Positions 1-56,753 of a DNA stretch of 56,753 bases are shown one piece after another. Position 1 is the stretch's first letter; every line of letters starts with the position of its first letter. A program made the position numbers and the translations under genes. The DNA is from a virus. The notes beneath the pieces are model-generated. The model did no database searches and was not told the origin of the DNA. It saw nothing but the letters and a program-made list of their open reading frames with translations. The DNA lies in the IMG/VR virus record IMGVR_UViG_3300032224_001432, positions 1-56,753 of that record; one strand, 5' to 3'.

Positions 1-1
1 A

Positions 2-679
2 GCCGCGGAGACCGCTAAAAATACTGTTGGCGGTCAGATGGGTTGGATGCGCCGCAATCTACCTAGTGTGACAAACGCCGCCGAAAGCATTTCAGCGGCG
101 GGCACCTCTCTAAGACAAGGACTAGGTAGAGCTGTTGCTCCTAAGGGCATATTGCCTACGGCTGAGCAACTAGCTACTGCGTCTAATCCAGAAAACCTTG
201 TGGCCTTGGCTAGGCGTCGTGCTGGAGAACAAGCGCTGGGCATAACTTCTGCACAGGAAGCCGCTAGATCTGCCGAATCTCTGCGAGCACAAGCAGGCGC
301 TGCCATAGCAGGCACGGAAAGACCAGTAGCCGCAGCTATACCCACTGCAACTAGAGCCGAGGCCTTACAGGCAGGTAAAGCTGCGGAAGAGGCTGGAGCT
401 CAGGGAGCTGCCGAAGCGGCTAAGAACCCGGTCGCCACGTACATTACCGATATAGCGAACAGTTTTAAAGAGACTAACCCCAAGCTGTATCAGACACTTA
501 CTGACTACGGCCCAGCTATCTCTGCTATTGCGGCTCCTCTAGTAGGTATGTATGGTGCCAAGCAGGCGACCAACATCGCTATACAGCAAGCCCTAACGAA
601 GGCCGCTCCATGGGCTGCTGGTGGCCTAGCGGCTGGCGCAGGGTTCGGACTACTATCACGCGGTGGCGGTAGAGAATAA
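2..679 (+). CDS. Ala-rich putative virion protein, 5' truncated
   Basis: The frame is open from the first complete codon at position 2, and no Shine-Dalgarno sequence precedes the first ATG at 38, so the true start probably lies left of the window. The visible part is about 225 residues, very rich in Ala and Glu. A helical middle is followed by a C-terminal small-residue hydrophobic segment (AAGGLAAGAGFGLL) and a short basic Gly/Arg tail. I recognise no family. The next gene starts 15 bases downstream and everything after it looks like tail or baseplate, so a virion or ejected internal protein is the best guess. The C-terminal Gly/Ala hydrophobic segment recurs in the products at 694-1008 and 7062-7571. 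Confidence 0.7.
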   Translation, partial: AAETAKNTVGGQMGWMRRNLPSVTNAAESISAAGTSLRQGLGRAVAPKGILPTAEQLATASNPENLVALARRRAGEQALGITSAQEAARSAESLRAQAGAAIAGTERPVAAAIPTATRAEALQAGKAAEEAGAQGAAEAAKNPVATYITDIANSFKETNPKLYQTLTDYGPAISAIAAPLVGMYGAKQATNIAIQQALTKAAPWAAGGLAAGAGFGLLSRGGGRE

Positions 680-693
680 TTAGGAGTAATACT

Positions 694-1008
694 ATGGACA
701 GAAGATTACTAAAGATGGCGGCGTCCCTAGACTACTTCCTAAGAAAGGATATGACGCCGGACGATCAAAAGAATCTGAATAAGATTCTGGACGAGCATGG
801 TCTGCCTCCTGCCCATAATACAGGGGCTGGTCATATGGAGGCCGGAGTTCCATCAAAAATGGAAAACGTGCTGGCTCACCTAAAGCGTCATAAAGGTAAG
901 TACGGTCTAGGTGCCGCCGCCCTTCTAGGTGCAGCGCTTCTATCTAGAAGAGCACCACAGCAAGATATGGCGCAGATGGAAGCCCCTCCAGAGCAGTCAG
1001 GGTTTTAA
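694..1008 (+). CDS. Small protein with C-terminal hydrophobic Gly/Ala segment
   Basis: 104 residues; an AGGAG Shine-Dalgarno lies about 8 bases before the ATG. The N-terminal half is charged and helical. Residues about 70-86 form a small-residue hydrophobic stretch (GLGAAALLGAALL), long enough to enter a membrane, followed by SRRAP and a Gln/Pro/Glu-rich tail. No catalytic motif is visible and I do not recognise a family. The stop codon abuts the ATG of the next tail gene with no spacer, indicating co-translation with virion components. A structural or membrane-interacting ejected protein is possible, but this is inference. Confidence 0.7.
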   Translation: MDRRLLKMAASLDYFLRKDMTPDDQKNLNKILDEHGLPPAHNTGAGHMEAGVPSKMENVLAHLKRHKGKYGLGAAALLGAALLSRRAPQQDMAQMEAPPEQSGF

Positions 1009-2325
1009 ATGGCGACTCAAATAGCTTTCTTAGAACCAGATCCGTTTGTTAATGGGATAAAAAATGCTCAGGCGTTTTCTCCCAGACTCTACGACGGGTC
1101 TTTTGATCCTAAAAATAGCTTTTATACCACGCGTAGCGTTGACATAGTTGCCTCATACAACTCTGTCTTAGATGGCGGAGATGTAGTCTATACTGCTGAG
1201 TTTAATAGGACAGTTACGGTATCTAGACCACTAAACGGCATAATGATTAAACCTAATACGCACGCCATAGTGCATATTAGGACGGCTGACGGAAAGACAA
1301 TAAAGGTGTTTAATCGTCTAGGAAGAGAGACGGAAGACGGTATCGCCTTTTCTAAGCCCCCGGACGGAACGAGTCCTAACGACGATGTGTGGACAGATTG
1401 GCTTCTACAGTCCGTACACGAAGAACGAGCCGAGAAAACACAGATTGTAGAAACGTTTGGAGAGACATACCTGTATGCGTTCGGTCAACGTCCGCGTGTC
1501 TTATCTTTTACCGGTATTTTGCTCAATACGTTGGACTATAATTGGCGTTCCATATTTTGGAAGAACTGGGACGAGTACTTTAGGGCTACTCAGCTGATAC
1601 GCGCTAATGCTCGTATGTATATTACTTTCGATGATGTAATAGTAGAGGGGTATCCTCTAAATGCGGCCGCTGACCAAACATCCGCCGACCCTCATGTTAT
1701 GTCTTTTAGTTTCTCATTTTTTGTAACTAACTACGTAAATTTAGTAGCACAAAACAATTTTAAGTCTATTACGGAAAATATAAATGAAGTGGTCAGAGCG
1801 GGACTATCCGCGGATTACGCGCAAGCGGGAATACTACGTGACCCATTCGGTAAAGAATTAGGAGACTCTAATGTTCCGATGAATGATTTGTCCACCGACA
1901 GAAAACCTCTCTTAGAAACAATATTTCCGTCCACTATTACGGACTTCTTGTACAAAGGTGACAGTATTCCTTCACAACTTTTGCGCCTAGGTTTAGGAAA
2001 TGACGTGTCCACGACAGTTGCTACTGGTATATTGTCTTTAACACAAGAAGGTTACGCAAAGACGCAGGGAATGTCTATGGTTAACACGCTACTAGATAGC
2101 GCTTTGACTAACTTATCCTTGTGGAAGCAGTTGGGGTACACAAAGCTGGAAAACAAGTTAGGCGCCAACGCTGGATCTATAAACACTTGGTTTGGGTTTT
2201 TAGCGGATGTAATTGCCAAGAACCAAAAAACTAATATACCGTCTTATTCTGCAGCGCAGGCTATCCAAGAAGGACTAACCAAAAAAGGGCTTACGATGTT
2301 TGGGATGTTTGCGATAGTAGGATGA
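1009..2325 (+). CDS. Putative tail/baseplate structural protein
   Basis: 438 residues, starting on the base after the previous stop. The central part (about residues 145-250) reads like the phage tail or baseplate proteins that connect tube and hub. It has FGETYLYAFGQRPRVLSFTG, then a Trp/Tyr-rich helix, then a strand motif ending VEGYPL and a Phe-rich strand. The N-terminal region is beta-rich and the C-terminal third looks helical. No enzymatic motif is seen. It lies directly upstream of a 1106-residue hub-like protein and overlaps a 50-residue basic ORF by ATGA. Tail or baseplate role: moderately sure from pattern and context; exact homologue not identified. Confidence 0.75.
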   Translation: MATQIAFLEPDPFVNGIKNAQAFSPRLYDGSFDPKNSFYTTRSVDIVASYNSVLDGGDVVYTAEFNRTVTVSRPLNGIMIKPNTHAIVHIRTADGKTIKVFNRLGRETEDGIAFSKPPDGTSPNDDVWTDWLLQSVHEERAEKTQIVETFGETYLYAFGQRPRVLSFTGILLNTLDYNWRSIFWKNWDEYFRATQLIRANARMYITFDDVIVEGYPLNAAADQTSADPHVMSFSFSFFVTNYVNLVAQNNFKSITENINEVVRAGLSADYAQAGILRDPFGKELGDSNVPMNDLSTDRKPLLETIFPSTITDFLYKGDSIPSQLLRLGLGNDVSTTVATGILSLTQEGYAKTQGMSMVNTLLDSALTNLSLWKQLGYTKLENKLGANAGSINTWFGFLADVIAKNQKTNIPSYSAAQAIQEGLTKKGLTMFGMFAIVG

Positions 2326-2474
2326 AAACAACGCGCCAAAAACTTGTGAAGCTAACCGCTGTTCTAGGCCACGTGCGTGTTCTCAAGAGAACTGGTACAA
2401 GAACTGTTATTAATCCGTACAAGCGACGTAAGTCTTCTAGACTACTATCCGTAGTAAAGAAGTTACGCAAGTAA
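2322..2474 (+). CDS. 50-residue highly basic protein
   Basis: A short frame starts in an ATGA overlap with the upstream stop codon, the same coupling used by many gene pairs here. It runs 50 codons to TAA. The product is strongly basic (MKTTRQKLVKL..., a central NPYKRRKSSR and a C-terminal VVKKLRK), with almost no acidic residues. That fits a nucleic-acid-binding or packaged peptide, but no family is recognised. The 66 bases after it hold no clear gene, only the GGAGGG Shine-Dalgarno of the next large gene. Confidence is moderate because the frame is short, although coupling and codon use match its neighbours. Confidence 0.55.
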   Translation: MKTTRQKLVKLTAVLGHVRVLKRTGTRTVINPYKRRKSSRLLSVVKKLRK

Positions 2475-2540
2475 GCACTACGTACGTGCTGAAACTCTGA
2501 AAATGGTGTATCTTCCTCTACTGTATGTGGAGGGTATCTC

Positions 2541-5500
2541 ATGTCTCAGGGTCGGCTCTTATCACTAAGATTGTTTCTGGAAGGCATCGAAGTAGCGTGT
2601 ACCTCGGCACAGGTATCTTGCGGAATAAACCAGCCCGCCAGTGCACAGATTGAAATACCTTACGCAGTCGAAGCAACCAACTTATTACCCAGAACGCTGG
2701 TACACCTATTTTACGCAGAAACTTCTTATTCGGCAGGTAAGGTAGACGCCCAAGGTAAAAACACGGCAGAACTGGATTACGGTGACGCTACCCAGTGGAA
2801 ACTACTCTTCGCTGGAGAGGTCATAAGCATCTCGTTCTCTAAAGCTGGCGGAGCTCGTGCCAATTACCTTATGTGCCAGGACTTCTCTAGCTATTGGCAA
2901 GCAGCGCAACTGTACTGGGGAACTGGTAATAACAGCGCAAATGCCTACAAGAAAGTGCTTTTCATGGGAGGCACACAACTCACTACTGGGGCGCAGAAGG
3001 TGCGCAATGGTAGTGTTTTAGCAGACCTGTTGGCAGCCAAGCCGACATCCATACCAACACTACCCGGAGTTCTAGGCGGTATTGTCTCGCTACTTGAGGC
3101 CGCGTCAGGAGTGTACAACACCGACAAGAAATACAGAGGCGTTAACGACTTCCTAACTCAAGCCGAGCTGCGCCTACACTTATCTAGGCTAATATACGCT
3201 CACCCAGAGGACGACACGTCTGAAACGTTCCTGCAGTACGGGGACCTACGCACTTACTTTAGACGTCTGACCGCCTCTGTTAGCAGCACGTCTTCATTTA
3301 TGGATATCGTCAATATATTCATGACCAAAATACACCATGTTTGGTCATCCATTGCTGCTCCTCCGTTCATAAAAAGCGGTATGCAAGTAAAAGTCGGGCA
3401 GTCGCTTCCGGCTAGCAAAGTAGCTGCTTTTGACAAAGAGCTGGGTGAGTGGGCACAGAAAATACAAAAGACTCGCGATCTGATAGGTACTACTCTAGAC
3501 GAGGCAGGACGTAATCCTAAAAAGGACGACAATGCCGGTAACTACGCTCTAGTAGAAAATCCTATTAAAGATGCTGGAAAACTAGAGGTAAAGTATAGAA
3601 CCGACAAGCACGAAGATTTCAATAAGAAGATGTCTGACATAGGTCTATACGACGGACAAGCGACTAAGTCTGACTCTGGGTTTGGCCCTGAATCCACAAA
3701 CCAGACAAAGATCGCTGCCTATTCTGAGAAGGTTACTAAAAAGCTGAATGCTATTAGACCTAATAAGACTAACCTATCTATAGCAGAGGGCCTACAGAAA
3801 GCGCGAGAGGCCATAACCGATCTAAGAAGAATTGCCACTTCTAGTGCCGTAGACGACGTTCAGGATGGTACAACCGTTTATACCAATCACACGTCGTCTC
3901 AACTAATAGAGGCCCAGAAGAAACTAGATGCGGCATTGGAACAGATCTCCAAAGGAACGTCTGTACCAATGGTGGTTAAGTATAAGACTGTTAACACTGA
4001 GTCGCGCTTGGCCATGTTTTTGTTTACGCCAGATCTATTTATGGTGCCTCCGCCTAAGTGTAATGTCTTATTTCCAGACCACTATGTCAGCGTCACATTC
4101 GGTAGAGCCTGGCTAAACGAACCGACCAGACTATGGCTGTTCGGGCAAACGCAAGCTGGTTCGGAGACATCTCAAGGTTATTTCTCTCCCAATACTTCTA
4201 TTCTTAGCGGACCAAAAGCCGTCGACGCTGCAACTGCAGTGTCGAATGGCGTGTCTTTTCTTATGAAACACGAGCTATTTACTGGACCCATACCGGCCCT
4301 AGAGGCTATTGGCGATATAGGCGTATTCAAGAAACTACACTCAAAGCAACTTAAGCAGAGTCAAGCTAAGCAGAAGGATGCTAAGAAAAAAGTCGCTGAT
4401 CCTAAAGGCTCCGAGTTCACTGGACAGGCACGGTACTCTCCACAAGAACATATGCAGAGAGCGGCTAACTACCTATTTTTTGCAAAGCGTTTCGCTACTA
4501 GGACTATGAACGTCAACGCAAAGTTCTGCCCACAGTTGGTGCCTGGGCTACCGATGCTACTATTAGATCCGCCCATAGCTGAGTCTGACCTACTGGCAGA
4601 TACTGTTAGTATCTTAAATGGTCAGCACTATGTAGGTCTTATTTCTCAGATACAACACACTGTACAAACCAACGGTGCCTCCACCGCAGTACAGTTGGTG
4701 AAGTGCCGATACCACGACGAAGGCCTGGATATATTTGAACAGAAGGAAGGCGACCTAAAGGAAAGAACCGGAAATCTAGACTACTCCAAGCGCGTTGTGA
4801 CTTACAAAAAGAAAGCCACCCCGCCGGGTAAGATAGGCAGAGTGGCTGAGAGCTATGAGTCTAAGCAGATGTTAGACGACATAGCCGCCCCAAATAGCCC
4901 TGGGGAAGGCTACGTAGAAAAGAGCGTAGAGTACACACAGGAGAATAGCACTACCAAAGGTAGTAACGCCGAGTATGCGTCTAAGACTACATTGTGGCGT
5001 AACTCTAAGACAGGAAAAGAAGTCACAGTTACAGTAAAACGTGTCGCCAACGCAGATTTTGCTTACGGCTACTCTCAACCAGCGCCGAGCGCACCGTTTA
5101 ATAGCCCTTATGTAACCGGTGGAAACCAGGGACCTATCGTAGTTCCTCAATTCGAGGTTACAACTTCCACGATTGAGAAGTCCGTAAAACAAAAGTCTCT
5201 GAACTTTACCTTTGAGGCAACCACAATACCTCCATGGTTCGCGGCAGTTTACCAGCCTGCTAACATAGGAACCATGTTTTATAAACAGTTTTTAGGGTGC
5301 GCGTCCGTCATTGACGACCCGCTGATAAAAGTAACGGGAGAAACCTTCAACGCTACAGATGAGACCTTTACGTATTCGATGGAAACCTCTAGTGGTACAC
5401 GCGACATAAAGCTGCGTACCGAGTACACAGTAAACTCCTACTCTACTACGCACGCGGCCAACCAGTTGGCGGAACTGTGGAAGAGTCTTAGAGACGTAGG

Positions 5501-5861
5501 AGCTAATTTACCTCTGTTCATAGACACCTACACGGAGAGAAACCACGCGACGATGTTAGATATTATGGGTGATATCAATCCGTACTTTCGGCCCAAGTTT
5601 TCAGCTTTGGGTGATAAGCCGTCCAAGATAGGTTTTCACGGAGAGGCATACGGCGAAGTAACTGACATGTTGAGCGCGATAACAGGGTCTCCTTTAGAGG
5701 AAGAGCCTACTATACCTAGAATGCCTTCTACATCCATAAAGCCGCCAACACTACGAAAGGTATCGCCGCAGGCCGATCCTAGAAAAGAACGCTACGTACG
5801 CGTCAAGAACTACAATTCCGAAATAGCAGCTGTTAGAACGTCTTCTACTGGAGGTAATTAA
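2541..5861 (+). CDS. Putative baseplate hub protein, 1106 aa
   Basis: 1106 residues; strong GGAGGG Shine-Dalgarno before ATG 2541. The first ~120 residues (GRLLSLRLFLEGIEV, then INQPASAQIEIP and LVHLFYAE) resemble the N-terminal beta domain of phage baseplate hub proteins. Around residues 690-740 a second beta region (DPPIAESDLLADTVS, YVGLISQIQHTVQ) looks like the hub domain that contacts the tail tube. Long charged helical insertions separate the two. No lysozyme or peptidase motif was found. It is followed by a 61-residue acidic ORF whose ATG overlaps its stop, and then by the sigma factor. Hub assignment rests on pattern and neighbourhood; a search of the N-terminal 150 residues would settle it. 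Confidence 0.7.
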   Translation: MSQGRLLSLRLFLEGIEVACTSAQVSCGINQPASAQIEIPYAVEATNLLPRTLVHLFYAETSYSAGKVDAQGKNTAELDYGDATQWKLLFAGEVISISFSKAGGARANYLMCQDFSSYWQAAQLYWGTGNNSANAYKKVLFMGGTQLTTGAQKVRNGSVLADLLAAKPTSIPTLPGVLGGIVSLLEAASGVYNTDKKYRGVNDFLTQAELRLHLSRLIYAHPEDDTSETFLQYGDLRTYFRRLTASVSSTSSFMDIVNIFMTKIHHVWSSIAAPPFIKSGMQVKVGQSLPASKVAAFDKELGEWAQKIQKTRDLIGTTLDEAGRNPKKDDNAGNYALVENPIKDAGKLEVKYRTDKHEDFNKKMSDIGLYDGQATKSDSGFGPESTNQTKIAAYSEKVTKKLNAIRPNKTNLSIAEGLQKAREAITDLRRIATSSAVDDVQDGTTVYTNHTSSQLIEAQKKLDAALEQISKGTSVPMVVKYKTVNTESRLAMFLFTPDLFMVPPPKCNVLFPDHYVSVTFGRAWLNEPTRLWLFGQTQAGSETSQGYFSPNTSILSGPKAVDAATAVSNGVSFLMKHELFTGPIPALEAIGDIGVFKKLHSKQLKQSQAKQKDAKKKVADPKGSEFTGQARYSPQEHMQRAANYLFFAKRFATRTMNVNAKFCPQLVPGLPMLLLDPPIAESDLLADTVSILNGQHYVGLISQIQHTVQTNGASTAVQLVKCRYHDEGLDIFEQKEGDLKERTGNLDYSKRVVTYKKKATPPGKIGRVAESYESKQMLDDIAAPNSPGEGYVEKSVEYTQENSTTKGSNAEYASKTTLWRNSKTGKEVTVTVKRVANADFAYGYSQPAPSAPFNSPYVTGGNQGPIVVPQFEVTTSTIEKSVKQKSLNFTFEATTIPPWFAAVYQPANIGTMFYKQFLGCASVIDDPLIKVTGETFNATDETFTYSMETSSGTRDIKLRTEYTVNSYSTTHAANQLAELWKSLRDVGANLPLFIDTYTERNHATMLDIMGDINPYFRPKFSALGDKPSKIGFHGEAYGEVTDMLSAITGSPLEEEPTIPRMPSTSIKPPTLRKVSPQADPRKERYVRVKNYNSEIAAVRTSSTGGN

Positions 5862-6046
5862 TGGAAAATAAAATAACACCGGCTAAAGTAGATGATGACG
5901 TCGAAGAGAATGACGGAGAAAACGAAGGTCCACTGGATAAGGAATCCTTTGATAAAATAGAAGTTACTCTCGGCAAGGGAGAAAAACGGGTATGGCTAAC
6001 CACAAAGCCTTACACGTTCAATCAACTGCTAAAGATGGTACGATAG
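5861..6046 (+). CDS. 61-residue acidic protein, in frame with the sigma gene
   Basis: 61 residues; the ATG overlaps the previous stop by one base, with GGAGGT just upstream. The first half is very acidic (VDDDVEENDGENEG) and the second half is a compact mixed segment ending FNQLLKMVR. It ends at TAG (6044-6046). The same frame then continues with six sense codons straight into the GTG start of the sigma factor at 6065. It could be an independent small protein such as a baseplate chaperone, or an acidic N-terminal module of the sigma gene separated by one amber codon. No family recognised. Confidence 0.65.
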   Translation: MENKITPAKVDDDVEENDGENEGPLDKESFDKIEVTLGKGEKRVWLTTKPYTFNQLLKMVR

Positions 6047-6064
6047 GTAAATGGTGGAGGGGCC

Positions 6065-7060
6065 GTGAGTAATCCTATTACTGAGTACCTTAAATACGCT
6101 GCTAAGAAAAAGGTTCATGTGCATGAGTACGTGCGCAAGACAAAAAGCGGCACCACTATTGTGGACGAACATGATCGCTACGAAGAAAGCGGTAGTGCGG
6201 ACGACGTTATACTAGCGTCCGAGCAACGACAAATATCACAGCCCGAAGTAGAGTTCGACGCTGAGGAAGAGGTAGACACCGCACCAGAGCCTGCCGAAGA
6301 AATACCGCTGAAAAGACGTGCCACCTTAGAGAAAGTGGAGAAGACGTCTATTGGTACTCTGTCTAAAGAGCAAGAACTAGAGCTGTGGAAGAAATGGAAA
6401 GACGGCGGTAAAAAGCCTGCAGACCTGGAACCTCTTCTACAGAGCTTCAAGCCTCTTATTGCTGAAAAAATGAAGGCGTATAAGGGCCGTGTAAAGCTGA
6501 TACCAGACGCGGCTATAGAAGCGGAATTCCAACTTCGCTTCGTTGAGGCCCTAGATACCTTCGACCCTTCTAAGGCGTCCTTGTCTACGTATATTTATAG
6601 ATACTTGGATAAGGCCAAACGTTTCATAGCTGAGAATCAAAATGTCGGTAGAATACCGGAAACTCGTATCTACCAGATAAAGAAGTACCAAACTGCTGTT
6701 AGCGACTTGAACGAGGAACTATCTAGACCACCTACCCCAGTAGAAATATCTAAGAAGCTGGGTTGGCCAGTAGCTGAAGTAGAACGTATGGATTCTGAGT
6801 TACGCAACGATTTGCTATCTCAGGGGTTTGAGGACGACCCATACGCACTTACTCCGTCTAAGTCTGAAGAAGTCCTACGGCTGTTTAAATACGAGTTGTC
6901 GGGGCAAGAACGTGTAGTTTATGAGTACCTTACTGGCTACGGAAAACCTAGACTGGAGTCCACGGGCGAAATAGCCAGAAAGATGGGTCTCCAGGATTAC
7001 CAAATAAGCCGTTATAGAGACTCTATACAGAAAAAGCTACGCAAGTATCTGGAGGAATAA
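6065..7060 (+). CDS. RNA polymerase sigma-70-family factor
   Basis: 331 residues starting at GTG with GGAGGGG immediately upstream; no in-frame ATG fits better. Residues ~15-37 carry a basic motif (VHVHEYVRKTKSGT). Residues 40-95 are acidic linker. Residues ~100-195 match sigma region 1.2/2 (VEALDTFDPSKASLSTY, equivalent to the AvdkFdp..G.kFsTYA core). Residues ~196-255 match region 3 (GRIPETR, then RPPTPVEISKKLGW). Residues ~275-331 match region 4 with a helix-turn-helix (ESTGEIARKMGLQDYQISRY). It would give promoter recognition to a bacterial-type RNA polymerase, and the obvious partner is the single-chain polymerase at 46011-52241. It lies among structural genes, between the putative hub and a Gly/Ala-rich protein, which is unusual for a phage sigma factor and may mean late synthesis and packaging. 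Confidence 0.92.
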   Translation: MSNPITEYLKYAAKKKVHVHEYVRKTKSGTTIVDEHDRYEESGSADDVILASEQRQISQPEVEFDAEEEVDTAPEPAEEIPLKRRATLEKVEKTSIGTLSKEQELELWKKWKDGGKKPADLEPLLQSFKPLIAEKMKAYKGRVKLIPDAAIEAEFQLRFVEALDTFDPSKASLSTYIYRYLDKAKRFIAENQNVGRIPETRIYQIKKYQTAVSDLNEELSRPPTPVEISKKLGWPVAEVERMDSELRNDLLSQGFEDDPYALTPSKSEEVLRLFKYELSGQERVVYEYLTGYGKPRLESTGEIARKMGLQDYQISRYRDSIQKKLRKYLEE

Positions 7061-7061
7061 A

Positions 7062-7571
7062 ATGTCTCGTAATCCGTTAATCCTAGAAGGCCTCCGCGGT
7101 GCGCGTAGAGAGCTAGAAAAGAGCGCCGGTCTGGAGAGCCTCGCTGCCAAGGGCACATTACTTGGTGCGTTAGGCGGTGCAGTAAAGGCCTTTGGTTCTG
7201 GCGCGGGGCGTATAGCCAAAGTAGAGAAAGCGATGGCTGCACAGGCAGCAGAGCAGGCGGCTGGTAGAACTTTAGCGGCGGAAAGTGCAGAGGCGAAACT
7301 TCTAGCCAGCGAGCCCGTATTGCAGAAGATGTTCGACCCAGCTACTGGTAAGATGAAGTCGTTCAAAGAGCATGCCGGCGACTATATGAAGATACTCGGA
7401 CCAGACGCTGCAAAGAGCATTGGGTTTGGTGCCGGTAGCCTAGGAACGGCTGGCCTGGCGGCAGATGTTATGAAAGGCGCTAACAAGTACAACGCTATAA
7501 AGCAGTACGCTCCCTATGCCGCTGGTGGTGCAGGTGCTCTTCTAGGAATTGCCGCAACTAAGCAGAGATAA
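7062..7571 (+). CDS. Gly/Ala-rich putative virion protein
   Basis: 169 residues; GGAGGA Shine-Dalgarno overlapping the end of the sigma gene, ATG one base after its stop. There are two hydrophobic small-residue segments: residues ~25-50 (GTLLGALGGAVKAFGSGAG) and ~150-166 (APYAAGGAGALLGIAA), the latter followed by a basic end. The middle is Ala-rich helix. The ends resemble the products at 2-679 and 694-1008, suggesting a related class of membrane-active or structural proteins. No enzymatic motif; function unknown. Confidence 0.7.
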   Translation: MSRNPLILEGLRGARRELEKSAGLESLAAKGTLLGALGGAVKAFGSGAGRIAKVEKAMAAQAAEQAAGRTLAAESAEAKLLASEPVLQKMFDPATGKMKSFKEHAGDYMKILGPDAAKSIGFGAGSLGTAGLAADVMKGANKYNAIKQYAPYAAGGAGALLGIAATKQR

Positions 7572-7576
7572 CTAAC

Positions 7577-7786
7577 ATGGCTTCCGCAAAAGACGCAGAC
7601 GTCATAATTGAAGATCTAAAGCAACTGGTAACCAAGTTGGCAGATATCGAAAGGACTCGGTTGGTTCAGGAACGTAAGTTTTTAGAATCAATAAAGAAGT
7701 CTTCTTACGGATCTTCCACGCCTACTAAGGACCAGCAAACGGTTAAGGCAATAGAAGATGTCAAGAAGTTCCTTGGGGTGGTGTAA
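7577..7786 (+). CDS. Small coiled-coil protein
   Basis: 69 residues, almost entirely predicted helix with heptad-like spacing (IIEDLKQLVTKLADIERTR) and a C-terminal VKAIEDVKKFLGVV. The Shine-Dalgarno is weak, but it lies 5 bases after the previous gene and its TAA shares an A with the ATG of the next gene (TAATG), so translation is probably coupled. It may be a structural adaptor or chaperone; no family recognised. Confidence 0.65.
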   Translation: MASAKDADVIIEDLKQLVTKLADIERTRLVQERKFLESIKKSSYGSSTPTKDQQTVKAIEDVKKFLGVV

Positions 7787-8970
7787 TGAAAGCACAGATA
7801 GGGGTCCTGCGCAAATTTCACTGGTTTGATATTAACGGGGCCGTATCTTCTCCAGGACAAGTAAATGGTAAGTTGTATGTCGGTAATACTTTAGTTAAGA
7901 CCTTCACCAGTCTTACTCCACACGGCACCTTCCCCGATCTGTATATTTCCACTGAAGAGTATGCTGTAACCTCAGAGGAACCACACACATTTATCATATA
8001 TCAGAACACCACAGCACTAGACAGTGTTCTTGTGGAGTCTGGTCTCGTTCTAAGCCCAGAAGCAGAATACAATACCGCTCCGTCGTTAAGACTGTCGACG
8101 TCTATATATACATCCGGCGCAACCATAAGCGCATACTACTTAGCACCAAATGGCACGTTAAGCGTAGTTAAGACTGCTACTAAAGTTACAGCTAAAGCAG
8201 CGTATGTAATAAGTTCTCCACTAACACTGGACCAAATAGGTCCATGGCAAGTTATTTGGGTAGACGCCAGTATGGCGCGTTACGTACAAGAATACTGGGT
8301 TGGCAACCACCCAGGTCTTGAGACCGTCAAGGTGATAGCGCGTCTTAATATCTTAGAAGACAGCCCGAAGTATGTAGGCGCCACTGTCGTAGCATCGTCC
8401 TCTGATGGCACACAACTTGGACAGGCAGTTACCGATGCCAATGGTGCGGCCTTCTTTGACTTGGCTCCCGCTGACGTGACGTTCTCAATAATAAAGGCGG
8501 GTGCCGTATTCACCACTAATAACTTTGTATGTAAAGTGCGTGACACTAAGAAATACGCTGGAAGCAACATATTTCCTCTAGTAACAAACGCGTTCTACCC
8601 GACTACGACCTCGCCATCTATCGTTCCGCCGTTGTGCTCTGTATACGCCACATTGTTGGATTTTAGTGGCAGTCCGTTAAAGTTCGCTGATGTACTATTT
8701 TCTGTTCTTAGCTACCCGCAGTTGGCTTCTGGGGCAGGTGTCGTTGGAACGTCTATGGTAGCCAAGACCGACTCCAACGGTTACATGTCGGTCTCATTGG
8801 TGCAAGGCACTAAAGTGGAAGTAGCTATACCAGCAGCCTCGTTAAGACGCATCATAACCATACCGTCCAGCGTTGGACCTACCAACTTGCTGACGCTGGT
8901 CAGCGCCAGTGCTGATGTGTTCGACGCAGTATCATTGACTCTTCCGGCCGCGCCGCGGAGAACGCTATGA
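7786..8970 (+). CDS. Beta-sandwich (Ig-like / carboxypeptidase-regulatory-like) virion protein
   Basis: 394 residues, beta-rich throughout. Two C-terminal modules look like carboxypeptidase-regulatory/prealbumin-like beta-sandwich repeats: residues ~200-250 (GATVVASSSDGTQLG..VTDANGAAFFDL) and ~285-345 (LDFSGSPLKFADVLF..KTDSNGYMSVSL), each a substitution-tolerant strand pair followed by a T/KTDxNG turn. Such modules decorate phage baseplates and capsids and can bind cell-surface sugars. The GGGGTGGTG stretch supplies the ribosome site. Overlaps the next gene by ATGA. Baseplate or tail decoration is inferred from fold and position. Confidence 0.7.
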   Translation: MKAQIGVLRKFHWFDINGAVSSPGQVNGKLYVGNTLVKTFTSLTPHGTFPDLYISTEEYAVTSEEPHTFIIYQNTTALDSVLVESGLVLSPEAEYNTAPSLRLSTSIYTSGATISAYYLAPNGTLSVVKTATKVTAKAAYVISSPLTLDQIGPWQVIWVDASMARYVQEYWVGNHPGLETVKVIARLNILEDSPKYVGATVVASSSDGTQLGQAVTDANGAAFFDLAPADVTFSIIKAGAVFTTNNFVCKVRDTKKYAGSNIFPLVTNAFYPTTTSPSIVPPLCSVYATLLDFSGSPLKFADVLFSVLSYPQLASGAGVVGTSMVAKTDSNGYMSVSLVQGTKVEVAIPAASLRRIITIPSSVGPTNLLTLVSASADVFDAVSLTLPAAPRRTL

Positions 8971-9554
8971 GAGAACTTCTGCGCGATGCAATACGCGCGG
9001 CAGTCCGCACTTTTTACCCAGCAGCGATTTATTACTGGGTAATTTGGGCACACGTGTACAGATATTTCAATGATAGCAAGTATAAAGATATTGTCCTGAA
9101 TAAAGGGTTTTCTCCTACACGAGCACAGAACCTAATGGATCAGTTGCCGTGGAGTCCAGATACTTGGAAAGAGTTGTGGGACGTAGCCGCATCTCCTAAA
9201 AGATTCCAACGTGACCTGAATATCAGACTGCGGACTGGAATTATATCTTTAAGCGCTAGAGACTGTGACGACTTTGCGTGCTGGGCCTGCAACGTAGTTG
9301 CCGAGGAATATAACCCCCGCATGCTTCTAGTATGCTATCGCGACTACGCTAGCATGCTGCCGCGTGGCCATGTGGTATGTTACGTAGAAGTAGCTGGGCA
9401 AGGATTCCATATAGGAAATTGGGGCATGCGTGGACCTACTATCTGCTCTCAAGCAGAGGTTGCACACGCAGTTGCTGGGCAAAAAGCAGCCGAATTGATA
9501 GCGTTCGCTGTTCTGGACAAAGACCTAAGAGTTAAGAATATTAAGAGGGTGTGA
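8967..9554 (+). CDS. Transglutaminase-like cysteine peptidase-fold protein
   Basis: 195 residues. The signature is DCDDFACWAC with candidate nucleophile Cys100, then GHVVCY with His135, then GNWG with Asn151. This Cys-His-Asn/Asp order and the DCDDFA motif are typical of bacterial transglutaminase-like cysteine peptidases (papain-like fold). The N-terminal 35 residues are hydrophobic and aromatic and could be a membrane-contacting helix or buried packing helix. The gene lies between two Ig-like virion proteins with ATGA/TGATG overlaps, so it is probably a virion component acting on the envelope or processing another virion protein. The fold is fairly secure; substrate is unknown. Confidence 0.75.
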   Translation: MRELLRDAIRAAVRTFYPAAIYYWVIWAHVYRYFNDSKYKDIVLNKGFSPTRAQNLMDQLPWSPDTWKELWDVAASPKRFQRDLNIRLRTGIISLSARDCDDFACWACNVVAEEYNPRMLLVCYRDYASMLPRGHVVCYVEVAGQGFHIGNWGMRGPTICSQAEVAHAVAGQKAAELIAFAVLDKDLRVKNIKRV

Positions 9555-10489
9555 TGGCTAATGTAAAGGTTTCCGCCAGAACAGCATTACTACCCGGTGG
9601 TGCACCGGTAGCAGGCGTAAATATAGCGCTGTACGCTACGGTAGCCCCGTATGCCAAATTGACTTCAGCCTTCACTGCCGCTAACGGCGAAGCTGCTCTT
9701 GGAGATAGACCTGTAGGTACGTATGAGATATACGTAACCACCAACGCAGGACAAGTCTCTGAGAGTGGAAACAGAATCACGGTTACAGTGGTTGATGCAA
9801 ACCCACATGTATTCGACGTGATAATAAATACTAGTGCATTGCCCACGGCAACTGACGCAAAATTCTGTCGTTGCTCTGGGTACGTCGTTGACTTGTTTGG
9901 ACGCCCTGTGCCTTACGCGACAGTAGTTTTTTCTGAGTCAGCTATTCCTAATCTTCTGTATTCGGCTGGTACGGGAACTTCTAGAGTAGTGTCTCCTAAA
10001 CTGCTAACAGCAGACGCAGACTCTGCAGGATGGCTGTCTGTTGACTTACTCAAGAACGCCACGTATGCCGTTACGTTTTCAGGTTATGAAAACGCTACGT
10101 GGACGATAACCGTGCCTAATCTATCGTCATCATCATTACCAGACGTTTTATTTCCAGTAATATCGGGTGTGTATTACTCAAATAGCGGAGTTACTCTGAG
10201 CCCGTCTAGTGCTCCAACTCTTTCTATGAGTGTCGGTCAAGAAAAAGAACTAGTTATCACTACCCAATACTTGAGTGGCCTACAAATTTCATCTACGAAA
10301 GACGTTTCTTTTACTTCGTCCGATGAAAATAAACTGGTTGTACTATTGACGGACACCTCTATTACTCTGCAAGCTATTGCCGCCGGCGTAGTTACAGTAG
10401 GGGTCAGTAGACGTGAAGAAAAAGAAACGCAAGCCTCAATCTTCGACGCCCCCTCCGTTTGGGGGACTTTATCCGTCACAGTCTCCTGA
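9554..10489 (+). CDS. Ig-like repeat virion protein
   Basis: 311 residues from ATG 9554, which overlaps the upstream TGA (TGATG); GTG 9551 would add one residue. Three beta modules are visible. Residues ~1-90 form a carboxypeptidase-regulatory-like repeat (GGAPVAGVNIALYA, FTAANGEAALGDRPVGTYE). Residues ~105-195 form a second (GYVVDLFGRPVPYATVVF). Residues ~215-311 look like a bacterial Ig (Big-2-like) domain ending VWGTLSVTVS. It probably decorates the baseplate or tail and may bind surface polysaccharide. The next gene begins 77 bases before its end. Confidence 0.72.
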   Translation: MANVKVSARTALLPGGAPVAGVNIALYATVAPYAKLTSAFTAANGEAALGDRPVGTYEIYVTTNAGQVSESGNRITVTVVDANPHVFDVIINTSALPTATDAKFCRCSGYVVDLFGRPVPYATVVFSESAIPNLLYSAGTGTSRVVSPKLLTADADSAGWLSVDLLKNATYAVTFSGYENATWTITVPNLSSSSLPDVLFPVISGVYYSNSGVTLSPSSAPTLSMSVGQEKELVITTQYLSGLQISSTKDVSFTSSDENKLVVLLTDTSITLQAIAAGVVTVGVSRREEKETQASIFDAPSVWGTLSVTVS

Positions 10490-10796
10490 CCTGATACTAG
10501 GCACAGTTTCTGCTAGCAATACTGATATACCATGGTTCCTGCGTCTATATGCGCAGGTAATAAGGCGTGCAGTAGTAGATTACGTCTTATACTATGGCCA
10601 CCCGTTGGAGAAACTCGGGCAGATAGGTGACGAGGCGTATGAGTGGTTGTTTAACGATAACCAAGATTTTATCGATGTATGCACATATCTAGAGATTGCT
10701 CCTTACGCTATAAGAGAACAAACACTAGGAATGTCAGAGGAAGACGCCCGCGCCCTGCGAGGACTAGATTTTGAAGATGACCCAGTGGGGGTGTGA
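10413..10796 (+). CDS. Small phage protein, overlapping start
   Basis: 127 residues from GTG 10413; no better in-frame start exists before the conserved-looking part. The start lies inside the previous gene (77-base overlap), with AGGGGT about 10 bases upstream. After a basic leader (KKKKRKP) the body contains WFLRLYAQVIRRAVVDY and IGDEAYEWLFNDNQDFIDV...IREQ. This resembles a helical domain seen in many small phage proteins of unknown function (a WLF.D.-type motif followed by a C-terminal IR). The tail is acidic. Function unknown. Confidence 0.6.
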   Translation: MKKKKRKPQSSTPPPFGGLYPSQSPDLILGTVSASNTDIPWFLRLYAQVIRRAVVDYVLYYGHPLEKLGQIGDEAYEWLFNDNQDFIDVCTYLEIAPYAIREQTLGMSEEDARALRGLDFEDDPVGV

Positions 10797-12154
10797 TGTC
10801 TACGTACACCGAAGAAGAGGTACAAGCCAGGATCACCAAGCTCATACCTAGCGAGGCTAGTTTAGACAGAAGTCGCTACGTGGACGGTGATGACCTGCTC
10901 GATAGCTTGAAAGAGCGCGTAGCAAGATGCGTGTACTCTAGAATCGAAGCACCATACTACTTCGCCTACCTAGCCGGAATAAAAATTCTGGAGGACTTAA
11001 GTACGGTAAGTGCCGCGCTGTCTGATATTGATAGGTGTATTCCAGCCATGCGCATCACAATACCGACGGTGGTCATAGACTTAGATACTATTTCTTACTC
11101 AGTGGATTCAGCGCTAAATGCGGAAACAGATGTAATCGCTTCTGCCAAAATAGCGCTATTAACATCTAAAATACGCACCGCGGCGCAGTCTGTTAGCAAA
11201 CCTGTGTTCGACTCGGTCCAAGCCGAACCCATACTAGTTAGGGCACTAGCTACGATAAAGACAAATCTTACGTCTATAAGAGATAGAACATATTATCTAA
11301 CGCAGCTATTACAGAGAGTAAGTAGCGCAAATCTTCTTTACTGGGTGCAGCGGAGGCAGTTGAAGAGCGTATCTCGTACGTTATATAACTCTTCAAACAC
11401 AGACCCCAGCACGATACTAGATCTGGTACTATCCACGTCTCTCTTAGACGTAAAGACCAATCTGTCTATAGATTTCAAAGCTAATAAATACTACGGAGGC
11501 GTAGTACCAGGCACACCTACTAATCGATACACCTTATCAGGAACCGTACCAACGGGACAATTAGCTATCAGAAAAGGCGACATACTTCACACGGGAAATC
11601 CTCTTACAGGGTACGTAATAAACTCCTACTCTAACGGCATACTATACTTGGAAACTGCCGTTGGTCCTGGAGCTGTGAACGCGTATGTATCTTCTTCAGC
11701 AGTAGTCTCTTATCAGACCCTGCTGCCACAACTAGAAGCTGCGATAACAGCGCTGAACGCCGCCGTTGATTCAGATTTTGTCTCAAAAGCTGGACTAACT
11801 GCTTACGGGAATACCGGATACTCTGAATACAACGCCGCACGCCTTGCCTTAATAGCAGGACTATCGGCTTTACAAGGCGCGTTAGGCGCCTTTTCAGTAT
11901 CTTTAGTTGATGAAGTTAAAGCTCTTGTAGAAAGTTTTAGAGAAGAGCGCCTATTTTCTGTGCTTGCGCTTCTTGAGACTTTGGATTTCGTAGCAATAAC
12001 AGAATCAGGCGCTGACGGGTTCTCCCTGTCGTCAACGGCCAAGGATTTGCTTGAGCAGTTGGCTACTCAGTTTGGTGCAGAAACCCCAGATGCTTACGTG
12101 CATGATAGCGATCCTCTGTATGACGAACTGGTACAACGGAGAATCACCAAATGA
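10796..12154 (+). CDS. Unknown virion protein, helical with beta insert
   Basis: 452 residues from ATG 10796, which overlaps the preceding TGA; GTG 10793 would add one residue. Residues ~1-220 and ~300-452 are mainly helical. A beta-rich insert lies around residues 225-300 (YTLSGTVPTGQLAIRKGDIL, then GYVINSYSNGILYLETAVG), of the type seen in phage adaptor or tail proteins. Sits immediately upstream of the gp25-like and J-like wedge genes, so a baseplate or tail-terminator function is plausible. No family recognised. Confidence 0.65.
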   Translation: MSTYTEEEVQARITKLIPSEASLDRSRYVDGDDLLDSLKERVARCVYSRIEAPYYFAYLAGIKILEDLSTVSAALSDIDRCIPAMRITIPTVVIDLDTISYSVDSALNAETDVIASAKIALLTSKIRTAAQSVSKPVFDSVQAEPILVRALATIKTNLTSIRDRTYYLTQLLQRVSSANLLYWVQRRQLKSVSRTLYNSSNTDPSTILDLVLSTSLLDVKTNLSIDFKANKYYGGVVPGTPTNRYTLSGTVPTGQLAIRKGDILHTGNPLTGYVINSYSNGILYLETAVGPGAVNAYVSSSAVVSYQTLLPQLEAAITALNAAVDSDFVSKAGLTAYGNTGYSEYNAARLALIAGLSALQGALGAFSVSLVDEVKALVESFREERLFSVLALLETLDFVAITESGADGFSLSSTAKDLLEQLATQFGAETPDAYVHDSDPLYDELVQRRITK

Positions 12155-12519
12155 ACGAGCTATCTAAAGAGCAGCTGCAGCGAAGACAGCGGCAGACAGC
12201 AGACACTTTTTCTCAGGCCGTAGACTTTATAAATACCTACATTCGCGCCCAAGATTACTTTGTAGGATATACGACACTAGAAGCTATAAATGAGCGTATA
12301 AGCCAAATAGGTGAGGACGAAACCTCAACTACTGAGTCGTATAATGGACGCCTTACCAAATTAGCGGCGCTGAATCTTTTCGAGGCCAACGTTCTGGACG
12401 CCCTTCAAGGAGCTAAAGAGCTAGGAGCCATTGACGTAGCATCGTATGATAATGGCGTCAGCGGAGTCATCGAGGACGAATACGTAATTCCAATCCTTAA
12501 CAATGACAAAACTGCGTAA
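12151..12519 (+). CDS. Small helical protein, unknown
   Basis: 122 residues starting in an ATGA overlap. Gln/Arg-rich N-terminus (SKEQLQRRQRQTADTF), helical body and an acidic, loop-like C-terminus. No recognisable domain. Its place between an unknown virion protein and the gp25-like wedge gene suggests a small baseplate or tail-completion component; this is positional inference only. Confidence 0.6.
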   Translation: MNELSKEQLQRRQRQTADTFSQAVDFINTYIRAQDYFVGYTTLEAINERISQIGEDETSTTESYNGRLTKLAALNLFEANVLDALQGAKELGAIDVASYDNGVSGVIEDEYVIPILNNDKTA

Positions 12520-12527
12520 GGGTACAG

Positions 12528-13397
12528 ATGCTAGACGTCCAGGCTATTTACTTACGAGATACTGTACCAGCGAAAATGGTTCGTGGCGTTCTGGCTTTGT
12601 CGTACGAGACGCCCACTGACGGCACACCGATAGAGGCCTTCGTAGATGGACAAAGCACCGTATTTCTGAATAATAAAAATGGAAAAACTTTTATAGTAGT
12701 TCCTCCTGTTGGCTCTAAACAGAGTGGTTGGTCTGTTGCTCTAAATATAGCCACTGCTGGCGGACTCATAGTTAGACGTGGTTTTGGCGCTGAAAGTAAA
12801 CCAGTGCTCGCACTGCTAATAGCGATAACCATAAAAAAGTCTGGTTCTATTGCCGAAGTGTGGGTCAACTCGCAGTCTAGAACGTTCACACAAACTAGTG
12901 GTGATACGGTTCTCTGCGAGCCACCGGACAACCTAACCTCTATAGACTCAATAGAAGTTCTTACTGATAGTCCCACAATAGGAACAGCTACCGGGTTTAC
13001 ATATGCACTACAAGACAACTTAAAAACCGTAGCCGGTGCGCAGAAACTGGTGTTTCAGTTTGTGAAGCTTCTCATGACTACGCAGGGCACTGACCTATTC
13101 CACCAAGCCGAAGGCGGTAATTTGCAAAAAATACCGGGCATGCCTTTAGAGCAGGACGGTGCTGGATCACTAGGCGCACAGATATTATTGGCTGTTAATA
13201 GAACTACTGCCTACATGATAGGCGGCCAGACATTAACATCCTTACCAGCCGAAGAGCGCCTAACTAAGGCAACCATAGGAAATCTAATCTACGATAGAAA
13301 CGACCCAACTAGCGTTACCGTTTCTTTACGGCTAGAGAACTTGGCCAGAGAATCAGCTGTATTCAATTTTTTGACTAAGACGGCCGGAGGAAACTAA
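12528..13397 (+). CDS. Baseplate wedge protein, gp25-like C-terminal domain
   Basis: 289 residues. An N-terminal beta domain (~1-160) precedes a C-terminal gp25-like domain (~165-289). The latter shows LKTVAGAQKLVFQFVKLLMT, then a Gly-rich loop EGGNLQKIPGMPLEQDGAG, then the helix LPAEERLTKATI and final strands SVTVSLRLENLA. T4 gp25 and its relatives form the core of the baseplate wedge and nucleate sheath attachment. The next gene is the J-like wedge, its classical partner. The stop and next ATG overlap (TAATG). The N-terminal extension is larger than in minimal gp25 proteins. Confidence 0.8.
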   Translation: MLDVQAIYLRDTVPAKMVRGVLALSYETPTDGTPIEAFVDGQSTVFLNNKNGKTFIVVPPVGSKQSGWSVALNIATAGGLIVRRGFGAESKPVLALLIAITIKKSGSIAEVWVNSQSRTFTQTSGDTVLCEPPDNLTSIDSIEVLTDSPTIGTATGFTYALQDNLKTVAGAQKLVFQFVKLLMTTQGTDLFHQAEGGNLQKIPGMPLEQDGAGSLGAQILLAVNRTTAYMIGGQTLTSLPAEERLTKATIGNLIYDRNDPTSVTVSLRLENLARESAVFNFLTKTAGGN

Positions 13398-16300
13398 TGG
13401 CTACGATTTCAGCTCGCGCTGAATTAGCGCAGTTCATGGTCGAACGTCTAGCTGAGCTAGACCCTACTCTGGCTACAACCGCCGGATCTCGTATTTATAC
13501 GGTGGTAATAAATCCACTGCTGAACAGACTAGGAGAAGATCCATTAGCTACGGATATGGAGTCCTTCATCCTAGCACGTATGCGAGATGTCTATCCTGAT
13601 ATAGATATCAATTCGCCCGGGTCAGTAGTTAGAGATATTTTTGTAAATCCTCTGCTGCTCTTGATGACACCGCTGCGAGAGGAAATAGCACATCTACGTA
13701 GGCAACAGTCGCTAGCGGACTATACCACGTTGTCAGACGTTGAGATGGACGCTCTGCTGTCCAATGTCCTAGCGTCACGTAATACGGGTTCTTTTGCTTA
13801 CGGCACTATACGCGTGTTCTTTTCCACTACCCGTGTAGTTGGCGTAGACGCCTCTATCCTATTTACCACGTCTGCAGGACAGGTATTTGTAGCTGATGAG
13901 ACTCGCCAATTCTTACCATCAGAGATGGTACGCCAAGGAAATCTTTGGTACATAGAAGTTGCTGCGAGATCTCAAACCCCGTCTACTTCATCCAACGTAG
14001 CGGCGGGCACTCCGTTTACCGTCACAGGCATAGATGGAGTAGTTAGAGCCGCCAACCCCACGGCCATCTCCGGCGGCGTTGACTCAGAGACTAATACACA
14101 GTTTTACGAGAGAGCGCTTACTGCCATAACTGAGCGCTCTCTAAATACTGAACGCGGTATCCAATCGTTTATATTCGACAACTCCACCAACATTGTCTCT
14201 GTAGATGTTGTCGGATTTGGCGACCCTTTAATGCAGCGCGACATATTGACTGCCAACGCCCCGGTTCAAATTACTGGTGTACCCGGCGGTGTGCCGTTTC
14301 CAGCTATTACCGGTGTTCCGGTAACAGTAAATCCTAATCAGGTGCATATAGGCGGAGCCACTGACATCTACGTTAAGACTGGACAAACTGCGTCCAACAC
14401 TGCCGCCGGACTATACCTTACGTCCGACAACATATCTGGTACCGTAAAAACTATTTCCATCACAGCGGGTAGCAACGTAGTTACTTCAACAGGTCTGGGC
14501 ACTTTACTAGGATTCTCTATTCCAGGAGTGTCGGTAATACCTTCTGGTACGTACACTTTAGAGCTAGAGAACCTAGACGCTAGCGGCATATCGCCATTAG
14601 CCGTCAAGATAGTAGCTGCTACTGGCGCCAATACTGTACGGGTGGATTCTGCCTTCGCCGGATTCGCTGGAGTTATGTCTGGCGTGCGTGCCCGTTTACA
14701 AACTTATGTGGACGTAGAGCTCACCTACCCAAAGAGAGTGTTGCAGGACGGTTTGATAAACACCGTTGCGGGCTCTCCCACTGTTACGTTGGTTCCTCCT
14801 AGTGTAAATACGTTTGTAAACAACCCCGCTAGCGAAGAGATCTATTTAGAGATACTGGGCACTGCGCTAGCCGGTGAATATAAAATACAAACCAAATTAG
14901 CTAGCCAGCTTGTGCTGAGCCAGGTATTGGGTATTACGCTTAATAATGTGCAGTACCGTATCTATACCAAGCAAGACGCTAAGTTCAATTTACCTATCAC
15001 TCAGTTAAAGAGCGTAACGATAAGCGATGGCGGCACGGGGGTTAAAATACCCTATGCCGATCCTATACATATCTCAGTAGCTTCTCCAGCCTCTAGACTA
15101 GCCAATCCAATAACATACGCTGATTTTGGTGCCTGTTCCGTCACAGGGACAACGTTATCGTGTACAGCGCCTAACTCGTTTCTTGTTCATGGATTACAGC
15201 AGGGAGATCTGGTGTACATACCAGAGATGATCCCTCTAAGCCAGAGTCCTTACTTCTATATAGTCAATATTACAGGAGCGACAACTATACAGCTAGACCA
15301 CGCTGTAGTTGGTGGTCCCATCGCTACTACTCAACTACTAATAGGTAGTCCTACGGTTAGCAGCACCACGTTGACTTTTATGGACCCCACCTTCTTCGAG
15401 GCTAAGAACACCTCAGTAGTGTTTACGCACACTAACGCTGCGGGAGAGGTTTACGATTTTGAACCTTCTAAAAACGTGGAAGGTTATCTTTATGCCCCAA
15501 CTGCGCTATCCACAACGTTTGTTGTAGACCCTGCAGTCAATACTCTTGTCAGTGCCGGTACGCATGACTTGCATGACATGGGCGTAAAAACTGGAGATAT
15601 CTTTGAGATACAGAGCATAGTACTAGACTCAGGTACATTTAACGCGGCGGAAGACGCAAACGTAGACGTAGGCGGTGCTCCTAATGTAGGACTATCAGTT
15701 CTGAACGTTACAGTAGATGGAATCGTAAAGCCTGTATTTTTCTCACAGATCAATCCTAGCCTAACGTCAGTCGTCTCCACTCTAAATCAGCAGCTAGGAG
15801 CTGACTTATATGCTGAACGGATAACTGTAGGCGCTAATAAGCAGCTACGCATATTTTCTAGAAAACACATAGTTTTAGCCAACGGCGTCGGCTCACCGTT
15901 AACCCACTTAAAATTGACGGGCGCTACTGACAACAGCCCTGCGGGCGTGGGCGGTGAGTTTTCAATCAGTGCCGTAGCAGCCAACGGATCTTCCGTTACT
16001 CTGTCCTCAGGAATAGGAGCCAGTGGACTGTCCAAGTCTGTATTAGTAAGAATAAAAAGACTGGGGACGCAGTACATATACCCGGCTAATATGACCTTGC
16101 AGGACAATGGTCTGTATACGGCTACTATTCAAGTGGCGTCGAAAATACCTATTTCTTTTGGCAAAGTACTAGCGAACGCAGAATGCGTTGGCTCTGGGTA
16201 TGTCTCTAGATACGGATACACGTTCAACGTAGCAAACCCAGAGTACGCGTTTTCTATTGGAGAGCAGCTATTTCTGCGAGTTTACAACCTAGTATTTCCA

Positions 16301-16756
16301 TCGACGGCTGTGTCCTTAGAGGAAGCTATCGTTGTGCCTAAAACGACTGTGGCGGTAGAGTACGAAAATGCTCCGGAGATATCTACGTTGCAGCAGGCCA
16401 TGTTGCGTAGAAGTTTACGCGTAACATGCAATAACCCGCTGATTAAATACTACCAACCGGCGTACCCGGTCATAGGTATACGGTACCAGGGGTTAGAAGA
16501 AGTAGAGACCGTCCGCACTAGTCTTCTAAACCTGATTGTTCGGCTATACCCAAACAATCCTTTAGAAGTTTATGACGTTTTAGCTGAAATAGGCAAACTA
16601 CGTGTGGATACAGTAGTAGGTCCGCTAGAAGTAGGGTATCTTACGATTGACAAGAACAGAACGCTGCGCTTGTTCAAATCTTTCGACCAAGTATCTATAG
16701 CGAGATCGTTCCATATTATGGGCGAACTAGACTACGTAGTGGTAACACGAGGGTAA
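13397..16756 (+). CDS. Baseplate J-like (gp6-type) wedge protein, 1119 aa
   Basis: 1119 residues. The N-terminal ~280 residues match baseplate J-like/gp6-type wedge proteins: RDIFVNPLLLLMTPLREEI, a TTLSDVEMDALLSNV helix, then beta-rich IRVFFSTTRVVGVDASILF and GVDSETNTQFYERALTAITE. The middle (300-950) is a series of beta domains rich in Thr, Ser and Gly, far larger than minimal J proteins. The C-terminus returns to a helical/strand wedge-like end (VRLYPNNPLEVYDVL). It would form the iris ring of the contractile-tail baseplate with the gp25-like neighbour. Confident at family level; insert function unknown. Confidence 0.85.
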   Translation: MATISARAELAQFMVERLAELDPTLATTAGSRIYTVVINPLLNRLGEDPLATDMESFILARMRDVYPDIDINSPGSVVRDIFVNPLLLLMTPLREEIAHLRRQQSLADYTTLSDVEMDALLSNVLASRNTGSFAYGTIRVFFSTTRVVGVDASILFTTSAGQVFVADETRQFLPSEMVRQGNLWYIEVAARSQTPSTSSNVAAGTPFTVTGIDGVVRAANPTAISGGVDSETNTQFYERALTAITERSLNTERGIQSFIFDNSTNIVSVDVVGFGDPLMQRDILTANAPVQITGVPGGVPFPAITGVPVTVNPNQVHIGGATDIYVKTGQTASNTAAGLYLTSDNISGTVKTISITAGSNVVTSTGLGTLLGFSIPGVSVIPSGTYTLELENLDASGISPLAVKIVAATGANTVRVDSAFAGFAGVMSGVRARLQTYVDVELTYPKRVLQDGLINTVAGSPTVTLVPPSVNTFVNNPASEEIYLEILGTALAGEYKIQTKLASQLVLSQVLGITLNNVQYRIYTKQDAKFNLPITQLKSVTISDGGTGVKIPYADPIHISVASPASRLANPITYADFGACSVTGTTLSCTAPNSFLVHGLQQGDLVYIPEMIPLSQSPYFYIVNITGATTIQLDHAVVGGPIATTQLLIGSPTVSSTTLTFMDPTFFEAKNTSVVFTHTNAAGEVYDFEPSKNVEGYLYAPTALSTTFVVDPAVNTLVSAGTHDLHDMGVKTGDIFEIQSIVLDSGTFNAAEDANVDVGGAPNVGLSVLNVTVDGIVKPVFFSQINPSLTSVVSTLNQQLGADLYAERITVGANKQLRIFSRKHIVLANGVGSPLTHLKLTGATDNSPAGVGGEFSISAVAANGSSVTLSSGIGASGLSKSVLVRIKRLGTQYIYPANMTLQDNGLYTATIQVASKIPISFGKVLANAECVGSGYVSRYGYTFNVANPEYAFSIGEQLFLRVYNLVFPSTAVSLEEAIVVPKTTVAVEYENAPEISTLQQAMLRRSLRVTCNNPLIKYYQPAYPVIGIRYQGLEEVETVRTSLLNLIVRLYPNNPLEVYDVLAEIGKLRVDTVVGPLEVGYLTIDKNRTLRLFKSFDQVSIARSFHIMGELDYVVVTRG

Positions 16757-16760
16757 TTAA

Positions 16761-19700
16761 ATGCCTTTTCCAGCCTCACCGCAGTTCAACATTTTCGACT
16801 GGAATCCGCGCGCGTTGTCTGCTGTGGATGGCTCTTCTCTGGCTGGGTCTGCTGCCACAGGCATGATTACCGCAGGTGTGATAAACGGCAAGTTTTTCTC
16901 TAATGCTGAATATCTCGCGCTGTTTGCAGACTCTAAGGTAAATAACAATGGCGTAGCCATCACGTCATTTTCTATACCGCTAGCCCCCGTAGGCAACTTC
17001 TTTACCTTGGAACTAGAACTAGCGCTAGCTAATGACATTCCAGATTCATGGACAGAGGACAACCAGCATATTTTTATTAGCTTAAATAATAACCCTACTC
17101 CAGGTGTGGGCTTCTTTGCTACCAAGAAGGGGTTGTACTTAGCTAATAGTCTGACTGATAAGAATCCCACTCTTTTATCAGGCTCCGATAAGTTCTTCAC
17201 GGACGCCAAAGGAAACCCGCAGTCGTTTGTAATACGCGCTATCGGGGACAATACCACTGGTAGAGTGGCGTTCTACATGGCTACTGCCGACGCGGCATAC
17301 GACGAAGAAAACGGCGCCAACTGGTGGCTATATCCTGACCTTTCCCTAATACACAACTTCCAGATCAAACCCAGCACCGGCGCTCTTACCGCTTTCTCCA
17401 TACTTCTAGAGGCTAAGCAGGGTACAGAACTGTCGGTAATTATGTATTCGGCTCGACTAGCTGACACACTGCTTACTCCTGTATTCAGACCGGTAGCCAT
17501 AATAGACGCTACTTGGCAGGCTGTTGTTGGAAAAGCAATAACTCTTTCAGGTAAAAATAGCTACGACAAATACGGCGCAGCTATCACTTATGACTGGCAC
17601 ATAGAGCATGCCCCTAAGGGCTCGACAGCCATACTACAAGGCGCTACGCGTGCTTCTGCCACGTCTGTAGTAGGACCGGTTACTGACAAGGATTTCGTAG
17701 TATTCAGCAAGAACTACACTAGCAAAGACAACCTAAAAACAGTAACCGTATTAGGCACCAATCCTCCTAATCAAAGCCTATCCCTTGTGGTGCTGGATAC
17801 AGGATTGGTAATTAAGCCTGATACAGACGCTCTAGGAAACATAATCACTACTGCGCTACAACTATCAGTAGCCAGTAAGAACTTCCTATCCGCGGCCTAC
17901 ACCGACGCACTGGCTGAAAACTACGTTATAGAGCTGGCGTCCCCACTATTCGCAGGAAACGGAGTTATCGTATCGGGCACGTACGCCTTCTCTGGTGGCA
18001 CAGGTTCGTATATCGATACGCCTGTGTTTATACCAGACTTGCCTGGACCCTACGTCTTTTCTCTTAGAGTAAATAACGGTGTTACTTACGGCGCTAAGGT
18101 GTTATTCACCGTCTCGATAACGCAGACGGACGAAATGCTTGGAGAAATACCGGACGGCAACTATATCTTTAAGTATCTACCTGACTTCTGGAACCTAGTA
18201 AAAAATAAAGAGCAGTTGGCTGTTATATGGGCAGCCATAACCCAAGTACTCACCGGCGACTTAGTGCAAGCGTGGCAGAACGATTATTCCAAATCTATTA
18301 GAGATATTAGTAGAAAATACCAGCGCCGCTGGACCAGTTTCCCTAACAAGGTAATACCGGCGACCAATTATATTTACGGATACGACCCAATCAAGGTAAC
18401 CATAACAGACGTAGTCGCTAGTACTGCTCTAGATGTAACCGGCTACACAACAAAGACCGCTACCATACTTGGGCCTAGTGCGTCACCAATATCTACTGGA
18501 TTAGTCCTATGTCGCGCTAACGACAACTACCCCACGGTAGTTGAAATAAACAAGATCACCGCGGCAGGAGCTAACTGGACAGTACAGTCGACCAGTTCAG
18601 ACCTACCTGTATGCAGAAAACTGTTAGGCGGCTTTGCTCTACAAAATGTAGGCGTTAATACATATACAGACGCCTCGTACAACTTCTCAAAGTCTGCTGC
18701 GCAAAGTGACTACGTTAGAACAGTAGCGCCCTCTGGTGAGAAAGACGTTAAGATGATAACCGCGCTACCAGCGGCTACTGGATATGTAACCACGGCAGCA
18801 GCGTTAACTGATGTATTTACCGACAAGCAGACTACGTGGGAAATAGTACGCAAGGTACGAAACGTACGTCTTACTGTTATGCCGTACTTCGTATTCGAGG
18901 ACGGCACAACAGACTACGAGCTTCAGATAGGTGACATGGCAGTGGTGGCACTGCTTAGCCCTTACTCGTCTACAGAGTTAAACATATCGTGCACCGTTCT
19001 TGCCGTGTCAACAAAAGCGGTTTTCGTCGACTTGACTCCAGTTATAGACGCTCTTAATACCGAGGCTAAGGAAGACGATATCAACCCTAATAAAATATGG
19101 ACCGACTACGAGATAGCGGAACGCGCAGTATCTATCGCGTACTTCTTGAGAACACGAAGATCAAGAAAAGTTATTGATTTAGTCGCTGTTCCTAAACTGG
19201 GTAAGAGCACTACATCAGCTGAGTATGTAGAAAACAGAGACTTTACCGTTTCAGATGAGCGTGTACATATAACGCCTCTTTTGACCGGCACTGCATCAAT
19301 GGTTGCCAATTTCAAGGATATAACAACATCGAGCACCGATGGTTGGTATTCTCTCCCTGCTCTGCCTACTTTAGATGACCTATACGAGGCGGCAGGAGAA
19401 ACCGATACTTCGATTCCTTTTTACGTATTACTAGAGACCGGCACGATGGCTGGTCTATACGAAGTGTCGACGCTAAACGGTAACCACATAGCCGTAACAA
19501 GCAACTTTGCCCGCATTGAGTCGTCGACATTTTCCATAAACAGATATCGCGGCAAGAACGTGCCGCCAGATAATCATTGGGCAGAAGTAAGCTTTTACGA
19601 CAACTGGCGAGCCATAGAAGGTAACTTCGGTTTGATGGTTGGACTGCCTAAGCAATATATTCTGGATGATAACGTTCAGGTCGATTACTTGACCCTTGTT

Positions 19701-21962
19701 AAGTCGATTGTGTTTAGCTTCATGTCTGGACCGACTCTAGGCAATCTAGCCTTGATGACAGAAGCGTTCATAAACGTGCCATTTGTTGAACACGATTGCC
19801 AGGTGCTGCACATACTACCGCCTGTAGATAACAAAGACGGAATAGTAGTAGTCCGTGATCCCTACGGAAGAGACGTACGCTACCGCTACCCATCAGGTGC
19901 TGTGCTAGGTATTAATCCCACTACGCAGAAGACGATAGAAGCGTATCCAACTATCGTAGACAGACCTGACAAACTCAATGCCATAGATAAGGCTGTCTAT
20001 GACAATGCAATACTGCCTGCGTACACCAGACTGTTCGACGTAGTGCAGGTTGACGACTTTATCTCCAATAATGCGCTGGTAGAGTCCTTTTTACCCGGGC
20101 AAAATGTAATCTCTAAATTTCACACCTTTGTGGTACGTGTTCCACTAGAAATAGCCAAGACGACCGAGGCATTTGCCCTCATACGCACCTACCTTACAAT
20201 GGCTAAGGCGGCGTACACGCGATTCATCTTAGTCGGTACGTTGAGCTTCTTAGACGAGATTGTAGTAGAAGAAATATTAACGAAAATAGTAACGCTGCTG
20301 CTAAAAGATACGCCGCATACAGCACCGTTTGCGCTGAATCCGGCCGAAACGCCAGTTAAGAATCTTCTGTCAGTGGTGTTTCCAGCACAACCTACTTCTC
20401 CAGCTAATCCAAGCATACCCAAGTACTTCGCTGACGGCACCGTCTATACGACAAATGTAGACTCGATAGAGCGCTACGAGTCTGGGTATCAAGAAGGTGT
20501 GCTAGACGACTATAGCGGAGATGGTTCTATAAACGCTGTGCACGCCGAAATAGACAGAGTAAACTCTATAGACTTTGATGACTTTGACATTCTCAACAGT
20601 TACTTATGGGTACCTATAACTAAAGACAACACGGCACCATACAACGACGTAGAATTCAAATTGGGCGAGTCCATCCGAATTCTAGACAACGGTGCGGTGT
20701 TGGCAGATACTCCTAATCGCTATCAATGGAACGCATCGCCGCCAGTAATCGTACACATCGGCGCTGGAGTACATCCAAAGATACCTGGTGTTTACAGCTA
20801 TCAGGTAAATCACCCGCATACGTATCTGTTGTTGGGATTTAAGCGTACACAAAGCACGGCTAGCCTTGGAGACCCCACAGCGGTGATTTCCAACTACGCC
20901 AATGCACAAATGATTGACGGTCTGTACTACGCTTCTTTGGCACTGACAGGTCCACTAAACAATATGCGCATTGAGGGTAGAGTAAGCGGCGCACGAGCGT
21001 CGTTGGCAATACCAGTACCTAACAGAGTTCTGAATCCAGCCGATAGAAAGTACTTCTTATTAGAGAGAATAAACCAAGTAGATAAGCTGGACATGTACAA
21101 CCTAAATGATGAGCCTGTGTTAATAAACACGGTGTACATCAACAACATGTCGGCCCCAACTACTATACAAGATGTGGCCAATGCCTTTACAGGTAACGCC
21201 CTAGCGGGACCTCCAGCATTTGCTCCGTATACTGCACACGTGACTAGAATGCGGCAGCAGTTACAGCAGTTTCCCTACGACCCAGCATTGGCTGACAACC
21301 TACAGTTCGTGCCGGCTACTGCCGCAGGGTTATACTACTCTTGGGCCGGTACATTACCTGCTATAGATAATTTTTCCTTGGATTACGTAGAGCCTGCTGG
21401 ACCTGTTAGCACAACACCGACTGCGATAACAGCGTTCACCAGACCTGTGGGCTGGGCTGGAGTAAAGAACGTACATCTAGGATTTAAGTTCACCAGAGCG
21501 GGTGGCTGGCATAAAACTCACGGCTTCGTGACCGTAACCATACCCAAACCTGACGTGCGTGGGGCTCGGTGGAACAATGCCACCACTACCATGCGTGTTG
21601 AAGGTATGTATTTTATTTCTCCAGATACAGTAACTCCAGCCACTATACACACAGCCGTTGCTTACAATGGTAATTACACCGGAAGCTGGGTGTTCGTACG
21701 AAACAACCTTGGCGTGGAAACTGCCGCCACTACAGTGACCTTTGAGACTGGCCTTGCTGCCGGTCCAGGGTTAAGATTCGTACTAGGAATTGACGGATCT
21801 GTGCAGACCAGTACCGGTCACGTACTAAATGCAACTTTTCCGGGGTTGGTCGCTGGAGTATACACAGTAATCGTGCGACACTATCGACCGTTCGTGTTTC
21901 GCTCAGGTGCGGCATCACAGCTAGAGATAGACGCGGATGAGATCGGAGGAGTGACGGTATGA
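16761..21962 (+). CDS. Giant baseplate/tail protein with PKD-like domains, 1733 aa
   Basis: 1733 residues; GAGGGT Shine-Dalgarno. Residues ~1-240 are beta-rich (lectin-like appearance). Residues ~244-340 look like a PKD-type Ig domain (VVGKAITLSGKNSYDKYG..ITYDWHI). A second beta domain ends near 455. At ~463 a helical segment begins (IPDGNYIFKYLPDFWNLV and an AWQNDYSKSIRDISRKYQR region), typical of baseplate wedge or tail-attachment proteins. More mixed domains continue to the end, with Gly-rich turns. Positioned right after the J-like wedge. Likely a baseplate wedge or arm linking to fibres; precise role inferred. Confidence 0.72.
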   Translation: MPFPASPQFNIFDWNPRALSAVDGSSLAGSAATGMITAGVINGKFFSNAEYLALFADSKVNNNGVAITSFSIPLAPVGNFFTLELELALANDIPDSWTEDNQHIFISLNNNPTPGVGFFATKKGLYLANSLTDKNPTLLSGSDKFFTDAKGNPQSFVIRAIGDNTTGRVAFYMATADAAYDEENGANWWLYPDLSLIHNFQIKPSTGALTAFSILLEAKQGTELSVIMYSARLADTLLTPVFRPVAIIDATWQAVVGKAITLSGKNSYDKYGAAITYDWHIEHAPKGSTAILQGATRASATSVVGPVTDKDFVVFSKNYTSKDNLKTVTVLGTNPPNQSLSLVVLDTGLVIKPDTDALGNIITTALQLSVASKNFLSAAYTDALAENYVIELASPLFAGNGVIVSGTYAFSGGTGSYIDTPVFIPDLPGPYVFSLRVNNGVTYGAKVLFTVSITQTDEMLGEIPDGNYIFKYLPDFWNLVKNKEQLAVIWAAITQVLTGDLVQAWQNDYSKSIRDISRKYQRRWTSFPNKVIPATNYIYGYDPIKVTITDVVASTALDVTGYTTKTATILGPSASPISTGLVLCRANDNYPTVVEINKITAAGANWTVQSTSSDLPVCRKLLGGFALQNVGVNTYTDASYNFSKSAAQSDYVRTVAPSGEKDVKMITALPAATGYVTTAAALTDVFTDKQTTWEIVRKVRNVRLTVMPYFVFEDGTTDYELQIGDMAVVALLSPYSSTELNISCTVLAVSTKAVFVDLTPVIDALNTEAKEDDINPNKIWTDYEIAERAVSIAYFLRTRRSRKVIDLVAVPKLGKSTTSAEYVENRDFTVSDERVHITPLLTGTASMVANFKDITTSSTDGWYSLPALPTLDDLYEAAGETDTSIPFYVLLETGTMAGLYEVSTLNGNHIAVTSNFARIESSTFSINRYRGKNVPPDNHWAEVSFYDNWRAIEGNFGLMVGLPKQYILDDNVQVDYLTLVKSIVFSFMSGPTLGNLALMTEAFINVPFVEHDCQVLHILPPVDNKDGIVVVRDPYGRDVRYRYPSGAVLGINPTTQKTIEAYPTIVDRPDKLNAIDKAVYDNAILPAYTRLFDVVQVDDFISNNALVESFLPGQNVISKFHTFVVRVPLEIAKTTEAFALIRTYLTMAKAAYTRFILVGTLSFLDEIVVEEILTKIVTLLLKDTPHTAPFALNPAETPVKNLLSVVFPAQPTSPANPSIPKYFADGTVYTTNVDSIERYESGYQEGVLDDYSGDGSINAVHAEIDRVNSIDFDDFDILNSYLWVPITKDNTAPYNDVEFKLGESIRILDNGAVLADTPNRYQWNASPPVIVHIGAGVHPKIPGVYSYQVNHPHTYLLLGFKRTQSTASLGDPTAVISNYANAQMIDGLYYASLALTGPLNNMRIEGRVSGARASLAIPVPNRVLNPADRKYFLLERINQVDKLDMYNLNDEPVLINTVYINNMSAPTTIQDVANAFTGNALAGPPAFAPYTAHVTRMRQQLQQFPYDPALADNLQFVPATAAGLYYSWAGTLPAIDNFSLDYVEPAGPVSTTPTAITAFTRPVGWAGVKNVHLGFKFTRAGGWHKTHGFVTVTIPKPDVRGARWNNATTTMRVEGMYFISPDTVTPATIHTAVAYNGNYTGSWVFVRNNLGVETAATTVTFETGLAAGPGLRFVLGIDGSVQTSTGHVLNATFPGLVAGVYTVIVRHYRPFVFRSGAASQLEIDADEIGGVTV

Positions 21963-22624
21963 GATCTGATTTTGATCCCAAAATAAATGTTAGCATCCTT
22001 ATTTATGAAAAGGACGCCGACGGTACGAAGCTTGTCGGTAGGCGCGATACGCACAACGTCATGACCAACCGCGGTAAAGAGTGGTTGATGCAGCGACTCG
22101 GCGGATCTAACTACGGAGTGTCTCCGCCCACACCACATAGAACCGACGTAATAAAGTACGTGGGTTTTGGTGTAGGCGGTGCGCTACAGAGCAATGCTGC
22201 CTTCCTACACTCTCAGTTAGAAATACCTACGGTGGTGGCTATACAAGACCCCATTGCCTACTCAGTAGTAGCTGGTACCAATAAGCGCTACCTAAAAACG
22301 GTTAACGCGCAAGTTCTCGGAGACGTAGACGACTTCCCTGCGTTTAACAGAACCGTATTTACCTTAGATGTTCTGGAAACTGAGATATCGTTTCCAGGCT
22401 CAAGAAGCTTAGCGTCTAACGTACTAGTAGATACGCTGGTTCCTGTATCAGAGGCCGGTTTGTACCTGAGTTCTGCGGTACCTACGTATGATCCAGGTGC
22501 CCCGCTAGGCGCAGGCAATGTAGACCCTAGATCCGATAATTTTATGGTGTGCTACAATATATTCGAGCCGATACCAGTAACGCCTAATACACTGCTGCGT
22601 ATACTCTGGGAAATTCGCTGCTAA
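21959..22624 (+). CDS. Putative tail/baseplate accessory protein
   Basis: 221 residues; ATGA overlap and a GGAGGAG ribosome site within the previous gene. Starts FDPKINVSILIYEKDADG, with VMTNRGKEWLMQRLGG and YVGFGVGG following. This combination resembles phage tail proteins that cap or connect fibres. The rest is beta-rich, with ILWEIRC at the C-terminus. It lies between the giant baseplate protein and the beta-helix spike, so a connector for the spike is plausible. Family not identified with certainty. Confidence 0.65.
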   Translation: MRSDFDPKINVSILIYEKDADGTKLVGRRDTHNVMTNRGKEWLMQRLGGSNYGVSPPTPHRTDVIKYVGFGVGGALQSNAAFLHSQLEIPTVVAIQDPIAYSVVAGTNKRYLKTVNAQVLGDVDDFPAFNRTVFTLDVLETEISFPGSRSLASNVLVDTLVPVSEAGLYLSSAVPTYDPGAPLGAGNVDPRSDNFMVCYNIFEPIPVTPNTLLRILWEIRC

Positions 22625-22642
22625 TAAATACGGAGTACTGAC

Positions 22643-25600
22643 ATGGGTTTCAAGCGCTTTGGTAAGTTGGCTGGTAAGACCAATGCTTCGGCAGCTCTTA
22701 CAGAAAACTCAGCTCCCAATACAACTACTCCATACGAAGCACAACCCGGCGGAACTAAGTTCTTAGCATGGGGCGAGGGCTCATCATCGCTAGCGTTTAA
22801 TAGAGCCTTAGGTGCTCTACAAGAAAACATAGAGCAGACCTATGGAATATTTGACGCGCCTGCTCTGGCTGAAACAAGAATAACTGCTGGTGACACAGTT
22901 AGCGGTACGCAGACCTTTGGTACCAGAGCGCTATTTGCCGTTGCTAACGGCGCAGCTTCTATAAATTTGGCGACCCTTTCTAATACAGGCCACGCTGACA
23001 TCGCCCCAATATACTGGGTGTACACTGGATTACATCAAGGTCAACTAAAGAAGTTTATCCGTGCGTACCGGTTCACCAGTACGTCAATAAACGCGCCTAT
23101 ATCTGCGTTCGAGGATTTTAATCCCTCAGTATCGCTAGATGCCCGTACCGCTAACATGGTGGCACCGGATGACATACTCCCTAAAGCAGCCGGAACGTCT
23201 ATATTCATAGACCCTGTAACCGCTACATATCAAGGATATGCCACTTCGTCAGTAGTTTCACAACAGACCTTGGCACAGTTCATACCTCCGATAAAGTACA
23301 TAATATCAGACCTACAGCCATACGGTGGAGCTTCTGTCACTGACACCGTGTCCCAGTGGTGGAACGACGGAGCATCACTATCAGGCTATACGTGGCGTAA
23401 GTTATACCTGCGTCCGGGCTGCTTTGCCCATGTTACCGGTGCAGGAGTCAACAACGGTCTTTATAGAATAGCTGAAGTAAGAAACCTATACGCCACTGCA
23501 TCAGACAAGGCAATCCTTACTAGAGGCGGTCTACACAAGGTGCGCGTAAATTCTGCCGCAGCATTTACTGCCGGTAGACTTATGGCTTGGGCACCGTCGC
23601 CGTCCGGTGGTATAGACCCGCCCACAACAGCGATATTGAACAACTTTGCCTACGTGGTTTTCGTAGATACCGCTGATAACGCAATCTACTTGGCGGACCT
23701 ACCTGGCGAAGAAGACTTCGGCACGTACGGCGGCGCTGTGCAGTGGGGGCAGAAGGTAGACAACACCGGTACAGTGCCGTCATCAGCCGATAATATAGGA
23801 ACAGTAGGCCAAGTAGACAGTGAGACTGGCGCGGGCTCTAGCTTAAAACTGTTACCTGGCCAGTTCATATTCGACGCTGGAGATACTACCAAGAAGGCCA
23901 CTGTCGTAGCCGTTATTCAGTCTAACGCGCCTGTGCAGTTTGATACTGCAGTTGCCGGATCGATAACTCCGTGTAACCCGCTGGGCTTCACGCTAAACCC
24001 GACTCTTACGTTCCCTGCCGGATCTATAGAAAAGGGCAACTACCTGATACAGTGCAAGCGCCTGTCCACGGTAAGAGAAAAGCTTAATACTCCCGGCTCT
24101 ACAGCGCAGTACAAAATAATTCCAAACGCCTCGGATACTCTTAATTACTCAGAGTTCGAGGCCGGGCTAGTTAGGGCTTTCACCAGATACATAAAGACTG
24201 GTGAGGAGTCAGCTTCTACGCGTGGCGCTGGATCGTACGAATCTCCGTCCGGTCCTTTTACTGCCACTAATATGGTTCTGGGCGATGGCCTGTGGAAAGT
24301 GCGCTTCTCCACAGTAGGCCCGACGCTAGAATCTGTGGCCACTTTAGGGGCTATACAACTAGTTACTCCGGCCCCACAAAGCGCGTACACGTACTGCAAC
24401 CTACAATCTGTTAGTACCAACACTGCGGTTATATCGGATGTCTCCCCGCTGTGGTCGGACTCACAACTTGTTGGGTACTCGCAGCTACCCATACAGATAG
24501 GAAGCACTCTTACGGTTGGTCTTAACACTTTTACTGTAGACCAGCTGATACACGTGCCATACCTCCGCGATGCCTCTAATGTATCGCGACTACCTTCGCA
24601 TGGTCTGGACGCCGCGTACCACACGCATTACTCGGCGTCTAAGGGTAACAGAGGCAACGCACGCGGTTCTTTCATACGCTTGTCTCCATATGCTCCCGTA
24701 AAATTACTACTACCTACTAGGGCACCAGGTACAGACATTGGCGGAGTATTAACTTCTAACAATGTAGCCATCAGTTCTGTAGCGACCAATAATCTTAGTC
24801 AGACAATACTTGAGCAGATAACGTATGGAGCGGGATTACTGCCTCCCACAACTTACGCTTCTATTGGGGTTGCTAGCACCTACAGTGGGAGTATGTTGTT
24901 TAAGGATACAAATATACTTGCTGGAAACTTCCCGGCACTAGTATCTGGTATCCCACTTACCAACGCACTCAAGTACACGCTTAATCCTCCGTACGGCGGC
25001 TTCCTGGATACGTCTATATTGGGAGCTATCACAGAACAGAGTGGTACGTTCCTGGCCGCTAGAGGCGCATCCGGCGGAGATGGCAGAGTCGGAGCTGAAC
25101 TAATTAGGGCCCCCTATCTGGAGGTGCCCGCCGGTACTTCTGTAACTTTCGGCACTCCTATTGCCGGTGCCAATGTCACGGTCACGTCGTATGGAGTCGG
25201 TTACTACAATGGTTACTACTATGAAATACCGACGCAAACACTAGCTATACCCAATGGTTTTAGCCAATTGGTGTGGGACGGTAGCTTTTCACTAGGATCT
25301 CAGTACAGAATAATCACGGGAGAGGCTTCTGTTTCTCAAGCTACCGTGGCGTTTATCTACAGAAGCGCTCCTAATAACACCTTCTACAATACTGCCCTTA
25401 TTACGCAGTATAAAAACAAGAAGGAGTCTGTAATAACCGTAGGCGGCACCGGTAGCATGTTTACTACCTTGGCCGACGCTGTCGACGCTATCTACGGTCT
25501 AACTACGCTAGGAGTCGGTAACGCCACACGCACACACATAATAGAGGTTCGCGGTGGCACCACAGAAACTAGGACAATCACCTTTAGATCAGGTAACATA

Positions 25601-26575
25601 TTAATACGTGGAGTCCCTGGTAGGCAGCTATCGGCAGTCAACGAGACGCTGGCATCTATTACTTGGTCCGGCAACCGAGCTTGTTTTGATTTCAACGGAA
25701 ACTCACATATAGCTGTTCGAGACCTGTATTTGAGATATGACAGCGGTGGCTTAGGCAGTTCTTCTTCTCAGACCAGAGTAGCCTTCAAAAATAGCACTAG
25801 TGCCACTTGTACTAACATAACGCTAGACAACGTGAATATTAGATCGGTTAACGCTGGGCGTTTGCACGGATACTTTAATTTATGTGGTTCTGGCGGAACT
25901 GTAGGTACGGAATATCTTTTTATACAAAACTGCCACTGGAGCGATGCCACCGACTACGGCATAGTTGTCAGCGGTAACAGTATTAAGGTAGTCAATAATG
26001 TAATTTCCGGTGTCGGTCTACTTACCCAAGGCGGTAATGTATTTCCACAACAAATAGTAGGCGGAGTTCTAGTAACGGACGAATTGAGCGTCGGCGCGTC
26101 CTCATCTGCTGTGTTTGTATCTAATAATAGTATTGACGGATGGCTCGGCTACGGCGTCAAGACTAAGGCAGCAGACAAGGTTTGGATTAAGGACAATACC
26201 ATAAAAAACCTAACTAGTGGTGATGCGCAGATATTTGTGCCTGCCGGCTCTCCAAGTTCCGCCAGAAGCTACGGCGTGCTGTTGCTAGCAACTACCTTTT
26301 ATAATATCGTAGGCAATGTCATAGATACCATAATTACCGTTAGTTCCGGAGCTACTCCTGTCCAGTCTTCGTACGGAATTAACGACGTAGGTGGTAGTAA
26401 AGGAAATATAAGAGACAACAACATATACAACCCCGGTGCAACTTCCTTCACCGGTATAACCACTTCCGGTGGAACATCCTACTTAATAATAGACGGCAAC
26501 CAGACCGGTGGTTGGGGTACGTCAATTGCTGGTGGTCCGCACTCATTGGGTGCCACAAACCGCGATGACCCATAG
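22643..26575 (+). CDS. Tail spike-like protein with C-terminal right-handed beta-helix
   Basis: 1310 residues; GGAG ribosome site. The N-terminal ~900 residues are Thr/Ser/Gly/Ala-rich beta domains, probably attachment and stalk. At ~930 a pectin-lyase-like right-handed beta-helix begins (VITVGGTGSMFTTLADAVDA is a typical entry motif). It runs to ~1300 with repeated short rungs such as ITLDNVNI, YLFIQNCHW, IKVVNNVISGVG, VFVSNNSIDG and VWIKDNTIKNL. Beta-helix spikes bind and often depolymerise surface glycans. No active-site residues can be assigned by eye. Followed by another beta-rich virion protein. Receptor-binding role is likely. Confidence 0.82.
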   Translation: MGFKRFGKLAGKTNASAALTENSAPNTTTPYEAQPGGTKFLAWGEGSSSLAFNRALGALQENIEQTYGIFDAPALAETRITAGDTVSGTQTFGTRALFAVANGAASINLATLSNTGHADIAPIYWVYTGLHQGQLKKFIRAYRFTSTSINAPISAFEDFNPSVSLDARTANMVAPDDILPKAAGTSIFIDPVTATYQGYATSSVVSQQTLAQFIPPIKYIISDLQPYGGASVTDTVSQWWNDGASLSGYTWRKLYLRPGCFAHVTGAGVNNGLYRIAEVRNLYATASDKAILTRGGLHKVRVNSAAAFTAGRLMAWAPSPSGGIDPPTTAILNNFAYVVFVDTADNAIYLADLPGEEDFGTYGGAVQWGQKVDNTGTVPSSADNIGTVGQVDSETGAGSSLKLLPGQFIFDAGDTTKKATVVAVIQSNAPVQFDTAVAGSITPCNPLGFTLNPTLTFPAGSIEKGNYLIQCKRLSTVREKLNTPGSTAQYKIIPNASDTLNYSEFEAGLVRAFTRYIKTGEESASTRGAGSYESPSGPFTATNMVLGDGLWKVRFSTVGPTLESVATLGAIQLVTPAPQSAYTYCNLQSVSTNTAVISDVSPLWSDSQLVGYSQLPIQIGSTLTVGLNTFTVDQLIHVPYLRDASNVSRLPSHGLDAAYHTHYSASKGNRGNARGSFIRLSPYAPVKLLLPTRAPGTDIGGVLTSNNVAISSVATNNLSQTILEQITYGAGLLPPTTYASIGVASTYSGSMLFKDTNILAGNFPALVSGIPLTNALKYTLNPPYGGFLDTSILGAITEQSGTFLAARGASGGDGRVGAELIRAPYLEVPAGTSVTFGTPIAGANVTVTSYGVGYYNGYYYEIPTQTLAIPNGFSQLVWDGSFSLGSQYRIITGEASVSQATVAFIYRSAPNNTFYNTALITQYKNKKESVITVGGTGSMFTTLADAVDAIYGLTTLGVGNATRTHIIEVRGGTTETRTITFRSGNILIRGVPGRQLSAVNETLASITWSGNRACFDFNGNSHIAVRDLYLRYDSGGLGSSSSQTRVAFKNSTSATCTNITLDNVNIRSVNAGRLHGYFNLCGSGGTVGTEYLFIQNCHWSDATDYGIVVSGNSIKVVNNVISGVGLLTQGGNVFPQQIVGGVLVTDELSVGASSSAVFVSNNSIDGWLGYGVKTKAADKVWIKDNTIKNLTSGDAQIFVPAGSPSSARSYGVLLLATTFYNIVGNVIDTIITVSSGATPVQSSYGINDVGGSKGNIRDNNIYNPGATSFTGITTSGGTSYLIIDGNQTGGWGTSIAGGPHSLGATNRDDP

Positions 26576-26594
26576 CTTATAGACGGAGCGTCAG

Positions 26595-27221
26595 ATGCCA
26601 CTGTTTCCCGCAGTACGTAATATTCCAGTTGCCACGAGCACTTTGACGACGTCTGCTGCCACAGCGCAGCAGGCATTGCTTAGGACGGAAGCCATACCGG
26701 CAGGCGCAACAGCGTTGGTGGATATAACCGTGATAGGCCTATCCACTCCCACGGCGATACGCGGTACTGCTTCCGCAACAACTAGCTCGTTTATAGTTGG
26801 CGCCGGTACGCAGTTTCAAACTGATGCAAATACGTACAACAGACTAAATGTAGGAGATGAGGTTTTAATAAATGGCGGCTACTACAAGATAGTTGCTGTG
26901 ACATCTAATAATGATGCACAGCTAGATAGAGTAGCTACTTTCGCCGGGCAGATTATTTATAAAGTTTACCAAACTGTGTACCGAACTTCTATGCACGTAC
27001 AGCGGTATGACTCAACTGGATATGGTTTTCCTGGGTACAGAGCTGAGGCTAAGTACGAGACTTCGGTATCTACTACTCTAGGTAAAGCATACTTTGACGA
27101 GGCGGGTACAGTGGACTATAGCTTCTCCGGTGACGGTTCTGTAGTTGTACAGGTATCCCCTAGAGTTAACGTAACTAAGTGGACAGGTTACGCGTCTGTT
27201 TATTATGGTACGCGCCCCTAA
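26595..27221 (+). CDS. Putative tail spike-associated virion protein
   Basis: 208 residues; GGAG ribosome site. Mostly beta: an N-terminal Ala/Thr-rich segment, a central VGDEVLINGGYYKIVAVTS strand pair, and a C-terminal region rich in Tyr, Val and Gly ending YASVYYGTRP. It is the last gene of the left plus-strand block, with the convergent terminator 10 bases beyond its stop. Probably a tip or cap of the preceding spike or fibre. No family recognised. Confidence 0.62.
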   Translation: MPLFPAVRNIPVATSTLTTSAATAQQALLRTEAIPAGATALVDITVIGLSTPTAIRGTASATTSSFIVGAGTQFQTDANTYNRLNVGDEVLINGGYYKIVAVTSNNDAQLDRVATFAGQIIYKVYQTVYRTSMHVQRYDSTGYGFPGYRAEAKYETSVSTTLGKAYFDEAGTVDYSFSGDGSVVVQVSPRVNVTKWTGYASVYYGTRP

Positions 27222-27230
27222 TAGGTAAGC

Positions 27231-27263
27231 AAAAGGGGCAACCATCATTTAGATGATTGCCCC
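27231..27263 (-). terminator. Rho-independent terminator between convergent genes
   Basis: A 12-bp stem with one mismatch (GGGGCAACCATC at 27235-27246 against GATGATTGCCCC at 27252-27263) and a 5-base loop. On the minus strand the stem is followed by TTTT (27234-27231), so it best terminates the gene at 27270-27665. On the plus strand it is followed only by GTTCGCTT, a weaker tract, but the stem could still slow transcription leaving the left virion block. Confidence 0.8.
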
Positions 27264-27269
27264 GTTCGC

Positions 27270-27665
27270 TTAGGCCTTCTTGTCGGACTTGGTCGGCTCG
27301 GCTGCAAGCAACTTCGCCTCCAACTTGTCCTTGATGGCCTTGACCGCCTGCGCCGCCTTGTGATCCTCGTAGGCAATAGCCTGGTCGAGGGTCATGGCGA
27401 CGGCCTTGTCCTTCTCAGCCTTCTCAGCCTTGGCCTTGTCTGCCTTGGCCTCGTTTCGCCGGAGAGCCACTGCCTGGCCGAACGCCTCGACCGACGACCC
27501 GAACGCGACCTCCTCACCGGAGAAAAGTCCCTGGGCCGTCTGACCCAGGTAGCCGTCGCTAGCGGCTTTCGCCGCCAGCACGCCACCAACGAACCCTGCG
27601 CCAGCCGCTAGGGCCATGTCAGTGCCGCTGTAGCCACCGAAACCAAAGAAGTTCTTGTTGAACAT
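27270..27665 (-). CDS. Lone GC-rich Ala/Lys-rich protein
   Basis: 131 residues; AGAGGTGA ribosome site before the ATG. Residues ~1-13 are Phe/Gly-rich. Residues ~15-35 form a small-residue hydrophobic stretch (MALAAGAGFVGGVLAAKAAS). Residues ~75-131 are Ala/Lys/Glu helix with an AKADKAKAEKAEKDKA repeat and a basic end. Codon use differs sharply from neighbours: 15 of 16 lysines are AAG and there are no ATA or AGA codons. The gene stands alone between two terminators with its own upstream region, so it is probably a separate, possibly highly expressed transcript. It could be an abundant internal virion protein or an early host-takeover protein; also possibly acquired. Function unknown. Confidence 0.75.
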   Translation of the reverse strand: MFNKNFFGFGGYSGTDMALAAGAGFVGGVLAAKAASDGYLGQTAQGLFSGEEVAFGSSVEAFGQAVALRRNEAKADKAKAEKAEKDKAVAMTLDQAIAYEDHKAAQAVKAIKDKLEAKLLAAEPTKSDKKA

Positions 27666-27809
27666 GGTTCACCTCTAGGTCAGGGATGAATTAGGTCAGC
27701 ACTTCCTTCATCATTACTCCATGTAATGTAGAGGAGGCTTAGTTACCTTTTCCCTGGACATAATCCTTATACCCTATTAGGGGTAATAAATTGCAGATTT
27801 AGGCAATAG
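27666..27809 (-). promoter_or_regulatory. Leader/promoter region of the lone GC-rich gene
   Basis: About 140 non-coding bases upstream of the minus-strand gene at 27270-27665. Read on the minus strand it holds an AT-rich stretch with TATAAG at about 27765-27770 (a possible -10, no convincing -35). It overlaps an 11-base palindrome CCCTA-T-TAGGG at 27772-27782 that could be an operator. A ~100-base 5' leader would follow, with a purine-rich segment and the AGAGGTGA ribosome site. Presence of a promoter is inferred from isolation between terminators; the exact elements are uncertain. Confidence 0.4.
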
Positions 27810-27843
27810 AAAACCCCCTACTACCATTGCAGATAGTAGGGGG
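27810..27843 (-). terminator. Rho-independent terminator of the replication block
   Basis: A perfect 10-bp stem (CCCCCTACTA at 27814-27823, TAGTAGGGGG at 27834-27843) with a 10-base loop. On the minus strand it is followed by TTTT then CTATTG. It lies 26 bases past the stop of the last minus-strand gene of the replication block (27869) and so ends that long transcript, insulating the lone gene downstream. Confidence 0.85.
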
Positions 27844-27868
27844 CGTCTATTACCGACTAATACTTTAT

Positions 27869-28816
27869 TTAGTCTTCGAACTGTATATCTTCCACTTCCG
27901 CAAGATTGCTTAGCGGGGTTTCCGTAAGCACGGTGCTGTTCAGCAGGATCAACATAGCTTTGTTGAACAGGTCGTTATCTTTTAGAAGCGCATCAACTTT
28001 ATCTTCAACCGTATCCGGACGTGCTGACAGATCAGCGAGCACACCGCTCTGCACCACGTTGATCTCAATAAGCTTCTCTAGCTGATGCTGTTGCTTTGTC
28101 ACTACCTGACAAAGCTTTTCTACAAGATCCCCAATAACCTGGATCTTGGCATCGATATCGTAGTTCTGGTTAACTGCACGAACCGCCGGAAGCTTCACCT
28201 CTTCCACTTCTTTACTCACGGTTGGTACGCTCTCCGCGGGTTCCTCTGTCTTAGGCTCTTTAGGAGCTTTATTACTCAGAGCGGCCTTCTTCAGTACAAA
28301 ACGCTTTGCGCTTGTTTCCTCTTTCACCTTAACTTCCTCCTGCACAGGTGGCTCTACTTCTTTAGGTGCCTCAGGTACTACTGGCTCCACAACAGGTGCT
28401 TCTGTCACAACGCCAGATATTTCCTCTAATATTTCTTCTTTCTCGTCATCCTCTGCTTCTTCGTCTGTTCTCTCCCACACAGGCGTGTCCTCATATTTGA
28501 TGGGCTGTGCCTCATCAATGATTTCTTCCATGAGCGGATTGAACACTGGCAGAGGACCGTCGCCTGATGCGTAGGCTTGTAGCGCCATGCAGTAATCTTT
28601 TATTGGGCCTCTGAACATTGCCCAATTCTGCTTCTCTAGGTCTACCGCAACAAAGCCAGTCAGATTCTCTAAGAACCAGGTCTGTCTTTCCTTTGGTGAT
28701 GCCTTCCACGATTGCATGATAGGCATACCCAGCATCAAGCACATCAAACGCATTTCTGGAGGAGTTAGGACTTCCAGCATTTTGCTGGTTACCCGTACCT
28801 TCAGTTTGGGCGGCAT
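27869..28816 (-). CDS. Unknown protein with acidic linker and C-terminal coiled coil
   Basis: 315 residues; AGGAGG ribosome site. Residues ~1-110 are a compact helical domain (MLEVLTPPEMRLMCLMLGMP). Residues ~115-215 are low-complexity, rich in Glu, Val, Pro and Lys. Residues ~220-290 form a helical coiled-coil-like segment (IGDLVEKLCQVVTKQQHQLE). The end is acidic. No catalytic motif. Last gene of the replication transcript; could be a scaffold or accessory factor of replication. Not recognised. Confidence 0.7.
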   Translation of the reverse strand: MPPKLKVRVTSKMLEVLTPPEMRLMCLMLGMPIMQSWKASPKERQTWFLENLTGFVAVDLEKQNWAMFRGPIKDYCMALQAYASGDGPLPVFNPLMEEIIDEAQPIKYEDTPVWERTDEEAEDDEKEEILEEISGVVTEAPVVEPVVPEAPKEVEPPVQEEVKVKEETSAKRFVLKKAALSNKAPKEPKTEEPAESVPTVSKEVEEVKLPAVRAVNQNYDIDAKIQVIGDLVEKLCQVVTKQQHQLEKLIEINVVQSGVLADLSARPDTVEDKVDALLKDNDLFNKAMLILLNSTVLTETPLSNLAEVEDIQFED

Positions 28817-28819
28817 GAA

Positions 28820-29026
28820 TTAACCTCCTCTTTTGTTTTTCAGGTAGAACTCGATTATTTCTTCCAGCGGTACTTTTCTATTGAAGTGCTGAGAGGTCAT
28901 GTAACTAGGATCTCCGCCTTCGTCTAGAAAGTAATCACCCTCTCTAGTCAGGTCTACAACAACGGCAGAGTCGATAGTTCCGTAGTTTCCATCCTCTAAC
29001 GCTACAATCCAATTACCGGCCGGCAT
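28820..29026 (-). CDS. Small acidic protein, unknown
   Basis: 68 residues; GGAG ribosome site inside the upstream gene, which it overlaps by 14 bases. Sequence is mixed strand/helix (NWIVALEDGNYGTIDSAVVV, then LEEIIEFYLKNKRGG). No family recognised. Tight coupling on both sides supports it being real. Confidence 0.6.
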   Translation of the reverse strand: MPAGNWIVALEDGNYGTIDSAVVVDLTREGDYFLDEGGDPSYMTSQHFNRKVPLEEIIEFYLKNKRGG

Positions 29027-29327
29027 CTTCGTTCTCCAAGAAGTTTTTATAACAATCCAACACTACAGCATCTGCGTGCTTGTAGCAGTCACCATCACAG
29101 AACAAAGACAACTTGTCTTTGTTACTACGCACAAACTCTATGATCTGGTCACGTATATTGTTCATATCGTGCTGCGGAGTACTTAGTTTCTCTAGCGACA
29201 ACAGTTCTACCAAGTGCTTCTTTGGGGCGTTTGGATGAACCCGGATGTTGTAGTGTACGTAAACTAGGTGCCGCAACTCGTTTATGTTTAACGTCTCCAG
29301 ATCTATGTCAGGCATCTTTGAAAGCAT
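29013..29327 (-). CDS. Small protein with SAP/HeH-like N-terminus
   Basis: 104 residues; ATG at 29327 has GGAG about 8 bases upstream (a second Met at 29315 lacks one). Residues ~9-45 (ETLNINELRHLVYVHYNIRV, then APKKHLVELL) have the helix-loop-helix spacing of SAP/HeH-type nucleic-acid-binding modules. The C-terminal half is helical with three Cys (FCDGDC, DC), too few to call a zinc site. Placed beside RusA; a DNA-binding accessory role is plausible but unproven. Confidence 0.55.
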   Translation of the reverse strand: MLSKMPDIDLETLNINELRHLVYVHYNIRVHPNAPKKHLVELLSLEKLSTPQHDMNNIRDQIIEFVRSNKDKLSLFCDGDCYKHADAVVLDCYKNFLENEDAGR

Positions 29328-29712
29328 GGAGCTTCTCCAGCACTACATGAACGCAAGGTTCTGCCCCCACTTTCTTACGTTGGCGCACTTCTATTAGGCA
29401 CGCGTCGTCAAACCCTAGTATCTCGGATAATACATCTACTAGCAGTTTTTCTCTGTTAGTGGTGTCTATTCTCAGAATAGGCGATTTGGCGTTCTTGCCC
29501 TTAGTCAGAAGCTCAGTAAAGACGTACGTTATGTCAATGCTGTACCAGTGACCGTCGACCATCGCCATGGACGCGTCCACTAACTCTAGCATCTGAAGCC
29601 GTACGTTCTGTTTGTACTTCCTACCTTCAGAAGAAAGTATGCGTACGCCTCTAACTGACGAGTACGCCTTGTTAGTAGTTGGGGGCAGACCCTGCAAAGT
29701 AAAGGAGATCAT
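29308..29712 (-). CDS. rusA: RusA-family Holliday junction resolvase
   Basis: 134 residues. N-terminal LQGLPPTTNKAYSS and the active-site region RIDTTNREK...LVDVLSEILGFDDACL...RKK match RusA-family endonucleases, which cut four-way DNA junctions during phage recombination and before packaging. Probable catalytic residues are Asp83, Lys89, Asp93 and Asp102/103. Where Escherichia coli RusA has the DxDN core, this protein has DTTN, so one of the usual aspartates is Thr85. Start overlaps the upstream stop by ATGA. Family call is confident; activity depends on tolerance of that substitution. Confidence 0.85.
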   Translation of the reverse strand: MISFTLQGLPPTTNKAYSSVRGVRILSSEGRKYKQNVRLQMLELVDASMAMVDGHWYSIDITYVFTELLTKGKNAKSPILRIDTTNREKLLVDVLSEILGFDDACLIEVRQRKKVGAEPCVHVVLEKLHAFKDA

Positions 29713-30284
29713 CTCTTTATTATTTTCGCGAATACTCGCCGTGACGGCGGATTAGAACCGCCACCGTTATAGCTCGCCTGCACCGCCGCAGTAGCAGCCG
29801 CGCCAGAGCGCAGCATCAGTTCTCTGTACAGACGGTCCATGATCTTTGACGCACTCTTTCTGGCCTCTTCGAAACCTTCAACGATGTTTGTCAAATACAG
29901 AACCTCATTCTCACTATCCGTCAGTGTGCCGTACAACTCGACCGTAGCTGACTTAAGTTCTGCCTGGGTCAAGCTTTTATCCTTACTGACTTCTAGCACT
30001 ACCGCGGCCTTGACCTTCTTAGACTTGTGTTGCTCTACAAGTAGCGACGACTTAAACCTTATCAGCTGGGTCGTTAGGAACTCGTAGAACCCTAGGTACA
30101 AATCGTATTGGTCTCTTAATTCTAACTCCGTCATTTTGGTTATTGCTTCCGGAAACACTGGGCGACGATTCTTGATGTTCTTTTCTTCTATCGGCGCCGC
30201 CAGCCCCAGTGCTATTAAGTCTTCCTCTACCGCTTGGCGCAGTTCGTTGTACTGCGATGTCAGCTGCTGGATTATATCTTGCAT
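29709..30284 (-). CDS. Unknown helical protein
   Basis: 191 residues from ATG 30284, chosen because GAGGGAAAG precedes it; the frame is open to 30317 but without a ribosome site. Mainly helical with charged segments (MQDIIQQLTSQYNELRQAVE; YDLYLGFYEFLTTQLIRFK), a Gly/Ser loop and a basic C-terminus (PPSRRVFAKIIKR). Its first 78 codons overlap, in another frame, the C-terminal end of the PD-(D/E)XK nuclease gene. No family recognised; a recombination accessory role is inferred from position only. Confidence 0.65.
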   Translation of the reverse strand: MQDIIQQLTSQYNELRQAVEEDLIALGLAAPIEEKNIKNRRPVFPEAITKMTELELRDQYDLYLGFYEFLTTQLIRFKSSLLVEQHKSKKVKAAVVLEVSKDKSLTQAELKSATVELYGTLTDSENEVLYLTNIVEGFEEARKSASKIMDRLYRELMLRSGAAATAAVQASYNGGGSNPPSRRVFAKIIKR

Positions 30285-30963
30285 TCTTTCCCTCGAATGG
30301 CTGGCAGACATACGCAAACTTGCAGCTTCGGCACATCAAGAAATCCACCTTTCTCTCAGGCGGTTCTTCTGCCTTTATAGCCTTCTCCACTTCTTCAATA
30401 TCGGAGAGTACCTTCTTCCAAATGTCTTCAGAGAAAAATACTCGGAACCGTTGTCTAGCTCCATTATTCCGATTTATATACAGAAGTTGCGCCCTAGGTA
30501 TCTTAAGCGCAACCATGTACGCGTGTATCTGCTCTACGTGGTCTGGCAACGGGCGCACCAGAGATGTAAACCCATCGTTACCGATAGACTTGATTTCTAG
30601 TATCCACCCGCGAGACGTGAACACGCCGTCACACGAACCACCTATGGACAGTTCGTCGTTCTTGGCGGGAACCTCGTCCTTAAAGTCTCCAGAGAATCCG
30701 CGGAACATATTCTGCACCCACCAGTGCGTACCATGTCCCATCTGAAAGATTACCTGCTGATCCACAGTATTATTCCTAATAGGCAGTACGCCTATTCGGT
30801 CGTAATACAAATTTCGCTTACACTTACCCAGTGATGATGGGTGGTATACACCAATGCGACGATCCCACGGTTTGTTGTTCTCAGCCGTAAGCGCTTTTTC
30901 TAGTTCTTCGTTTACGTCGAACTCGTCAAAGCCTTTTGGTAAAGGATCGAACTCAGGTGCCAT
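30052..30963 (-). CDS. Cas4/RecB-like PD-(D/E)XK nuclease with Fe-S cysteines
   Basis: 303 residues. Cys48 (SSLGKCKRNLYYDR) and the trio Cys211, Cys214, Cys220 (CRSCKFAYVC) have the arrangement of the 4Fe-4S clamp in Cas4/AddB-type nucleases. The catalytic core is GGSCDGVF (Asp112) and ILEIKS (Glu123, Lys125), with QIHAYM as the QxxxY-type helix. It probably processes DNA ends with the RecA-like protein. After the last Cys the frame continues ~80 residues of Gly/Arg/Ser/Asn-rich, disordered-looking sequence overlapping the next gene by 233 bases. No CRISPR array or cas1/cas2 is nearby, so a replication/recombination role is preferred. Confidence 0.85.
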   Translation of the reverse strand: MAPEFDPLPKGFDEFDVNEELEKALTAENNKPWDRRIGVYHPSSLGKCKRNLYYDRIGVLPIRNNTVDQQVIFQMGHGTHWWVQNMFRGFSGDFKDEVPAKNDELSIGGSCDGVFTSRGWILEIKSIGNDGFTSLVRPLPDHVEQIHAYMVALKIPRAQLLYINRNNGARQRFRVFFSEDIWKKVLSDIEEVEKAIKAEEPPERKVDFLMCRSCKFAYVCQPFEGKNARYNPAADIAVQRTAPSGRGRLNSTGAGGADRRKEHQESSPSVSGSNNQNDGVRIKRPIRFVPRVLRVPNDPADKV

Positions 30964-31720
30964 CCATTCCTCTCTTTGCTAGTTTTAGAAACCGCTCATA
31001 GCTGAAGCAGTAATACATGCCAGAAGCAGACTCTAGTTCATATACAGCACCGCGCACTGCATCGTTAGACATAGCTACTGTCACTGTAAATGAGCGTTCG
31101 CCAGCGCAACGTATCTTCTTGATGGTTGCTTCTGCTAGCAGTTCATCATCCGCCTCTGCTTTCGGTATGATGCAGAGTTCTTCTTTTCCATCCAGTTCTA
31201 TTATGTAGACACCGATTCTATTCTCTAGGTAAGCCTGCTGTTTGAGGAACCCCAAGTCTCGTACATCCACGCTGAATGTACTGTGCTTGGTGGTCTTGGC
31301 CTCTATCTTGAAACGAGGCAGTACCACGTCTCGTCTAGCTCCCCATCTGGCCCCAGAAGCAGGCTGTCTTTTACCTCCGGTGTCCTTGGCTATTCTCTTC
31401 TCCTGTTTAAGACTGCGTGCTCTGTTTGTCTCACTCATAACTCGCTCACTCAGGAGTCTGTGCTCTTCTGATTCCAGAAGAATATCTGGAGTAACGGTCC
31501 ATGACGCCTGCGCCAGTATCTCTTTGGCTTTCAGCATGTCACCAGGCTGGAGGTGTATTGCAACCGCCAGCCCAGTGACAGCGTGGGTTACGTTCAAGAA
31601 GTCTTTGCCTGGTGGGCAGTCTGCAGACTTATGTACGATTAAACCTGGAAGAAACTGGGTAGCACGAACAGCTCTAAGCGAGTCTAACCCGATTATTATG
31701 TCGTGCTTCCTTGACGTCAT
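30953..31720 (-). CDS. Holliday-junction-resolvase-like PD-(D/E)XK endonuclease
   Basis: 255 residues. The C-terminal part holds GGKRQPASGARWGARRDV (Asp131) and FKIEAKTTKHSTFSV (Glu140, Lys142), then LKQQAYLENRIGVYII. This is the signature of the Hjc/phage resolvase branch of PD-(D/E)XK enzymes. The first ~110 residues are a separate domain of unknown fold. Start overlaps the recA stop (TAATG) with GGAGAAG upstream. It probably cuts branched recombination intermediates, giving this phage two candidate resolvases with RusA. Confidence 0.78.
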   Translation of the reverse strand: MTSRKHDIIIGLDSLRAVRATQFLPGLIVHKSADCPPGKDFLNVTHAVTGLAVAIHLQPGDMLKAKEILAQASWTVTPDILLESEEHRLLSERVMSETNRARSLKQEKRIAKDTGGKRQPASGARWGARRDVVLPRFKIEAKTTKHSTFSVDVRDLGFLKQQAYLENRIGVYIIELDGKEELCIIPKAEADDELLAEATIKKIRCAGERSFTVTVAMSNDAVRGAVYELESASGMYYCFSYERFLKLAKRGMDGT

Positions 31721-32877
31721 TACGTGACTTCTCCTGTTGCGACAGCACGCATCACTGCGGTTTTTACTTCCTCTGCCACTTCTGGGTGATTGCGCAGAAA
31801 CTCAATGACGCCTTCGAAGCCACCACTGACACTATCCTCATAGTCTAGTATGTAGTGGTTGGCACCGCGACGAGTAATACACTCATGCGCCTTTGCAGTA
31901 TTAGCCAAAATTCTTATGGTGTCGATACCTCCGTTACCGGCAGCATCAAAATACATAAAGGTAAACTCACCCTCAGCGCCTTCGCTTAGGCCGAACTTTC
32001 CCTTACCTACTTTCCACTTTACCTTCTTACCTACCTTGACCTTATCCGAGCCTTTGACCTCAAATCCAGCTGGTGCCAGGTGTACGTCTATCGCCTTTGC
32101 GTGCTTTAGCGCGTATCCACTAGGTATGGTCCAAGGATTGAACCTAGACGTATACGCATCCGTATTAGCGCGTACCGGCTGCAGTACTACTACGCACGTA
32201 CCGTTGGGCTTGCCTTCAGCATCTTTATGGCGAAGAGCCGTATAGATCTTCTTTACGAAGTTAGTGACCAGAGAAGCCCATGTCGCCATACGAGCATTTT
32301 CGTGCAGACCCTTGACTACGTCATCCTTAGTCTCGCCCGATGCCATTTCGTCAATGACTACGAACTGGAACTCGCCACTCTCTACAAGCTTTACGGCTGC
32401 GGTGAAGATAGACTCGGCGGGGTGCTCGTTGGCCTCGTCGCTGTTGGAGATATCCACAAAGTATACGTTACCAATCTGCTCTCCGCATTGTTCCGCAGTA
32501 GCCTTGCTGGGGTCGATACCCAATGCCTCAAGTTCTGACTTAGTTCTATGTAGCTTTACGCCACACTTACGCATGAAGTCAACGTCAGGTCTATAGCCGA
32601 AGGTCATGTACAGGATGTTGCTCTCATCCCCGTAGATGCGCTGGACCTGGGCCATGTTGTGGTTTACGAGAAGGTTCTTACCTGTACCGTCAGGACCAAA
32701 GATCTGATTGACGGTTCCACGCGGCCATCCACCACACAGAGCAGCATCCAGATCCATTAGACCGAATGGAATACGTTCGTGGTACGGAGTCTCTACCTGC
32801 GCAAGCTGCGAGATAGTGACTGACGCGTCTAGGCCTTTGGTAACACTCTTTATTAGCGCAGATAAATCTTTTGGCAT
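31720..32877 (-). CDS. recA: RecA/UvsX-like recombinase
   Basis: 385 residues. ATPase core: Walker A GPDGTGKN at residues 61-68 and Walker B FQFVVIDEMA near 170. RecA-like context is seen in the N-terminal PFGLMDLDAALCGGWPRGTV and later strands (TCVVVLQPVRANTD). It would coat ssDNA and pair homologous strands in replication-linked recombination. The last Walker A residue is Asn68 instead of the usual Thr/Ser. AGGAGG ribosome site in the end of the 56-residue upstream gene. Flanked by nucleases and DNA polymerase, consistent with one repair/recombination module. Confidence 0.88.
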   Translation of the reverse strand: MPKDLSALIKSVTKGLDASVTISQLAQVETPYHERIPFGLMDLDAALCGGWPRGTVNQIFGPDGTGKNLLVNHNMAQVQRIYGDESNILYMTFGYRPDVDFMRKCGVKLHRTKSELEALGIDPSKATAEQCGEQIGNVYFVDISNSDEANEHPAESIFTAAVKLVESGEFQFVVIDEMASGETKDDVVKGLHENARMATWASLVTNFVKKIYTALRHKDAEGKPNGTCVVVLQPVRANTDAYTSRFNPWTIPSGYALKHAKAIDVHLAPAGFEVKGSDKVKVGKKVKWKVGKGKFGLSEGAEGEFTFMYFDAAGNGGIDTIRILANTAKAHECITRRGANHYILDYEDSVSGGFEGVIEFLRNHPEVAEEVKTAVMRAVATGEVT

Positions 32878-33048
32878 CTAGTCCTCCTTGTCGCGTTGCT
32901 TGGAGCTATTCTCCATAGCCTGCTTGATTAGACCGGATGCCTCACCGGAAGCTACCTTCTCCAGAGCCTCTTCTTCTGTCTGGCAGATACCAAGTTCTAA
33001 GAGCTTTAGCAGCTCTTCTCTATTTACTCCGTATTTAATCAGTGACAC
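32878..33048 (-). CDS. 56-residue helical protein upstream of recA
   Basis: Starts at GTG 33048 preceded by AGGAGGACAA, a near-ideal ribosome site, and ends at TAG just before the recA ATG. Sequence MSLIKYGVNREELLKLLELG then TEEEALEKVASGEASGLIKQ, with a charged C-terminus QRDKED; probably all helical. Overlaps the upstream gene by 14 bases. No family recognised; coupling suggests a recombinase partner or replication accessory factor. Without this gene the 157 bases between its neighbours would be empty, unusual here. Confidence 0.7.
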   Translation of the reverse strand: MSLIKYGVNREELLKLLELGICQTEEEALEKVASGEASGLIKQAMENSSKQRDKED

Positions 33049-33457
33049 TTGTCCTCCTATGGACGGTCTTTACAACTGCGCCGAAGTGGTTGGTTCTTCT
33101 CTCTTCAGACTCTTGTGGCTTAGTCAATTTACTGACCGTGCTCACTGGTTCTGCTCTTACTATCTGCGCGCTTTCTAACTCCTGCAGCAACACATCTTCT
33201 GTCAGATAATGCAGGTAGCTTTCCCCTACACTTTGGGCTGGTAAAGACGGGACCGCTATCTTCTTGAATATGCGGTACATCTTTCCAGGGATGCCCATTT
33301 TAGCTTGTACGGTTACATTTACTCCGTTGTACATCAGCAGTAACTTTACTTCCTTTAGAAAAGCGTTCTTGCGTACACCAAGGAAGCGCAAAGCAGCGCT
33401 TTCTAAACGCTGCCGGAGCACTTGGTGCTGCAGTTGCGTTACTTGCAGTCGGCCCAT
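33035..33457 (-). CDS. Unknown protein between polA and recA
   Basis: 140 residues; ATG 33457 lies 19 bases inside the polymerase gene end, with only a weak ribosome site (GCGGG), so it probably depends on coupling. N-terminal helix (QLQHQVLRQRLESAALRFLG), central mixed segment (YNGVNVTVQAKMGIPGKMYR), and a Lys/Arg/Thr-rich C-terminal tail. No motif recognised. Confidence 0.6.
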   Translation of the reverse strand: MGRLQVTQLQHQVLRQRLESAALRFLGVRKNAFLKEVKLLLMYNGVNVTVQAKMGIPGKMYRIFKKIAVPSLPAQSVGESYLHYLTEDVLLQELESAQIVRAEPVSTVSKLTKPQESEERRTNHFGAVVKTVHRRTSVTD

Positions 33458-35373
33458 GTCTGCCCGCTCTTACCACTGGTGTCCAGTGGAACGTTTAGGT
33501 CATACCCAAGCGCCTCAACTATACCCTGCACCATGTGGTACTGGATTCTAGCATCTATGTCAGGATCATTCTCGTACTGCGCTGGGATCTCAAACACCAA
33601 CTCGTCGTGTACCTGCACCAACATCTCTACACCCAGGTTCACTAACAATGGGTCTACAAAGATGCGATTCATCGCCACTTTCAGGATTTCACTAGCAAAT
33701 CCCTGAATAGGCGCGTTCTTAACCTGTCTTTCCGCACGTGCGACATCGCCTGTGAAACTAGACCAGATGCCCGGCAACTGACGGCGTCTACCCATGATGG
33801 TAGAGCTGTACCCGTTTCTTCTAGCCTCTTGTATCACTTCGTCGAAGTACTCCTTCACCCTAGGCACCGCAGCAAAGTATTTCTTGATAATTTCCTTTGC
33901 CTCTTCTACCGATACTCCGAGCGACTTGGCCAACTTACTAGGACCCATCCCATACATGATCCCGAAGTTCAGGGTCTTAGCGTTCTTTCTATAGGAAAGG
34001 TTTTCCTTCTCTTCCTTGGTCAGCGTTTCGCCAATATCGTCCTTGTGCTTTGCTGCCATGATGACTTCGTAAGACACACCGTACATGTTTGCACCTGTAG
34101 CGGAGTGTACGTCCTTACCAGTCCTAATAGCGTCACACAAAGACGGGTCAGCCGACACGTGAGCAAGAATACGCATCTCTAGCTGCTGCTGGTCTCTTGC
34201 TTTCAGCTTGTAACCAGGTTTAGCTCGATAGGCGTCTCTGATGTACGGCGGCTGATTCTGCAGGTTGGGATCTGCGGAACTTAGACGACCCGTTCTAGCG
34301 CCTGTCTGGTTGAACCTAGTATGGATACGCCCGTCTGCTGCCAAGTGGTCTAGTAGACCTAGTACATAGGTGTCTAACTGCTTAGACAAGTCTCTGTACC
34401 GCAGCAAGTTAGTAGCGAACTGACAACCACTCTTTGCCCACACCTTCAGTGCGTTTTTGTTTAGCTGCGGCTGCCCACCTTCGGTAAAGGTGGTGGGGAT
34501 GTAGCCTAGCTTGTTAAAGAACAGGTTACACATCTGAGGATTGCTCTTCAGATTTATGTCGTGTCGCCGTAGCTTATGACAGAACCAGCGCTCGATACTA
34601 GTTATCTCAGCCTCTAGCACAGGAGCTCTGGTCAGTAGCGCATCGACATCTAGCATGATGCCTTTGCGCTCCATGTGCCATAGCACCTTGGTGTACATAA
34701 CCTCGGTAGCCGTATAGTACTCCCACAAATGTTCGTACGGCGGATACACCTTGCTTGGTACGTAGTCACCAAGATCTGCAGGCTTAAGGCGTGCGTTCTC
34801 TAGTTTCTTCTGAAGTATTAGAAATAATTTGTACGTGGCGAACGCGTCCAACGCCGAGTAGTTGACTGTAACTTCCTCGTTCTCAGGGTCTAACAAGATG
34901 TCTGTCAGGCTGCGCGTTTTCATCTGTTTACCGTACACAGACTTAAACGGCACCATGTCTATACCTAGATACTTTCTTGCTAAGTACTTCAGATCGTGTG
35001 GCGCTGAGTCATCCAGCAGTGCGTGCATAACCATAGTATCGTAGACGCGTGCATGCTCTCTCGGGCACTTACGATCTAGGTCGATACCGATGTTCATCAG
35101 CATCCACTGGTCGAAGTTGGCATTATGCCCAACTAGTCTGACCGTTGGATTTTCTAGCAGATCTTGGAAGTAGGGTAGAACCTGCGGCCATACAGCCCAT
35201 CTACCCTTACCGTCCGACAAACTAAGAATAATCGCACGCTCTTTGTGTCTAGTCAGACCTGTTGTCTCTGTGTCAAACGCCAGCAGCCGTTTAGTAGATA
35301 AGTGCTCTACTAGGTTCTTTGCCTCCTCAACCGTACTTATCTTTATCGCCGGAGGGAGTACATAAAATGGCAT
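33439..35373 (-). CDS. polA: Family A DNA polymerase with 3'-5' exonuclease
   Basis: 644 residues from ATG 35373 (CCGAGGTG ribosome site; an in-frame Met at 35424 lies in a hairpin and is less likely). Exonuclease motifs: DTET (Asp34, Glu36), NANFD (Asp88) and YSALD (Tyr172, Asp176). Polymerase motif A is ARDQQQLEMR (Asp394). Motif B is RKNAKTLNFGIMYG, with Arg462, Lys466, Phe470 and Tyr474 spaced as in Klenow. Motif C is VHDE (His589, Asp590, Glu591). The 5' nuclease domain is absent. This is the replicative polymerase. All catalytic residues are intact. Confidence 0.97.
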   Translation of the reverse strand: MPFYVLPPAIKISTVEEAKNLVEHLSTKRLLAFDTETTGLTRHKERAIILSLSDGKGRWAVWPQVLPYFQDLLENPTVRLVGHNANFDQWMLMNIGIDLDRKCPREHARVYDTMVMHALLDDSAPHDLKYLARKYLGIDMVPFKSVYGKQMKTRSLTDILLDPENEEVTVNYSALDAFATYKLFLILQKKLENARLKPADLGDYVPSKVYPPYEHLWEYYTATEVMYTKVLWHMERKGIMLDVDALLTRAPVLEAEITSIERWFCHKLRRHDINLKSNPQMCNLFFNKLGYIPTTFTEGGQPQLNKNALKVWAKSGCQFATNLLRYRDLSKQLDTYVLGLLDHLAADGRIHTRFNQTGARTGRLSSADPNLQNQPPYIRDAYRAKPGYKLKARDQQQLEMRILAHVSADPSLCDAIRTGKDVHSATGANMYGVSYEVIMAAKHKDDIGETLTKEEKENLSYRKNAKTLNFGIMYGMGPSKLAKSLGVSVEEAKEIIKKYFAAVPRVKEYFDEVIQEARRNGYSSTIMGRRRQLPGIWSSFTGDVARAERQVKNAPIQGFASEILKVAMNRIFVDPLLVNLGVEMLVQVHDELVFEIPAQYENDPDIDARIQYHMVQGIVEALGYDLNVPLDTSGKSGQTWADCK

Positions 35374-35393
35374 TCTACACCTCGGTAGAGGTA

Positions 35394-35422
35394 GGGAGGG
35401 AGAGTTGCTAGCTCTCCCTCCC
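35394..35422. other. Perfect 11-bp stem-loop between SSB-like gene and polA
   Basis: GGGAGGGAGAG (35394-35404) is followed by a 7-base loop and CTCTCCCTCCC (35412-35422). It lies between the stop of the candidate SSB gene (35449) and the polA start (35373). On the minus strand the stem is followed by TACCTCTACC, with no T tract, so it is not a standard terminator. It could protect the 3' end of the upstream mRNA, attenuate expression between the two genes, or mask the polA ribosome site, which starts about 8 bases downstream. Confidence 0.6.
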
Positions 35423-35448
35423 ACCGTTATCGCTCTATGTCACATGTA

Positions 35449-36636
35449 TCAAGCATTCCACGGAATGCTGTCTTCGTCCGCTTCCTCAGACGAAGCGTCG
35501 GATGGGACCGCACTCACATTGCGCTGCTTGAAGAACTCGACCAGTGCCTCGTCGGCGTCTGGTCCAAATGGGTTCTCTACGCCCATGTTCTCGGCCTGCT
35601 CCTTTAGCGGCATGTACTGCAGGAACTCCGTAAACGGCATAGGCTGCAGACACGCACCCGACAGCTCGTTGTGCGTCTTTACGGGGCGTACAGCGTGTAC
35701 ATGCAGAGCGTAAGACTCCGGGTCCTGCTCAACCTGCATTTCGATATCGAACACCGTGGTATTCGCGGGAAACGCCTTAGGATCGTCGCAGCCGTTGATG
35801 TCTCCTTCCGGTCCCTGCTTGATACAAGCCATCTCTGCTACAGCCTTTACCGTAGCTGAGCAGTGCGGGCACTCTACTTCGTGATTGATGAGGGCGTCGA
35901 GATCTTCCTCACCCACGTCATCTTCGTAGCGATCGCACATTACGCCATTGCACGAGGGACAGCTGAACTTGATCGGCAGCACTTCGCCAGCGCCACACGA
36001 CAAGCACGTATTCAACTTGGCGGACGCCAGTTCAATAAGCATGTCACGTGTCTTTGCCGACATCGCCCAATATCTACGCTGACCGAACACTTTCTTGCTG
36101 TCGGCCTTGCCGCCTTCTTCGCTGATGCAGTACTGGCAGTTCGGCTTACCGAACCGATTCTTGCCTCCGCAACGCTCGTACTTGAAGTACGGACGCTTCT
36201 TCGGGTCTTTGTTCTGCACAGTTATTTCGTGGTAATACTCTAAGATAGCCGTGGTGACCGCATACTGTCCTTTTGCGAACAGCTTGTTGTCACCGGTCTC
36301 CGACGCATAGTGGAAGACCAAGTCCGGAACCGGAAGTTCGCCGTTATGGCTATTGGAGATAACCAACTTCTTGGAGCCGGTCGGTCCCGCCCAACGGCTG
36401 TAGAACAAGAAGAACGGATTGCCTGCGGTTGTGGCCACCAGACGAACCCACGTACGCTTTCCCTTGGGGTCAAAGAACTGCATACGGTAACGCCATGGAG
36501 GCGTACCGGTGTAACCACCTTCTTTAGAGAATCCCTTACCGCCCGTCTTCTGGCCACCTAGGCCTTGGATTGTGCGCTTGCGCATCTCAAATTCATTCTT
36601 CTGGTATTCAGCCCAACTTTTGATTGGTCCAGGCAT
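35449..36636 (-). CDS. Cys-rich candidate ssDNA-binding protein
   Basis: 395 residues from ATG 36636 (GGAGAAGAAG upstream). Residues ~45-145 look like a beta-barrel (WRYRMQFFDPKGKRTWVRLV). Cys clusters follow: C156/C167/C170, then C211/C214/C226/C229/C234, then C256/C259, resembling inserted zinc ribbons. The C-terminus is acidic and ends SSEEADEDSIPWNA, reminiscent of the acidic ...IPF tip by which bacterial SSB recruits partners. Position between primase and polymerase, and codons somewhat GC-richer than neighbours, fit an abundant replication protein such as a gp32/SSB analogue. Identity is inferred; a zinc-binding transcription factor is the main alternative. Confidence 0.65.
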   Translation of the reverse strand: MPGPIKSWAEYQKNEFEMRKRTIQGLGGQKTGGKGFSKEGGYTGTPPWRYRMQFFDPKGKRTWVRLVATTAGNPFFLFYSRWAGPTGSKKLVISNSHNGELPVPDLVFHYASETGDNKLFAKGQYAVTTAILEYYHEITVQNKDPKKRPYFKYERCGGKNRFGKPNCQYCISEEGGKADSKKVFGQRRYWAMSAKTRDMLIELASAKLNTCLSCGAGEVLPIKFSCPSCNGVMCDRYEDDVGEEDLDALINHEVECPHCSATVKAVAEMACIKQGPEGDINGCDDPKAFPANTTVFDIEMQVEQDPESYALHVHAVRPVKTHNELSGACLQPMPFTEFLQYMPLKEQAENMGVENPFGPDADEALVEFFKQRNVSAVPSDASSEEADEDSIPWNA

Positions 36637-37630
36637 TTCTTCTTCTCCAGTCTGCCGCACGTGGCGCATTAGTTACTTTTTCTTTGACAGCATCTATCGA
36701 CAGATCGTCTGGCGATAGTTCATTAAAGGTGCCGTAGTCGACTATCTTCAGGTCTAGGTCGGTAACCTGTCTTGAGATAGTCCAACTGGCCCTTCTACCC
36801 GCCGAGTCGTTATCGAGAAACAACACGGCCTCAGAGGCTACTCGGGAAAGCAAGATATGTTGTTCTGCTGAAAGGGCCGCACCGAATAGAGCGACCACAT
36901 CCGAAAAACCCGCCTGCTTTACCCAGAGAGCAGCTTTGAACCCCTCACATAGTATGACGGGTTCAGCGCTCGGCAAGTGTAGCCTAGCATGATAAAACTT
37001 GTCAAGACCCCATAAAATCTTTGACTTTTCGCACTTGTAATTGCGTCCTGCAATGGAGTAAAACTCCGACCTGTAGACCTTGTACCTAGGCTCTTCATCT
37101 ATGACCGTACGCCCAGACACGCCCACTAGATTACCCAGGTGGTCTCTAATCGGAAATGTTATTCTGCGCAGGTCTCGGTCAAAACCTATGTCGTGGTCTT
37201 TTATTATCTCGGGCGTAAAACCGCTGCGCAGCATTTCTCTAGGGCAGTAGTCATACACACCAAGCAGTGTTTCTGGCAATACAAACTGCGAGAAGTCTAG
37301 CTGGCCTAGCTTTAGGTCTAGCTCTTTATGCGGGTCTTTATTTTTGTTGGTATTGGCCAGTTCGGTTCTGACCATTTCTACTATTTGTCTATCTGCGCCT
37401 AACTTGTACAGCAGGCGGGAAAGAGTCCAGCCCTCGTTGCACGTGTGACAGAAAGTAGAACCCGGCTGTGCTTTTCCAGTCGGCTTACCAACGTACACGT
37501 ACATTGAGGGCGAGGACTCATTACCACCTTTATGGAACGGACAGAACGCAGCAAGATTTTCTGAACCGGCTCCTACGTTCTGAAACTTGAGCCACTTAGA
37601 AAGTATTGAGGCTACTTCTTCTCCTTGCAT
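36608..37630 (-). CDS. dnaG: DnaG-type primase
   Basis: 340 residues; GAGG ribosome site. N-terminal zinc finger: Cys30-Pro-Phe-His33 with Cys61-His-Thr-Cys64 (CHC2-type). Central region includes ITFPIRDHLGNLVGVSGR, typical of the primase N-terminal catalytic subdomain. TOPRIM motifs: VILCEGFKAA (Glu229) and LFLDNDSAGRR (Asp273, Asp275). No helicase-binding domain follows, so it is short compared with bacterial DnaG. It would make primers for the polymerase with the adjacent DnaB-type helicase, whose gene ends 8 bases upstream. Confidence 0.93.
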   Translation of the reverse strand: MQGEEVASILSKWLKFQNVGAGSENLAAFCPFHKGGNESSPSMYVYVGKPTGKAQPGSTFCHTCNEGWTLSRLLYKLGADRQIVEMVRTELANTNKNKDPHKELDLKLGQLDFSQFVLPETLLGVYDYCPREMLRSGFTPEIIKDHDIGFDRDLRRITFPIRDHLGNLVGVSGRTVIDEEPRYKVYRSEFYSIAGRNYKCEKSKILWGLDKFYHARLHLPSAEPVILCEGFKAALWVKQAGFSDVVALFGAALSAEQHILLSRVASEAVLFLDNDSAGRRASWTISRQVTDLDLKIVDYGTFNELSPDDLSIDAVKEKVTNAPRAADWRRRNAWTNQKLG

Positions 37631-37638
37631 GGTGGCCT

Positions 37639-39081
37639 CTACTCAGTTTCATCATTAGGGTCCTTGGCCAGTTCTTCTTCAACCTTGGTGACAACTCTAG
37701 AGCGCATGGTTAATGCTCTGGAGTTTAGTGTCACACCGCTGTTGAGAGTTCCGAGTATTTGTGTGGGTAGAGGCGAGGATTTATCTTCCTTGTCGGACTG
37801 GTCGTCGCCTATCTCCCACAAGTGTGGGCCACATTCCTCGAAGTTCTCACACGCCAAGGCGTTTATAGAAAAGCCGTCGCCCATGGCCTCACGAGCTACT
37901 GCGTAGTGCAGCGACAGCTCTCGCTTGCGCTTGTTTATGACCAAGCGTATACCCAAGTCGCAGTCAGCCACTGCTAGCTTGTTGAACGCAAGACTAGCAG
38001 TGCCGCGAGAGCTACCTTTGAACTTTAGTGCCTGGGTCTCGTTCTCTTGCATAATAGTGAGTACCGCCACACCAGTATCCTTAGATATCTGCTTTAGCGC
38101 TCTCATCACAGCCGTAAGATTTTTCCAGTCCATAGCGTTACCGTTTGTGTTCGGCATCTCTAGCATGTAGCTAGAGTCCAACATCACGAAGTGCGGTTTG
38201 TACGCCTGTATCTTCTTACGTATTTCGTTAGGGCCACCAGGACTGCCATCTAGTCTGTCGGCCTGTGTAAAGTGCAATCTACCTGTGTGCTCGTCTGAAG
38301 ACAGGCGCTCCACTATAGAGAATAGAGTGTTCCTCTCCTCTTCGCTTAGCGTGCCATTCTTGAAGCTGGTGTAGTTTATTTTGCCTAATACACAGGCCAG
38401 GCGATTACGTGTTATGTCCCACGTCATCTCCTTAGAGTAGACAAGCACGCGATAGCCGAGCACGTAAAGATGCGCAGATATCACCAGACCCATCCACGTC
38501 TTCATAGACTTGGGCAACGCCCAGAACATCAGCAAGTCACCCTTCTGGATGCCCTGTGTGTCCTTGTTCAGCGTAGGCCACGGCCACGGCATGCCTGTCA
38601 GACCCTCGTTCTCGTCCTGCTTCTCTACGAAGTTTATGATCTCTGCTAGAGCGTCGGACTTGAAGTCTCGGTCTGAAGAGGACGTGTAGTGCTCCTGTAG
38701 AACAGATATACCAGTAGACAGTTCTGCGATAGCGTGTTCTACGTTCTCTCTGGCATTGAGGTTGAATGAGTCTATTAGCTTATCTGTCTTTCTACGCAGG
38801 TGGCCGTCACGAACTTTACAGCACAGGTCTCTGAAGTTCTCTAGTGGTGTGGGCAAATCCAGAGCTGGAAATATCTCCTTCAGAGTAGCCTCTGATGGAA
38901 TATACCCAGGGTTTTCCGGTCTATTGAAGTACGCCTCTACGCGAGCCCAAACGGTCTTGGCCTCGTCACCACCGAACATCTCAAAACGCAATCCGAACTT
39001 CAGAGCTTCCTCGTATAACTTAGGAGGATTCTCGCTACGTATTACCGCTGATATTAATTGTAACTCCCATGAGGCAGCCAT
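37639..39081 (-). CDS. dnaB: DnaB-type replicative helicase
   Basis: 480 residues from ATG 39081, chosen because AAGGGGTG precedes it; the frame is open to 39150. N-terminal helical domain, then a RecA-like core. Walker A is ALPKSMKTW (residues 188-196), Walker B HFVMLDSSYM, plus GVAVLTIMQENE and a region around GSSRGTASLAFNKLAVADCD. Walker A deviates from GxxxxGK(T/S): both glycines are replaced (Ala188, Met193) but Lys194-Thr195 remain. It would unwind the fork as a hexamer with the adjacent primase. Ends in a ~70-residue linker-like tail. Confidence 0.9.
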   Translation of the reverse strand: MAASWELQLISAVIRSENPPKLYEEALKFGLRFEMFGGDEAKTVWARVEAYFNRPENPGYIPSEATLKEIFPALDLPTPLENFRDLCCKVRDGHLRRKTDKLIDSFNLNARENVEHAIAELSTGISVLQEHYTSSSDRDFKSDALAEIINFVEKQDENEGLTGMPWPWPTLNKDTQGIQKGDLLMFWALPKSMKTWMGLVISAHLYVLGYRVLVYSKEMTWDITRNRLACVLGKINYTSFKNGTLSEEERNTLFSIVERLSSDEHTGRLHFTQADRLDGSPGGPNEIRKKIQAYKPHFVMLDSSYMLEMPNTNGNAMDWKNLTAVMRALKQISKDTGVAVLTIMQENETQALKFKGSSRGTASLAFNKLAVADCDLGIRLVINKRKRELSLHYAVAREAMGDGFSINALACENFEECGPHLWEIGDDQSDKEDKSSPLPTQILGTLNSGVTLNSRALTMRSRVVTKVEEELAKDPNDETE

Positions 39082-39082
39082 T

Positions 39083-39355
39083 TTACACCCCTTCAAATAG
39101 AGGTTGTGGCTTATCGTCTTCTGCCTGATCTTCGCCAGAAGCGGCGTCACCTAGACTTACTGAGAACTGCTTCTCTATCGCAGTAATAAGCGCAGTTAGC
39201 GCCTTAGCCACTGCCTTATCAGGCGCCACCATCAGCGGGAAAGTACCTACCAGCGCTCCGTCTACGTCCAGCGCTGCCTCTGCAATTAGCACTCCATTTT
39301 CGTATTTTATGGTTGATACATTAAGTCCGTTTATCTTGCACTTGGTTAGCTTCAT
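39083..39355 (-). CDS. Small unknown protein upstream of dnaB
   Basis: 90 residues; CGGAG precedes the ATG, and its stop is one base before the helicase ATG. N-terminal beta strands (LTKCKINGLNVSTIKYENGV, LIAEAALDVDG), a helix (KALTALITAIEKQF) and an acidic tail ending QPLFEGV. No family recognised. Its place suggests a helicase-loading or regulatory factor, but that is inference. Confidence 0.65.
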   Translation of the reverse strand: MKLTKCKINGLNVSTIKYENGVLIAEAALDVDGALVGTFPLMVAPDKAVAKALTALITAIEKQFSVSLGDAASGEDQAEDDKPQPLFEGV

Positions 39356-39776
39356 CGTGCTCCGGATCGCTGAAATATACGGGGTAGAGCCGCTGGATTC
39401 CCAGCACGTGCTCTGCGAGGGCGGACTCTAGCCCCTTGTAGGCACCTTGCCAAGCCAGTTGCATCGCGAGGTCTTGTGCGCAGGTTATTTTTTCTATATT
39501 TGCCACACAGGGCAAACTCACAAAACTGTGTACTTCCACAGAGTAAGGGATCTTGTCCCAAGTGCCTGGACCCCAATGTACAGCCTCAGACACCTTGACG
39601 CTCACGCTCTGCGACACATTTGCCGCAGGTTCTCCTTCAGCAGGGTGTAGCTCCTCTACAGGGTCTAGTTCTTTCTCCACCGACTCGCTCTTGCCTGGAC
39701 CTTGAAGGTCCAACTTAGCCGTAGGGTGAGTATGCGTGCTATTGGTTATCAACTTGCGCTTTCCTGGCTTTATCAT
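39321..39776 (-). CDS. Unknown protein with disordered N-terminus
   Basis: 151 residues starting in an ATGA overlap. The first ~65 residues are low-complexity (Pro, Glu, Ser, Lys). Residues ~66-140 form a folded region (VHWGPGTWDKIPYSVEVHSF, then LAMQLAWQGAYKGLESALAE). Two Cys only. The C-terminal 35 bases overlap the next gene. No family recognised. Confidence 0.65.
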   Translation of the reverse strand: MIKPGKRKLITNSTHTHPTAKLDLQGPGKSESVEKELDPVEELHPAEGEPAANVSQSVSVKVSEAVHWGPGTWDKIPYSVEVHSFVSLPCVANIEKITCAQDLAMQLAWQGAYKGLESALAEHVLGIQRLYPVYFSDPEHDEANQVQDKRT

Positions 39777-40276
39777 TTACCACTCCGCTTAAATGCCAAC
39801 TCCAGCTTGGGCGGCGTCTTAATTGGCGCCGAGCTAAGTTTGTCTACACGTGCCGGTAGGACATCGGCTTCGCTAATCTGACCACTCTTTAGTAAGGCGT
39901 CGATCATGTCCTTGTTGACCTCTACCTTCGTAATCAGCACGCCAGGCATTTGCTTAACTGCCTCGGGTAGCTGGTCTGCCTTATAACTGACTGTCTTTGC
40001 CGGAGTACCGCGTGTGAACTCTGTGCCTAGTCCGTCAGGTAGATGAACCAAGTTCTTCATCAGAGTCTCTACGTCTGCCAGCAGTTTGTTGTACATCTCG
40101 AAGCGTTCCATCAACGGCTGTACTACTTCAGCGTTGTCTGCCATGTAGCCAAGCAGTTCGTCTCGTAGTTGATTGAACTCTTCTACCTTCTGCACAAGCG
40201 GGTGCTTGGCGGGCGTAGCCACAACGGCGGCTGTTTCTACTGCTGTTTCTTTTCGCTTGAGGATGATACGTGCCAT
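39773..40276 (-). CDS. Unknown helical protein in replication block
   Basis: 167 residues; GGAGAGC ribosome site within the upstream gene, which it overlaps by 40 bases. Basic N-terminus (ARIILKRKETA), long helical middle (VEEFNQLRDELLGYMADN; FEMYNKLLADVETLMKNL), then a mixed region and a basic end. No catalytic motif. Perhaps a coiled-coil accessory of the fork; not recognised. Confidence 0.65.
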   Translation of the reverse strand: MARIILKRKETAVETAAVVATPAKHPLVQKVEEFNQLRDELLGYMADNAEVVQPLMERFEMYNKLLADVETLMKNLVHLPDGLGTEFTRGTPAKTVSYKADQLPEAVKQMPGVLITKVEVNKDMIDALLKSGQISEADVLPARVDKLSSAPIKTPPKLELAFKRSGK

Positions 40277-40935
40277 TTCATGCTCTCCATAAAGTCAGAG
40301 ATTTCAATTGCTTTGTGTATTGCTTGTGCGGTCTTGTGCCACGTACCGCCTTCATTAGTGTCTGGCACCGTCAGAAGCGCGTGTAGTGAGTAGGTCAACA
40401 CTACAGGTATCGGATACTGGATATAATCACCCTGTACCCTGCCTTCGTGTATTTCATTTAAGTTGTAGTGGATGGACGGCGTGTTTTTCTTTATCAGTGC
40501 TCTGGCGGCAGGTTGGCCAAGCGCTACGACAATGCGTGGTTCTATTACGTGTATCTCTTCCGCTATCCGTAATGAGCACGCATCTATCTCCTTGTTCTTG
40601 GGGAGAGGTACGTGCTCTATAGGCATCAGAGTATTAGTCGGAATAATAGCCGTTGGACAGGCTACTAACGGCGTGAACCAGAAATCGTCGTAACTTCTAC
40701 CAATGTAGTTGAACAGCACCTGTATTACTTCTAGATACTTGGTGTCCTTTAAGAAGTCCCCACTACTAGCCTCTATAGGACTTTGTCTATCAAATATGAA
40801 TACTATCTTAGCGTCTGGGTTACCGTAACCCTGAAGACTGGTGCGCCGTTTCTCATGTAATGGACATTCAGTACACTTTTTATACTTGGCTTGTATCTCA
40901 TTTAATTTTCGTCGTTTTAAACTTACGGCCTTCAT
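40237..40935 (-). CDS. Uracil-DNA glycosylase superfamily protein (family 4-like)
   Basis: 232 residues; GAGGAG ribosome site. CTECPLHEKRR (Cys21, Cys24), LVACPT (Cys93) and DACSLRIAEEI (Cys120) match the four-Cys Fe-S arrangement of family 4 uracil-DNA glycosylases, and VVALGQPAARAL is the usual following strand/helix. The usual catalytic loop (GExPG type) reads IFDRQSPIEASSGD here, and the His-Pro-Ser loop is replaced by TYSLHALLTV, so glycosylase activity is uncertain. It may remove uracil from phage DNA, act on another modified base, or serve as a polymerase cofactor. Overlaps the helicase gene by 38 bases. Confidence 0.75.
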   Translation of the reverse strand: MKAVSLKRRKLNEIQAKYKKCTECPLHEKRRTSLQGYGNPDAKIVFIFDRQSPIEASSGDFLKDTKYLEVIQVLFNYIGRSYDDFWFTPLVACPTAIIPTNTLMPIEHVPLPKNKEIDACSLRIAEEIHVIEPRIVVALGQPAARALIKKNTPSIHYNLNEIHEGRVQGDYIQYPIPVVLTYSLHALLTVPDTNEGGTWHKTAQAIHKAIEISDFMESMKWHVSSSSEKKQQ

Positions 40936-42274
40936 TCTTTAGGCTCCTCTTAAGACTGGCGCATAAGGCCTTGGATACCGTAATGTTTACATCTTCGTAT
41001 ACCACAACAATGGGTGGTTTTTTCGTGTGATAATTACGCTCTACACGACCTCGGCATTGCTGAAATGCCCCTGGGTCTTTGAATGGCGTCACTAGGAATA
41101 ACGTATCTAATGCCGGGACATCTAACCCTTCTTTAGCTAAAGAAAAGGTAGCAACTGTTACATCCGACTCCTCTATTATTGGTAGTCGTTTGTCGTGCTT
41201 TATTCCGCCATGCACCATTCCAACTTTTTTTCTTGGTAACTCTCTAGCTAACTCAGAACTCAAACTCTCTACATGTGCCACGCTATGCGATAAAACTAGT
41301 ACTTTTCTACCAGCCGCAAGCGCTCCCTTGATATCCGCTTTTATTGTTTTATTACGAGAGTTATCCGTGGCGAGTATGTCATAAAGCTTACTAATGATCA
41401 ACTCCCCTCTTTTCGTTATCTCTCTATCATCAACACTTCTGGTAGGCATGTACTTAAAGTACACCTCGGCGTTTATCTCAGAGCTTTTGTCCGAGTAGAA
41501 GACGCCGCCTATGTGAGCGTAATAAACTTCTTCTAGTCCGTCACTTCTATCTGTCGTGGCGGTGAGACCAAACCTAGCTCCATAGAACAGGTCCGCCACG
41601 CTAACAAAAGTACGCGCACTCATATGGTGGCACTCATCGAAAACTACCGTGCCAAAACGCATACGCACATCCATTGGTATGCTGTCTATGCGAGAGGTAA
41701 CTGTTTGTAGCATGGCGATAACAAGTGGCTTATCCCATTGCTGCTTCTCGGCCTTTACCACGCCTATCTCATCGTCAGTCATTCCTAAAAAGGTCTTTGC
41801 TCTATCCGCCCACTGTTCCATCAGCGCGCCATTGCTTACTAGCACTACCGCTGGATACCCTCGTTGAGCAACCTTCTTCAGACCTAGTACGGTCTTACCG
41901 CCACCACAAGCGATACTCAAAATACCATTGTCTGCTTTCTCAAATGCAGCCCAAGCGTCTTCTTGCTTTTTATCTCTGGGAGTTATCTCTTTCCTAAACT
42001 TAACATTCTCCCAGGTAATATTCTTCGTAATATCGGTGTAGCCAGTTTCAGGTACTGACTGCAGTCGCGTCATATGTCTGGGCAGACGTATATGATTTTT
42101 TTCTACTGTCGCTAGATGAATAACTAGGTCGATATTTCTAGAGTATCCTGTCACGCAGGCAGCGCGTAAAAGCGCTTCTTTGTTAGAAACACTCTCGATG
42201 GGCACCCATTTAGAGGCAGAAATAACAGCTTGTCCCTTAAATGAGACGCCGCCGTCTTGCTCTGGTACTTGCAT
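40898..42274 (-). CDS. SF2 DEAD/DECH-box helicase (UvsW/XPB-like)
   Basis: 458 residues from ATG 42274, chosen for AAGGAG seven bases upstream; in-frame Mets at 42289 and 42295 lack a good site. Motifs: Q-like region, Walker A IACGGGKT (121-128), DECHH (213-217), TATTDR (239-244), and motif VI QQCRGRVERN near 420. Architecture resembles UvsW/XPB-type branch-migration helicases. It is the first gene of the replication block and would remodel forks or recombination intermediates, and could unwind R-loops. A short N-terminal domain (~90 residues) precedes the core. Motifs are intact. Confidence 0.9.
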   Translation of the reverse strand: MQVPEQDGGVSFKGQAVISASKWVPIESVSNKEALLRAACVTGYSRNIDLVIHLATVEKNHIRLPRHMTRLQSVPETGYTDITKNITWENVKFRKEITPRDKKQEDAWAAFEKADNGILSIACGGGKTVLGLKKVAQRGYPAVVLVSNGALMEQWADRAKTFLGMTDDEIGVVKAEKQQWDKPLVIAMLQTVTSRIDSIPMDVRMRFGTVVFDECHHMSARTFVSVADLFYGARFGLTATTDRSDGLEEVYYAHIGGVFYSDKSSEINAEVYFKYMPTRSVDDREITKRGELIISKLYDILATDNSRNKTIKADIKGALAAGRKVLVLSHSVAHVESLSSELARELPRKKVGMVHGGIKHDKRLPIIEESDVTVATFSLAKEGLDVPALDTLFLVTPFKDPGAFQQCRGRVERNYHTKKPPIVVVYEDVNITVSKALCASLKRSLKNEGRKFKTTKIK

Positions 42275-42293
42275 TTTTGTCTCCTTCATGGGC

Positions 42294-42302
42294 ATTATAC
42301 CA
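42294..42302 (-). promoter_or_regulatory. Extended -10 promoter for the replication block
   Basis: On the minus strand the sequence reads TGGTATAAT: a perfect TATAAT preceded by TGG, the extended -10 form. No recognisable -35 lies 16-18 bases upstream, consistent with extended -10 use. Start would fall near 42287, giving a ~13-15 base leader carrying AAGGAG before the helicase ATG. This is host sigma-70-like, so it may be an early promoter read by host polymerase or by the phage enzyme. The 60-base divergent gap also holds the start region of the plus-strand gene at 42335, whose promoter is not identifiable. Confidence 0.6.
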
Positions 42303-42334
42303 AGTAAGCGTACGTTCTTGCGATGAGGAAACCG

Positions 42335-43333
42335 ATGGGAAGCAAACTTACCACTCCCCCGATTCTCGACCACTATGACGATCATGGGGCAGCGTTTCTA
42401 CGCGACCTAGGTTCCCTTCCTGTCCCAGACTTTGTCAAGACAGCTGCAGATATGACTAGTGCCCAAAAGCACGAAGCAGACTTTGCACTAGTTGCCGACA
42501 CAGTCAACGGACGTGAGTATAAGTTCCCTGTAGTAGACAAGGGGAATACCTTCCTGTCCGCAATGTACTTTGAGAAGACGGCACACGCTCTACCAGACGA
42601 CCTACGCAAGCAGGCGGCCACGGTGTTGGCAGACGCTCTTAAAGACTACGGCTTTGCCGTACCGTCGTACATAACCGACGCCGTGTTGTCTGAAAAGACC
42701 GCTTCTGCTCCCATGCTGGCAATAGAGGTAGAGTACGCTAATAAGAAGAATGTTAATCCAGCGCAAGAGCTGGTTGACGAGTTTGCCCAGATACACCCAA
42801 TGGCTCGTCCTGAAGCAGCGAGAATGCTGAAGCAGGCTGGCGTGGTTCTACCAGAGGCCATAGCTTGCTACGCACGTGACGCAGTCGGCTCGGACTTTGA
42901 GGCGTCGATCATAGCACGCGCACGCTTTATGCTGCCCGAAGAGGCAGAGAGCATCAAAGATCTAGTGAAAGTAGCTCACCAAGTGTCTGTAGATGAACTG
43001 GCGAGCGAACTGTATGAAATCGACCAGGAGTTTGGTCTTACCAGATTCTACGATACCAAGTTGGCCGACCCGTACCGTTCAATACTAGGAACTGAGCTGC
43101 AGAGCGTAAGAGAGAAGACCGCCAAAGCTACATCGATTACCATCGATGATAAAGTTTTCACTGAAGATGCAATCAGAGATCGCGCAGCGAAGTTTGGCGA
43201 TAAGATTGACGATCTGTTTGGCGATATGGTCTCAACTCAATTAGTGGTTGCTCCTATAGAAGTTCTTGGTAGCCTACCGGTACCTCATCAGCAGGCGCTA
43301 GCGAGGATACTAGATGGCTCAGCTACCGAGTAA
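42335..43333 (+). CDS. Unknown protein, first of the portal block
   Basis: 332 residues from ATG 42335 (GAGGAA four bases upstream; an in-frame ATG at 42323 has no ribosome site). Mostly helical with repeated FVKTAAD- and KTASAP-like segments, many Ala and Glu, and several Tyr/Asp pairs. Rich in acidic clusters toward the C-terminus. No catalytic motif. Co-oriented and overlapping with the gene before the portal, so probably a head or tail assembly component. Not recognised. Confidence 0.7.
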   Translation: MGSKLTTPPILDHYDDHGAAFLRDLGSLPVPDFVKTAADMTSAQKHEADFALVADTVNGREYKFPVVDKGNTFLSAMYFEKTAHALPDDLRKQAATVLADALKDYGFAVPSYITDAVLSEKTASAPMLAIEVEYANKKNVNPAQELVDEFAQIHPMARPEAARMLKQAGVVLPEAIACYARDAVGSDFEASIIARARFMLPEEAESIKDLVKVAHQVSVDELASELYEIDQEFGLTRFYDTKLADPYRSILGTELQSVREKTAKATSITIDDKVFTEDAIRDRAAKFGDKIDDLFGDMVSTQLVVAPIEVLGSLPVPHQQALARILDGSATE

Positions 43334-43964
43334 GACTAACGCGTTATATAGAAAGCAGCTTTTTGCTAACATAAACGCCCACCCAATAGCTCTGAACCTC
43401 TGCATGCTGCAGGAGTTCGGCCCAGTTTATTTAAACTGGGAACCTGAGACTTGTTGGGACGAGGTCAAGTTGTCTTTTGGCGTTATGCTTGCGGAAGCTA
43501 ATCGCCAAAAGATACAGGCTGTCCGAAGCATATATGTATCGGATGAACCACTCTCGTCTTGGGAAGTTTTTGAGGCAGTAGCCGCTGGTCTAGTAGGAGT
43601 GTCCCCACGAGTTGACACCATCCAGCGCCCAACGCCGGGTAGAGCGCATGTTGCTCTAGATATTATTAATTATATTCGTCCTGAAGAAGTTAAGGATGAA
43701 GTCTACAGATACTGCGCTGCCGCTTTGATGGACTCAGGCATTATTTATGGGCCAGGCTCACTAGAGCCCAGCAATAAGTATGTCCCCGCTAATGAAACAG
43801 AACGCGCTCAAGTAAAGAACCTAGTAGCCCGAGGGTCGCTACCAGCAAGCTTTAGTGGTAACGACGTAACGTATGTTCAGGCGATGAAATCTCTCGCCGT
43901 CAAAGATTTTGCAAACTCGACCGCTCAGCAGTTAGCCGAGCAAATCAGAAAACTATCTGAGTAG
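43314..43964 (+). CDS. Unknown protein upstream of portal
   Basis: 216 residues; GAGGATACTAG precedes ATG, inside the end of the previous gene (20-base overlap). Segments LNLCMLQEFGPVYLNWEPET, WDEVKLSFGVML and YRYCAAALMDSGIIYGPGSL suggest a folded helical protein. Ends in a Gln-rich helix. Eight bases separate it from the portal. Head-assembly role inferred from position; family unknown. Confidence 0.68.
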   Translation: MAQLPSKTNALYRKQLFANINAHPIALNLCMLQEFGPVYLNWEPETCWDEVKLSFGVMLAEANRQKIQAVRSIYVSDEPLSSWEVFEAVAAGLVGVSPRVDTIQRPTPGRAHVALDIINYIRPEEVKDEVYRYCAAALMDSGIIYGPGSLEPSNKYVPANETERAQVKNLVARGSLPASFSGNDVTYVQAMKSLAVKDFANSTAQQLAEQIRKLSE

Positions 43965-43972
43965 AGGCTTAC

Positions 43973-45799
43973 ATGGCTGAGACACAGTCGATTACAACTA
44001 CACTATCTAGAGCTAAGACTGTCGGTAGACCGGAGAACTACTATCCGTCCCCGTTCTTTGATCTTGCGCAGACTTATATGCCTGCGAACATCAAAGACAC
44101 CTTTGAGTGGTGTGCCTACTATTACCAAACCAATCCGATAATAAACGGCGTAGTAACAAAGTTATCCTCGTACGCCATAACAGATCTTTTGTATGGTGAC
44201 CCCGTCGAGTCCTCCACTTTTAAGAAGTTATTCGAGGGACCTCTCAATCTAAGAACTTTCTTAGTGGAATTTGGCCTTGACCGTAACTGCTTTGGCAATG
44301 CCTTTGCTTCAGTAGTGTTTCCGTTCAAAAAGATCCTAGGATGCCGCAGCTGCGGAAAACTCATAGAGGCTACGAAGGCTGACTACACGTTCAGATCTGG
44401 TAAGTTCATCCTCAAGTGCGCTAACTGCAAGTTTGAGGGAGAGGCTAGGGCTAAAGATGAGACTATACCCGCGGCCAACCAGATAAGGTTAAAGCGTTGG
44501 TCCCCTAGACAAATCACTATACGCACCAACGAGAGCACCGGCGAATGCCGTTATTTTTATTCTCTATCTCGATCAGCACGTAACGAGATATTACTAGGTA
44601 ATAGAAAGACGCTTGAGTCTACGCCACAAGCGTTCATCGATGCCGTCCACGGAAACAAGCTGATTGAGCTAGATCCTACCAAGTTGTTCCATTCACGTAG
44701 ACCTAGTATCTCACGTGATATTACGGACGCTGGCTGGGGCACTCCCCTCATTCTTCCAGTACTAAAAGACATCTTCCTTCTACAAGTTCTTAAGAAGTCC
44801 CAGGAAGTTGTCGCTATGGAGTACATCCTGCCTTTCCGCAGTTTGTATCCAGAAGTTCGTGCCGACGGTAATAACGTCTATGGTCAGGTAAATCTGACCG
44901 CATGGCAAAACAGCGTGAAGCGCGAAATTACCCAGTGGAAGAAAGACCCTGGGCACATCGCCGTATTCCCTGTACCGATAGGACAACAAGTTATGGGCGG
45001 ACAAGGCCGCTCAATGCTTCTGCACCAAGAAGTGCGTGTCTACAGCGATCAAATAATCGCCGGCATGGGCGTACCTACCGGTTTCTACTACGGTGAGGCT
45101 CTATACTCTGGCGCTAGCGTAAACCTACGCGCTATGGAAAATGAGTTCCTAGCGTACCGTCAAGATATGCAGCACCTAGTAGAGTTCTTCGTTAAGAGTA
45201 TCGCGTATGGCCTGAGCATCCAGCCGATAGACGTCAAGTTCCGCGAGTTTAAGATGGCGGACGACCTAGCGCGTGCTGGTATGGAATTCAACATGGCCAA
45301 CGCTGGACGCCTAAGCTGGCGTACGTTCCTAAGCTCACGTGGTTTCGACTACGACCACGAGAACAAGCTAATCATAAAAGAGCTTTCGGACGCAGCGGAG
45401 AAAAACAAGATCAATGCTAAGGCGCAAGCAGCTGTTCAAGCCATGATGGGTCAGGAGCAGGCTAAATCGCAAAGCGCTACACAGCGGCTAATGGCAAGAC
45501 TACAGGGAGCGGCTCCACAAGCAGCCCCTCCTCCGGGTCAGCCAGGACAGCCACCCGAAGCAGGACCTCCACAGCAGGGAGCAACGCAATCTCCACAGCA
45601 GGAGGCTTCTGGCATAGCGCAGCAACTGGCCCAGATGCCAGAAGTACAGCGCTACCAGACTTTAGCCAGAATGCGACAAGAGAATCCTGATCTGTACCAG
45701 ATGGTAAACACGATGTTGCAGGGTGGCGGTCCACAACCCGGGCAGCAGCTGCCGGAGCAGCTGCCACCTCGGGCCGAAGGATTTAATCGTCAGCTATAA
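43973..45799 (+). CDS. Portal protein with zinc-ribbon-like insert
   Basis: 608 residues; GAGG ribosome site. Residues ~40-120 and ~170-450 carry portal-like sequence (DTFEWCAYYYQTNPIING; DPGHIAVFPVPIGQQVMGGQ; YSDQIIAGMGVPTGFYYGEA). The portal forms the ring through which DNA enters and leaves the capsid. Between them, residues 120-155 hold two Cys pairs (C124/C127, C149/C152) separated by a 21-residue loop, like a zinc ribbon inserted in the wing or clip. The last ~110 residues are Gln/Pro/Gly-rich (PPPGQPGQPPEAGPPQQ) then a helix. Capsid and terminase genes are not in the window. Confidence 0.88.
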   Translation: MAETQSITTTLSRAKTVGRPENYYPSPFFDLAQTYMPANIKDTFEWCAYYYQTNPIINGVVTKLSSYAITDLLYGDPVESSTFKKLFEGPLNLRTFLVEFGLDRNCFGNAFASVVFPFKKILGCRSCGKLIEATKADYTFRSGKFILKCANCKFEGEARAKDETIPAANQIRLKRWSPRQITIRTNESTGECRYFYSLSRSARNEILLGNRKTLESTPQAFIDAVHGNKLIELDPTKLFHSRRPSISRDITDAGWGTPLILPVLKDIFLLQVLKKSQEVVAMEYILPFRSLYPEVRADGNNVYGQVNLTAWQNSVKREITQWKKDPGHIAVFPVPIGQQVMGGQGRSMLLHQEVRVYSDQIIAGMGVPTGFYYGEALYSGASVNLRAMENEFLAYRQDMQHLVEFFVKSIAYGLSIQPIDVKFREFKMADDLARAGMEFNMANAGRLSWRTFLSSRGFDYDHENKLIIKELSDAAEKNKINAKAQAAVQAMMGQEQAKSQSATQRLMARLQGAAPQAAPPPGQPGQPPEAGPPQQGATQSPQQEASGIAQQLAQMPEVQRYQTLARMRQENPDLYQMVNTMLQGGGPQPGQQLPEQLPPRAEGFNRQL

Positions 45800-45816
45800 A
45801 ACGTTCGATGGAGAGC

Positions 45817-45981
45817 ATGATCGATATCGTACCAGTCTCCGTCGAAATCCCCGTCAGGCATCACTTGTGCCCGCCGATGCCCGCCGATGCCATTCTCGAC
45901 ATCGTCATCAAACTGTGTGAACATTTCTTTTTCCTCAATAACTCGATAATAGCTACCGAGCACTATTCTTATTACAAATAA
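45817..45981 (+). CDS. Possible 54-residue protein upstream of RNAP
   Basis: Starts at ATG 45817 with GGAG close upstream and runs 54 codons to TAA. It begins IDIVPVSVEIPVRHHL and is aromatic-rich toward the end (HFFFLNNSI). It contains a 10-base tandem repeat that is not a multiple of three. A competing 44-codon frame on the minus strand (about 45816-45950) begins with ATG preceded by GAGGAAAAAG. Either, both or neither may be real; the interval of 211 bases is otherwise the longest gap in the right block, and holds the RNAP leader. Confidence 0.35.
   Translation: MIDIVPVSVEIPVRHHLCPPMPADAILDIVIKLCEHFFFLNNSIIATEHYSYYK
45868..45891 (+). repeat. 10-bp tandem repeat upstream of RNAP
   Basis: TGCCCGCCGA occurs twice in tandem, followed by a third partial copy (TGCC). 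Its GC-rich composition contrasts with the AT-rich leader that follows. Probably slippage in a small ORF or spacer; a protein-binding site is possible but untested. Confidence 0.7.
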
Positions 45982-46010
45982 TAGGTGCGTACTTGCAGTA
46001 GGAGTTAAAA

Positions 46011-49000
46011 ATGGCCAATAGCTTGCTCAACCCCGAGGGCGCGATGAAATCGCTCGAAGACGGGACGATCAACGCAGTCAGTTCGTTCTTCCCAGTAGAA
46101 GGCAAGAAGCACAAACTGGTAGCCACAAATATCTACGCAGGTAGCGACGTCGATCACGAAGATGTTGCTAGCCAGAAGAAAGCCAAGTTGCGCGGTCGCA
46201 CGTGGTCTGTGGGCGTATACGCTGACATGGACATGATCGACAAAGAGACTGGTAAGAAGATAGACAGCGTCAAGGGGATGAAGCTACTCAATCTCCCTAA
46301 GCTTACTAAGCGCTACTCCTTCATAGTTGACGGCGTTGAGTACCAAGCCGACAACCAATGGCGCCTTAAATCTGGTGTATATTCCAGACAGCGTGCTAAC
46401 GGTGAACTAGAAGCACAGTTCAACTTGGCGGAAGGTCGCGGCTTTCGCATGGACTTCTACCCAGCCAAACGCCAGTTCCTGCTGCGCTATGGTACGGCTA
46501 ATATCCAATTGCTTCCTGTACTACGAGCCCTCGGAGTTAAAGACTCAGAGATGCGTCAGTCATGGGGCGACAAGGTATTCGACGCCGTAGCCGCCAACAA
46601 GTCTCGGGGAGACGTACAGAAACTAGCCAAAGCGCTAGACTCTAGATTCTCTGGTGACGACAACGCGGCAGCTACACTTATAAAGGACAAGTACAGCCAA
46701 TCTGTATTACTGCCAGATACAACCAAGCTCACTCTTGGGAAAGAATACAATAAGGTCGAACCAGACACGCTTCTACGCGCATCTACTAAACTACTGAATA
46801 TTAACCGTGGTACGGAAGAGACTGACAACCGTGATTCACTACGATTCAAAGAACTGTGGACTATCGAGGATCACATTCCAGAGAGAATTATTAACTCTGG
46901 TAAACGCGCACAGTTTAAAATAAAGAACAACCTAGATAGAAAAGACAACATACGCGACGTAGTAACTACTGACATCTTTAATGTGCCAGTAAAGGCGTAC
47001 TTTACTACTACGTCACTGGCGCAGATGTCTCCGCAGCTAAACCCTGTTGAGATGGCCGCCGGTTTCTTACGTACCACCATTATGGGACAAGGCGCTATCA
47101 GTAGTGATCAGGCTATCTCTCTAGATGCCAAGATGATCGACCCAAGCATGTTGGGTGTTGTGGACCCAGTCCATACACCAGAAGGCAACGCAGGTATCAG
47201 TACGCACTTGACGCTAGGAACTGGCAAGCGCGGCAAAGATCCGACCATAAAGGTGTACGACACTAAGTCTAAGAAGCTTGTTGAGAAAACACCTACAGAG
47301 CTAGCCGCAGGCACTCTTGCTTTCCCAGATCAGTACGAGGAAAACAAAGACGGTCCTCCACACCCTAGACATGATCTGGTAACCGTCATACCAAAGGGCG
47401 GTGGTGACCCAACACAGGTCAAGCCTAGCGAAGTCGACTACATCATGCGTTCGCCTAAATCGATGTTCTCGGTTGTGGCTAACCTAGTTCCTTTCTTACC
47501 ATCGGACCAAGCCAACAGAGCTGGTATGGCGACCCGCCACATTAGTCAGGCTATCTCGCTAAAAGAGCGCCAAGCTCCTCTAGTGCAAGTAGCTGCCGCC
47601 ACGGGTAATCCTAAGATAGACACTTGGGAGAAAATCGTAGGTAAGACGGCGTCTAGCCAAGCCCCTGTAGACGGAACTATCTCTGAAGTAACTAATGAGA
47701 AAATAGTTATTCAGGGAGAAGACAAGAAGAAGTACGAAGTCGGTCTATACGATAACTATCCTCTTAACGAGAAGAAGTCGTACATAACCAGCCTTCCTCT
47801 TGTTAAAGCCGGCGATAAGGTAAAGAAAGACGATATTATCGCTGATACCAACTTCACCGATAAGGGCACTCTGGCACTGGGTAGAAACCTAAAGGTAGCC
47901 TACCTAGACTGGCAGGGAGCTACGTTTGAGGACGCTATCGTTGTAAGCGAGAAGGCTGCCAAAGACTTGACCAGTCTTCACCAGAGCAAGCCACGTGTCT
48001 ACTTAGACAAGGGTATGTCTCTTGGTCTATCCAGATTCAGAGCTAACTTCCCCGGTGTTGTAACCGACGAGAACGCAAAGAAGTTAGACGAAAATGGCGT
48101 TATCAAGAAAGGACAAGTTGTAAAGCCTGGCGACGTAATAATGACTGTCCTCAAAAAGACAGAGCCGTCGCCAGAACAGGTAATGTTAAAGGGCATCCAC
48201 AAAGCTCTAGCTAAGCCGTACAAAAACTCATCTGTTGTATGGGATTCCGACTACAGCGGCACTGTCACAGACGTAGCGGTTAACGGAAATGAAGTAGTAG
48301 CTTACGTCACCACCGAGGAGCCTCTTGAGATAGCTGACAAACTATCAAATAGACATGGCGGTAAGGGCGTCGTAAGTATGGTAGTTCCTACTGAGGAAAT
48401 GCCTAAGAACGCCGCTGGTGAGCCCATAGATATCATCGTGTCTCCGATGGGTGTCCCCGGTCGTATCAACATCGGTCAGGTATTAGAGACCATGTTAGGC
48501 AAGGTAGCCCATGAGAAAGGCACTACCTTTGCCGTAGACAACTTCCAGACAGAGAACGGTAAGAAGATCGTTCAGGTGGAAGGACACTACAGAACAGTTA
48601 AGGGCGAGGGCGGTCAGACCAAAGAAGTATGGGTCAAGCCGCACACGCGAGAGCTAGGCTACCAAGACATAGTCAAAGAAGTATTAGCTCAGAATAAGGT
48701 GGACGATACTGAGGAACTGTTTGACCCGCAGACCAAGAAGAGCTTCGGCAAGGTTCTAACGGGCTTTCAGTATTTCATCAAGCTTACCCACCAAGTAGAC
48801 AAGAAGATGGCTGGTCGTAGCCACGGCTACGGTAATGACTACGACGCGACACTAATACCCAAGGGTGGTGGTGATGCTGGAGCCCAGAGATATGGCGAGC
48901 TAGGTCTTTATGCCATGTTGGCGCACGGTGCTACTAACGAACTGCGCGATACAATGACGTACAAGTCTGACAAGGCGCAGCAAGATGTGTGGACAGCCAT

Positions 49001-52000
49001 ACAAACAGGCGAACCGCTGCCAGCGCCTAAAAACGCTTTTGCCTATGATAAATTCGTAGCGTATTTGCGTTCGGTAGGTCTCGATATCGAGAAAGACGGA
49101 AACGAGATGCGTCTCGTTCCGTTTACCGACGATGACATCAAGAAGGTAAGCAATGGCGCTCTTACAGACGCGTCTAAGGTCTTGCGTGGCAAAGACCTAA
49201 GACCAGAGCCGGGCGGTCTATTTGACGAGAAAATAACTGGTGGACCTGGCGGTAAGAATTTCGCACACATACCACTGGAAGAGCGTATCCCTAATCCAGT
49301 ATTCGAGCGTGCGATTATGTCGCTGCTCGGTGTCACTGGTAAAGAGTACGACTCTATTATTAGCGGGGATATGAAGATAGATGGCAAGACAGGTCCGTCT
49401 GCCATAGTCGACGCACTAGCTAAGATTAACGTGGACAGCGAACTAAAAGATGCCAAAGAAGATCTAAAAACTGCCAGAAGAAGCAACTTAGACGCCGCAT
49501 ACAAGCGTGTTAAGTATTTGACGGCAATAAAGAACATAGGCAAGAGCGCTGATAAAGCATACAGCCTAAGCGCCATTCCCGTCATTCCTCCAGTGTTCAG
49601 ACCTATCACGTCTATGGAGGGCGGCGATCTAAATGTTGATGGTGTCAACCTTCTATATAGAGATGTGGCGATGCTCAACGAGCAGTACGCATCTAGCAAG
49701 AAGGTTCTGCCTGAATCGGCACTAGCCCCTATACGTAAAGATACGTACGAAGCGGTTAGCTCTCTAATAGGCATAGACTCCAGACAAGCCGGTGTCACAG
49801 CCAATGGAGAAGTGAAGCCTCCAGGCATATTAACCATTTTGTCAGGGCGCAGCTCTCCAAAAGAAAGCTACGTCCACACGAAGCTGATGGACCGCCGTCA
49901 GGATCTAACAGGTCGTTCTGTTATTACTCCTGACCAGACTCTAGGCCTCGATCAACTTGGTTTGCCCAAAGACATTGCTTACGAGATATACCGTCCGTTT
50001 GCTGTCTCTGAGCTAACCAAAATGGGTTACACACCACTGGCAGCTAGAGAGGAGCTAGCTAAGCGCACTCCTCTTGCAGAGCGCGCCTTAGAGATCGCAA
50101 CGCAGAAGCGTCCTGTGTTCTTTAAGCGCGACCCCGTACTACATAAGTTCGGTATCATGGCCTTCTACCCAAAGCTGCACGAAGGCAAGAGCATAAAGAT
50201 CCACCCTCTAGTTACGGGCGGCTTTAATGCTGACTTCGATGGCGACACCATGGCGGTATTCGTACCAGTGTCATCACAAGCTGTTGACGACGCCAAGAAG
50301 ATGTTGCCATCAAACAACCTATTCAACTTCGGCTCTGGTAAAGTAGAGTACCAGCCAAGCCTAGGTGGACAGTTGGGACTGTATCTATCCACACAGTTCG
50401 GTAAGGACAGTGGAAAGGTGTTCTCCTCAATGAAAGACGTAGTAGATGCGTCTAACAGAGGAGAAATTGCGCCAACCGACGTCATAAAGGTCGATGGCAA
50501 AAAGACGACTGCAGGAAGAATACAAATCTATGCGGCGCTGCCAGATAACGTACGTACTGACGACATGCTTACTGACCCAGGGTTTACTCTGGAGAAGAAG
50601 AACCTTCAGAAGGTGATGAAGTCGGTAGCCACTAAAGCACCGGCAGAGTTTGCCGTTACGATGGATAAGCTGAAGAACATTGGCTTTAGACATCAGCACG
50701 ATACTGGCTTCTCGTACTCTGCCGCCGACTTCGATACCTTGTCGGAACTACGTGATAGCGTACTAAAGCAGGCTAACGCCAAGGCCAAGTTGGTACACAA
50801 CTCGTCTCTGTCACAAGCTGACAAAGATAAGAAACTTGTGCAGATCTACACAGACGCCACTGTAGAGATGACCAACAAGGCTAAGCCTCTGCTGGACAAG
50901 AGCGGTAGCAAGCTGTACGCCATGAACAAGGCAGGCACCAAGCCAGCGTGGGAACAGGTTCAGCAAATGATCCTGGCCCCAATGCTACTGGCAAATGCTC
51001 GCGGTCGTGTCATTCCAGCCCCCGTTACTCGTTCTTACGCAGAGGGTCTAGATACTGCCGGTTACTGGACCGCAAGCTCAGGTGCCAGAAAGGGACTCAT
51101 AAACAAGGTCCAGTCTGTACAGAAACCCGGTGTTTTATCTAAGCAAATAATAAACGCCACTGTACCGTACTCTGTTACGGAGAACGATTGCGGAACTACA
51201 AAGGCTGTGGCTTTGGACATAGACGAGCCGGACGTAATTGGCCGCGTTCTGCCTAAGGACGTGACTGCTGGTGGGCACACCTACAAGGCCGGTACGGTTC
51301 TTACTACCAACGTGGTAGATAAGATGAAGCAGGCCAAAGTTAGTAGAGTCGCAGTGCGCTCCGTGCTTAAGTGCCAAGCCAAGCAAGGTCTATGCCAGAA
51401 ATGCTTTGGTGAGGGCGTCGATGGCAAGTTCCCAGACATAGGCACAAACCTAGGTGTTCTGGCGGGACAGTCCATCGGTGAACGCGGCACGCAGCTAGCC
51501 ATGAAAGAGTTCCACCTAGGCGGCTTGGCTGGAACTCAAAGCCGTGTTGCCTCTGGTGTAGACAGAGTTTTCGAGCTTCTCAAGATGCCTGAAACGCTGC
51601 CCAACGCAGCCACGCTGTCTACAGTTAGTGGTAAGGTGCAAGCTGTAAACAAGAGTCCTCTAGGCGGTTTTGATATTAAGGTCGCTGGAGAAACCCACTA
51701 CGTTCCAGGTGGTAGAGAGCCTGCTGTAAAGGCAGGAGATGACGTAGAGAAGGGAGCTCGTCTGTCAACAGGCACCATCGATCCTCGTGAACTGATGGAC
51801 CTGACAGGCACAGACCAGGTGCAGCGCTACATGACGGATGAGTTACATGGCGCGTACGCATCCGAAGGTATCAAGCGTAGAAACGCTGAGGTCGTAGTAA
51901 AGGCTATGACTAATCTGTCCAGAGTTGTAGACCCAGGAGATTCTGACGAACTTATTCGCGGTGATATGGTGTCTACCAATTACGCGGAGGCGTTGAACAG

Positions 52001-52241
52001 AGAAAAGGGCTTCAAAAATCCTATCGTAACTGAACCAGTTCTACGTGGTTTAGAGACGTTACCGCTAGACAGAAGCACAGACTGGATGGCGCGTCTGCAA
52101 TACAGAAAACTAAAGGATACCTACCTGCGTGGCGCGGCTGAGGGTTGGAGATCCGATATCCATGGTATGTCGCCAGTACCTGGGTTAATCTACTCTTCTG
52201 AGTTCGGAAAGCCGCCCTCTGGCAGCAAGAGTCCTTACTAA
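46011..52241 (+). CDS. rpoBC: Single-chain RNA polymerase: fused beta and beta-prime subunits
   Basis: 2076 residues; AGGAG ribosome site. Beta part (~1-1000): VDPVHTPEGNAG (H388), SDQANRAGMATRHISQAISL, LGRNLKVAYLDWQGATFEDA, the lysine motif DKLSNRHGGKGV (K777, K785), VSPMGVPGRINIGQVLETML and the KMAGRSHGYGN C-terminus. Beta-prime part (from ~1060): LRPEPGGLFDEKI, DRRQDLTGRSVITPDQTLGL, catalytic loop NADFDGDTMAV (Asp1408, Asp1410, Asp1412), bridge helix SSGARKGLINKVQ and trigger loop QSIGERGTQLAMKEFHLGG. A four-Cys zinc site (C1727, C1788, C1795, C1798) keeps the 7/3 spacing of the last three cysteines in bacterial beta-prime. The beta-prime N-terminal zinc finger is absent and the trigger-loop region is compact. 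The gene sits between the portal block and the baseplate spike, and its TAA shares an A with the next ATG. It presumably transcribes phage genes with the sigma factor at 6065-7060. Confidence 0.97.
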   Translation: MANSLLNPEGAMKSLEDGTINAVSSFFPVEGKKHKLVATNIYAGSDVDHEDVASQKKAKLRGRTWSVGVYADMDMIDKETGKKIDSVKGMKLLNLPKLTKRYSFIVDGVEYQADNQWRLKSGVYSRQRANGELEAQFNLAEGRGFRMDFYPAKRQFLLRYGTANIQLLPVLRALGVKDSEMRQSWGDKVFDAVAANKSRGDVQKLAKALDSRFSGDDNAAATLIKDKYSQSVLLPDTTKLTLGKEYNKVEPDTLLRASTKLLNINRGTEETDNRDSLRFKELWTIEDHIPERIINSGKRAQFKIKNNLDRKDNIRDVVTTDIFNVPVKAYFTTTSLAQMSPQLNPVEMAAGFLRTTIMGQGAISSDQAISLDAKMIDPSMLGVVDPVHTPEGNAGISTHLTLGTGKRGKDPTIKVYDTKSKKLVEKTPTELAAGTLAFPDQYEENKDGPPHPRHDLVTVIPKGGGDPTQVKPSEVDYIMRSPKSMFSVVANLVPFLPSDQANRAGMATRHISQAISLKERQAPLVQVAAATGNPKIDTWEKIVGKTASSQAPVDGTISEVTNEKIVIQGEDKKKYEVGLYDNYPLNEKKSYITSLPLVKAGDKVKKDDIIADTNFTDKGTLALGRNLKVAYLDWQGATFEDAIVVSEKAAKDLTSLHQSKPRVYLDKGMSLGLSRFRANFPGVVTDENAKKLDENGVIKKGQVVKPGDVIMTVLKKTEPSPEQVMLKGIHKALAKPYKNSSVVWDSDYSGTVTDVAVNGNEVVAYVTTEEPLEIADKLSNRHGGKGVVSMVVPTEEMPKNAAGEPIDIIVSPMGVPGRINIGQVLETMLGKVAHEKGTTFAVDNFQTENGKKIVQVEGHYRTVKGEGGQTKEVWVKPHTRELGYQDIVKEVLAQNKVDDTEELFDPQTKKSFGKVLTGFQYFIKLTHQVDKKMAGRSHGYGNDYDATLIPKGGGDAGAQRYGELGLYAMLAHGATNELRDTMTYKSDKAQQDVWTAIQTGEPLPAPKNAFAYDKFVAYLRSVGLDIEKDGNEMRLVPFTDDDIKKVSNGALTDASKVLRGKDLRPEPGGLFDEKITGGPGGKNFAHIPLEERIPNPVFERAIMSLLGVTGKEYDSIISGDMKIDGKTGPSAIVDALAKINVDSELKDAKEDLKTARRSNLDAAYKRVKYLTAIKNIGKSADKAYSLSAIPVIPPVFRPITSMEGGDLNVDGVNLLYRDVAMLNEQYASSKKVLPESALAPIRKDTYEAVSSLIGIDSRQAGVTANGEVKPPGILTILSGRSSPKESYVHTKLMDRRQDLTGRSVITPDQTLGLDQLGLPKDIAYEIYRPFAVSELTKMGYTPLAAREELAKRTPLAERALEIATQKRPVFFKRDPVLHKFGIMAFYPKLHEGKSIKIHPLVTGGFNADFDGDTMAVFVPVSSQAVDDAKKMLPSNNLFNFGSGKVEYQPSLGGQLGLYLSTQFGKDSGKVFSSMKDVVDASNRGEIAPTDVIKVDGKKTTAGRIQIYAALPDNVRTDDMLTDPGFTLEKKNLQKVMKSVATKAPAEFAVTMDKLKNIGFRHQHDTGFSYSAADFDTLSELRDSVLKQANAKAKLVHNSSLSQADKDKKLVQIYTDATVEMTNKAKPLLDKSGSKLYAMNKAGTKPAWEQVQQMILAPMLLANARGRVIPAPVTRSYAEGLDTAGYWTASSGARKGLINKVQSVQKPGVLSKQIINATVPYSVTENDCGTTKAVALDIDEPDVIGRVLPKDVTAGGHTYKAGTVLTTNVVDKMKQAKVSRVAVRSVLKCQAKQGLCQKCFGEGVDGKFPDIGTNLGVLAGQSIGERGTQLAMKEFHLGGLAGTQSRVASGVDRVFELLKMPETLPNAATLSTVSGKVQAVNKSPLGGFDIKVAGETHYVPGGREPAVKAGDDVEKGARLSTGTIDPRELMDLTGTDQVQRYMTDELHGAYASEGIKRRNAEVVVKAMTNLSRVVDPGDSDELIRGDMVSTNYAEALNREKGFKNPIVTEPVLRGLETLPLDRSTDWMARLQYRKLKDTYLRGAAEGWRSDIHGMSPVPGLIYSSEFGKPPSGSKSPY

Positions 52242-53356
52242 TGATAGAGCTAGCCAAAGTAATAAAGGTCAGCCCTAGAGAGAAGACGGTAGACCTACAA
52301 TGCGTCAACACACATCGCACTCCGATGTCTGTTCCGCTTATCTATCAGAACATGCACCCGGACCATGATGGCGGTACGGACTTCATGCCTGAAGAAGGTG
52401 CCTACTGCTTCATAGCTTTCCCCACTGATGGTAGTTCTCCAGCCATTCTGGGATTTGTAAATAAGCCTAGTTATGGAGCAGCCGTAGATGATTCTGGCAC
52501 AGCTCTAGAAGAGCCTGATCCTGTACCAGAGCTTAGCTACTCATACAACAGAGCCGCGCTGGACCCAGGCGACCATCGAGTAGCAACCGCTGACGGAAAT
52601 CATTTGACTCTTCGTAGAGGCGGTGTAGTCGAGATAGGGTCTACGCCCCTATCCCAGTTAATGTTCATACCTATAGAAAACGTAGTGCGCTTCTACGCGC
52701 AGCGCTATCAACTACGTTCTCCGTTGGGTGAAATAGATTGGGGACACGTAGAACTGACTAATAACGGCTCGATTAAATTCGATGCTAATAAAGCTACGCC
52801 TGTTTTAGTTAGATACGGGATAAAAGAGACTGCCCAAGAGAACGTTACCGAGCACTACACCGTAGAGGTACGTGCCGGACAAGTTGATCCTGAAACACAG
52901 GACGGCGCAAACGTAGCACATCATTTTGCCCACACGTTTAGCCAACAATCAGTACAACAGTTCACACCACCAAAAGATAAGGGCGTAATATCTATATGTG
53001 TGTTTGACCACACTAATAACAACGCCGGTACTTTCGTATTTCAGGTGAACCGTGACGGTAATGTATACGTTAGCGCTGCCGTAGATGTGTTCATACATGC
53101 TAGAAAAGCGTATCTAACGGCAGAAGAACTAAAGGCCAAGATTGCTACAATCGTGGCACTTGAGTCGCCTAAGATAATACTTGGAGCTCTAGCAGATGGA
53201 TCAGTGGTTCCGGATGGAATTTATAAAGCGCTGTTAGGAGAAGCGGTCATAAACTGGCTGAACTCACACACGCACTCCCATCCGATGGGTCCTACGCTAA
53301 CGCCAGTAGACCCTGCAACTAGCGCGCTCCTATCAGACGTTGTAAAACTAAAATAA
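52241..53356 (+). CDS. Baseplate spike / gpV-like protein
   Basis: 371 residues; ATG shares a base with the RNAP stop (TAATG). The N-terminal ~90 residues look like the OB-fold of baseplate spike proteins (VIKVSPREKTVDLQCV, then GTDFMPEEGAYCFIAFPTDG). A middle beta region follows. The C-terminus carries NSHTHSHPMGPTLTPVDPAT, the His-rich HxHP-type end typical of gpV/gp45-like spikes, which bind metal at the tip. It would puncture the outer envelope layer on contraction. Its placement directly after RNAP, far from other baseplate genes, is notable. The next gene starts 19 bases later. Confidence 0.82.
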   Translation: MIELAKVIKVSPREKTVDLQCVNTHRTPMSVPLIYQNMHPDHDGGTDFMPEEGAYCFIAFPTDGSSPAILGFVNKPSYGAAVDDSGTALEEPDPVPELSYSYNRAALDPGDHRVATADGNHLTLRRGGVVEIGSTPLSQLMFIPIENVVRFYAQRYQLRSPLGEIDWGHVELTNNGSIKFDANKATPVLVRYGIKETAQENVTEHYTVEVRAGQVDPETQDGANVAHHFAHTFSQQSVQQFTPPKDKGVISICVFDHTNNNAGTFVFQVNRDGNVYVSAAVDVFIHARKAYLTAEELKAKIATIVALESPKIILGALADGSVVPDGIYKALLGEAVINWLNSHTHSHPMGPTLTPVDPATSALLSDVVKLK

Positions 53357-53375
53357 TACTTAACAGGTGCCTACT

Positions 53376-56300
53376 ATGACTGAGGCTCAGCTAAAAGATG
53401 CACTACTAGCCGCGTACCGCGCCTATAACACCACAGACGAATCTGCGGTTAAGCATGCGCTAATAGACTTTATCAATACGCTTACTGTCGGTGTAGCTGA
53501 CCTTCAGGCTGAGCCAGAGAAGTCTAAGCAATTAGAATACATAAAGTACCAGCAATATTTGATATCTGACAAGTTCGCAGAAACGTTTATAGATGAGCAA
53601 ACCACCGGTGCATATCTCAGCGTAATAAAAAACGCTGTAGGAGTGGACTCCACCGTAATTAGCGTTAGCACGCCTGTAAATCTAGGCGGCGTGACTATAC
53701 AAAACACAGACGTACAAGGCATAAATACTCCTGCAGCGTGGGCCGCAGGGTCTTACGCACAGAAATCGGTAGTCACTCACATAGGCAGTACTTGGTTTGC
53801 TAACTCGGCCACCGTGGCTGCAGATGTTCCAGGCACTTCTTCTAAATGGGTTCTTCATAACATAGCAGGCACGCCTAGAATAGTTCGCGTTAAACTATCC
53901 GGCGGTCCACCACAAGTTAATGACCAGATACGTCTGTCCATAGGCGCTACCCAGTACACCTATACGTTTACGGCTAACGACACCACCGTAAACGATCATG
54001 TGGCAGGCTTATCTAAGCTAGCATCTGTAAACACCAGTTACAAAATAGCGAACACAACATCGGCTTTAAAAGAACTGAGCGTAGGCGTAGCCAATAGTGT
54101 GTGGCAAACGTCTTTAACATCCATTGGCATATTCCTGTGGCAACCTCAGATCTATCCAATCAATTCCGTCGTTTTTTACAACAGTCAAACATGGGTTAGC
54201 ACGGGAGCTACCACGGCGGCTGACGTACCAGGCACGTCTCCTTTATGGATAACATACACCATCGGATCAGCTGGTGGTGACCTTACTGGTACATATCCCT
54301 ACCCCACACTTGCTGCTATTACTACAGCTACCACCAAGGGTAGCTCTACTAAGGTTCCAGTTATTACCATTGATACAAAGGGACGAGTTACGTCTCTTAC
54401 CGACGTAGACGTATCCGGAGGCGGAGGAGCACCCAGCGGTCCTGCTGGTGGCGACCTTACTGGAACCTACCCAAATCCTACGCTAGCTGCTGTAGCAACC
54501 GCTGCTACCAAGGGGTCAGCGTCTAAGTCTGTTACAGCGACCATTGACGCAAAAGGACGCGTTACATCTCTGAGTGATCAGGATATTGCAATCACCAAGG
54601 CCCAAGCAGGGTTAGCTAACGTCGACAACACAGCAGATGCCAGCAAGAATGTGCTCTATGCGACTACCGCAGGAAGTGCTCCTCCATCAGGGTCGGCTGG
54701 CGGCGACCTGACCGGAAACTATCCGAACCCCACCCTCGCGAGCGTCACGACCGCCGCTACCAGGGGGGCGGCCGACAAGACCGTCACCGTGACGTTGGAC
54801 GCTAAGGGTCGGATAACCACGCTGACCGAGCAGTCCATCTCGATCACACCGTCTCAGGCGGGTCTCGGCAACGTCGACAATGTCCAGCAGATCCCCATAT
54901 CGTATCTGGATACCGACGGGACGCTGGCTGCAAACTCTGACACCAAGGTTCCCAGTCAGAAGGCGGTGAAGACCTACGTCGATACGGTGGCTACCGGTGT
55001 CATGCGCTTTATGGGCAGCACTGACTGCTCCGCCAACCCTAACTACCCGAGCGCCAAGAAGGGTGAAGCCTACGTGGTCTCGGTGGCGGGAAAGATCGGC
55101 GGAGCATCTGGCATTACTGTTGAGGTGGGCGACGTGTACGTCGCCATTGCCGACAACGCTGGCGGAACACAAGCGGCCGTTGGCTTTAGTTGGGACGTTC
55201 TGCAGTACAACATCGTTGGCCCATTATTAGCCAGTAATAATCTATCCGATCTGACCAACACCGCAACGGCGCGGACGAACATTGGCCTGGGTAATGTCGA
55301 CAACACGGCGGACGCCAATAAGAACGTCCTGTACGCCGCTACGGCGGGTGGGGCTCCACCTACGGGCGCGGCTGGTGGAGATCTGACTGGGACCTATCCG
55401 AATCCTACCTTGGCAGCCGTTGCTACAGCAGCCACCAAAGGGTCTGCATCCAAGACTGTGACGGCGACCATCGATGCAAAGGGCCGCGTCACATCCTTGA
55501 GTGATCAGGACATTGCAATCACGGAGAGCCAGGTTACGAACCTGACCACCGACCTTGCCGGCAAGCTGTCGCTGACCGGTGGCTCGATGACGGGCAACAT
55601 CACGTTCGACGGTGTGCACACGGTCAAGGGCATCCCGTCGCCCTCCACAGGAACGGATGCCGCGAACAAGGCGTACGTGGACTCGGTGGCCGGTGGAGCA
55701 ACGCCTGGTCTGTATGGTTCGTTCTACGACACGACCAACCAATACGCCGCAGCCATCAACACCGGTTACCCGATTACGCTTGATACGCCTGTCGAGTACA
55801 ATGGGGTGTCGATTGTCAGTGGCAGCCGCATCACCGTTGCCTCAGGCGGCGTGTTCAACATCCAGTTCTCCGCACAGCTGGTCAACGAGGACACGTCGAT
55901 TCGCGAAGTTACCATGTGGATCAAGCTCAACGGCGTCAATGTGACGTACTCTGCGGGCGCGGTCAGCGTGCCCAATAGCCACGGCGGCACGCACGGGCAG
56001 ATTATCGCGGCGTGGAATTATGTGATGACGCTGGCTGCGGGAGACTACATTCAGTTCTACTGGGAGACGCCCAGCACGCAGGTCCATATTGAGCCTGTGC
56101 CGGATGGCGCGGCGCCTGTCAGCCCGAGCATGATTGTCACTGTGCAGCAGGTCGCCTCGACCGTTGCTGGACCGACAGGTCCTGCAGGAACGAGTCTGCT
56201 GTACGGCAGCACGGCTCCTGGTTCGGGCACGGGCAACGACGGCGACTTCTACATCAACACGACGAACAACTACCTGTACGGCCCGAAGGCCTCAGGTGCG

Positions 56301-56753
56301 TGGCCCAGCGGTACGCCGCTCACCGCAGGTACTGGTCCGGCAGGTGGTGACCTTACAGGAACGTATCCGAATCCCACACTTGCGGCTGTTGCAACTGCTG
56401 CCACCAAAGGAACAGCTGCCAAGTCCGCAACAGTCACTATCGACGCGAAAGGCCGCGTGACATCAATAACAGAACAGGACATTGCAATCACCAAGGCCCA
56501 AGCGGGGTTGGCCAACGTGGACAACACGTCGGACGCCACGAAGAACGTACTCTATGCAACCACGGCAGGCGGTGCACCTCCTACCGGAACAGCGGGCGGA
56601 GACCTCACAGGAACGTACCCAAACCCCACACTGGCAGCGGTTGCTACTGCGGCTACCTTGGGGTCTGCCACCAAGTCACTGACGGTCACGATCGACGCCA
56701 AGGGGCGCGTGACGTCGATGACGGAGAACACAATCACCGCGACCGACTCGACC
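53376..56753 (+). CDS. Long repetitive tail fibre protein, 3' truncated
   Basis: The frame starting at ATG 53376 (AGGTG ribosome site) is open to the window end: 1126 codons with no stop, so the C-terminus lies outside. Residues ~1-295 are an N-terminal attachment region. From ~298 on there are six GGDLTG(T/N)YPNPTLA repeats, interleaved with NVDNTADASKNVLYATTAG-like linkers, KGRVTSL segments, an SQKAVKTYVDTV helix region and LSDLTNTATARTNIGL. Residues ~765-925 form a C1q/jelly-roll-like domain followed by a collagen-like GPTGPAGT segment. From ~54690 the DNA becomes GC-rich. It is a receptor-binding tail fibre, with composition suggesting a recombined distal half. Confidence 0.9.
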   Translation, partial: MTEAQLKDALLAAYRAYNTTDESAVKHALIDFINTLTVGVADLQAEPEKSKQLEYIKYQQYLISDKFAETFIDEQTTGAYLSVIKNAVGVDSTVISVSTPVNLGGVTIQNTDVQGINTPAAWAAGSYAQKSVVTHIGSTWFANSATVAADVPGTSSKWVLHNIAGTPRIVRVKLSGGPPQVNDQIRLSIGATQYTYTFTANDTTVNDHVAGLSKLASVNTSYKIANTTSALKELSVGVANSVWQTSLTSIGIFLWQPQIYPINSVVFYNSQTWVSTGATTAADVPGTSPLWITYTIGSAGGDLTGTYPYPTLAAITTATTKGSSTKVPVITIDTKGRVTSLTDVDVSGGGGAPSGPAGGDLTGTYPNPTLAAVATAATKGSASKSVTATIDAKGRVTSLSDQDIAITKAQAGLANVDNTADASKNVLYATTAGSAPPSGSAGGDLTGNYPNPTLASVTTAATRGAADKTVTVTLDAKGRITTLTEQSISITPSQAGLGNVDNVQQIPISYLDTDGTLAANSDTKVPSQKAVKTYVDTVATGVMRFMGSTDCSANPNYPSAKKGEAYVVSVAGKIGGASGITVEVGDVYVAIADNAGGTQAAVGFSWDVLQYNIVGPLLASNNLSDLTNTATARTNIGLGNVDNTADANKNVLYAATAGGAPPTGAAGGDLTGTYPNPTLAAVATAATKGSASKTVTATIDAKGRVTSLSDQDIAITESQVTNLTTDLAGKLSLTGGSMTGNITFDGVHTVKGIPSPSTGTDAANKAYVDSVAGGATPGLYGSFYDTTNQYAAAINTGYPITLDTPVEYNGVSIVSGSRITVASGGVFNIQFSAQLVNEDTSIREVTMWIKLNGVNVTYSAGAVSVPNSHGGTHGQIIAAWNYVMTLAAGDYIQFYWETPSTQVHIEPVPDGAAPVSPSMIVTVQQVASTVAGPTGPAGTSLLYGSTAPGSGTGNDGDFYINTTNNYLYGPKASGAWPSGTPLTAGTGPAGGDLTGTYPNPTLAAVATAATKGTAAKSATVTIDAKGRVTSITEQDIAITKAQAGLANVDNTSDATKNVLYATTAGGAPPTGTAGGDLTGTYPNPTLAAVATAATLGSATKSLTVTIDAKGRVTSMTENTITATDST
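54270..56753 (+). repeat. Six protein-level repeats in the tail fibre
   Basis: The motif (A/S)GGDLTG.YP.PTLA begins at 54270, 54444, 54696, 55371, 56340 and 56592. A longer DNA match, ATTGCAATCACCAAGGCCCA, occurs at 54585 and 56481 in the linker part, and a similar ATTGCAATCAC at 55512. Pieces of linker are thus nearly identical although the surrounding codon use differs, showing internal duplication or gene conversion. These repeats are the likely hot spots for fibre swapping. Confidence 0.9.

Follow-up and report, generated by a model that had tools for sequence, protein, structure and literature searches.

We found that a 56,753-bp virus fragment (IMG/VR record IMGVR_UViG_3300032224_001432, hereafter the window) encodes a single-chain RNA polymerase (RNAP) and a sigma factor among its portal and tail genes, and that the orthologues of both proteins had been detected in purified particles of a distant relative, Salmonella phage Arash (PMC10585845). 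It is therefore likely, although inferred by homology for this phage, that the virus carries its own sigma-dependent RNAP into the cell. The observation in the preliminary description, that the sigma and RNAP genes both lie in virion gene blocks and not in the replication block, was confirmed, with one correction. The overlapping start attributed to the RNAP gene is that of the downstream spike gene, as the RNAP start overlaps nothing and follows the portal after a 211-nt gap, whereas the RNAP stop codon shares one base with the spike ATG (TAATG), an overlap that recurs in nearly all close relatives.

Features of the 56,753-bp window, with evidence
Position	Strand	Feature	Evidence
1009-2325	+	tail/baseplate protein, relative of Arash gp6 (detected in Arash virions)	blastp 22%, E 2e-5 to Arash; 41% to G001; 16 unique peptides in Arash MS
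2541-5861	+	hub-like tail protein directly before sigma; counterpart of the hub/cell-wall-hydrolase gene of D69 and Arash	34-36% to G001/G002; E 3e-4 to D69; order kept in relatives
6065-7060	+	sigma-70-family factor, virion-block type; 331 aa, GTG start	Pfam Sigma70_r3 25.6 bits (cut-off 25.3); PHROG 351 sigma E 1.1e-16; AlphaFold2 and Foldseek; 33-34% to Arash gp10 and D69
6104-6187	+	N-terminal His-Arg hairpin of sigma (residues 14-41)	found only in the window clade
7786-10489		Ig-like and CarboxypepD_reg-like proteins
13397-16756	+	baseplate J protein, relative of Arash gp13 (detected in Arash virions)	Pfam Baseplate_J E 3e-8; 28% to Arash gp13, E 2e-16
27270-27665		ORF downstream of the promoter-like site
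27754-27773	-	early-strand promoter-like site, GGTATAAG-gatta-TG
27869-42385	-	replication block (helicase, UDG-like, DnaB, primase, Pol A, RecA-like, nucleases), free of sigma and RNAP
43973-45799	+	portal protein, relative of Arash gp204	PHROG portal E 2e-5; 27% to Arash gp204, E 4e-75
45808-45981	+	57-aa ORF between portal and RNAP	Arash and D69 have a 90-100-aa gene there
45955-45978	-	degenerate copy of a conserved early-strand promoter in the portal-RNAP gap (approximate position)
46011-52241	+	single-chain beta-beta' RNAP, 2076 aa	Rpb2_6 E 3e-56; Rpb1_2 E 4e-26; PDB matches; alignment
48555-48671	+	RNAP insertion (residues 849-887) resembling the sigma N-terminal hairpin
52233-52241	+	RNAP C-terminus (Pro-Tyr)
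52241-53356	+	predicted baseplate spike (gpV/VgrG-like)	model similarity to gpV/Mu/R2-pyocin/VgrG spikes
53367-56753	+	tail-fibre-like protein with higher G+C	weak Por_Secre_tail match; no homologue found in the closest relatives compared

To evaluate the identity of the two proteins, we combined profile searches with structure prediction. The sigma just passed the Pfam threshold for region 3 and matched region 2 only weakly, but its AlphaFold2 model (mean pLDDT 71, about 85-92 in the sigma2 helices) aligned with solved sigma factors over residues 88-331, and sigma2 alone aligned at 2.3-2.6 A with Z of about 10.5-11; the alignment extended to residue 331 with uncertain domain placement. The RNAP is one open frame with beta domains first and then beta' domains, carries NADFDGD at residue 1406, and was readily matched to bacterial RNAPs, best to Thermus beta' (E 5e-116). 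The spike model (pLDDT 56 overall, about 90 in the N-terminal OB domain) resembles the membrane-piercing spikes of phage Mu, R2 pyocin and VgrG, and is confident only in that OB domain. An alpha subunit (PF01000) was not found in the window or in eight relatives, whereas the control was positive.

Next, we examined whether the two gene positions are conserved. The RNAP as a single query found nothing in IMG/VR, and the hub protein as a tblastn query found no phage record, whereas an alignment of RNAPs retrieved 79 IMG/VR loci. Two IMG/VR relatives of 180-181 kb (G001 and G002) carry single-chain RNAPs 57-58% identical to that of the window, with one RNAP each, while Arash and Vibrio phage D69 have the same genes at about 30% identity with the RNAP split in two. 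The placement is more than chance: the portal lies just upstream of RNAP on the same strand in 78 of 79 loci, the exception having no upstream sequence, and a hub and/or tail gene of this family precedes sigma in 23 of 23 sigma loci, although in a few the two are swapped or one was not detected. All 17 RNAP-bearing records of at least 150 kb carry this sigma, while four shorter records lack it. Some loci are near-duplicates, so the counts are not all independent. In seven relatives (loci L070, L071, L074, L087, L078, L072 and L086), the fused RNAP frame is about 2490-2870 aa, with 400-800 extra residues that could be an intein.

To assess packaging, we reanalyzed the published LC-MS/MS data of Arash virions (PMC10585845), in which the RNAP parts gp206 and gp216 and the sigma gp10 are orthologous to the two window genes and lie in the same gene order. 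The beta-containing gp206 was the most detected protein (3516 spectra, 128 unique peptides), the beta' part gp216 the fifth (1210 spectra), and gp10 (467 spectra) was covered 100% by 24 unique peptides. Through dividing spectra by length for 72 of the 116 listed proteins, we obtained 2.31, 2.00 and 2.00 spectra per residue for gp206, gp216 and gp10, respectively, compared with 1.51 for the portal and 4.34 for the capsid, and the sigma had the highest unique-peptide density of those tabulated. Spectral counts are only semi-quantitative, and the Arash authors themselves offer carry-over of abundant proteins as an alternative while also mentioning early transcription as a possible role, an idea that is thus theirs. 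A helicase-annotated protein, gp217 (L002:31091-32509), is as well represented in the Arash virions as the RNAP, and a homologue lies a few kb after RNAP in window-clade relatives (L073:23164-24540).

These data bear on the possibility that both proteins are simply abundant late products that serve late transcription and co-purify with particles, their place in virion operons reflecting late expression and not packaging. In favor of this, the particle list contains enzymes unlikely to be structural, including ribonucleotide reductase, ligases and primase, and many enzymes were likewise found in particles of Yersinia phage YerA41 (PMC7354516). Nevertheless, sigma and RNAP exceed the portal per residue, whereas several replication enzymes have only two or three unique peptides; Arash's second sigma gp196, encoded outside the virion block, is not listed although the nearby helicases gp193 and gp197 are; and the dominant promoter motif lies on the early strand, not the late one. 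We therefore regard this explanation as unlikely.

A shared early promoter motif had been predicted beforehand, and a strand-specific family was found in relatives, with early and late strands assigned from gene content and not from expression data. In Arash, GGTATAAG occurs 30 times on the early strand and once on the late strand within the surrounding consensus (T)GGTATAAGtAAaGTGTAaA, and the general form is GGTATAAG-N5-TG; 26 of the 30 sites have an annotated start within 200 nt and 22 within 60 nt, against a random mean of 2.6. Similarly, D69 has GTTATAAG 18 versus 1 and a further relative, G006, has GGCATAAG 10 versus 0, while four window-clade genomes have GTATAAG-N4,5-TG 12, 11, 10 and 8 times on the early strand against 3, 2, 4 and 2 on the late strand, with Markov means of 0.9-1.6, although these genomes share orthologous sites. 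The window, for which k-mer enrichment on its sequence alone gave nothing as it is too short, has only one clean non-coding copy, at 27772(-), 107 nt before the next ORF. In 19 of 22 close relatives (L073, L081, L061, L077 and others), a further copy lies mostly about 36 nt before the RNAP start codon and points away from it, antisense to the portal gene and towards the replication block; about 1-2% of random stretches of that size hold such a match, and the window holds a degenerate form there. Arash and D69 also carry a second sigma outside the virion genes (L002:10486-11523 and L004:9861-10637) and a separate late-strand motif, CTAAAATA-like. A second sigma type is found in Arash/D69-like lineages but was sought and not found in the window clade, and the early-strand motif persists where only the virion-type sigma is detected.

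The promoters were first read as lacking a −35 element, which would have fitted the missing flap tip of the RNAP (see below), but column information showed a weak −35-like box at about −36 to −28, so this reading was dropped. As TGGTATAAG resembles an extended −10 element and this box is present, the sites could also be ordinary host sigma-70 extended −10 promoters, in which case early transcription would be by host RNAP and the packaged enzyme would have a later or minor role. We consider this improbable, since G at −7, where sigma70 promoters have T, is fixed across hosts as different as Salmonella, Vibrio and unknown marine bacteria; TATAAT itself is rare and not strand-biased in Arash (6 versus 5); and the conserved block runs on to the presumed start site.

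Another possibility is that the packaged sigma redirects the host RNAP, as assumed for jumbo phages without their own RNAP, while the phage RNAP works without it or in another phase. Phage sigmas are generally thought to recruit host RNAP (PMC7598289), and the flap-tip segment of beta, which in bacteria docks sigma region 4, is missing in all five phage RNAPs compared, while the sigma model spans regions 2 to 4. However, sigma and RNAP co-occur in the 17 near-complete records and have near-equal length-normalised counts in Arash particles, and core-contact positions differ from bacteria on both sides. The clamp helices that in bacteria bind sigma2 are kept, but the E. coli beta' R275 position is L, V or I in 39 of 41 RNAPs, while the sigma70 Q406 position, which faces it in bacteria, is I, L or V in 21 of 21 sigmas. 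This possibility thus appears unlikely as well, although pairing of the phage sigma with the phage RNAP and not the host's remains an inference. The tryptophan pair that sigma70 uses in melting is not kept in the phage sigma, and the rifampicin-contact positions differ, with E. coli D516, H526 and S531 being P, G and T in the window, from which rifampicin tolerance is predicted.

Taken together, we favor with fair confidence an explanation in which the fused RNAP and its sigma, as core and promoter-specificity factor of a virion RNAP, would be made late together with portal, hub and spike proteins, built into the particle, delivered with the DNA, and start transcription on the early strand from promoters of the form (weak −35-like box)-GGTATAAG-N5-TG, before any phage gene has been expressed. 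Our analysis establishes what the two genes are and where they lie, the conservation of both positions, their co-occurrence, the promoter family in relatives, and, from published data normalised here, the presence of both orthologues in Arash particles, whose RNAP is however split and only about 30% identical. In contrast, packaging in this phage, ejection, assembly of this sigma with this RNAP, recognition of the motif by that holoenzyme, rifampicin tolerance and independence from the host polymerase are inferred, the last supported only indirectly by the early-strand promoter family and the altered rifampicin-contact residues. The interpretation in the preliminary description, that a single-chain enzyme plus a dedicated sigma may be packaged and ejected to free early transcription from the host polymerase, is thus partly supported: the packaging half is well supported by homology, and its comparison with phiKZ is right in kind but not in membership.

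Compared with known systems, phiKZ/AR9-type virion RNAPs are likewise multisubunit-type enzymes carried in particles for early transcription, but phiKZ-type enzymes consist of at least five polypeptides, lack sigma homologues and come with a second, non-virion RNAP, whereas the window encodes a single chain and a bona fide sigma, and only one RNAP was found in each of the two ~180-kb relatives, the window itself being a fragment. In crAss-like phages beta and beta' are also fused in a giant RNAP ejected from the particle, but that RNAP is highly divergent from cellular subunits (PMC7481178), unlike the one found here; N4 vRNAP, also giant and ejected, is a T7-like, ~3,500-residue enzyme of another type, and neither is known to carry a sigma. 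The multimeric-RNAP-encoding Caudovirales (mReC; PMC7481178) encode beta and beta' homologues clearly related to cellular RNAP on contigs with portal and baseplate genes, as does the window, which may or may not belong to that exact clade; that paper does not mention sigma or virions, and a search for the Gp23-family major capsid protein (PF07068) gave no match in nine records but also none in the controls. YerA41 particles were reported to hold RNAP subunits and a late-expressed sigma, proposed to be injected (PMC7354516), but that RNAP is made of three separate early-expressed subunits encoded in the replication region and about 25% identical. Also among the closest known systems are Arash and Vibrio phages D69/D148/D181, which share the orthologous RNAP after the portal, the orthologous sigma after the hub/hydrolase gene and TATAAG-type early-strand promoters, but whose RNAP is split into beta plus N-beta' and C-beta' and which carry the second, non-virion sigma.

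Virion RNAPs are already known, and packaged RNAP plus sigma was reported, briefly, for Arash and YerA41. Reviews, however, divide large phages into those with their own RNAP but no sigma and those with a sigma, regarded as a partner of host RNAP, but no RNAP, while this lineage has both, in virion operons, with a promoter family to match. What would differ is a packaged cell-type core with its own sigma and promoters, which would be a minimal cellular-type holoenzyme (two proteins, no alpha subunit found) delivered by a virus, a question made directly testable by two proteins, a named promoter and sequenced isolates (Arash, D69). It also bears on how the deep-branching phage RNAPs recognise promoters.

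In the window clade only, the sigma N-terminus carries VxAHxRR-GKxVxVxxHxRE, and the RNAP carries a similar insertion that is absent from the other lineages. Profile-profile comparison gave a probability of 88% and E 3e-6 for this single comparison, and each profile found the other protein as its best non-self hit in most of the genomes. However, the motif is short and both copies map to the same branch, so this is suggestive only. A more far-reaching reading, in which a widespread phage lineage packages and ejects a complete cellular-type holoenzyme of one fused core chain plus its own sigma, and in which the matching hairpins of the window clade serve to assemble or package the two together, is possible but, taken as a whole, doubtful. 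The RNAP C-terminus is also unusually constant, ending in Pro-Tyr in the window clade and in Arg-Tyr in Arash and D69.

Follow-up and report, generated by a model that had tools for sequence, protein, structure and literature searches.

In this work we describe a phage-encoded RNA polymerase of the bacterial type in which beta and beta-prime are joined in one chain of 2076 amino acids, and which is common in metagenomes. The gene lies in an IMG/VR virus record of 56,753 bases (the window, by which we mean this whole stretch of DNA), a metagenome contig that is possibly a fragment. We consider it likely, with a probability of about 0.68, that the enzyme is a sigma-dependent single-chain polymerase which is packaged and injected, as judged by analogy with Salmonella phage Arash, and that the single chain is an ancestral form which was later cut. 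According to this model, a two-barrel polymerase of the bacterial type would have its entire catalytic core made as one chain, folding beta and then beta-prime, and the halves would be held together without an alpha dimer. The phage sigma factor would direct this enzyme to phage promoters, enzyme and sigma would be packaged in the virion and enter the cell with the DNA, as Arash suggests, and the phage genes would be transcribed without the host polymerase. In nested sub-lineages the ancestral chain would later have been divided at two fixed loops, so that first two and then three genes arose. The gene and its parts are the following:

46011..52241, + strand: single-chain RNA polymerase gene, beta plus beta-prime, 2076 aa (frame, Pfam, structure matches)
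46000..46004, + strand: Shine-Dalgarno sequence AGGAG of this gene (sequence)
46011..49118, + strand: beta part, residues 1-1036 (Rpb2 domains, Foldseek match to RpoB, alignment to the bacterial RpoB end)
49119..52238, + strand: beta-prime part, residues 1037-2076, without the N-terminal zinc ribbon (hhalign to the RpoC N-terminus, Foldseek match to RpoC)
47172..47186, + strand: HTPEG motif, residues 388-392 (motif/alignment)
48351..48368, + strand: RHGGKG motif of the beta barrel, residues 781-786 (motif/alignment)
50226..50246, + strand: NADFDGD metal-binding motif, residues 1406-1412 (motif/alignment)
51018..51155, + strand: bridge helix region, residues about 1670-1715 (alignment)
51465..51566, + strand: trigger loop region, residues about 1819-1852 (alignment)

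The reading frame runs from an ATG to position 52241 through 2076 codons with no stop inside it, and the sequence upstream of it showed no promoter class and no motif of a promoter or terminator. The original prediction, which was made from the sequence of the window, had claimed an uninterrupted frame of this length, beta motifs followed by beta-prime motifs, and a true fusion of the two subunits in a phage. All of this was borne out: HTPEG, RHGGKG, NADFDGD, the bridge helix and the trigger loop are present, and the fusion is seen in these motifs, in the predicted folds and in the order of Pfam domains along the one chain (Rpb2_3, Rpb2_6, Rpb2_7, then Rpb1_1, Rpb1_2 and Rpb1_5, the Rpb1_1 match scoring under its curated cut-off). 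We found the core features of bacterial-type polymerases, namely a beta barrel with two active-site lysines and a beta-prime barrel with NADFDGD, and the second zinc site is kept (C1727, C1788, C1795 and C1798). Over nearly its full length the window protein aligns to bacterial beta and beta-prime; its residues 15-1026 match a cyanobacterial beta, and it matches the solved Thermus beta-prime with E=5e-116. Structure prediction, proposed earlier for the chain, was run with AlphaFold2 on two overlapping halves modelled separately from family alignments, which reached a pLDDT of 81.6 (beta half) and 86.7 (beta-prime half). Both models match solved bacterial subunits in Foldseek, the first with E 2.5e-73 to beta and the second with E 2.9e-68 and a TM of 0.86 to beta-prime. 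Judging from the sequence, the window enzyme is presumably capable of catalysis. In its rifampicin pocket, D516, H526 and S531 (E. coli numbering) are replaced by P, G and T, and the enzyme is therefore predicted to be resistant to rifampicin.

How are the two subunits joined? When the window protein is aligned with bacterial RpoB, beta ends at about residue 1036. We compared the roughly 89 residues that follow, aligned in 50 phages, with 62 bacterial RpoC N-termini using hhalign. The stretch matched the RpoC N-terminus with a probability of 97% and E=1e-10; phage GGLFD was paired with DGLF and phage HIPLE/HYKL with bacterial GHIEL, and the zinc ribbon which lies between these stretches in bacteria is missing in the phage proteins. 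By both hhalign and the alignment, this N-terminal beta-prime zinc ribbon is absent in the sampled members of the clade. Since the residues after beta match the RpoC N-terminus minus the ribbon, the subunits are fused directly, without a linker, and the first zinc site has been lost. The junction is under purifying selection, with a dN/dS of 0.09 between two single loci (L207 vs L244).

When the full-length window protein was the single query against viral contigs, the peptides picked from it were too specific and no relative was found. Scanning viral contigs with alignments, and adding annotated phages, yielded about 180 loci, on contigs of up to nearly 200 kb, and these were classed by which open frame carries which part of the polymerase. 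Many hits in supposed phages were rejected as host DNA (L005, L006 and L007, with bacterial rpoB/rpoC). The full single-chain fusion is the commonest state found in the clade and is present at 68 loci, that is, the window and 67 other IMG/VR loci from many metagenomes; 64 single-chain loci are non-redundant and complete. The nearest relatives of the window include L187, L008 and L225, with 57-61% identity over the beta part, and L188, with 57% identity. Non-redundant and complete two-gene and three-gene forms number 19 and 9, respectively, where the first count excludes some loci classed as two-gene by script which are truncated contigs, and a further 36 three-gene loci lack beta-prime C within the fetched stretch. 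One locus called two-gene (L256) may reflect a frameshift or may have split independently. The fused form had been thought to be rarely or not described; it is not the rarity of a single phage, as a large clade carries it. The record is a metagenome contig, and one could suspect an artefact of sequencing or assembly, or a fossil without function, but the probability of this is negligible. More than 60 other contigs have the same uninterrupted frame, which rules out an assembly join, the catalytic motifs are intact and selection on the junction is purifying; a frameshift or join near residues 1000-1060, named earlier as a possible refutation, is excluded by the same evidence.

In split relatives the cuts always fall after the equivalents of window residues 1124 and 1496:

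49383..49385, + strand: residue 1125, cut place of three-gene relatives, inside the clamp (alignment of relatives)
50499..50501, + strand: residue 1497, cut place of two- and three-gene relatives, after the beta-prime barrel (alignment of relatives)

In two-gene forms, Arash and the Vibrio phage D69 included, the cut follows the position equivalent to residue 1496 and precedes the TTxGR motif, and three-gene forms have this cut and the one after residue 1124, within the beta-prime clamp. The first 89 or so residues of beta-prime stay on the beta gene in every intact phage locus, even in the three-gene forms, and in this sample, whose loci were gathered by their similarity to the window clade, no intact locus is divided at the canonical border between beta and beta-prime. 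Could inteins have driven the fission? Large insertions occur near residues 391, 588, 785, 986, 1412, 1798 and 1835, away from 1124 and 1496, and this explanation was therefore rejected. A split shared with cyanobacteria was also rejected: by eye, the cyanobacterial cut seems to be downstream of TTPGR and the phage cut upstream of it, so that the phage and cyanobacterial splits of beta-prime are probably independent.

In our main tree (61 rows, 1991 columns, LG+G4, bacteria as outgroup) the phage clade has full support and the single-chain forms are the first to branch; nested among them are the two-gene forms, inside which the three-gene forms make up one clade. A 35-row C20 mixture tree gave the same order and a tree of beta-prime only agrees with it. 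This comparison with cellular enzymes, which had been suggested earlier, covers 10-11 bacteria (archaea, eukaryotes and the fusions of Helicobacter and Wolbachia were left out), and the phage clade forms a long separate branch outside all those sampled, so that the acquisition of the polymerase by the phage lineage looks old. The original prediction had offered ancient acquisition followed by fusion, or else descent from a fused ancestor. An old acquisition accords with our trees, but of the two the fused ancestor is better supported, since the fused junction is found in all intact relatives. Bacterial beta/beta-prime fusions are known in Helicobacter and Wolbachia, and a recent capture of a fused rpoBC from a bacterium of this kind might be imagined. 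We regard it as very improbable, given the long branch outside the sampled bacteria (in a tree without the fused bacterial sequences), the missing zinc ribbon and the low identity of the scanned bacterial enzymes: the genome-contig scan found bacterial polymerases only, which were 26-35% identical and were reused as outgroup.

Is it possible that the order was the reverse, so that split forms are older and the window chain is a re-fusion of split genes? The polarity of the tree does vary with sampling. An AU test with 26 rows did not reject monophyly of the single-chain forms (p=0.48), which such a re-fusion would be consistent with, whereas a test with 60 rows rejected it (p=3.6e-5), helped by long branches. 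We nevertheless find re-fusion improbable. It needs more events, and the larger and mixture-model trees place the single-chain forms first. Three-gene forms, too, have the N-terminus of beta-prime on their beta gene, which argues for an ancestral fusion and secondary splits, and this leftover piece is evidence for a fused ancestor that does not depend on any tree. Because the outgroup beta-prime is uncut and the fused junction is shared, a full fusion is the cheapest ancestor even if the single-chain forms are monophyletic. Fusion first and fission later is thus rather clearly the direction which the sequences of the window clade suggest.

The surroundings of the polymerase gene are those of a phage:

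43973..45799, + strand: portal protein gene, upstream of the polymerase (homology; order conserved in relatives)
52241..53356, + strand: conserved neighbour downstream of the polymerase, 371 aa, no assigned function (beside the polymerase in many single-chain relatives)
6065..7060, + strand: sigma factor, homologous to Arash Gp10 (Pfam, homology)

In nearly every locus examined, whether of the one-, two- or three-gene architecture, the portal gene lies upstream of the polymerase and shares its strand, and the window portal is 27% identical to that of Arash (E=2e-79). The window also encodes a Baseplate_J protein, a DNA polymerase, a primase and helicases. A window helicase was considered as a homologue of the virion helicase Gp217 and was rejected on comparison. 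The phage sigma factor, whose gene is about 39 kb from the polymerase gene within the record, shares 33% identity over 177 aa with Gp10 (E=1e-28); its Pfam match is above the cut-off for region 3 and weak for region 2. The earlier claims of a phage block with portal and baseplate genes and of a phage with its own sigma factor therefore hold, while the contractile tail claimed with them is indicated only indirectly, by Baseplate_J here and by Arash, which is a myovirus (PMC10585845). Sigma-like genes were found in 19 of the 22 large clade records, and a phage-encoded alpha subunit (PF01193), the only kind of alpha that the search covered, in none of the 22 (the control was positive in 13 of 14 genomes); host alpha could bind to the phage enzyme.

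The Vibrio phages D69, D148 and D181 have a polymerase whose homology to the window protein extends over 97-98% of the latter, with about 30% identity, and in Arash both parts, Gp206 and Gp216, align to it and the sigma factor is homologous. As in the window, beta is joined to the N-half of beta-prime in these phages and the portal is just upstream. In contrast to the window, the C-half of beta-prime is a separate gene, the cut following the equivalent of residue 1496, NADFDGD is replaced by AADYDGD and the trigger loop is different. The cultured relatives Arash and D69 carry what looks like a split descendant, in which the larger gene holds beta and the N-half of beta-prime. Mass spectrometry of Arash virions detected Gp206 with 128 unique peptides and 3516 spectra, Gp216 with 40 and 1210, the sigma factor Gp10 with 24 and 467, and the portal with 32 and 877, and, judged by unique peptides, the first three rank among the virion proteins that were detected best (PMC10585845). 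The virion list also contains DNA ligase and primase, with 2 unique peptides each, and the authors note that abundant enzymes may be carried over into the virion preparation (PMC10585845). We calculated about 2.3, 2.0, 2.0 and 1.5 spectra per residue for Gp206, Gp216, Gp10 and the portal (1525, 606, 234 and 579 aa), values which, crude as spectral counts are, would be compatible with roughly equal amounts of both core parts and sigma. From the detection of these proteins in the virion, with carry-over allowed for, we infer that the polymerase of the window phage is likely packaged and injected.

Alternatively, the single-chain enzyme may not belong to the virion, but may be made after infection and transcribe middle or late genes with the phage sigma factor, early genes being left to the host polymerase. 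Phages that bear a sigma factor often redirect late transcription, which speaks for this possibility. The carry-over admitted by the Arash authors (PMC10585845) would also fit it. Both parts of the Arash polymerase and its sigma factor are, on the other hand, among the best detected proteins of the virion, and the gene is fixed beside the portal across the clade. We hold such a non-virion role to be a serious possibility, though an unlikely one, and prefer a packaged and injected enzyme.

The window enzyme seems to be a minimal polymerase of the bacterial type that occurs naturally as one chain, apparently lacking both alpha and the first zinc ribbon, and its clade would form a series of one, two and three genes generated by fission, of which the beta-prime remnant on the beta gene is the trace. 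As the clade includes the cultured phages Arash and D69, the cohesion of an alpha-free core and the question of primitive versus derived splits become testable. The vRNAP and nvRNAP of phiKZ and AR9 are likewise phage two-barrel polymerases without alpha, and they are split after the beta-prime barrel as in our two-gene relatives (PMC7598289). They consist of four or five polypeptides, with beta also split, and have no recognisable sigma factor (PMC7598289), in contrast to the one chain and sigma factor of the window; the subunit layout is as the original prediction had contrasted it. Iyer et al. proposed that the split phiKZ-like enzymes of jumbo phages are pre-LUCA relics (PMC7824862), and the direction suggested for the window clade is opposite to this. 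It is conceivable, but we think improbable, that split phage polymerases in general, beyond the window clade, derive by fission from single-chain beta/beta-prime enzymes; if so, the multi-piece layout of phiKZ-like phages would be derived and not a pre-LUCA relic. The crAss-like phi14:2 gp66 and YonO-type polymerases also carry both barrels on one chain, but no similarity to cellular models can be detected in them (PMC7481178), whereas such models do recognise the window protein. Chaban et al. mention unnamed derivatives of multisubunit polymerases with fused DPBB domains (PMC10770324), so specialists may already know of some single-chain cases. We found no description of the single-chain form or of its fission in the open-licence literature, which is weak evidence of priority.

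Phage beta and beta-prime were described in metagenomic Caudovirales as mReC by Weinheimer and Aylward (PMC7481178). Like the window clade, mReC is recognised by cellular models for both subunits and has an NADxDGD motif; it branches deeply outside bacteria, and the window clade lies outside the bacteria sampled here. We found no statement on a fused gene in the text of PMC7481178. The mReC capsid marker PF07068 is present in none of the 22 window-clade records (the window itself being possibly a fragment), and it matches Cobetia phage Carin-5, Rhizobium RHph_TM and Yersinia YerA41 above the cut-off and Vibrio Va2 below it. The mReC terminase family PF03237 is found in 7 of 14 window-clade records, the window not among them, and in none of these four phages. 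As the two markers fall in different phage groups, the mReC set may be a mix of lineages. Carin-5, YerA41, RHph and Va2 also encode bacterial-type subunits. In contrast to the window clade, they keep the N-terminal zinc ribbon and lie on separate deep branches; Carin-5 and YerA41 have separate genes in the order beta-prime then beta, and the one subunit gene seen in RHph and in Va2 is for a beta-prime that stands alone. When we scanned for further RHph-like phages, just four distant loci came up.

Among the single-chain members, with beta and beta-prime in one gene, the most divergent was L249, an RNA polymerase locus on a 160 kb contig (26% identity, 2328 aa). It forms the first branch in the rooted trees, in which bacteria are the outgroup, and is helpful for rooting. 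Large insertions of 300-500 aa were observed in the RNA polymerase chain at 12 of the collected loci (L251, L258, L261, L254, L262, L180, L209, L203, L212, L238, L156 and L265), and they are situated at conserved active-site motifs. Intein or LAGLIDADG domains lie within those of L251 and L209, and the L251 chain, which carries four insertions, reaches 3591 aa.

We also observed a further break in the beta gene at two loci:
L003, 2905-8470, Vibrio phage D181
L053, 9923-15411
The gap in D181 holds a homing endonuclease, and the gene is unbroken in its close relative D69; the interruption is possibly an intron or a recent gene break.

Carin-5, RHph, Va2 and YerA41 (L267-L270) constitute a distinct group of phage bacterial-type RNA polymerases which retain the zinc ribbon. 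In Carin-5 and YerA41 the gene order is beta-prime followed by beta, and the catalytic motif is an unusual LDYDGD.

Bacterial rpoB/rpoC operons were found inside L005, L006 and L007, all deposited as phage records; these three are host contamination within public phage collections.

Salmonella phage Arash (OQ632216) encodes two sigma-factor homologues:
11925-12575, sigma-factor homologue
120947-121615, sigma-factor homologue
Several relatives likewise have two or three per phage.

The window closes with an open-ended gene:
53367-56753, tail-fibre-like gene, continuing past the contig end
This gene contains GGDLTGTYPNPTLA units in repeat.
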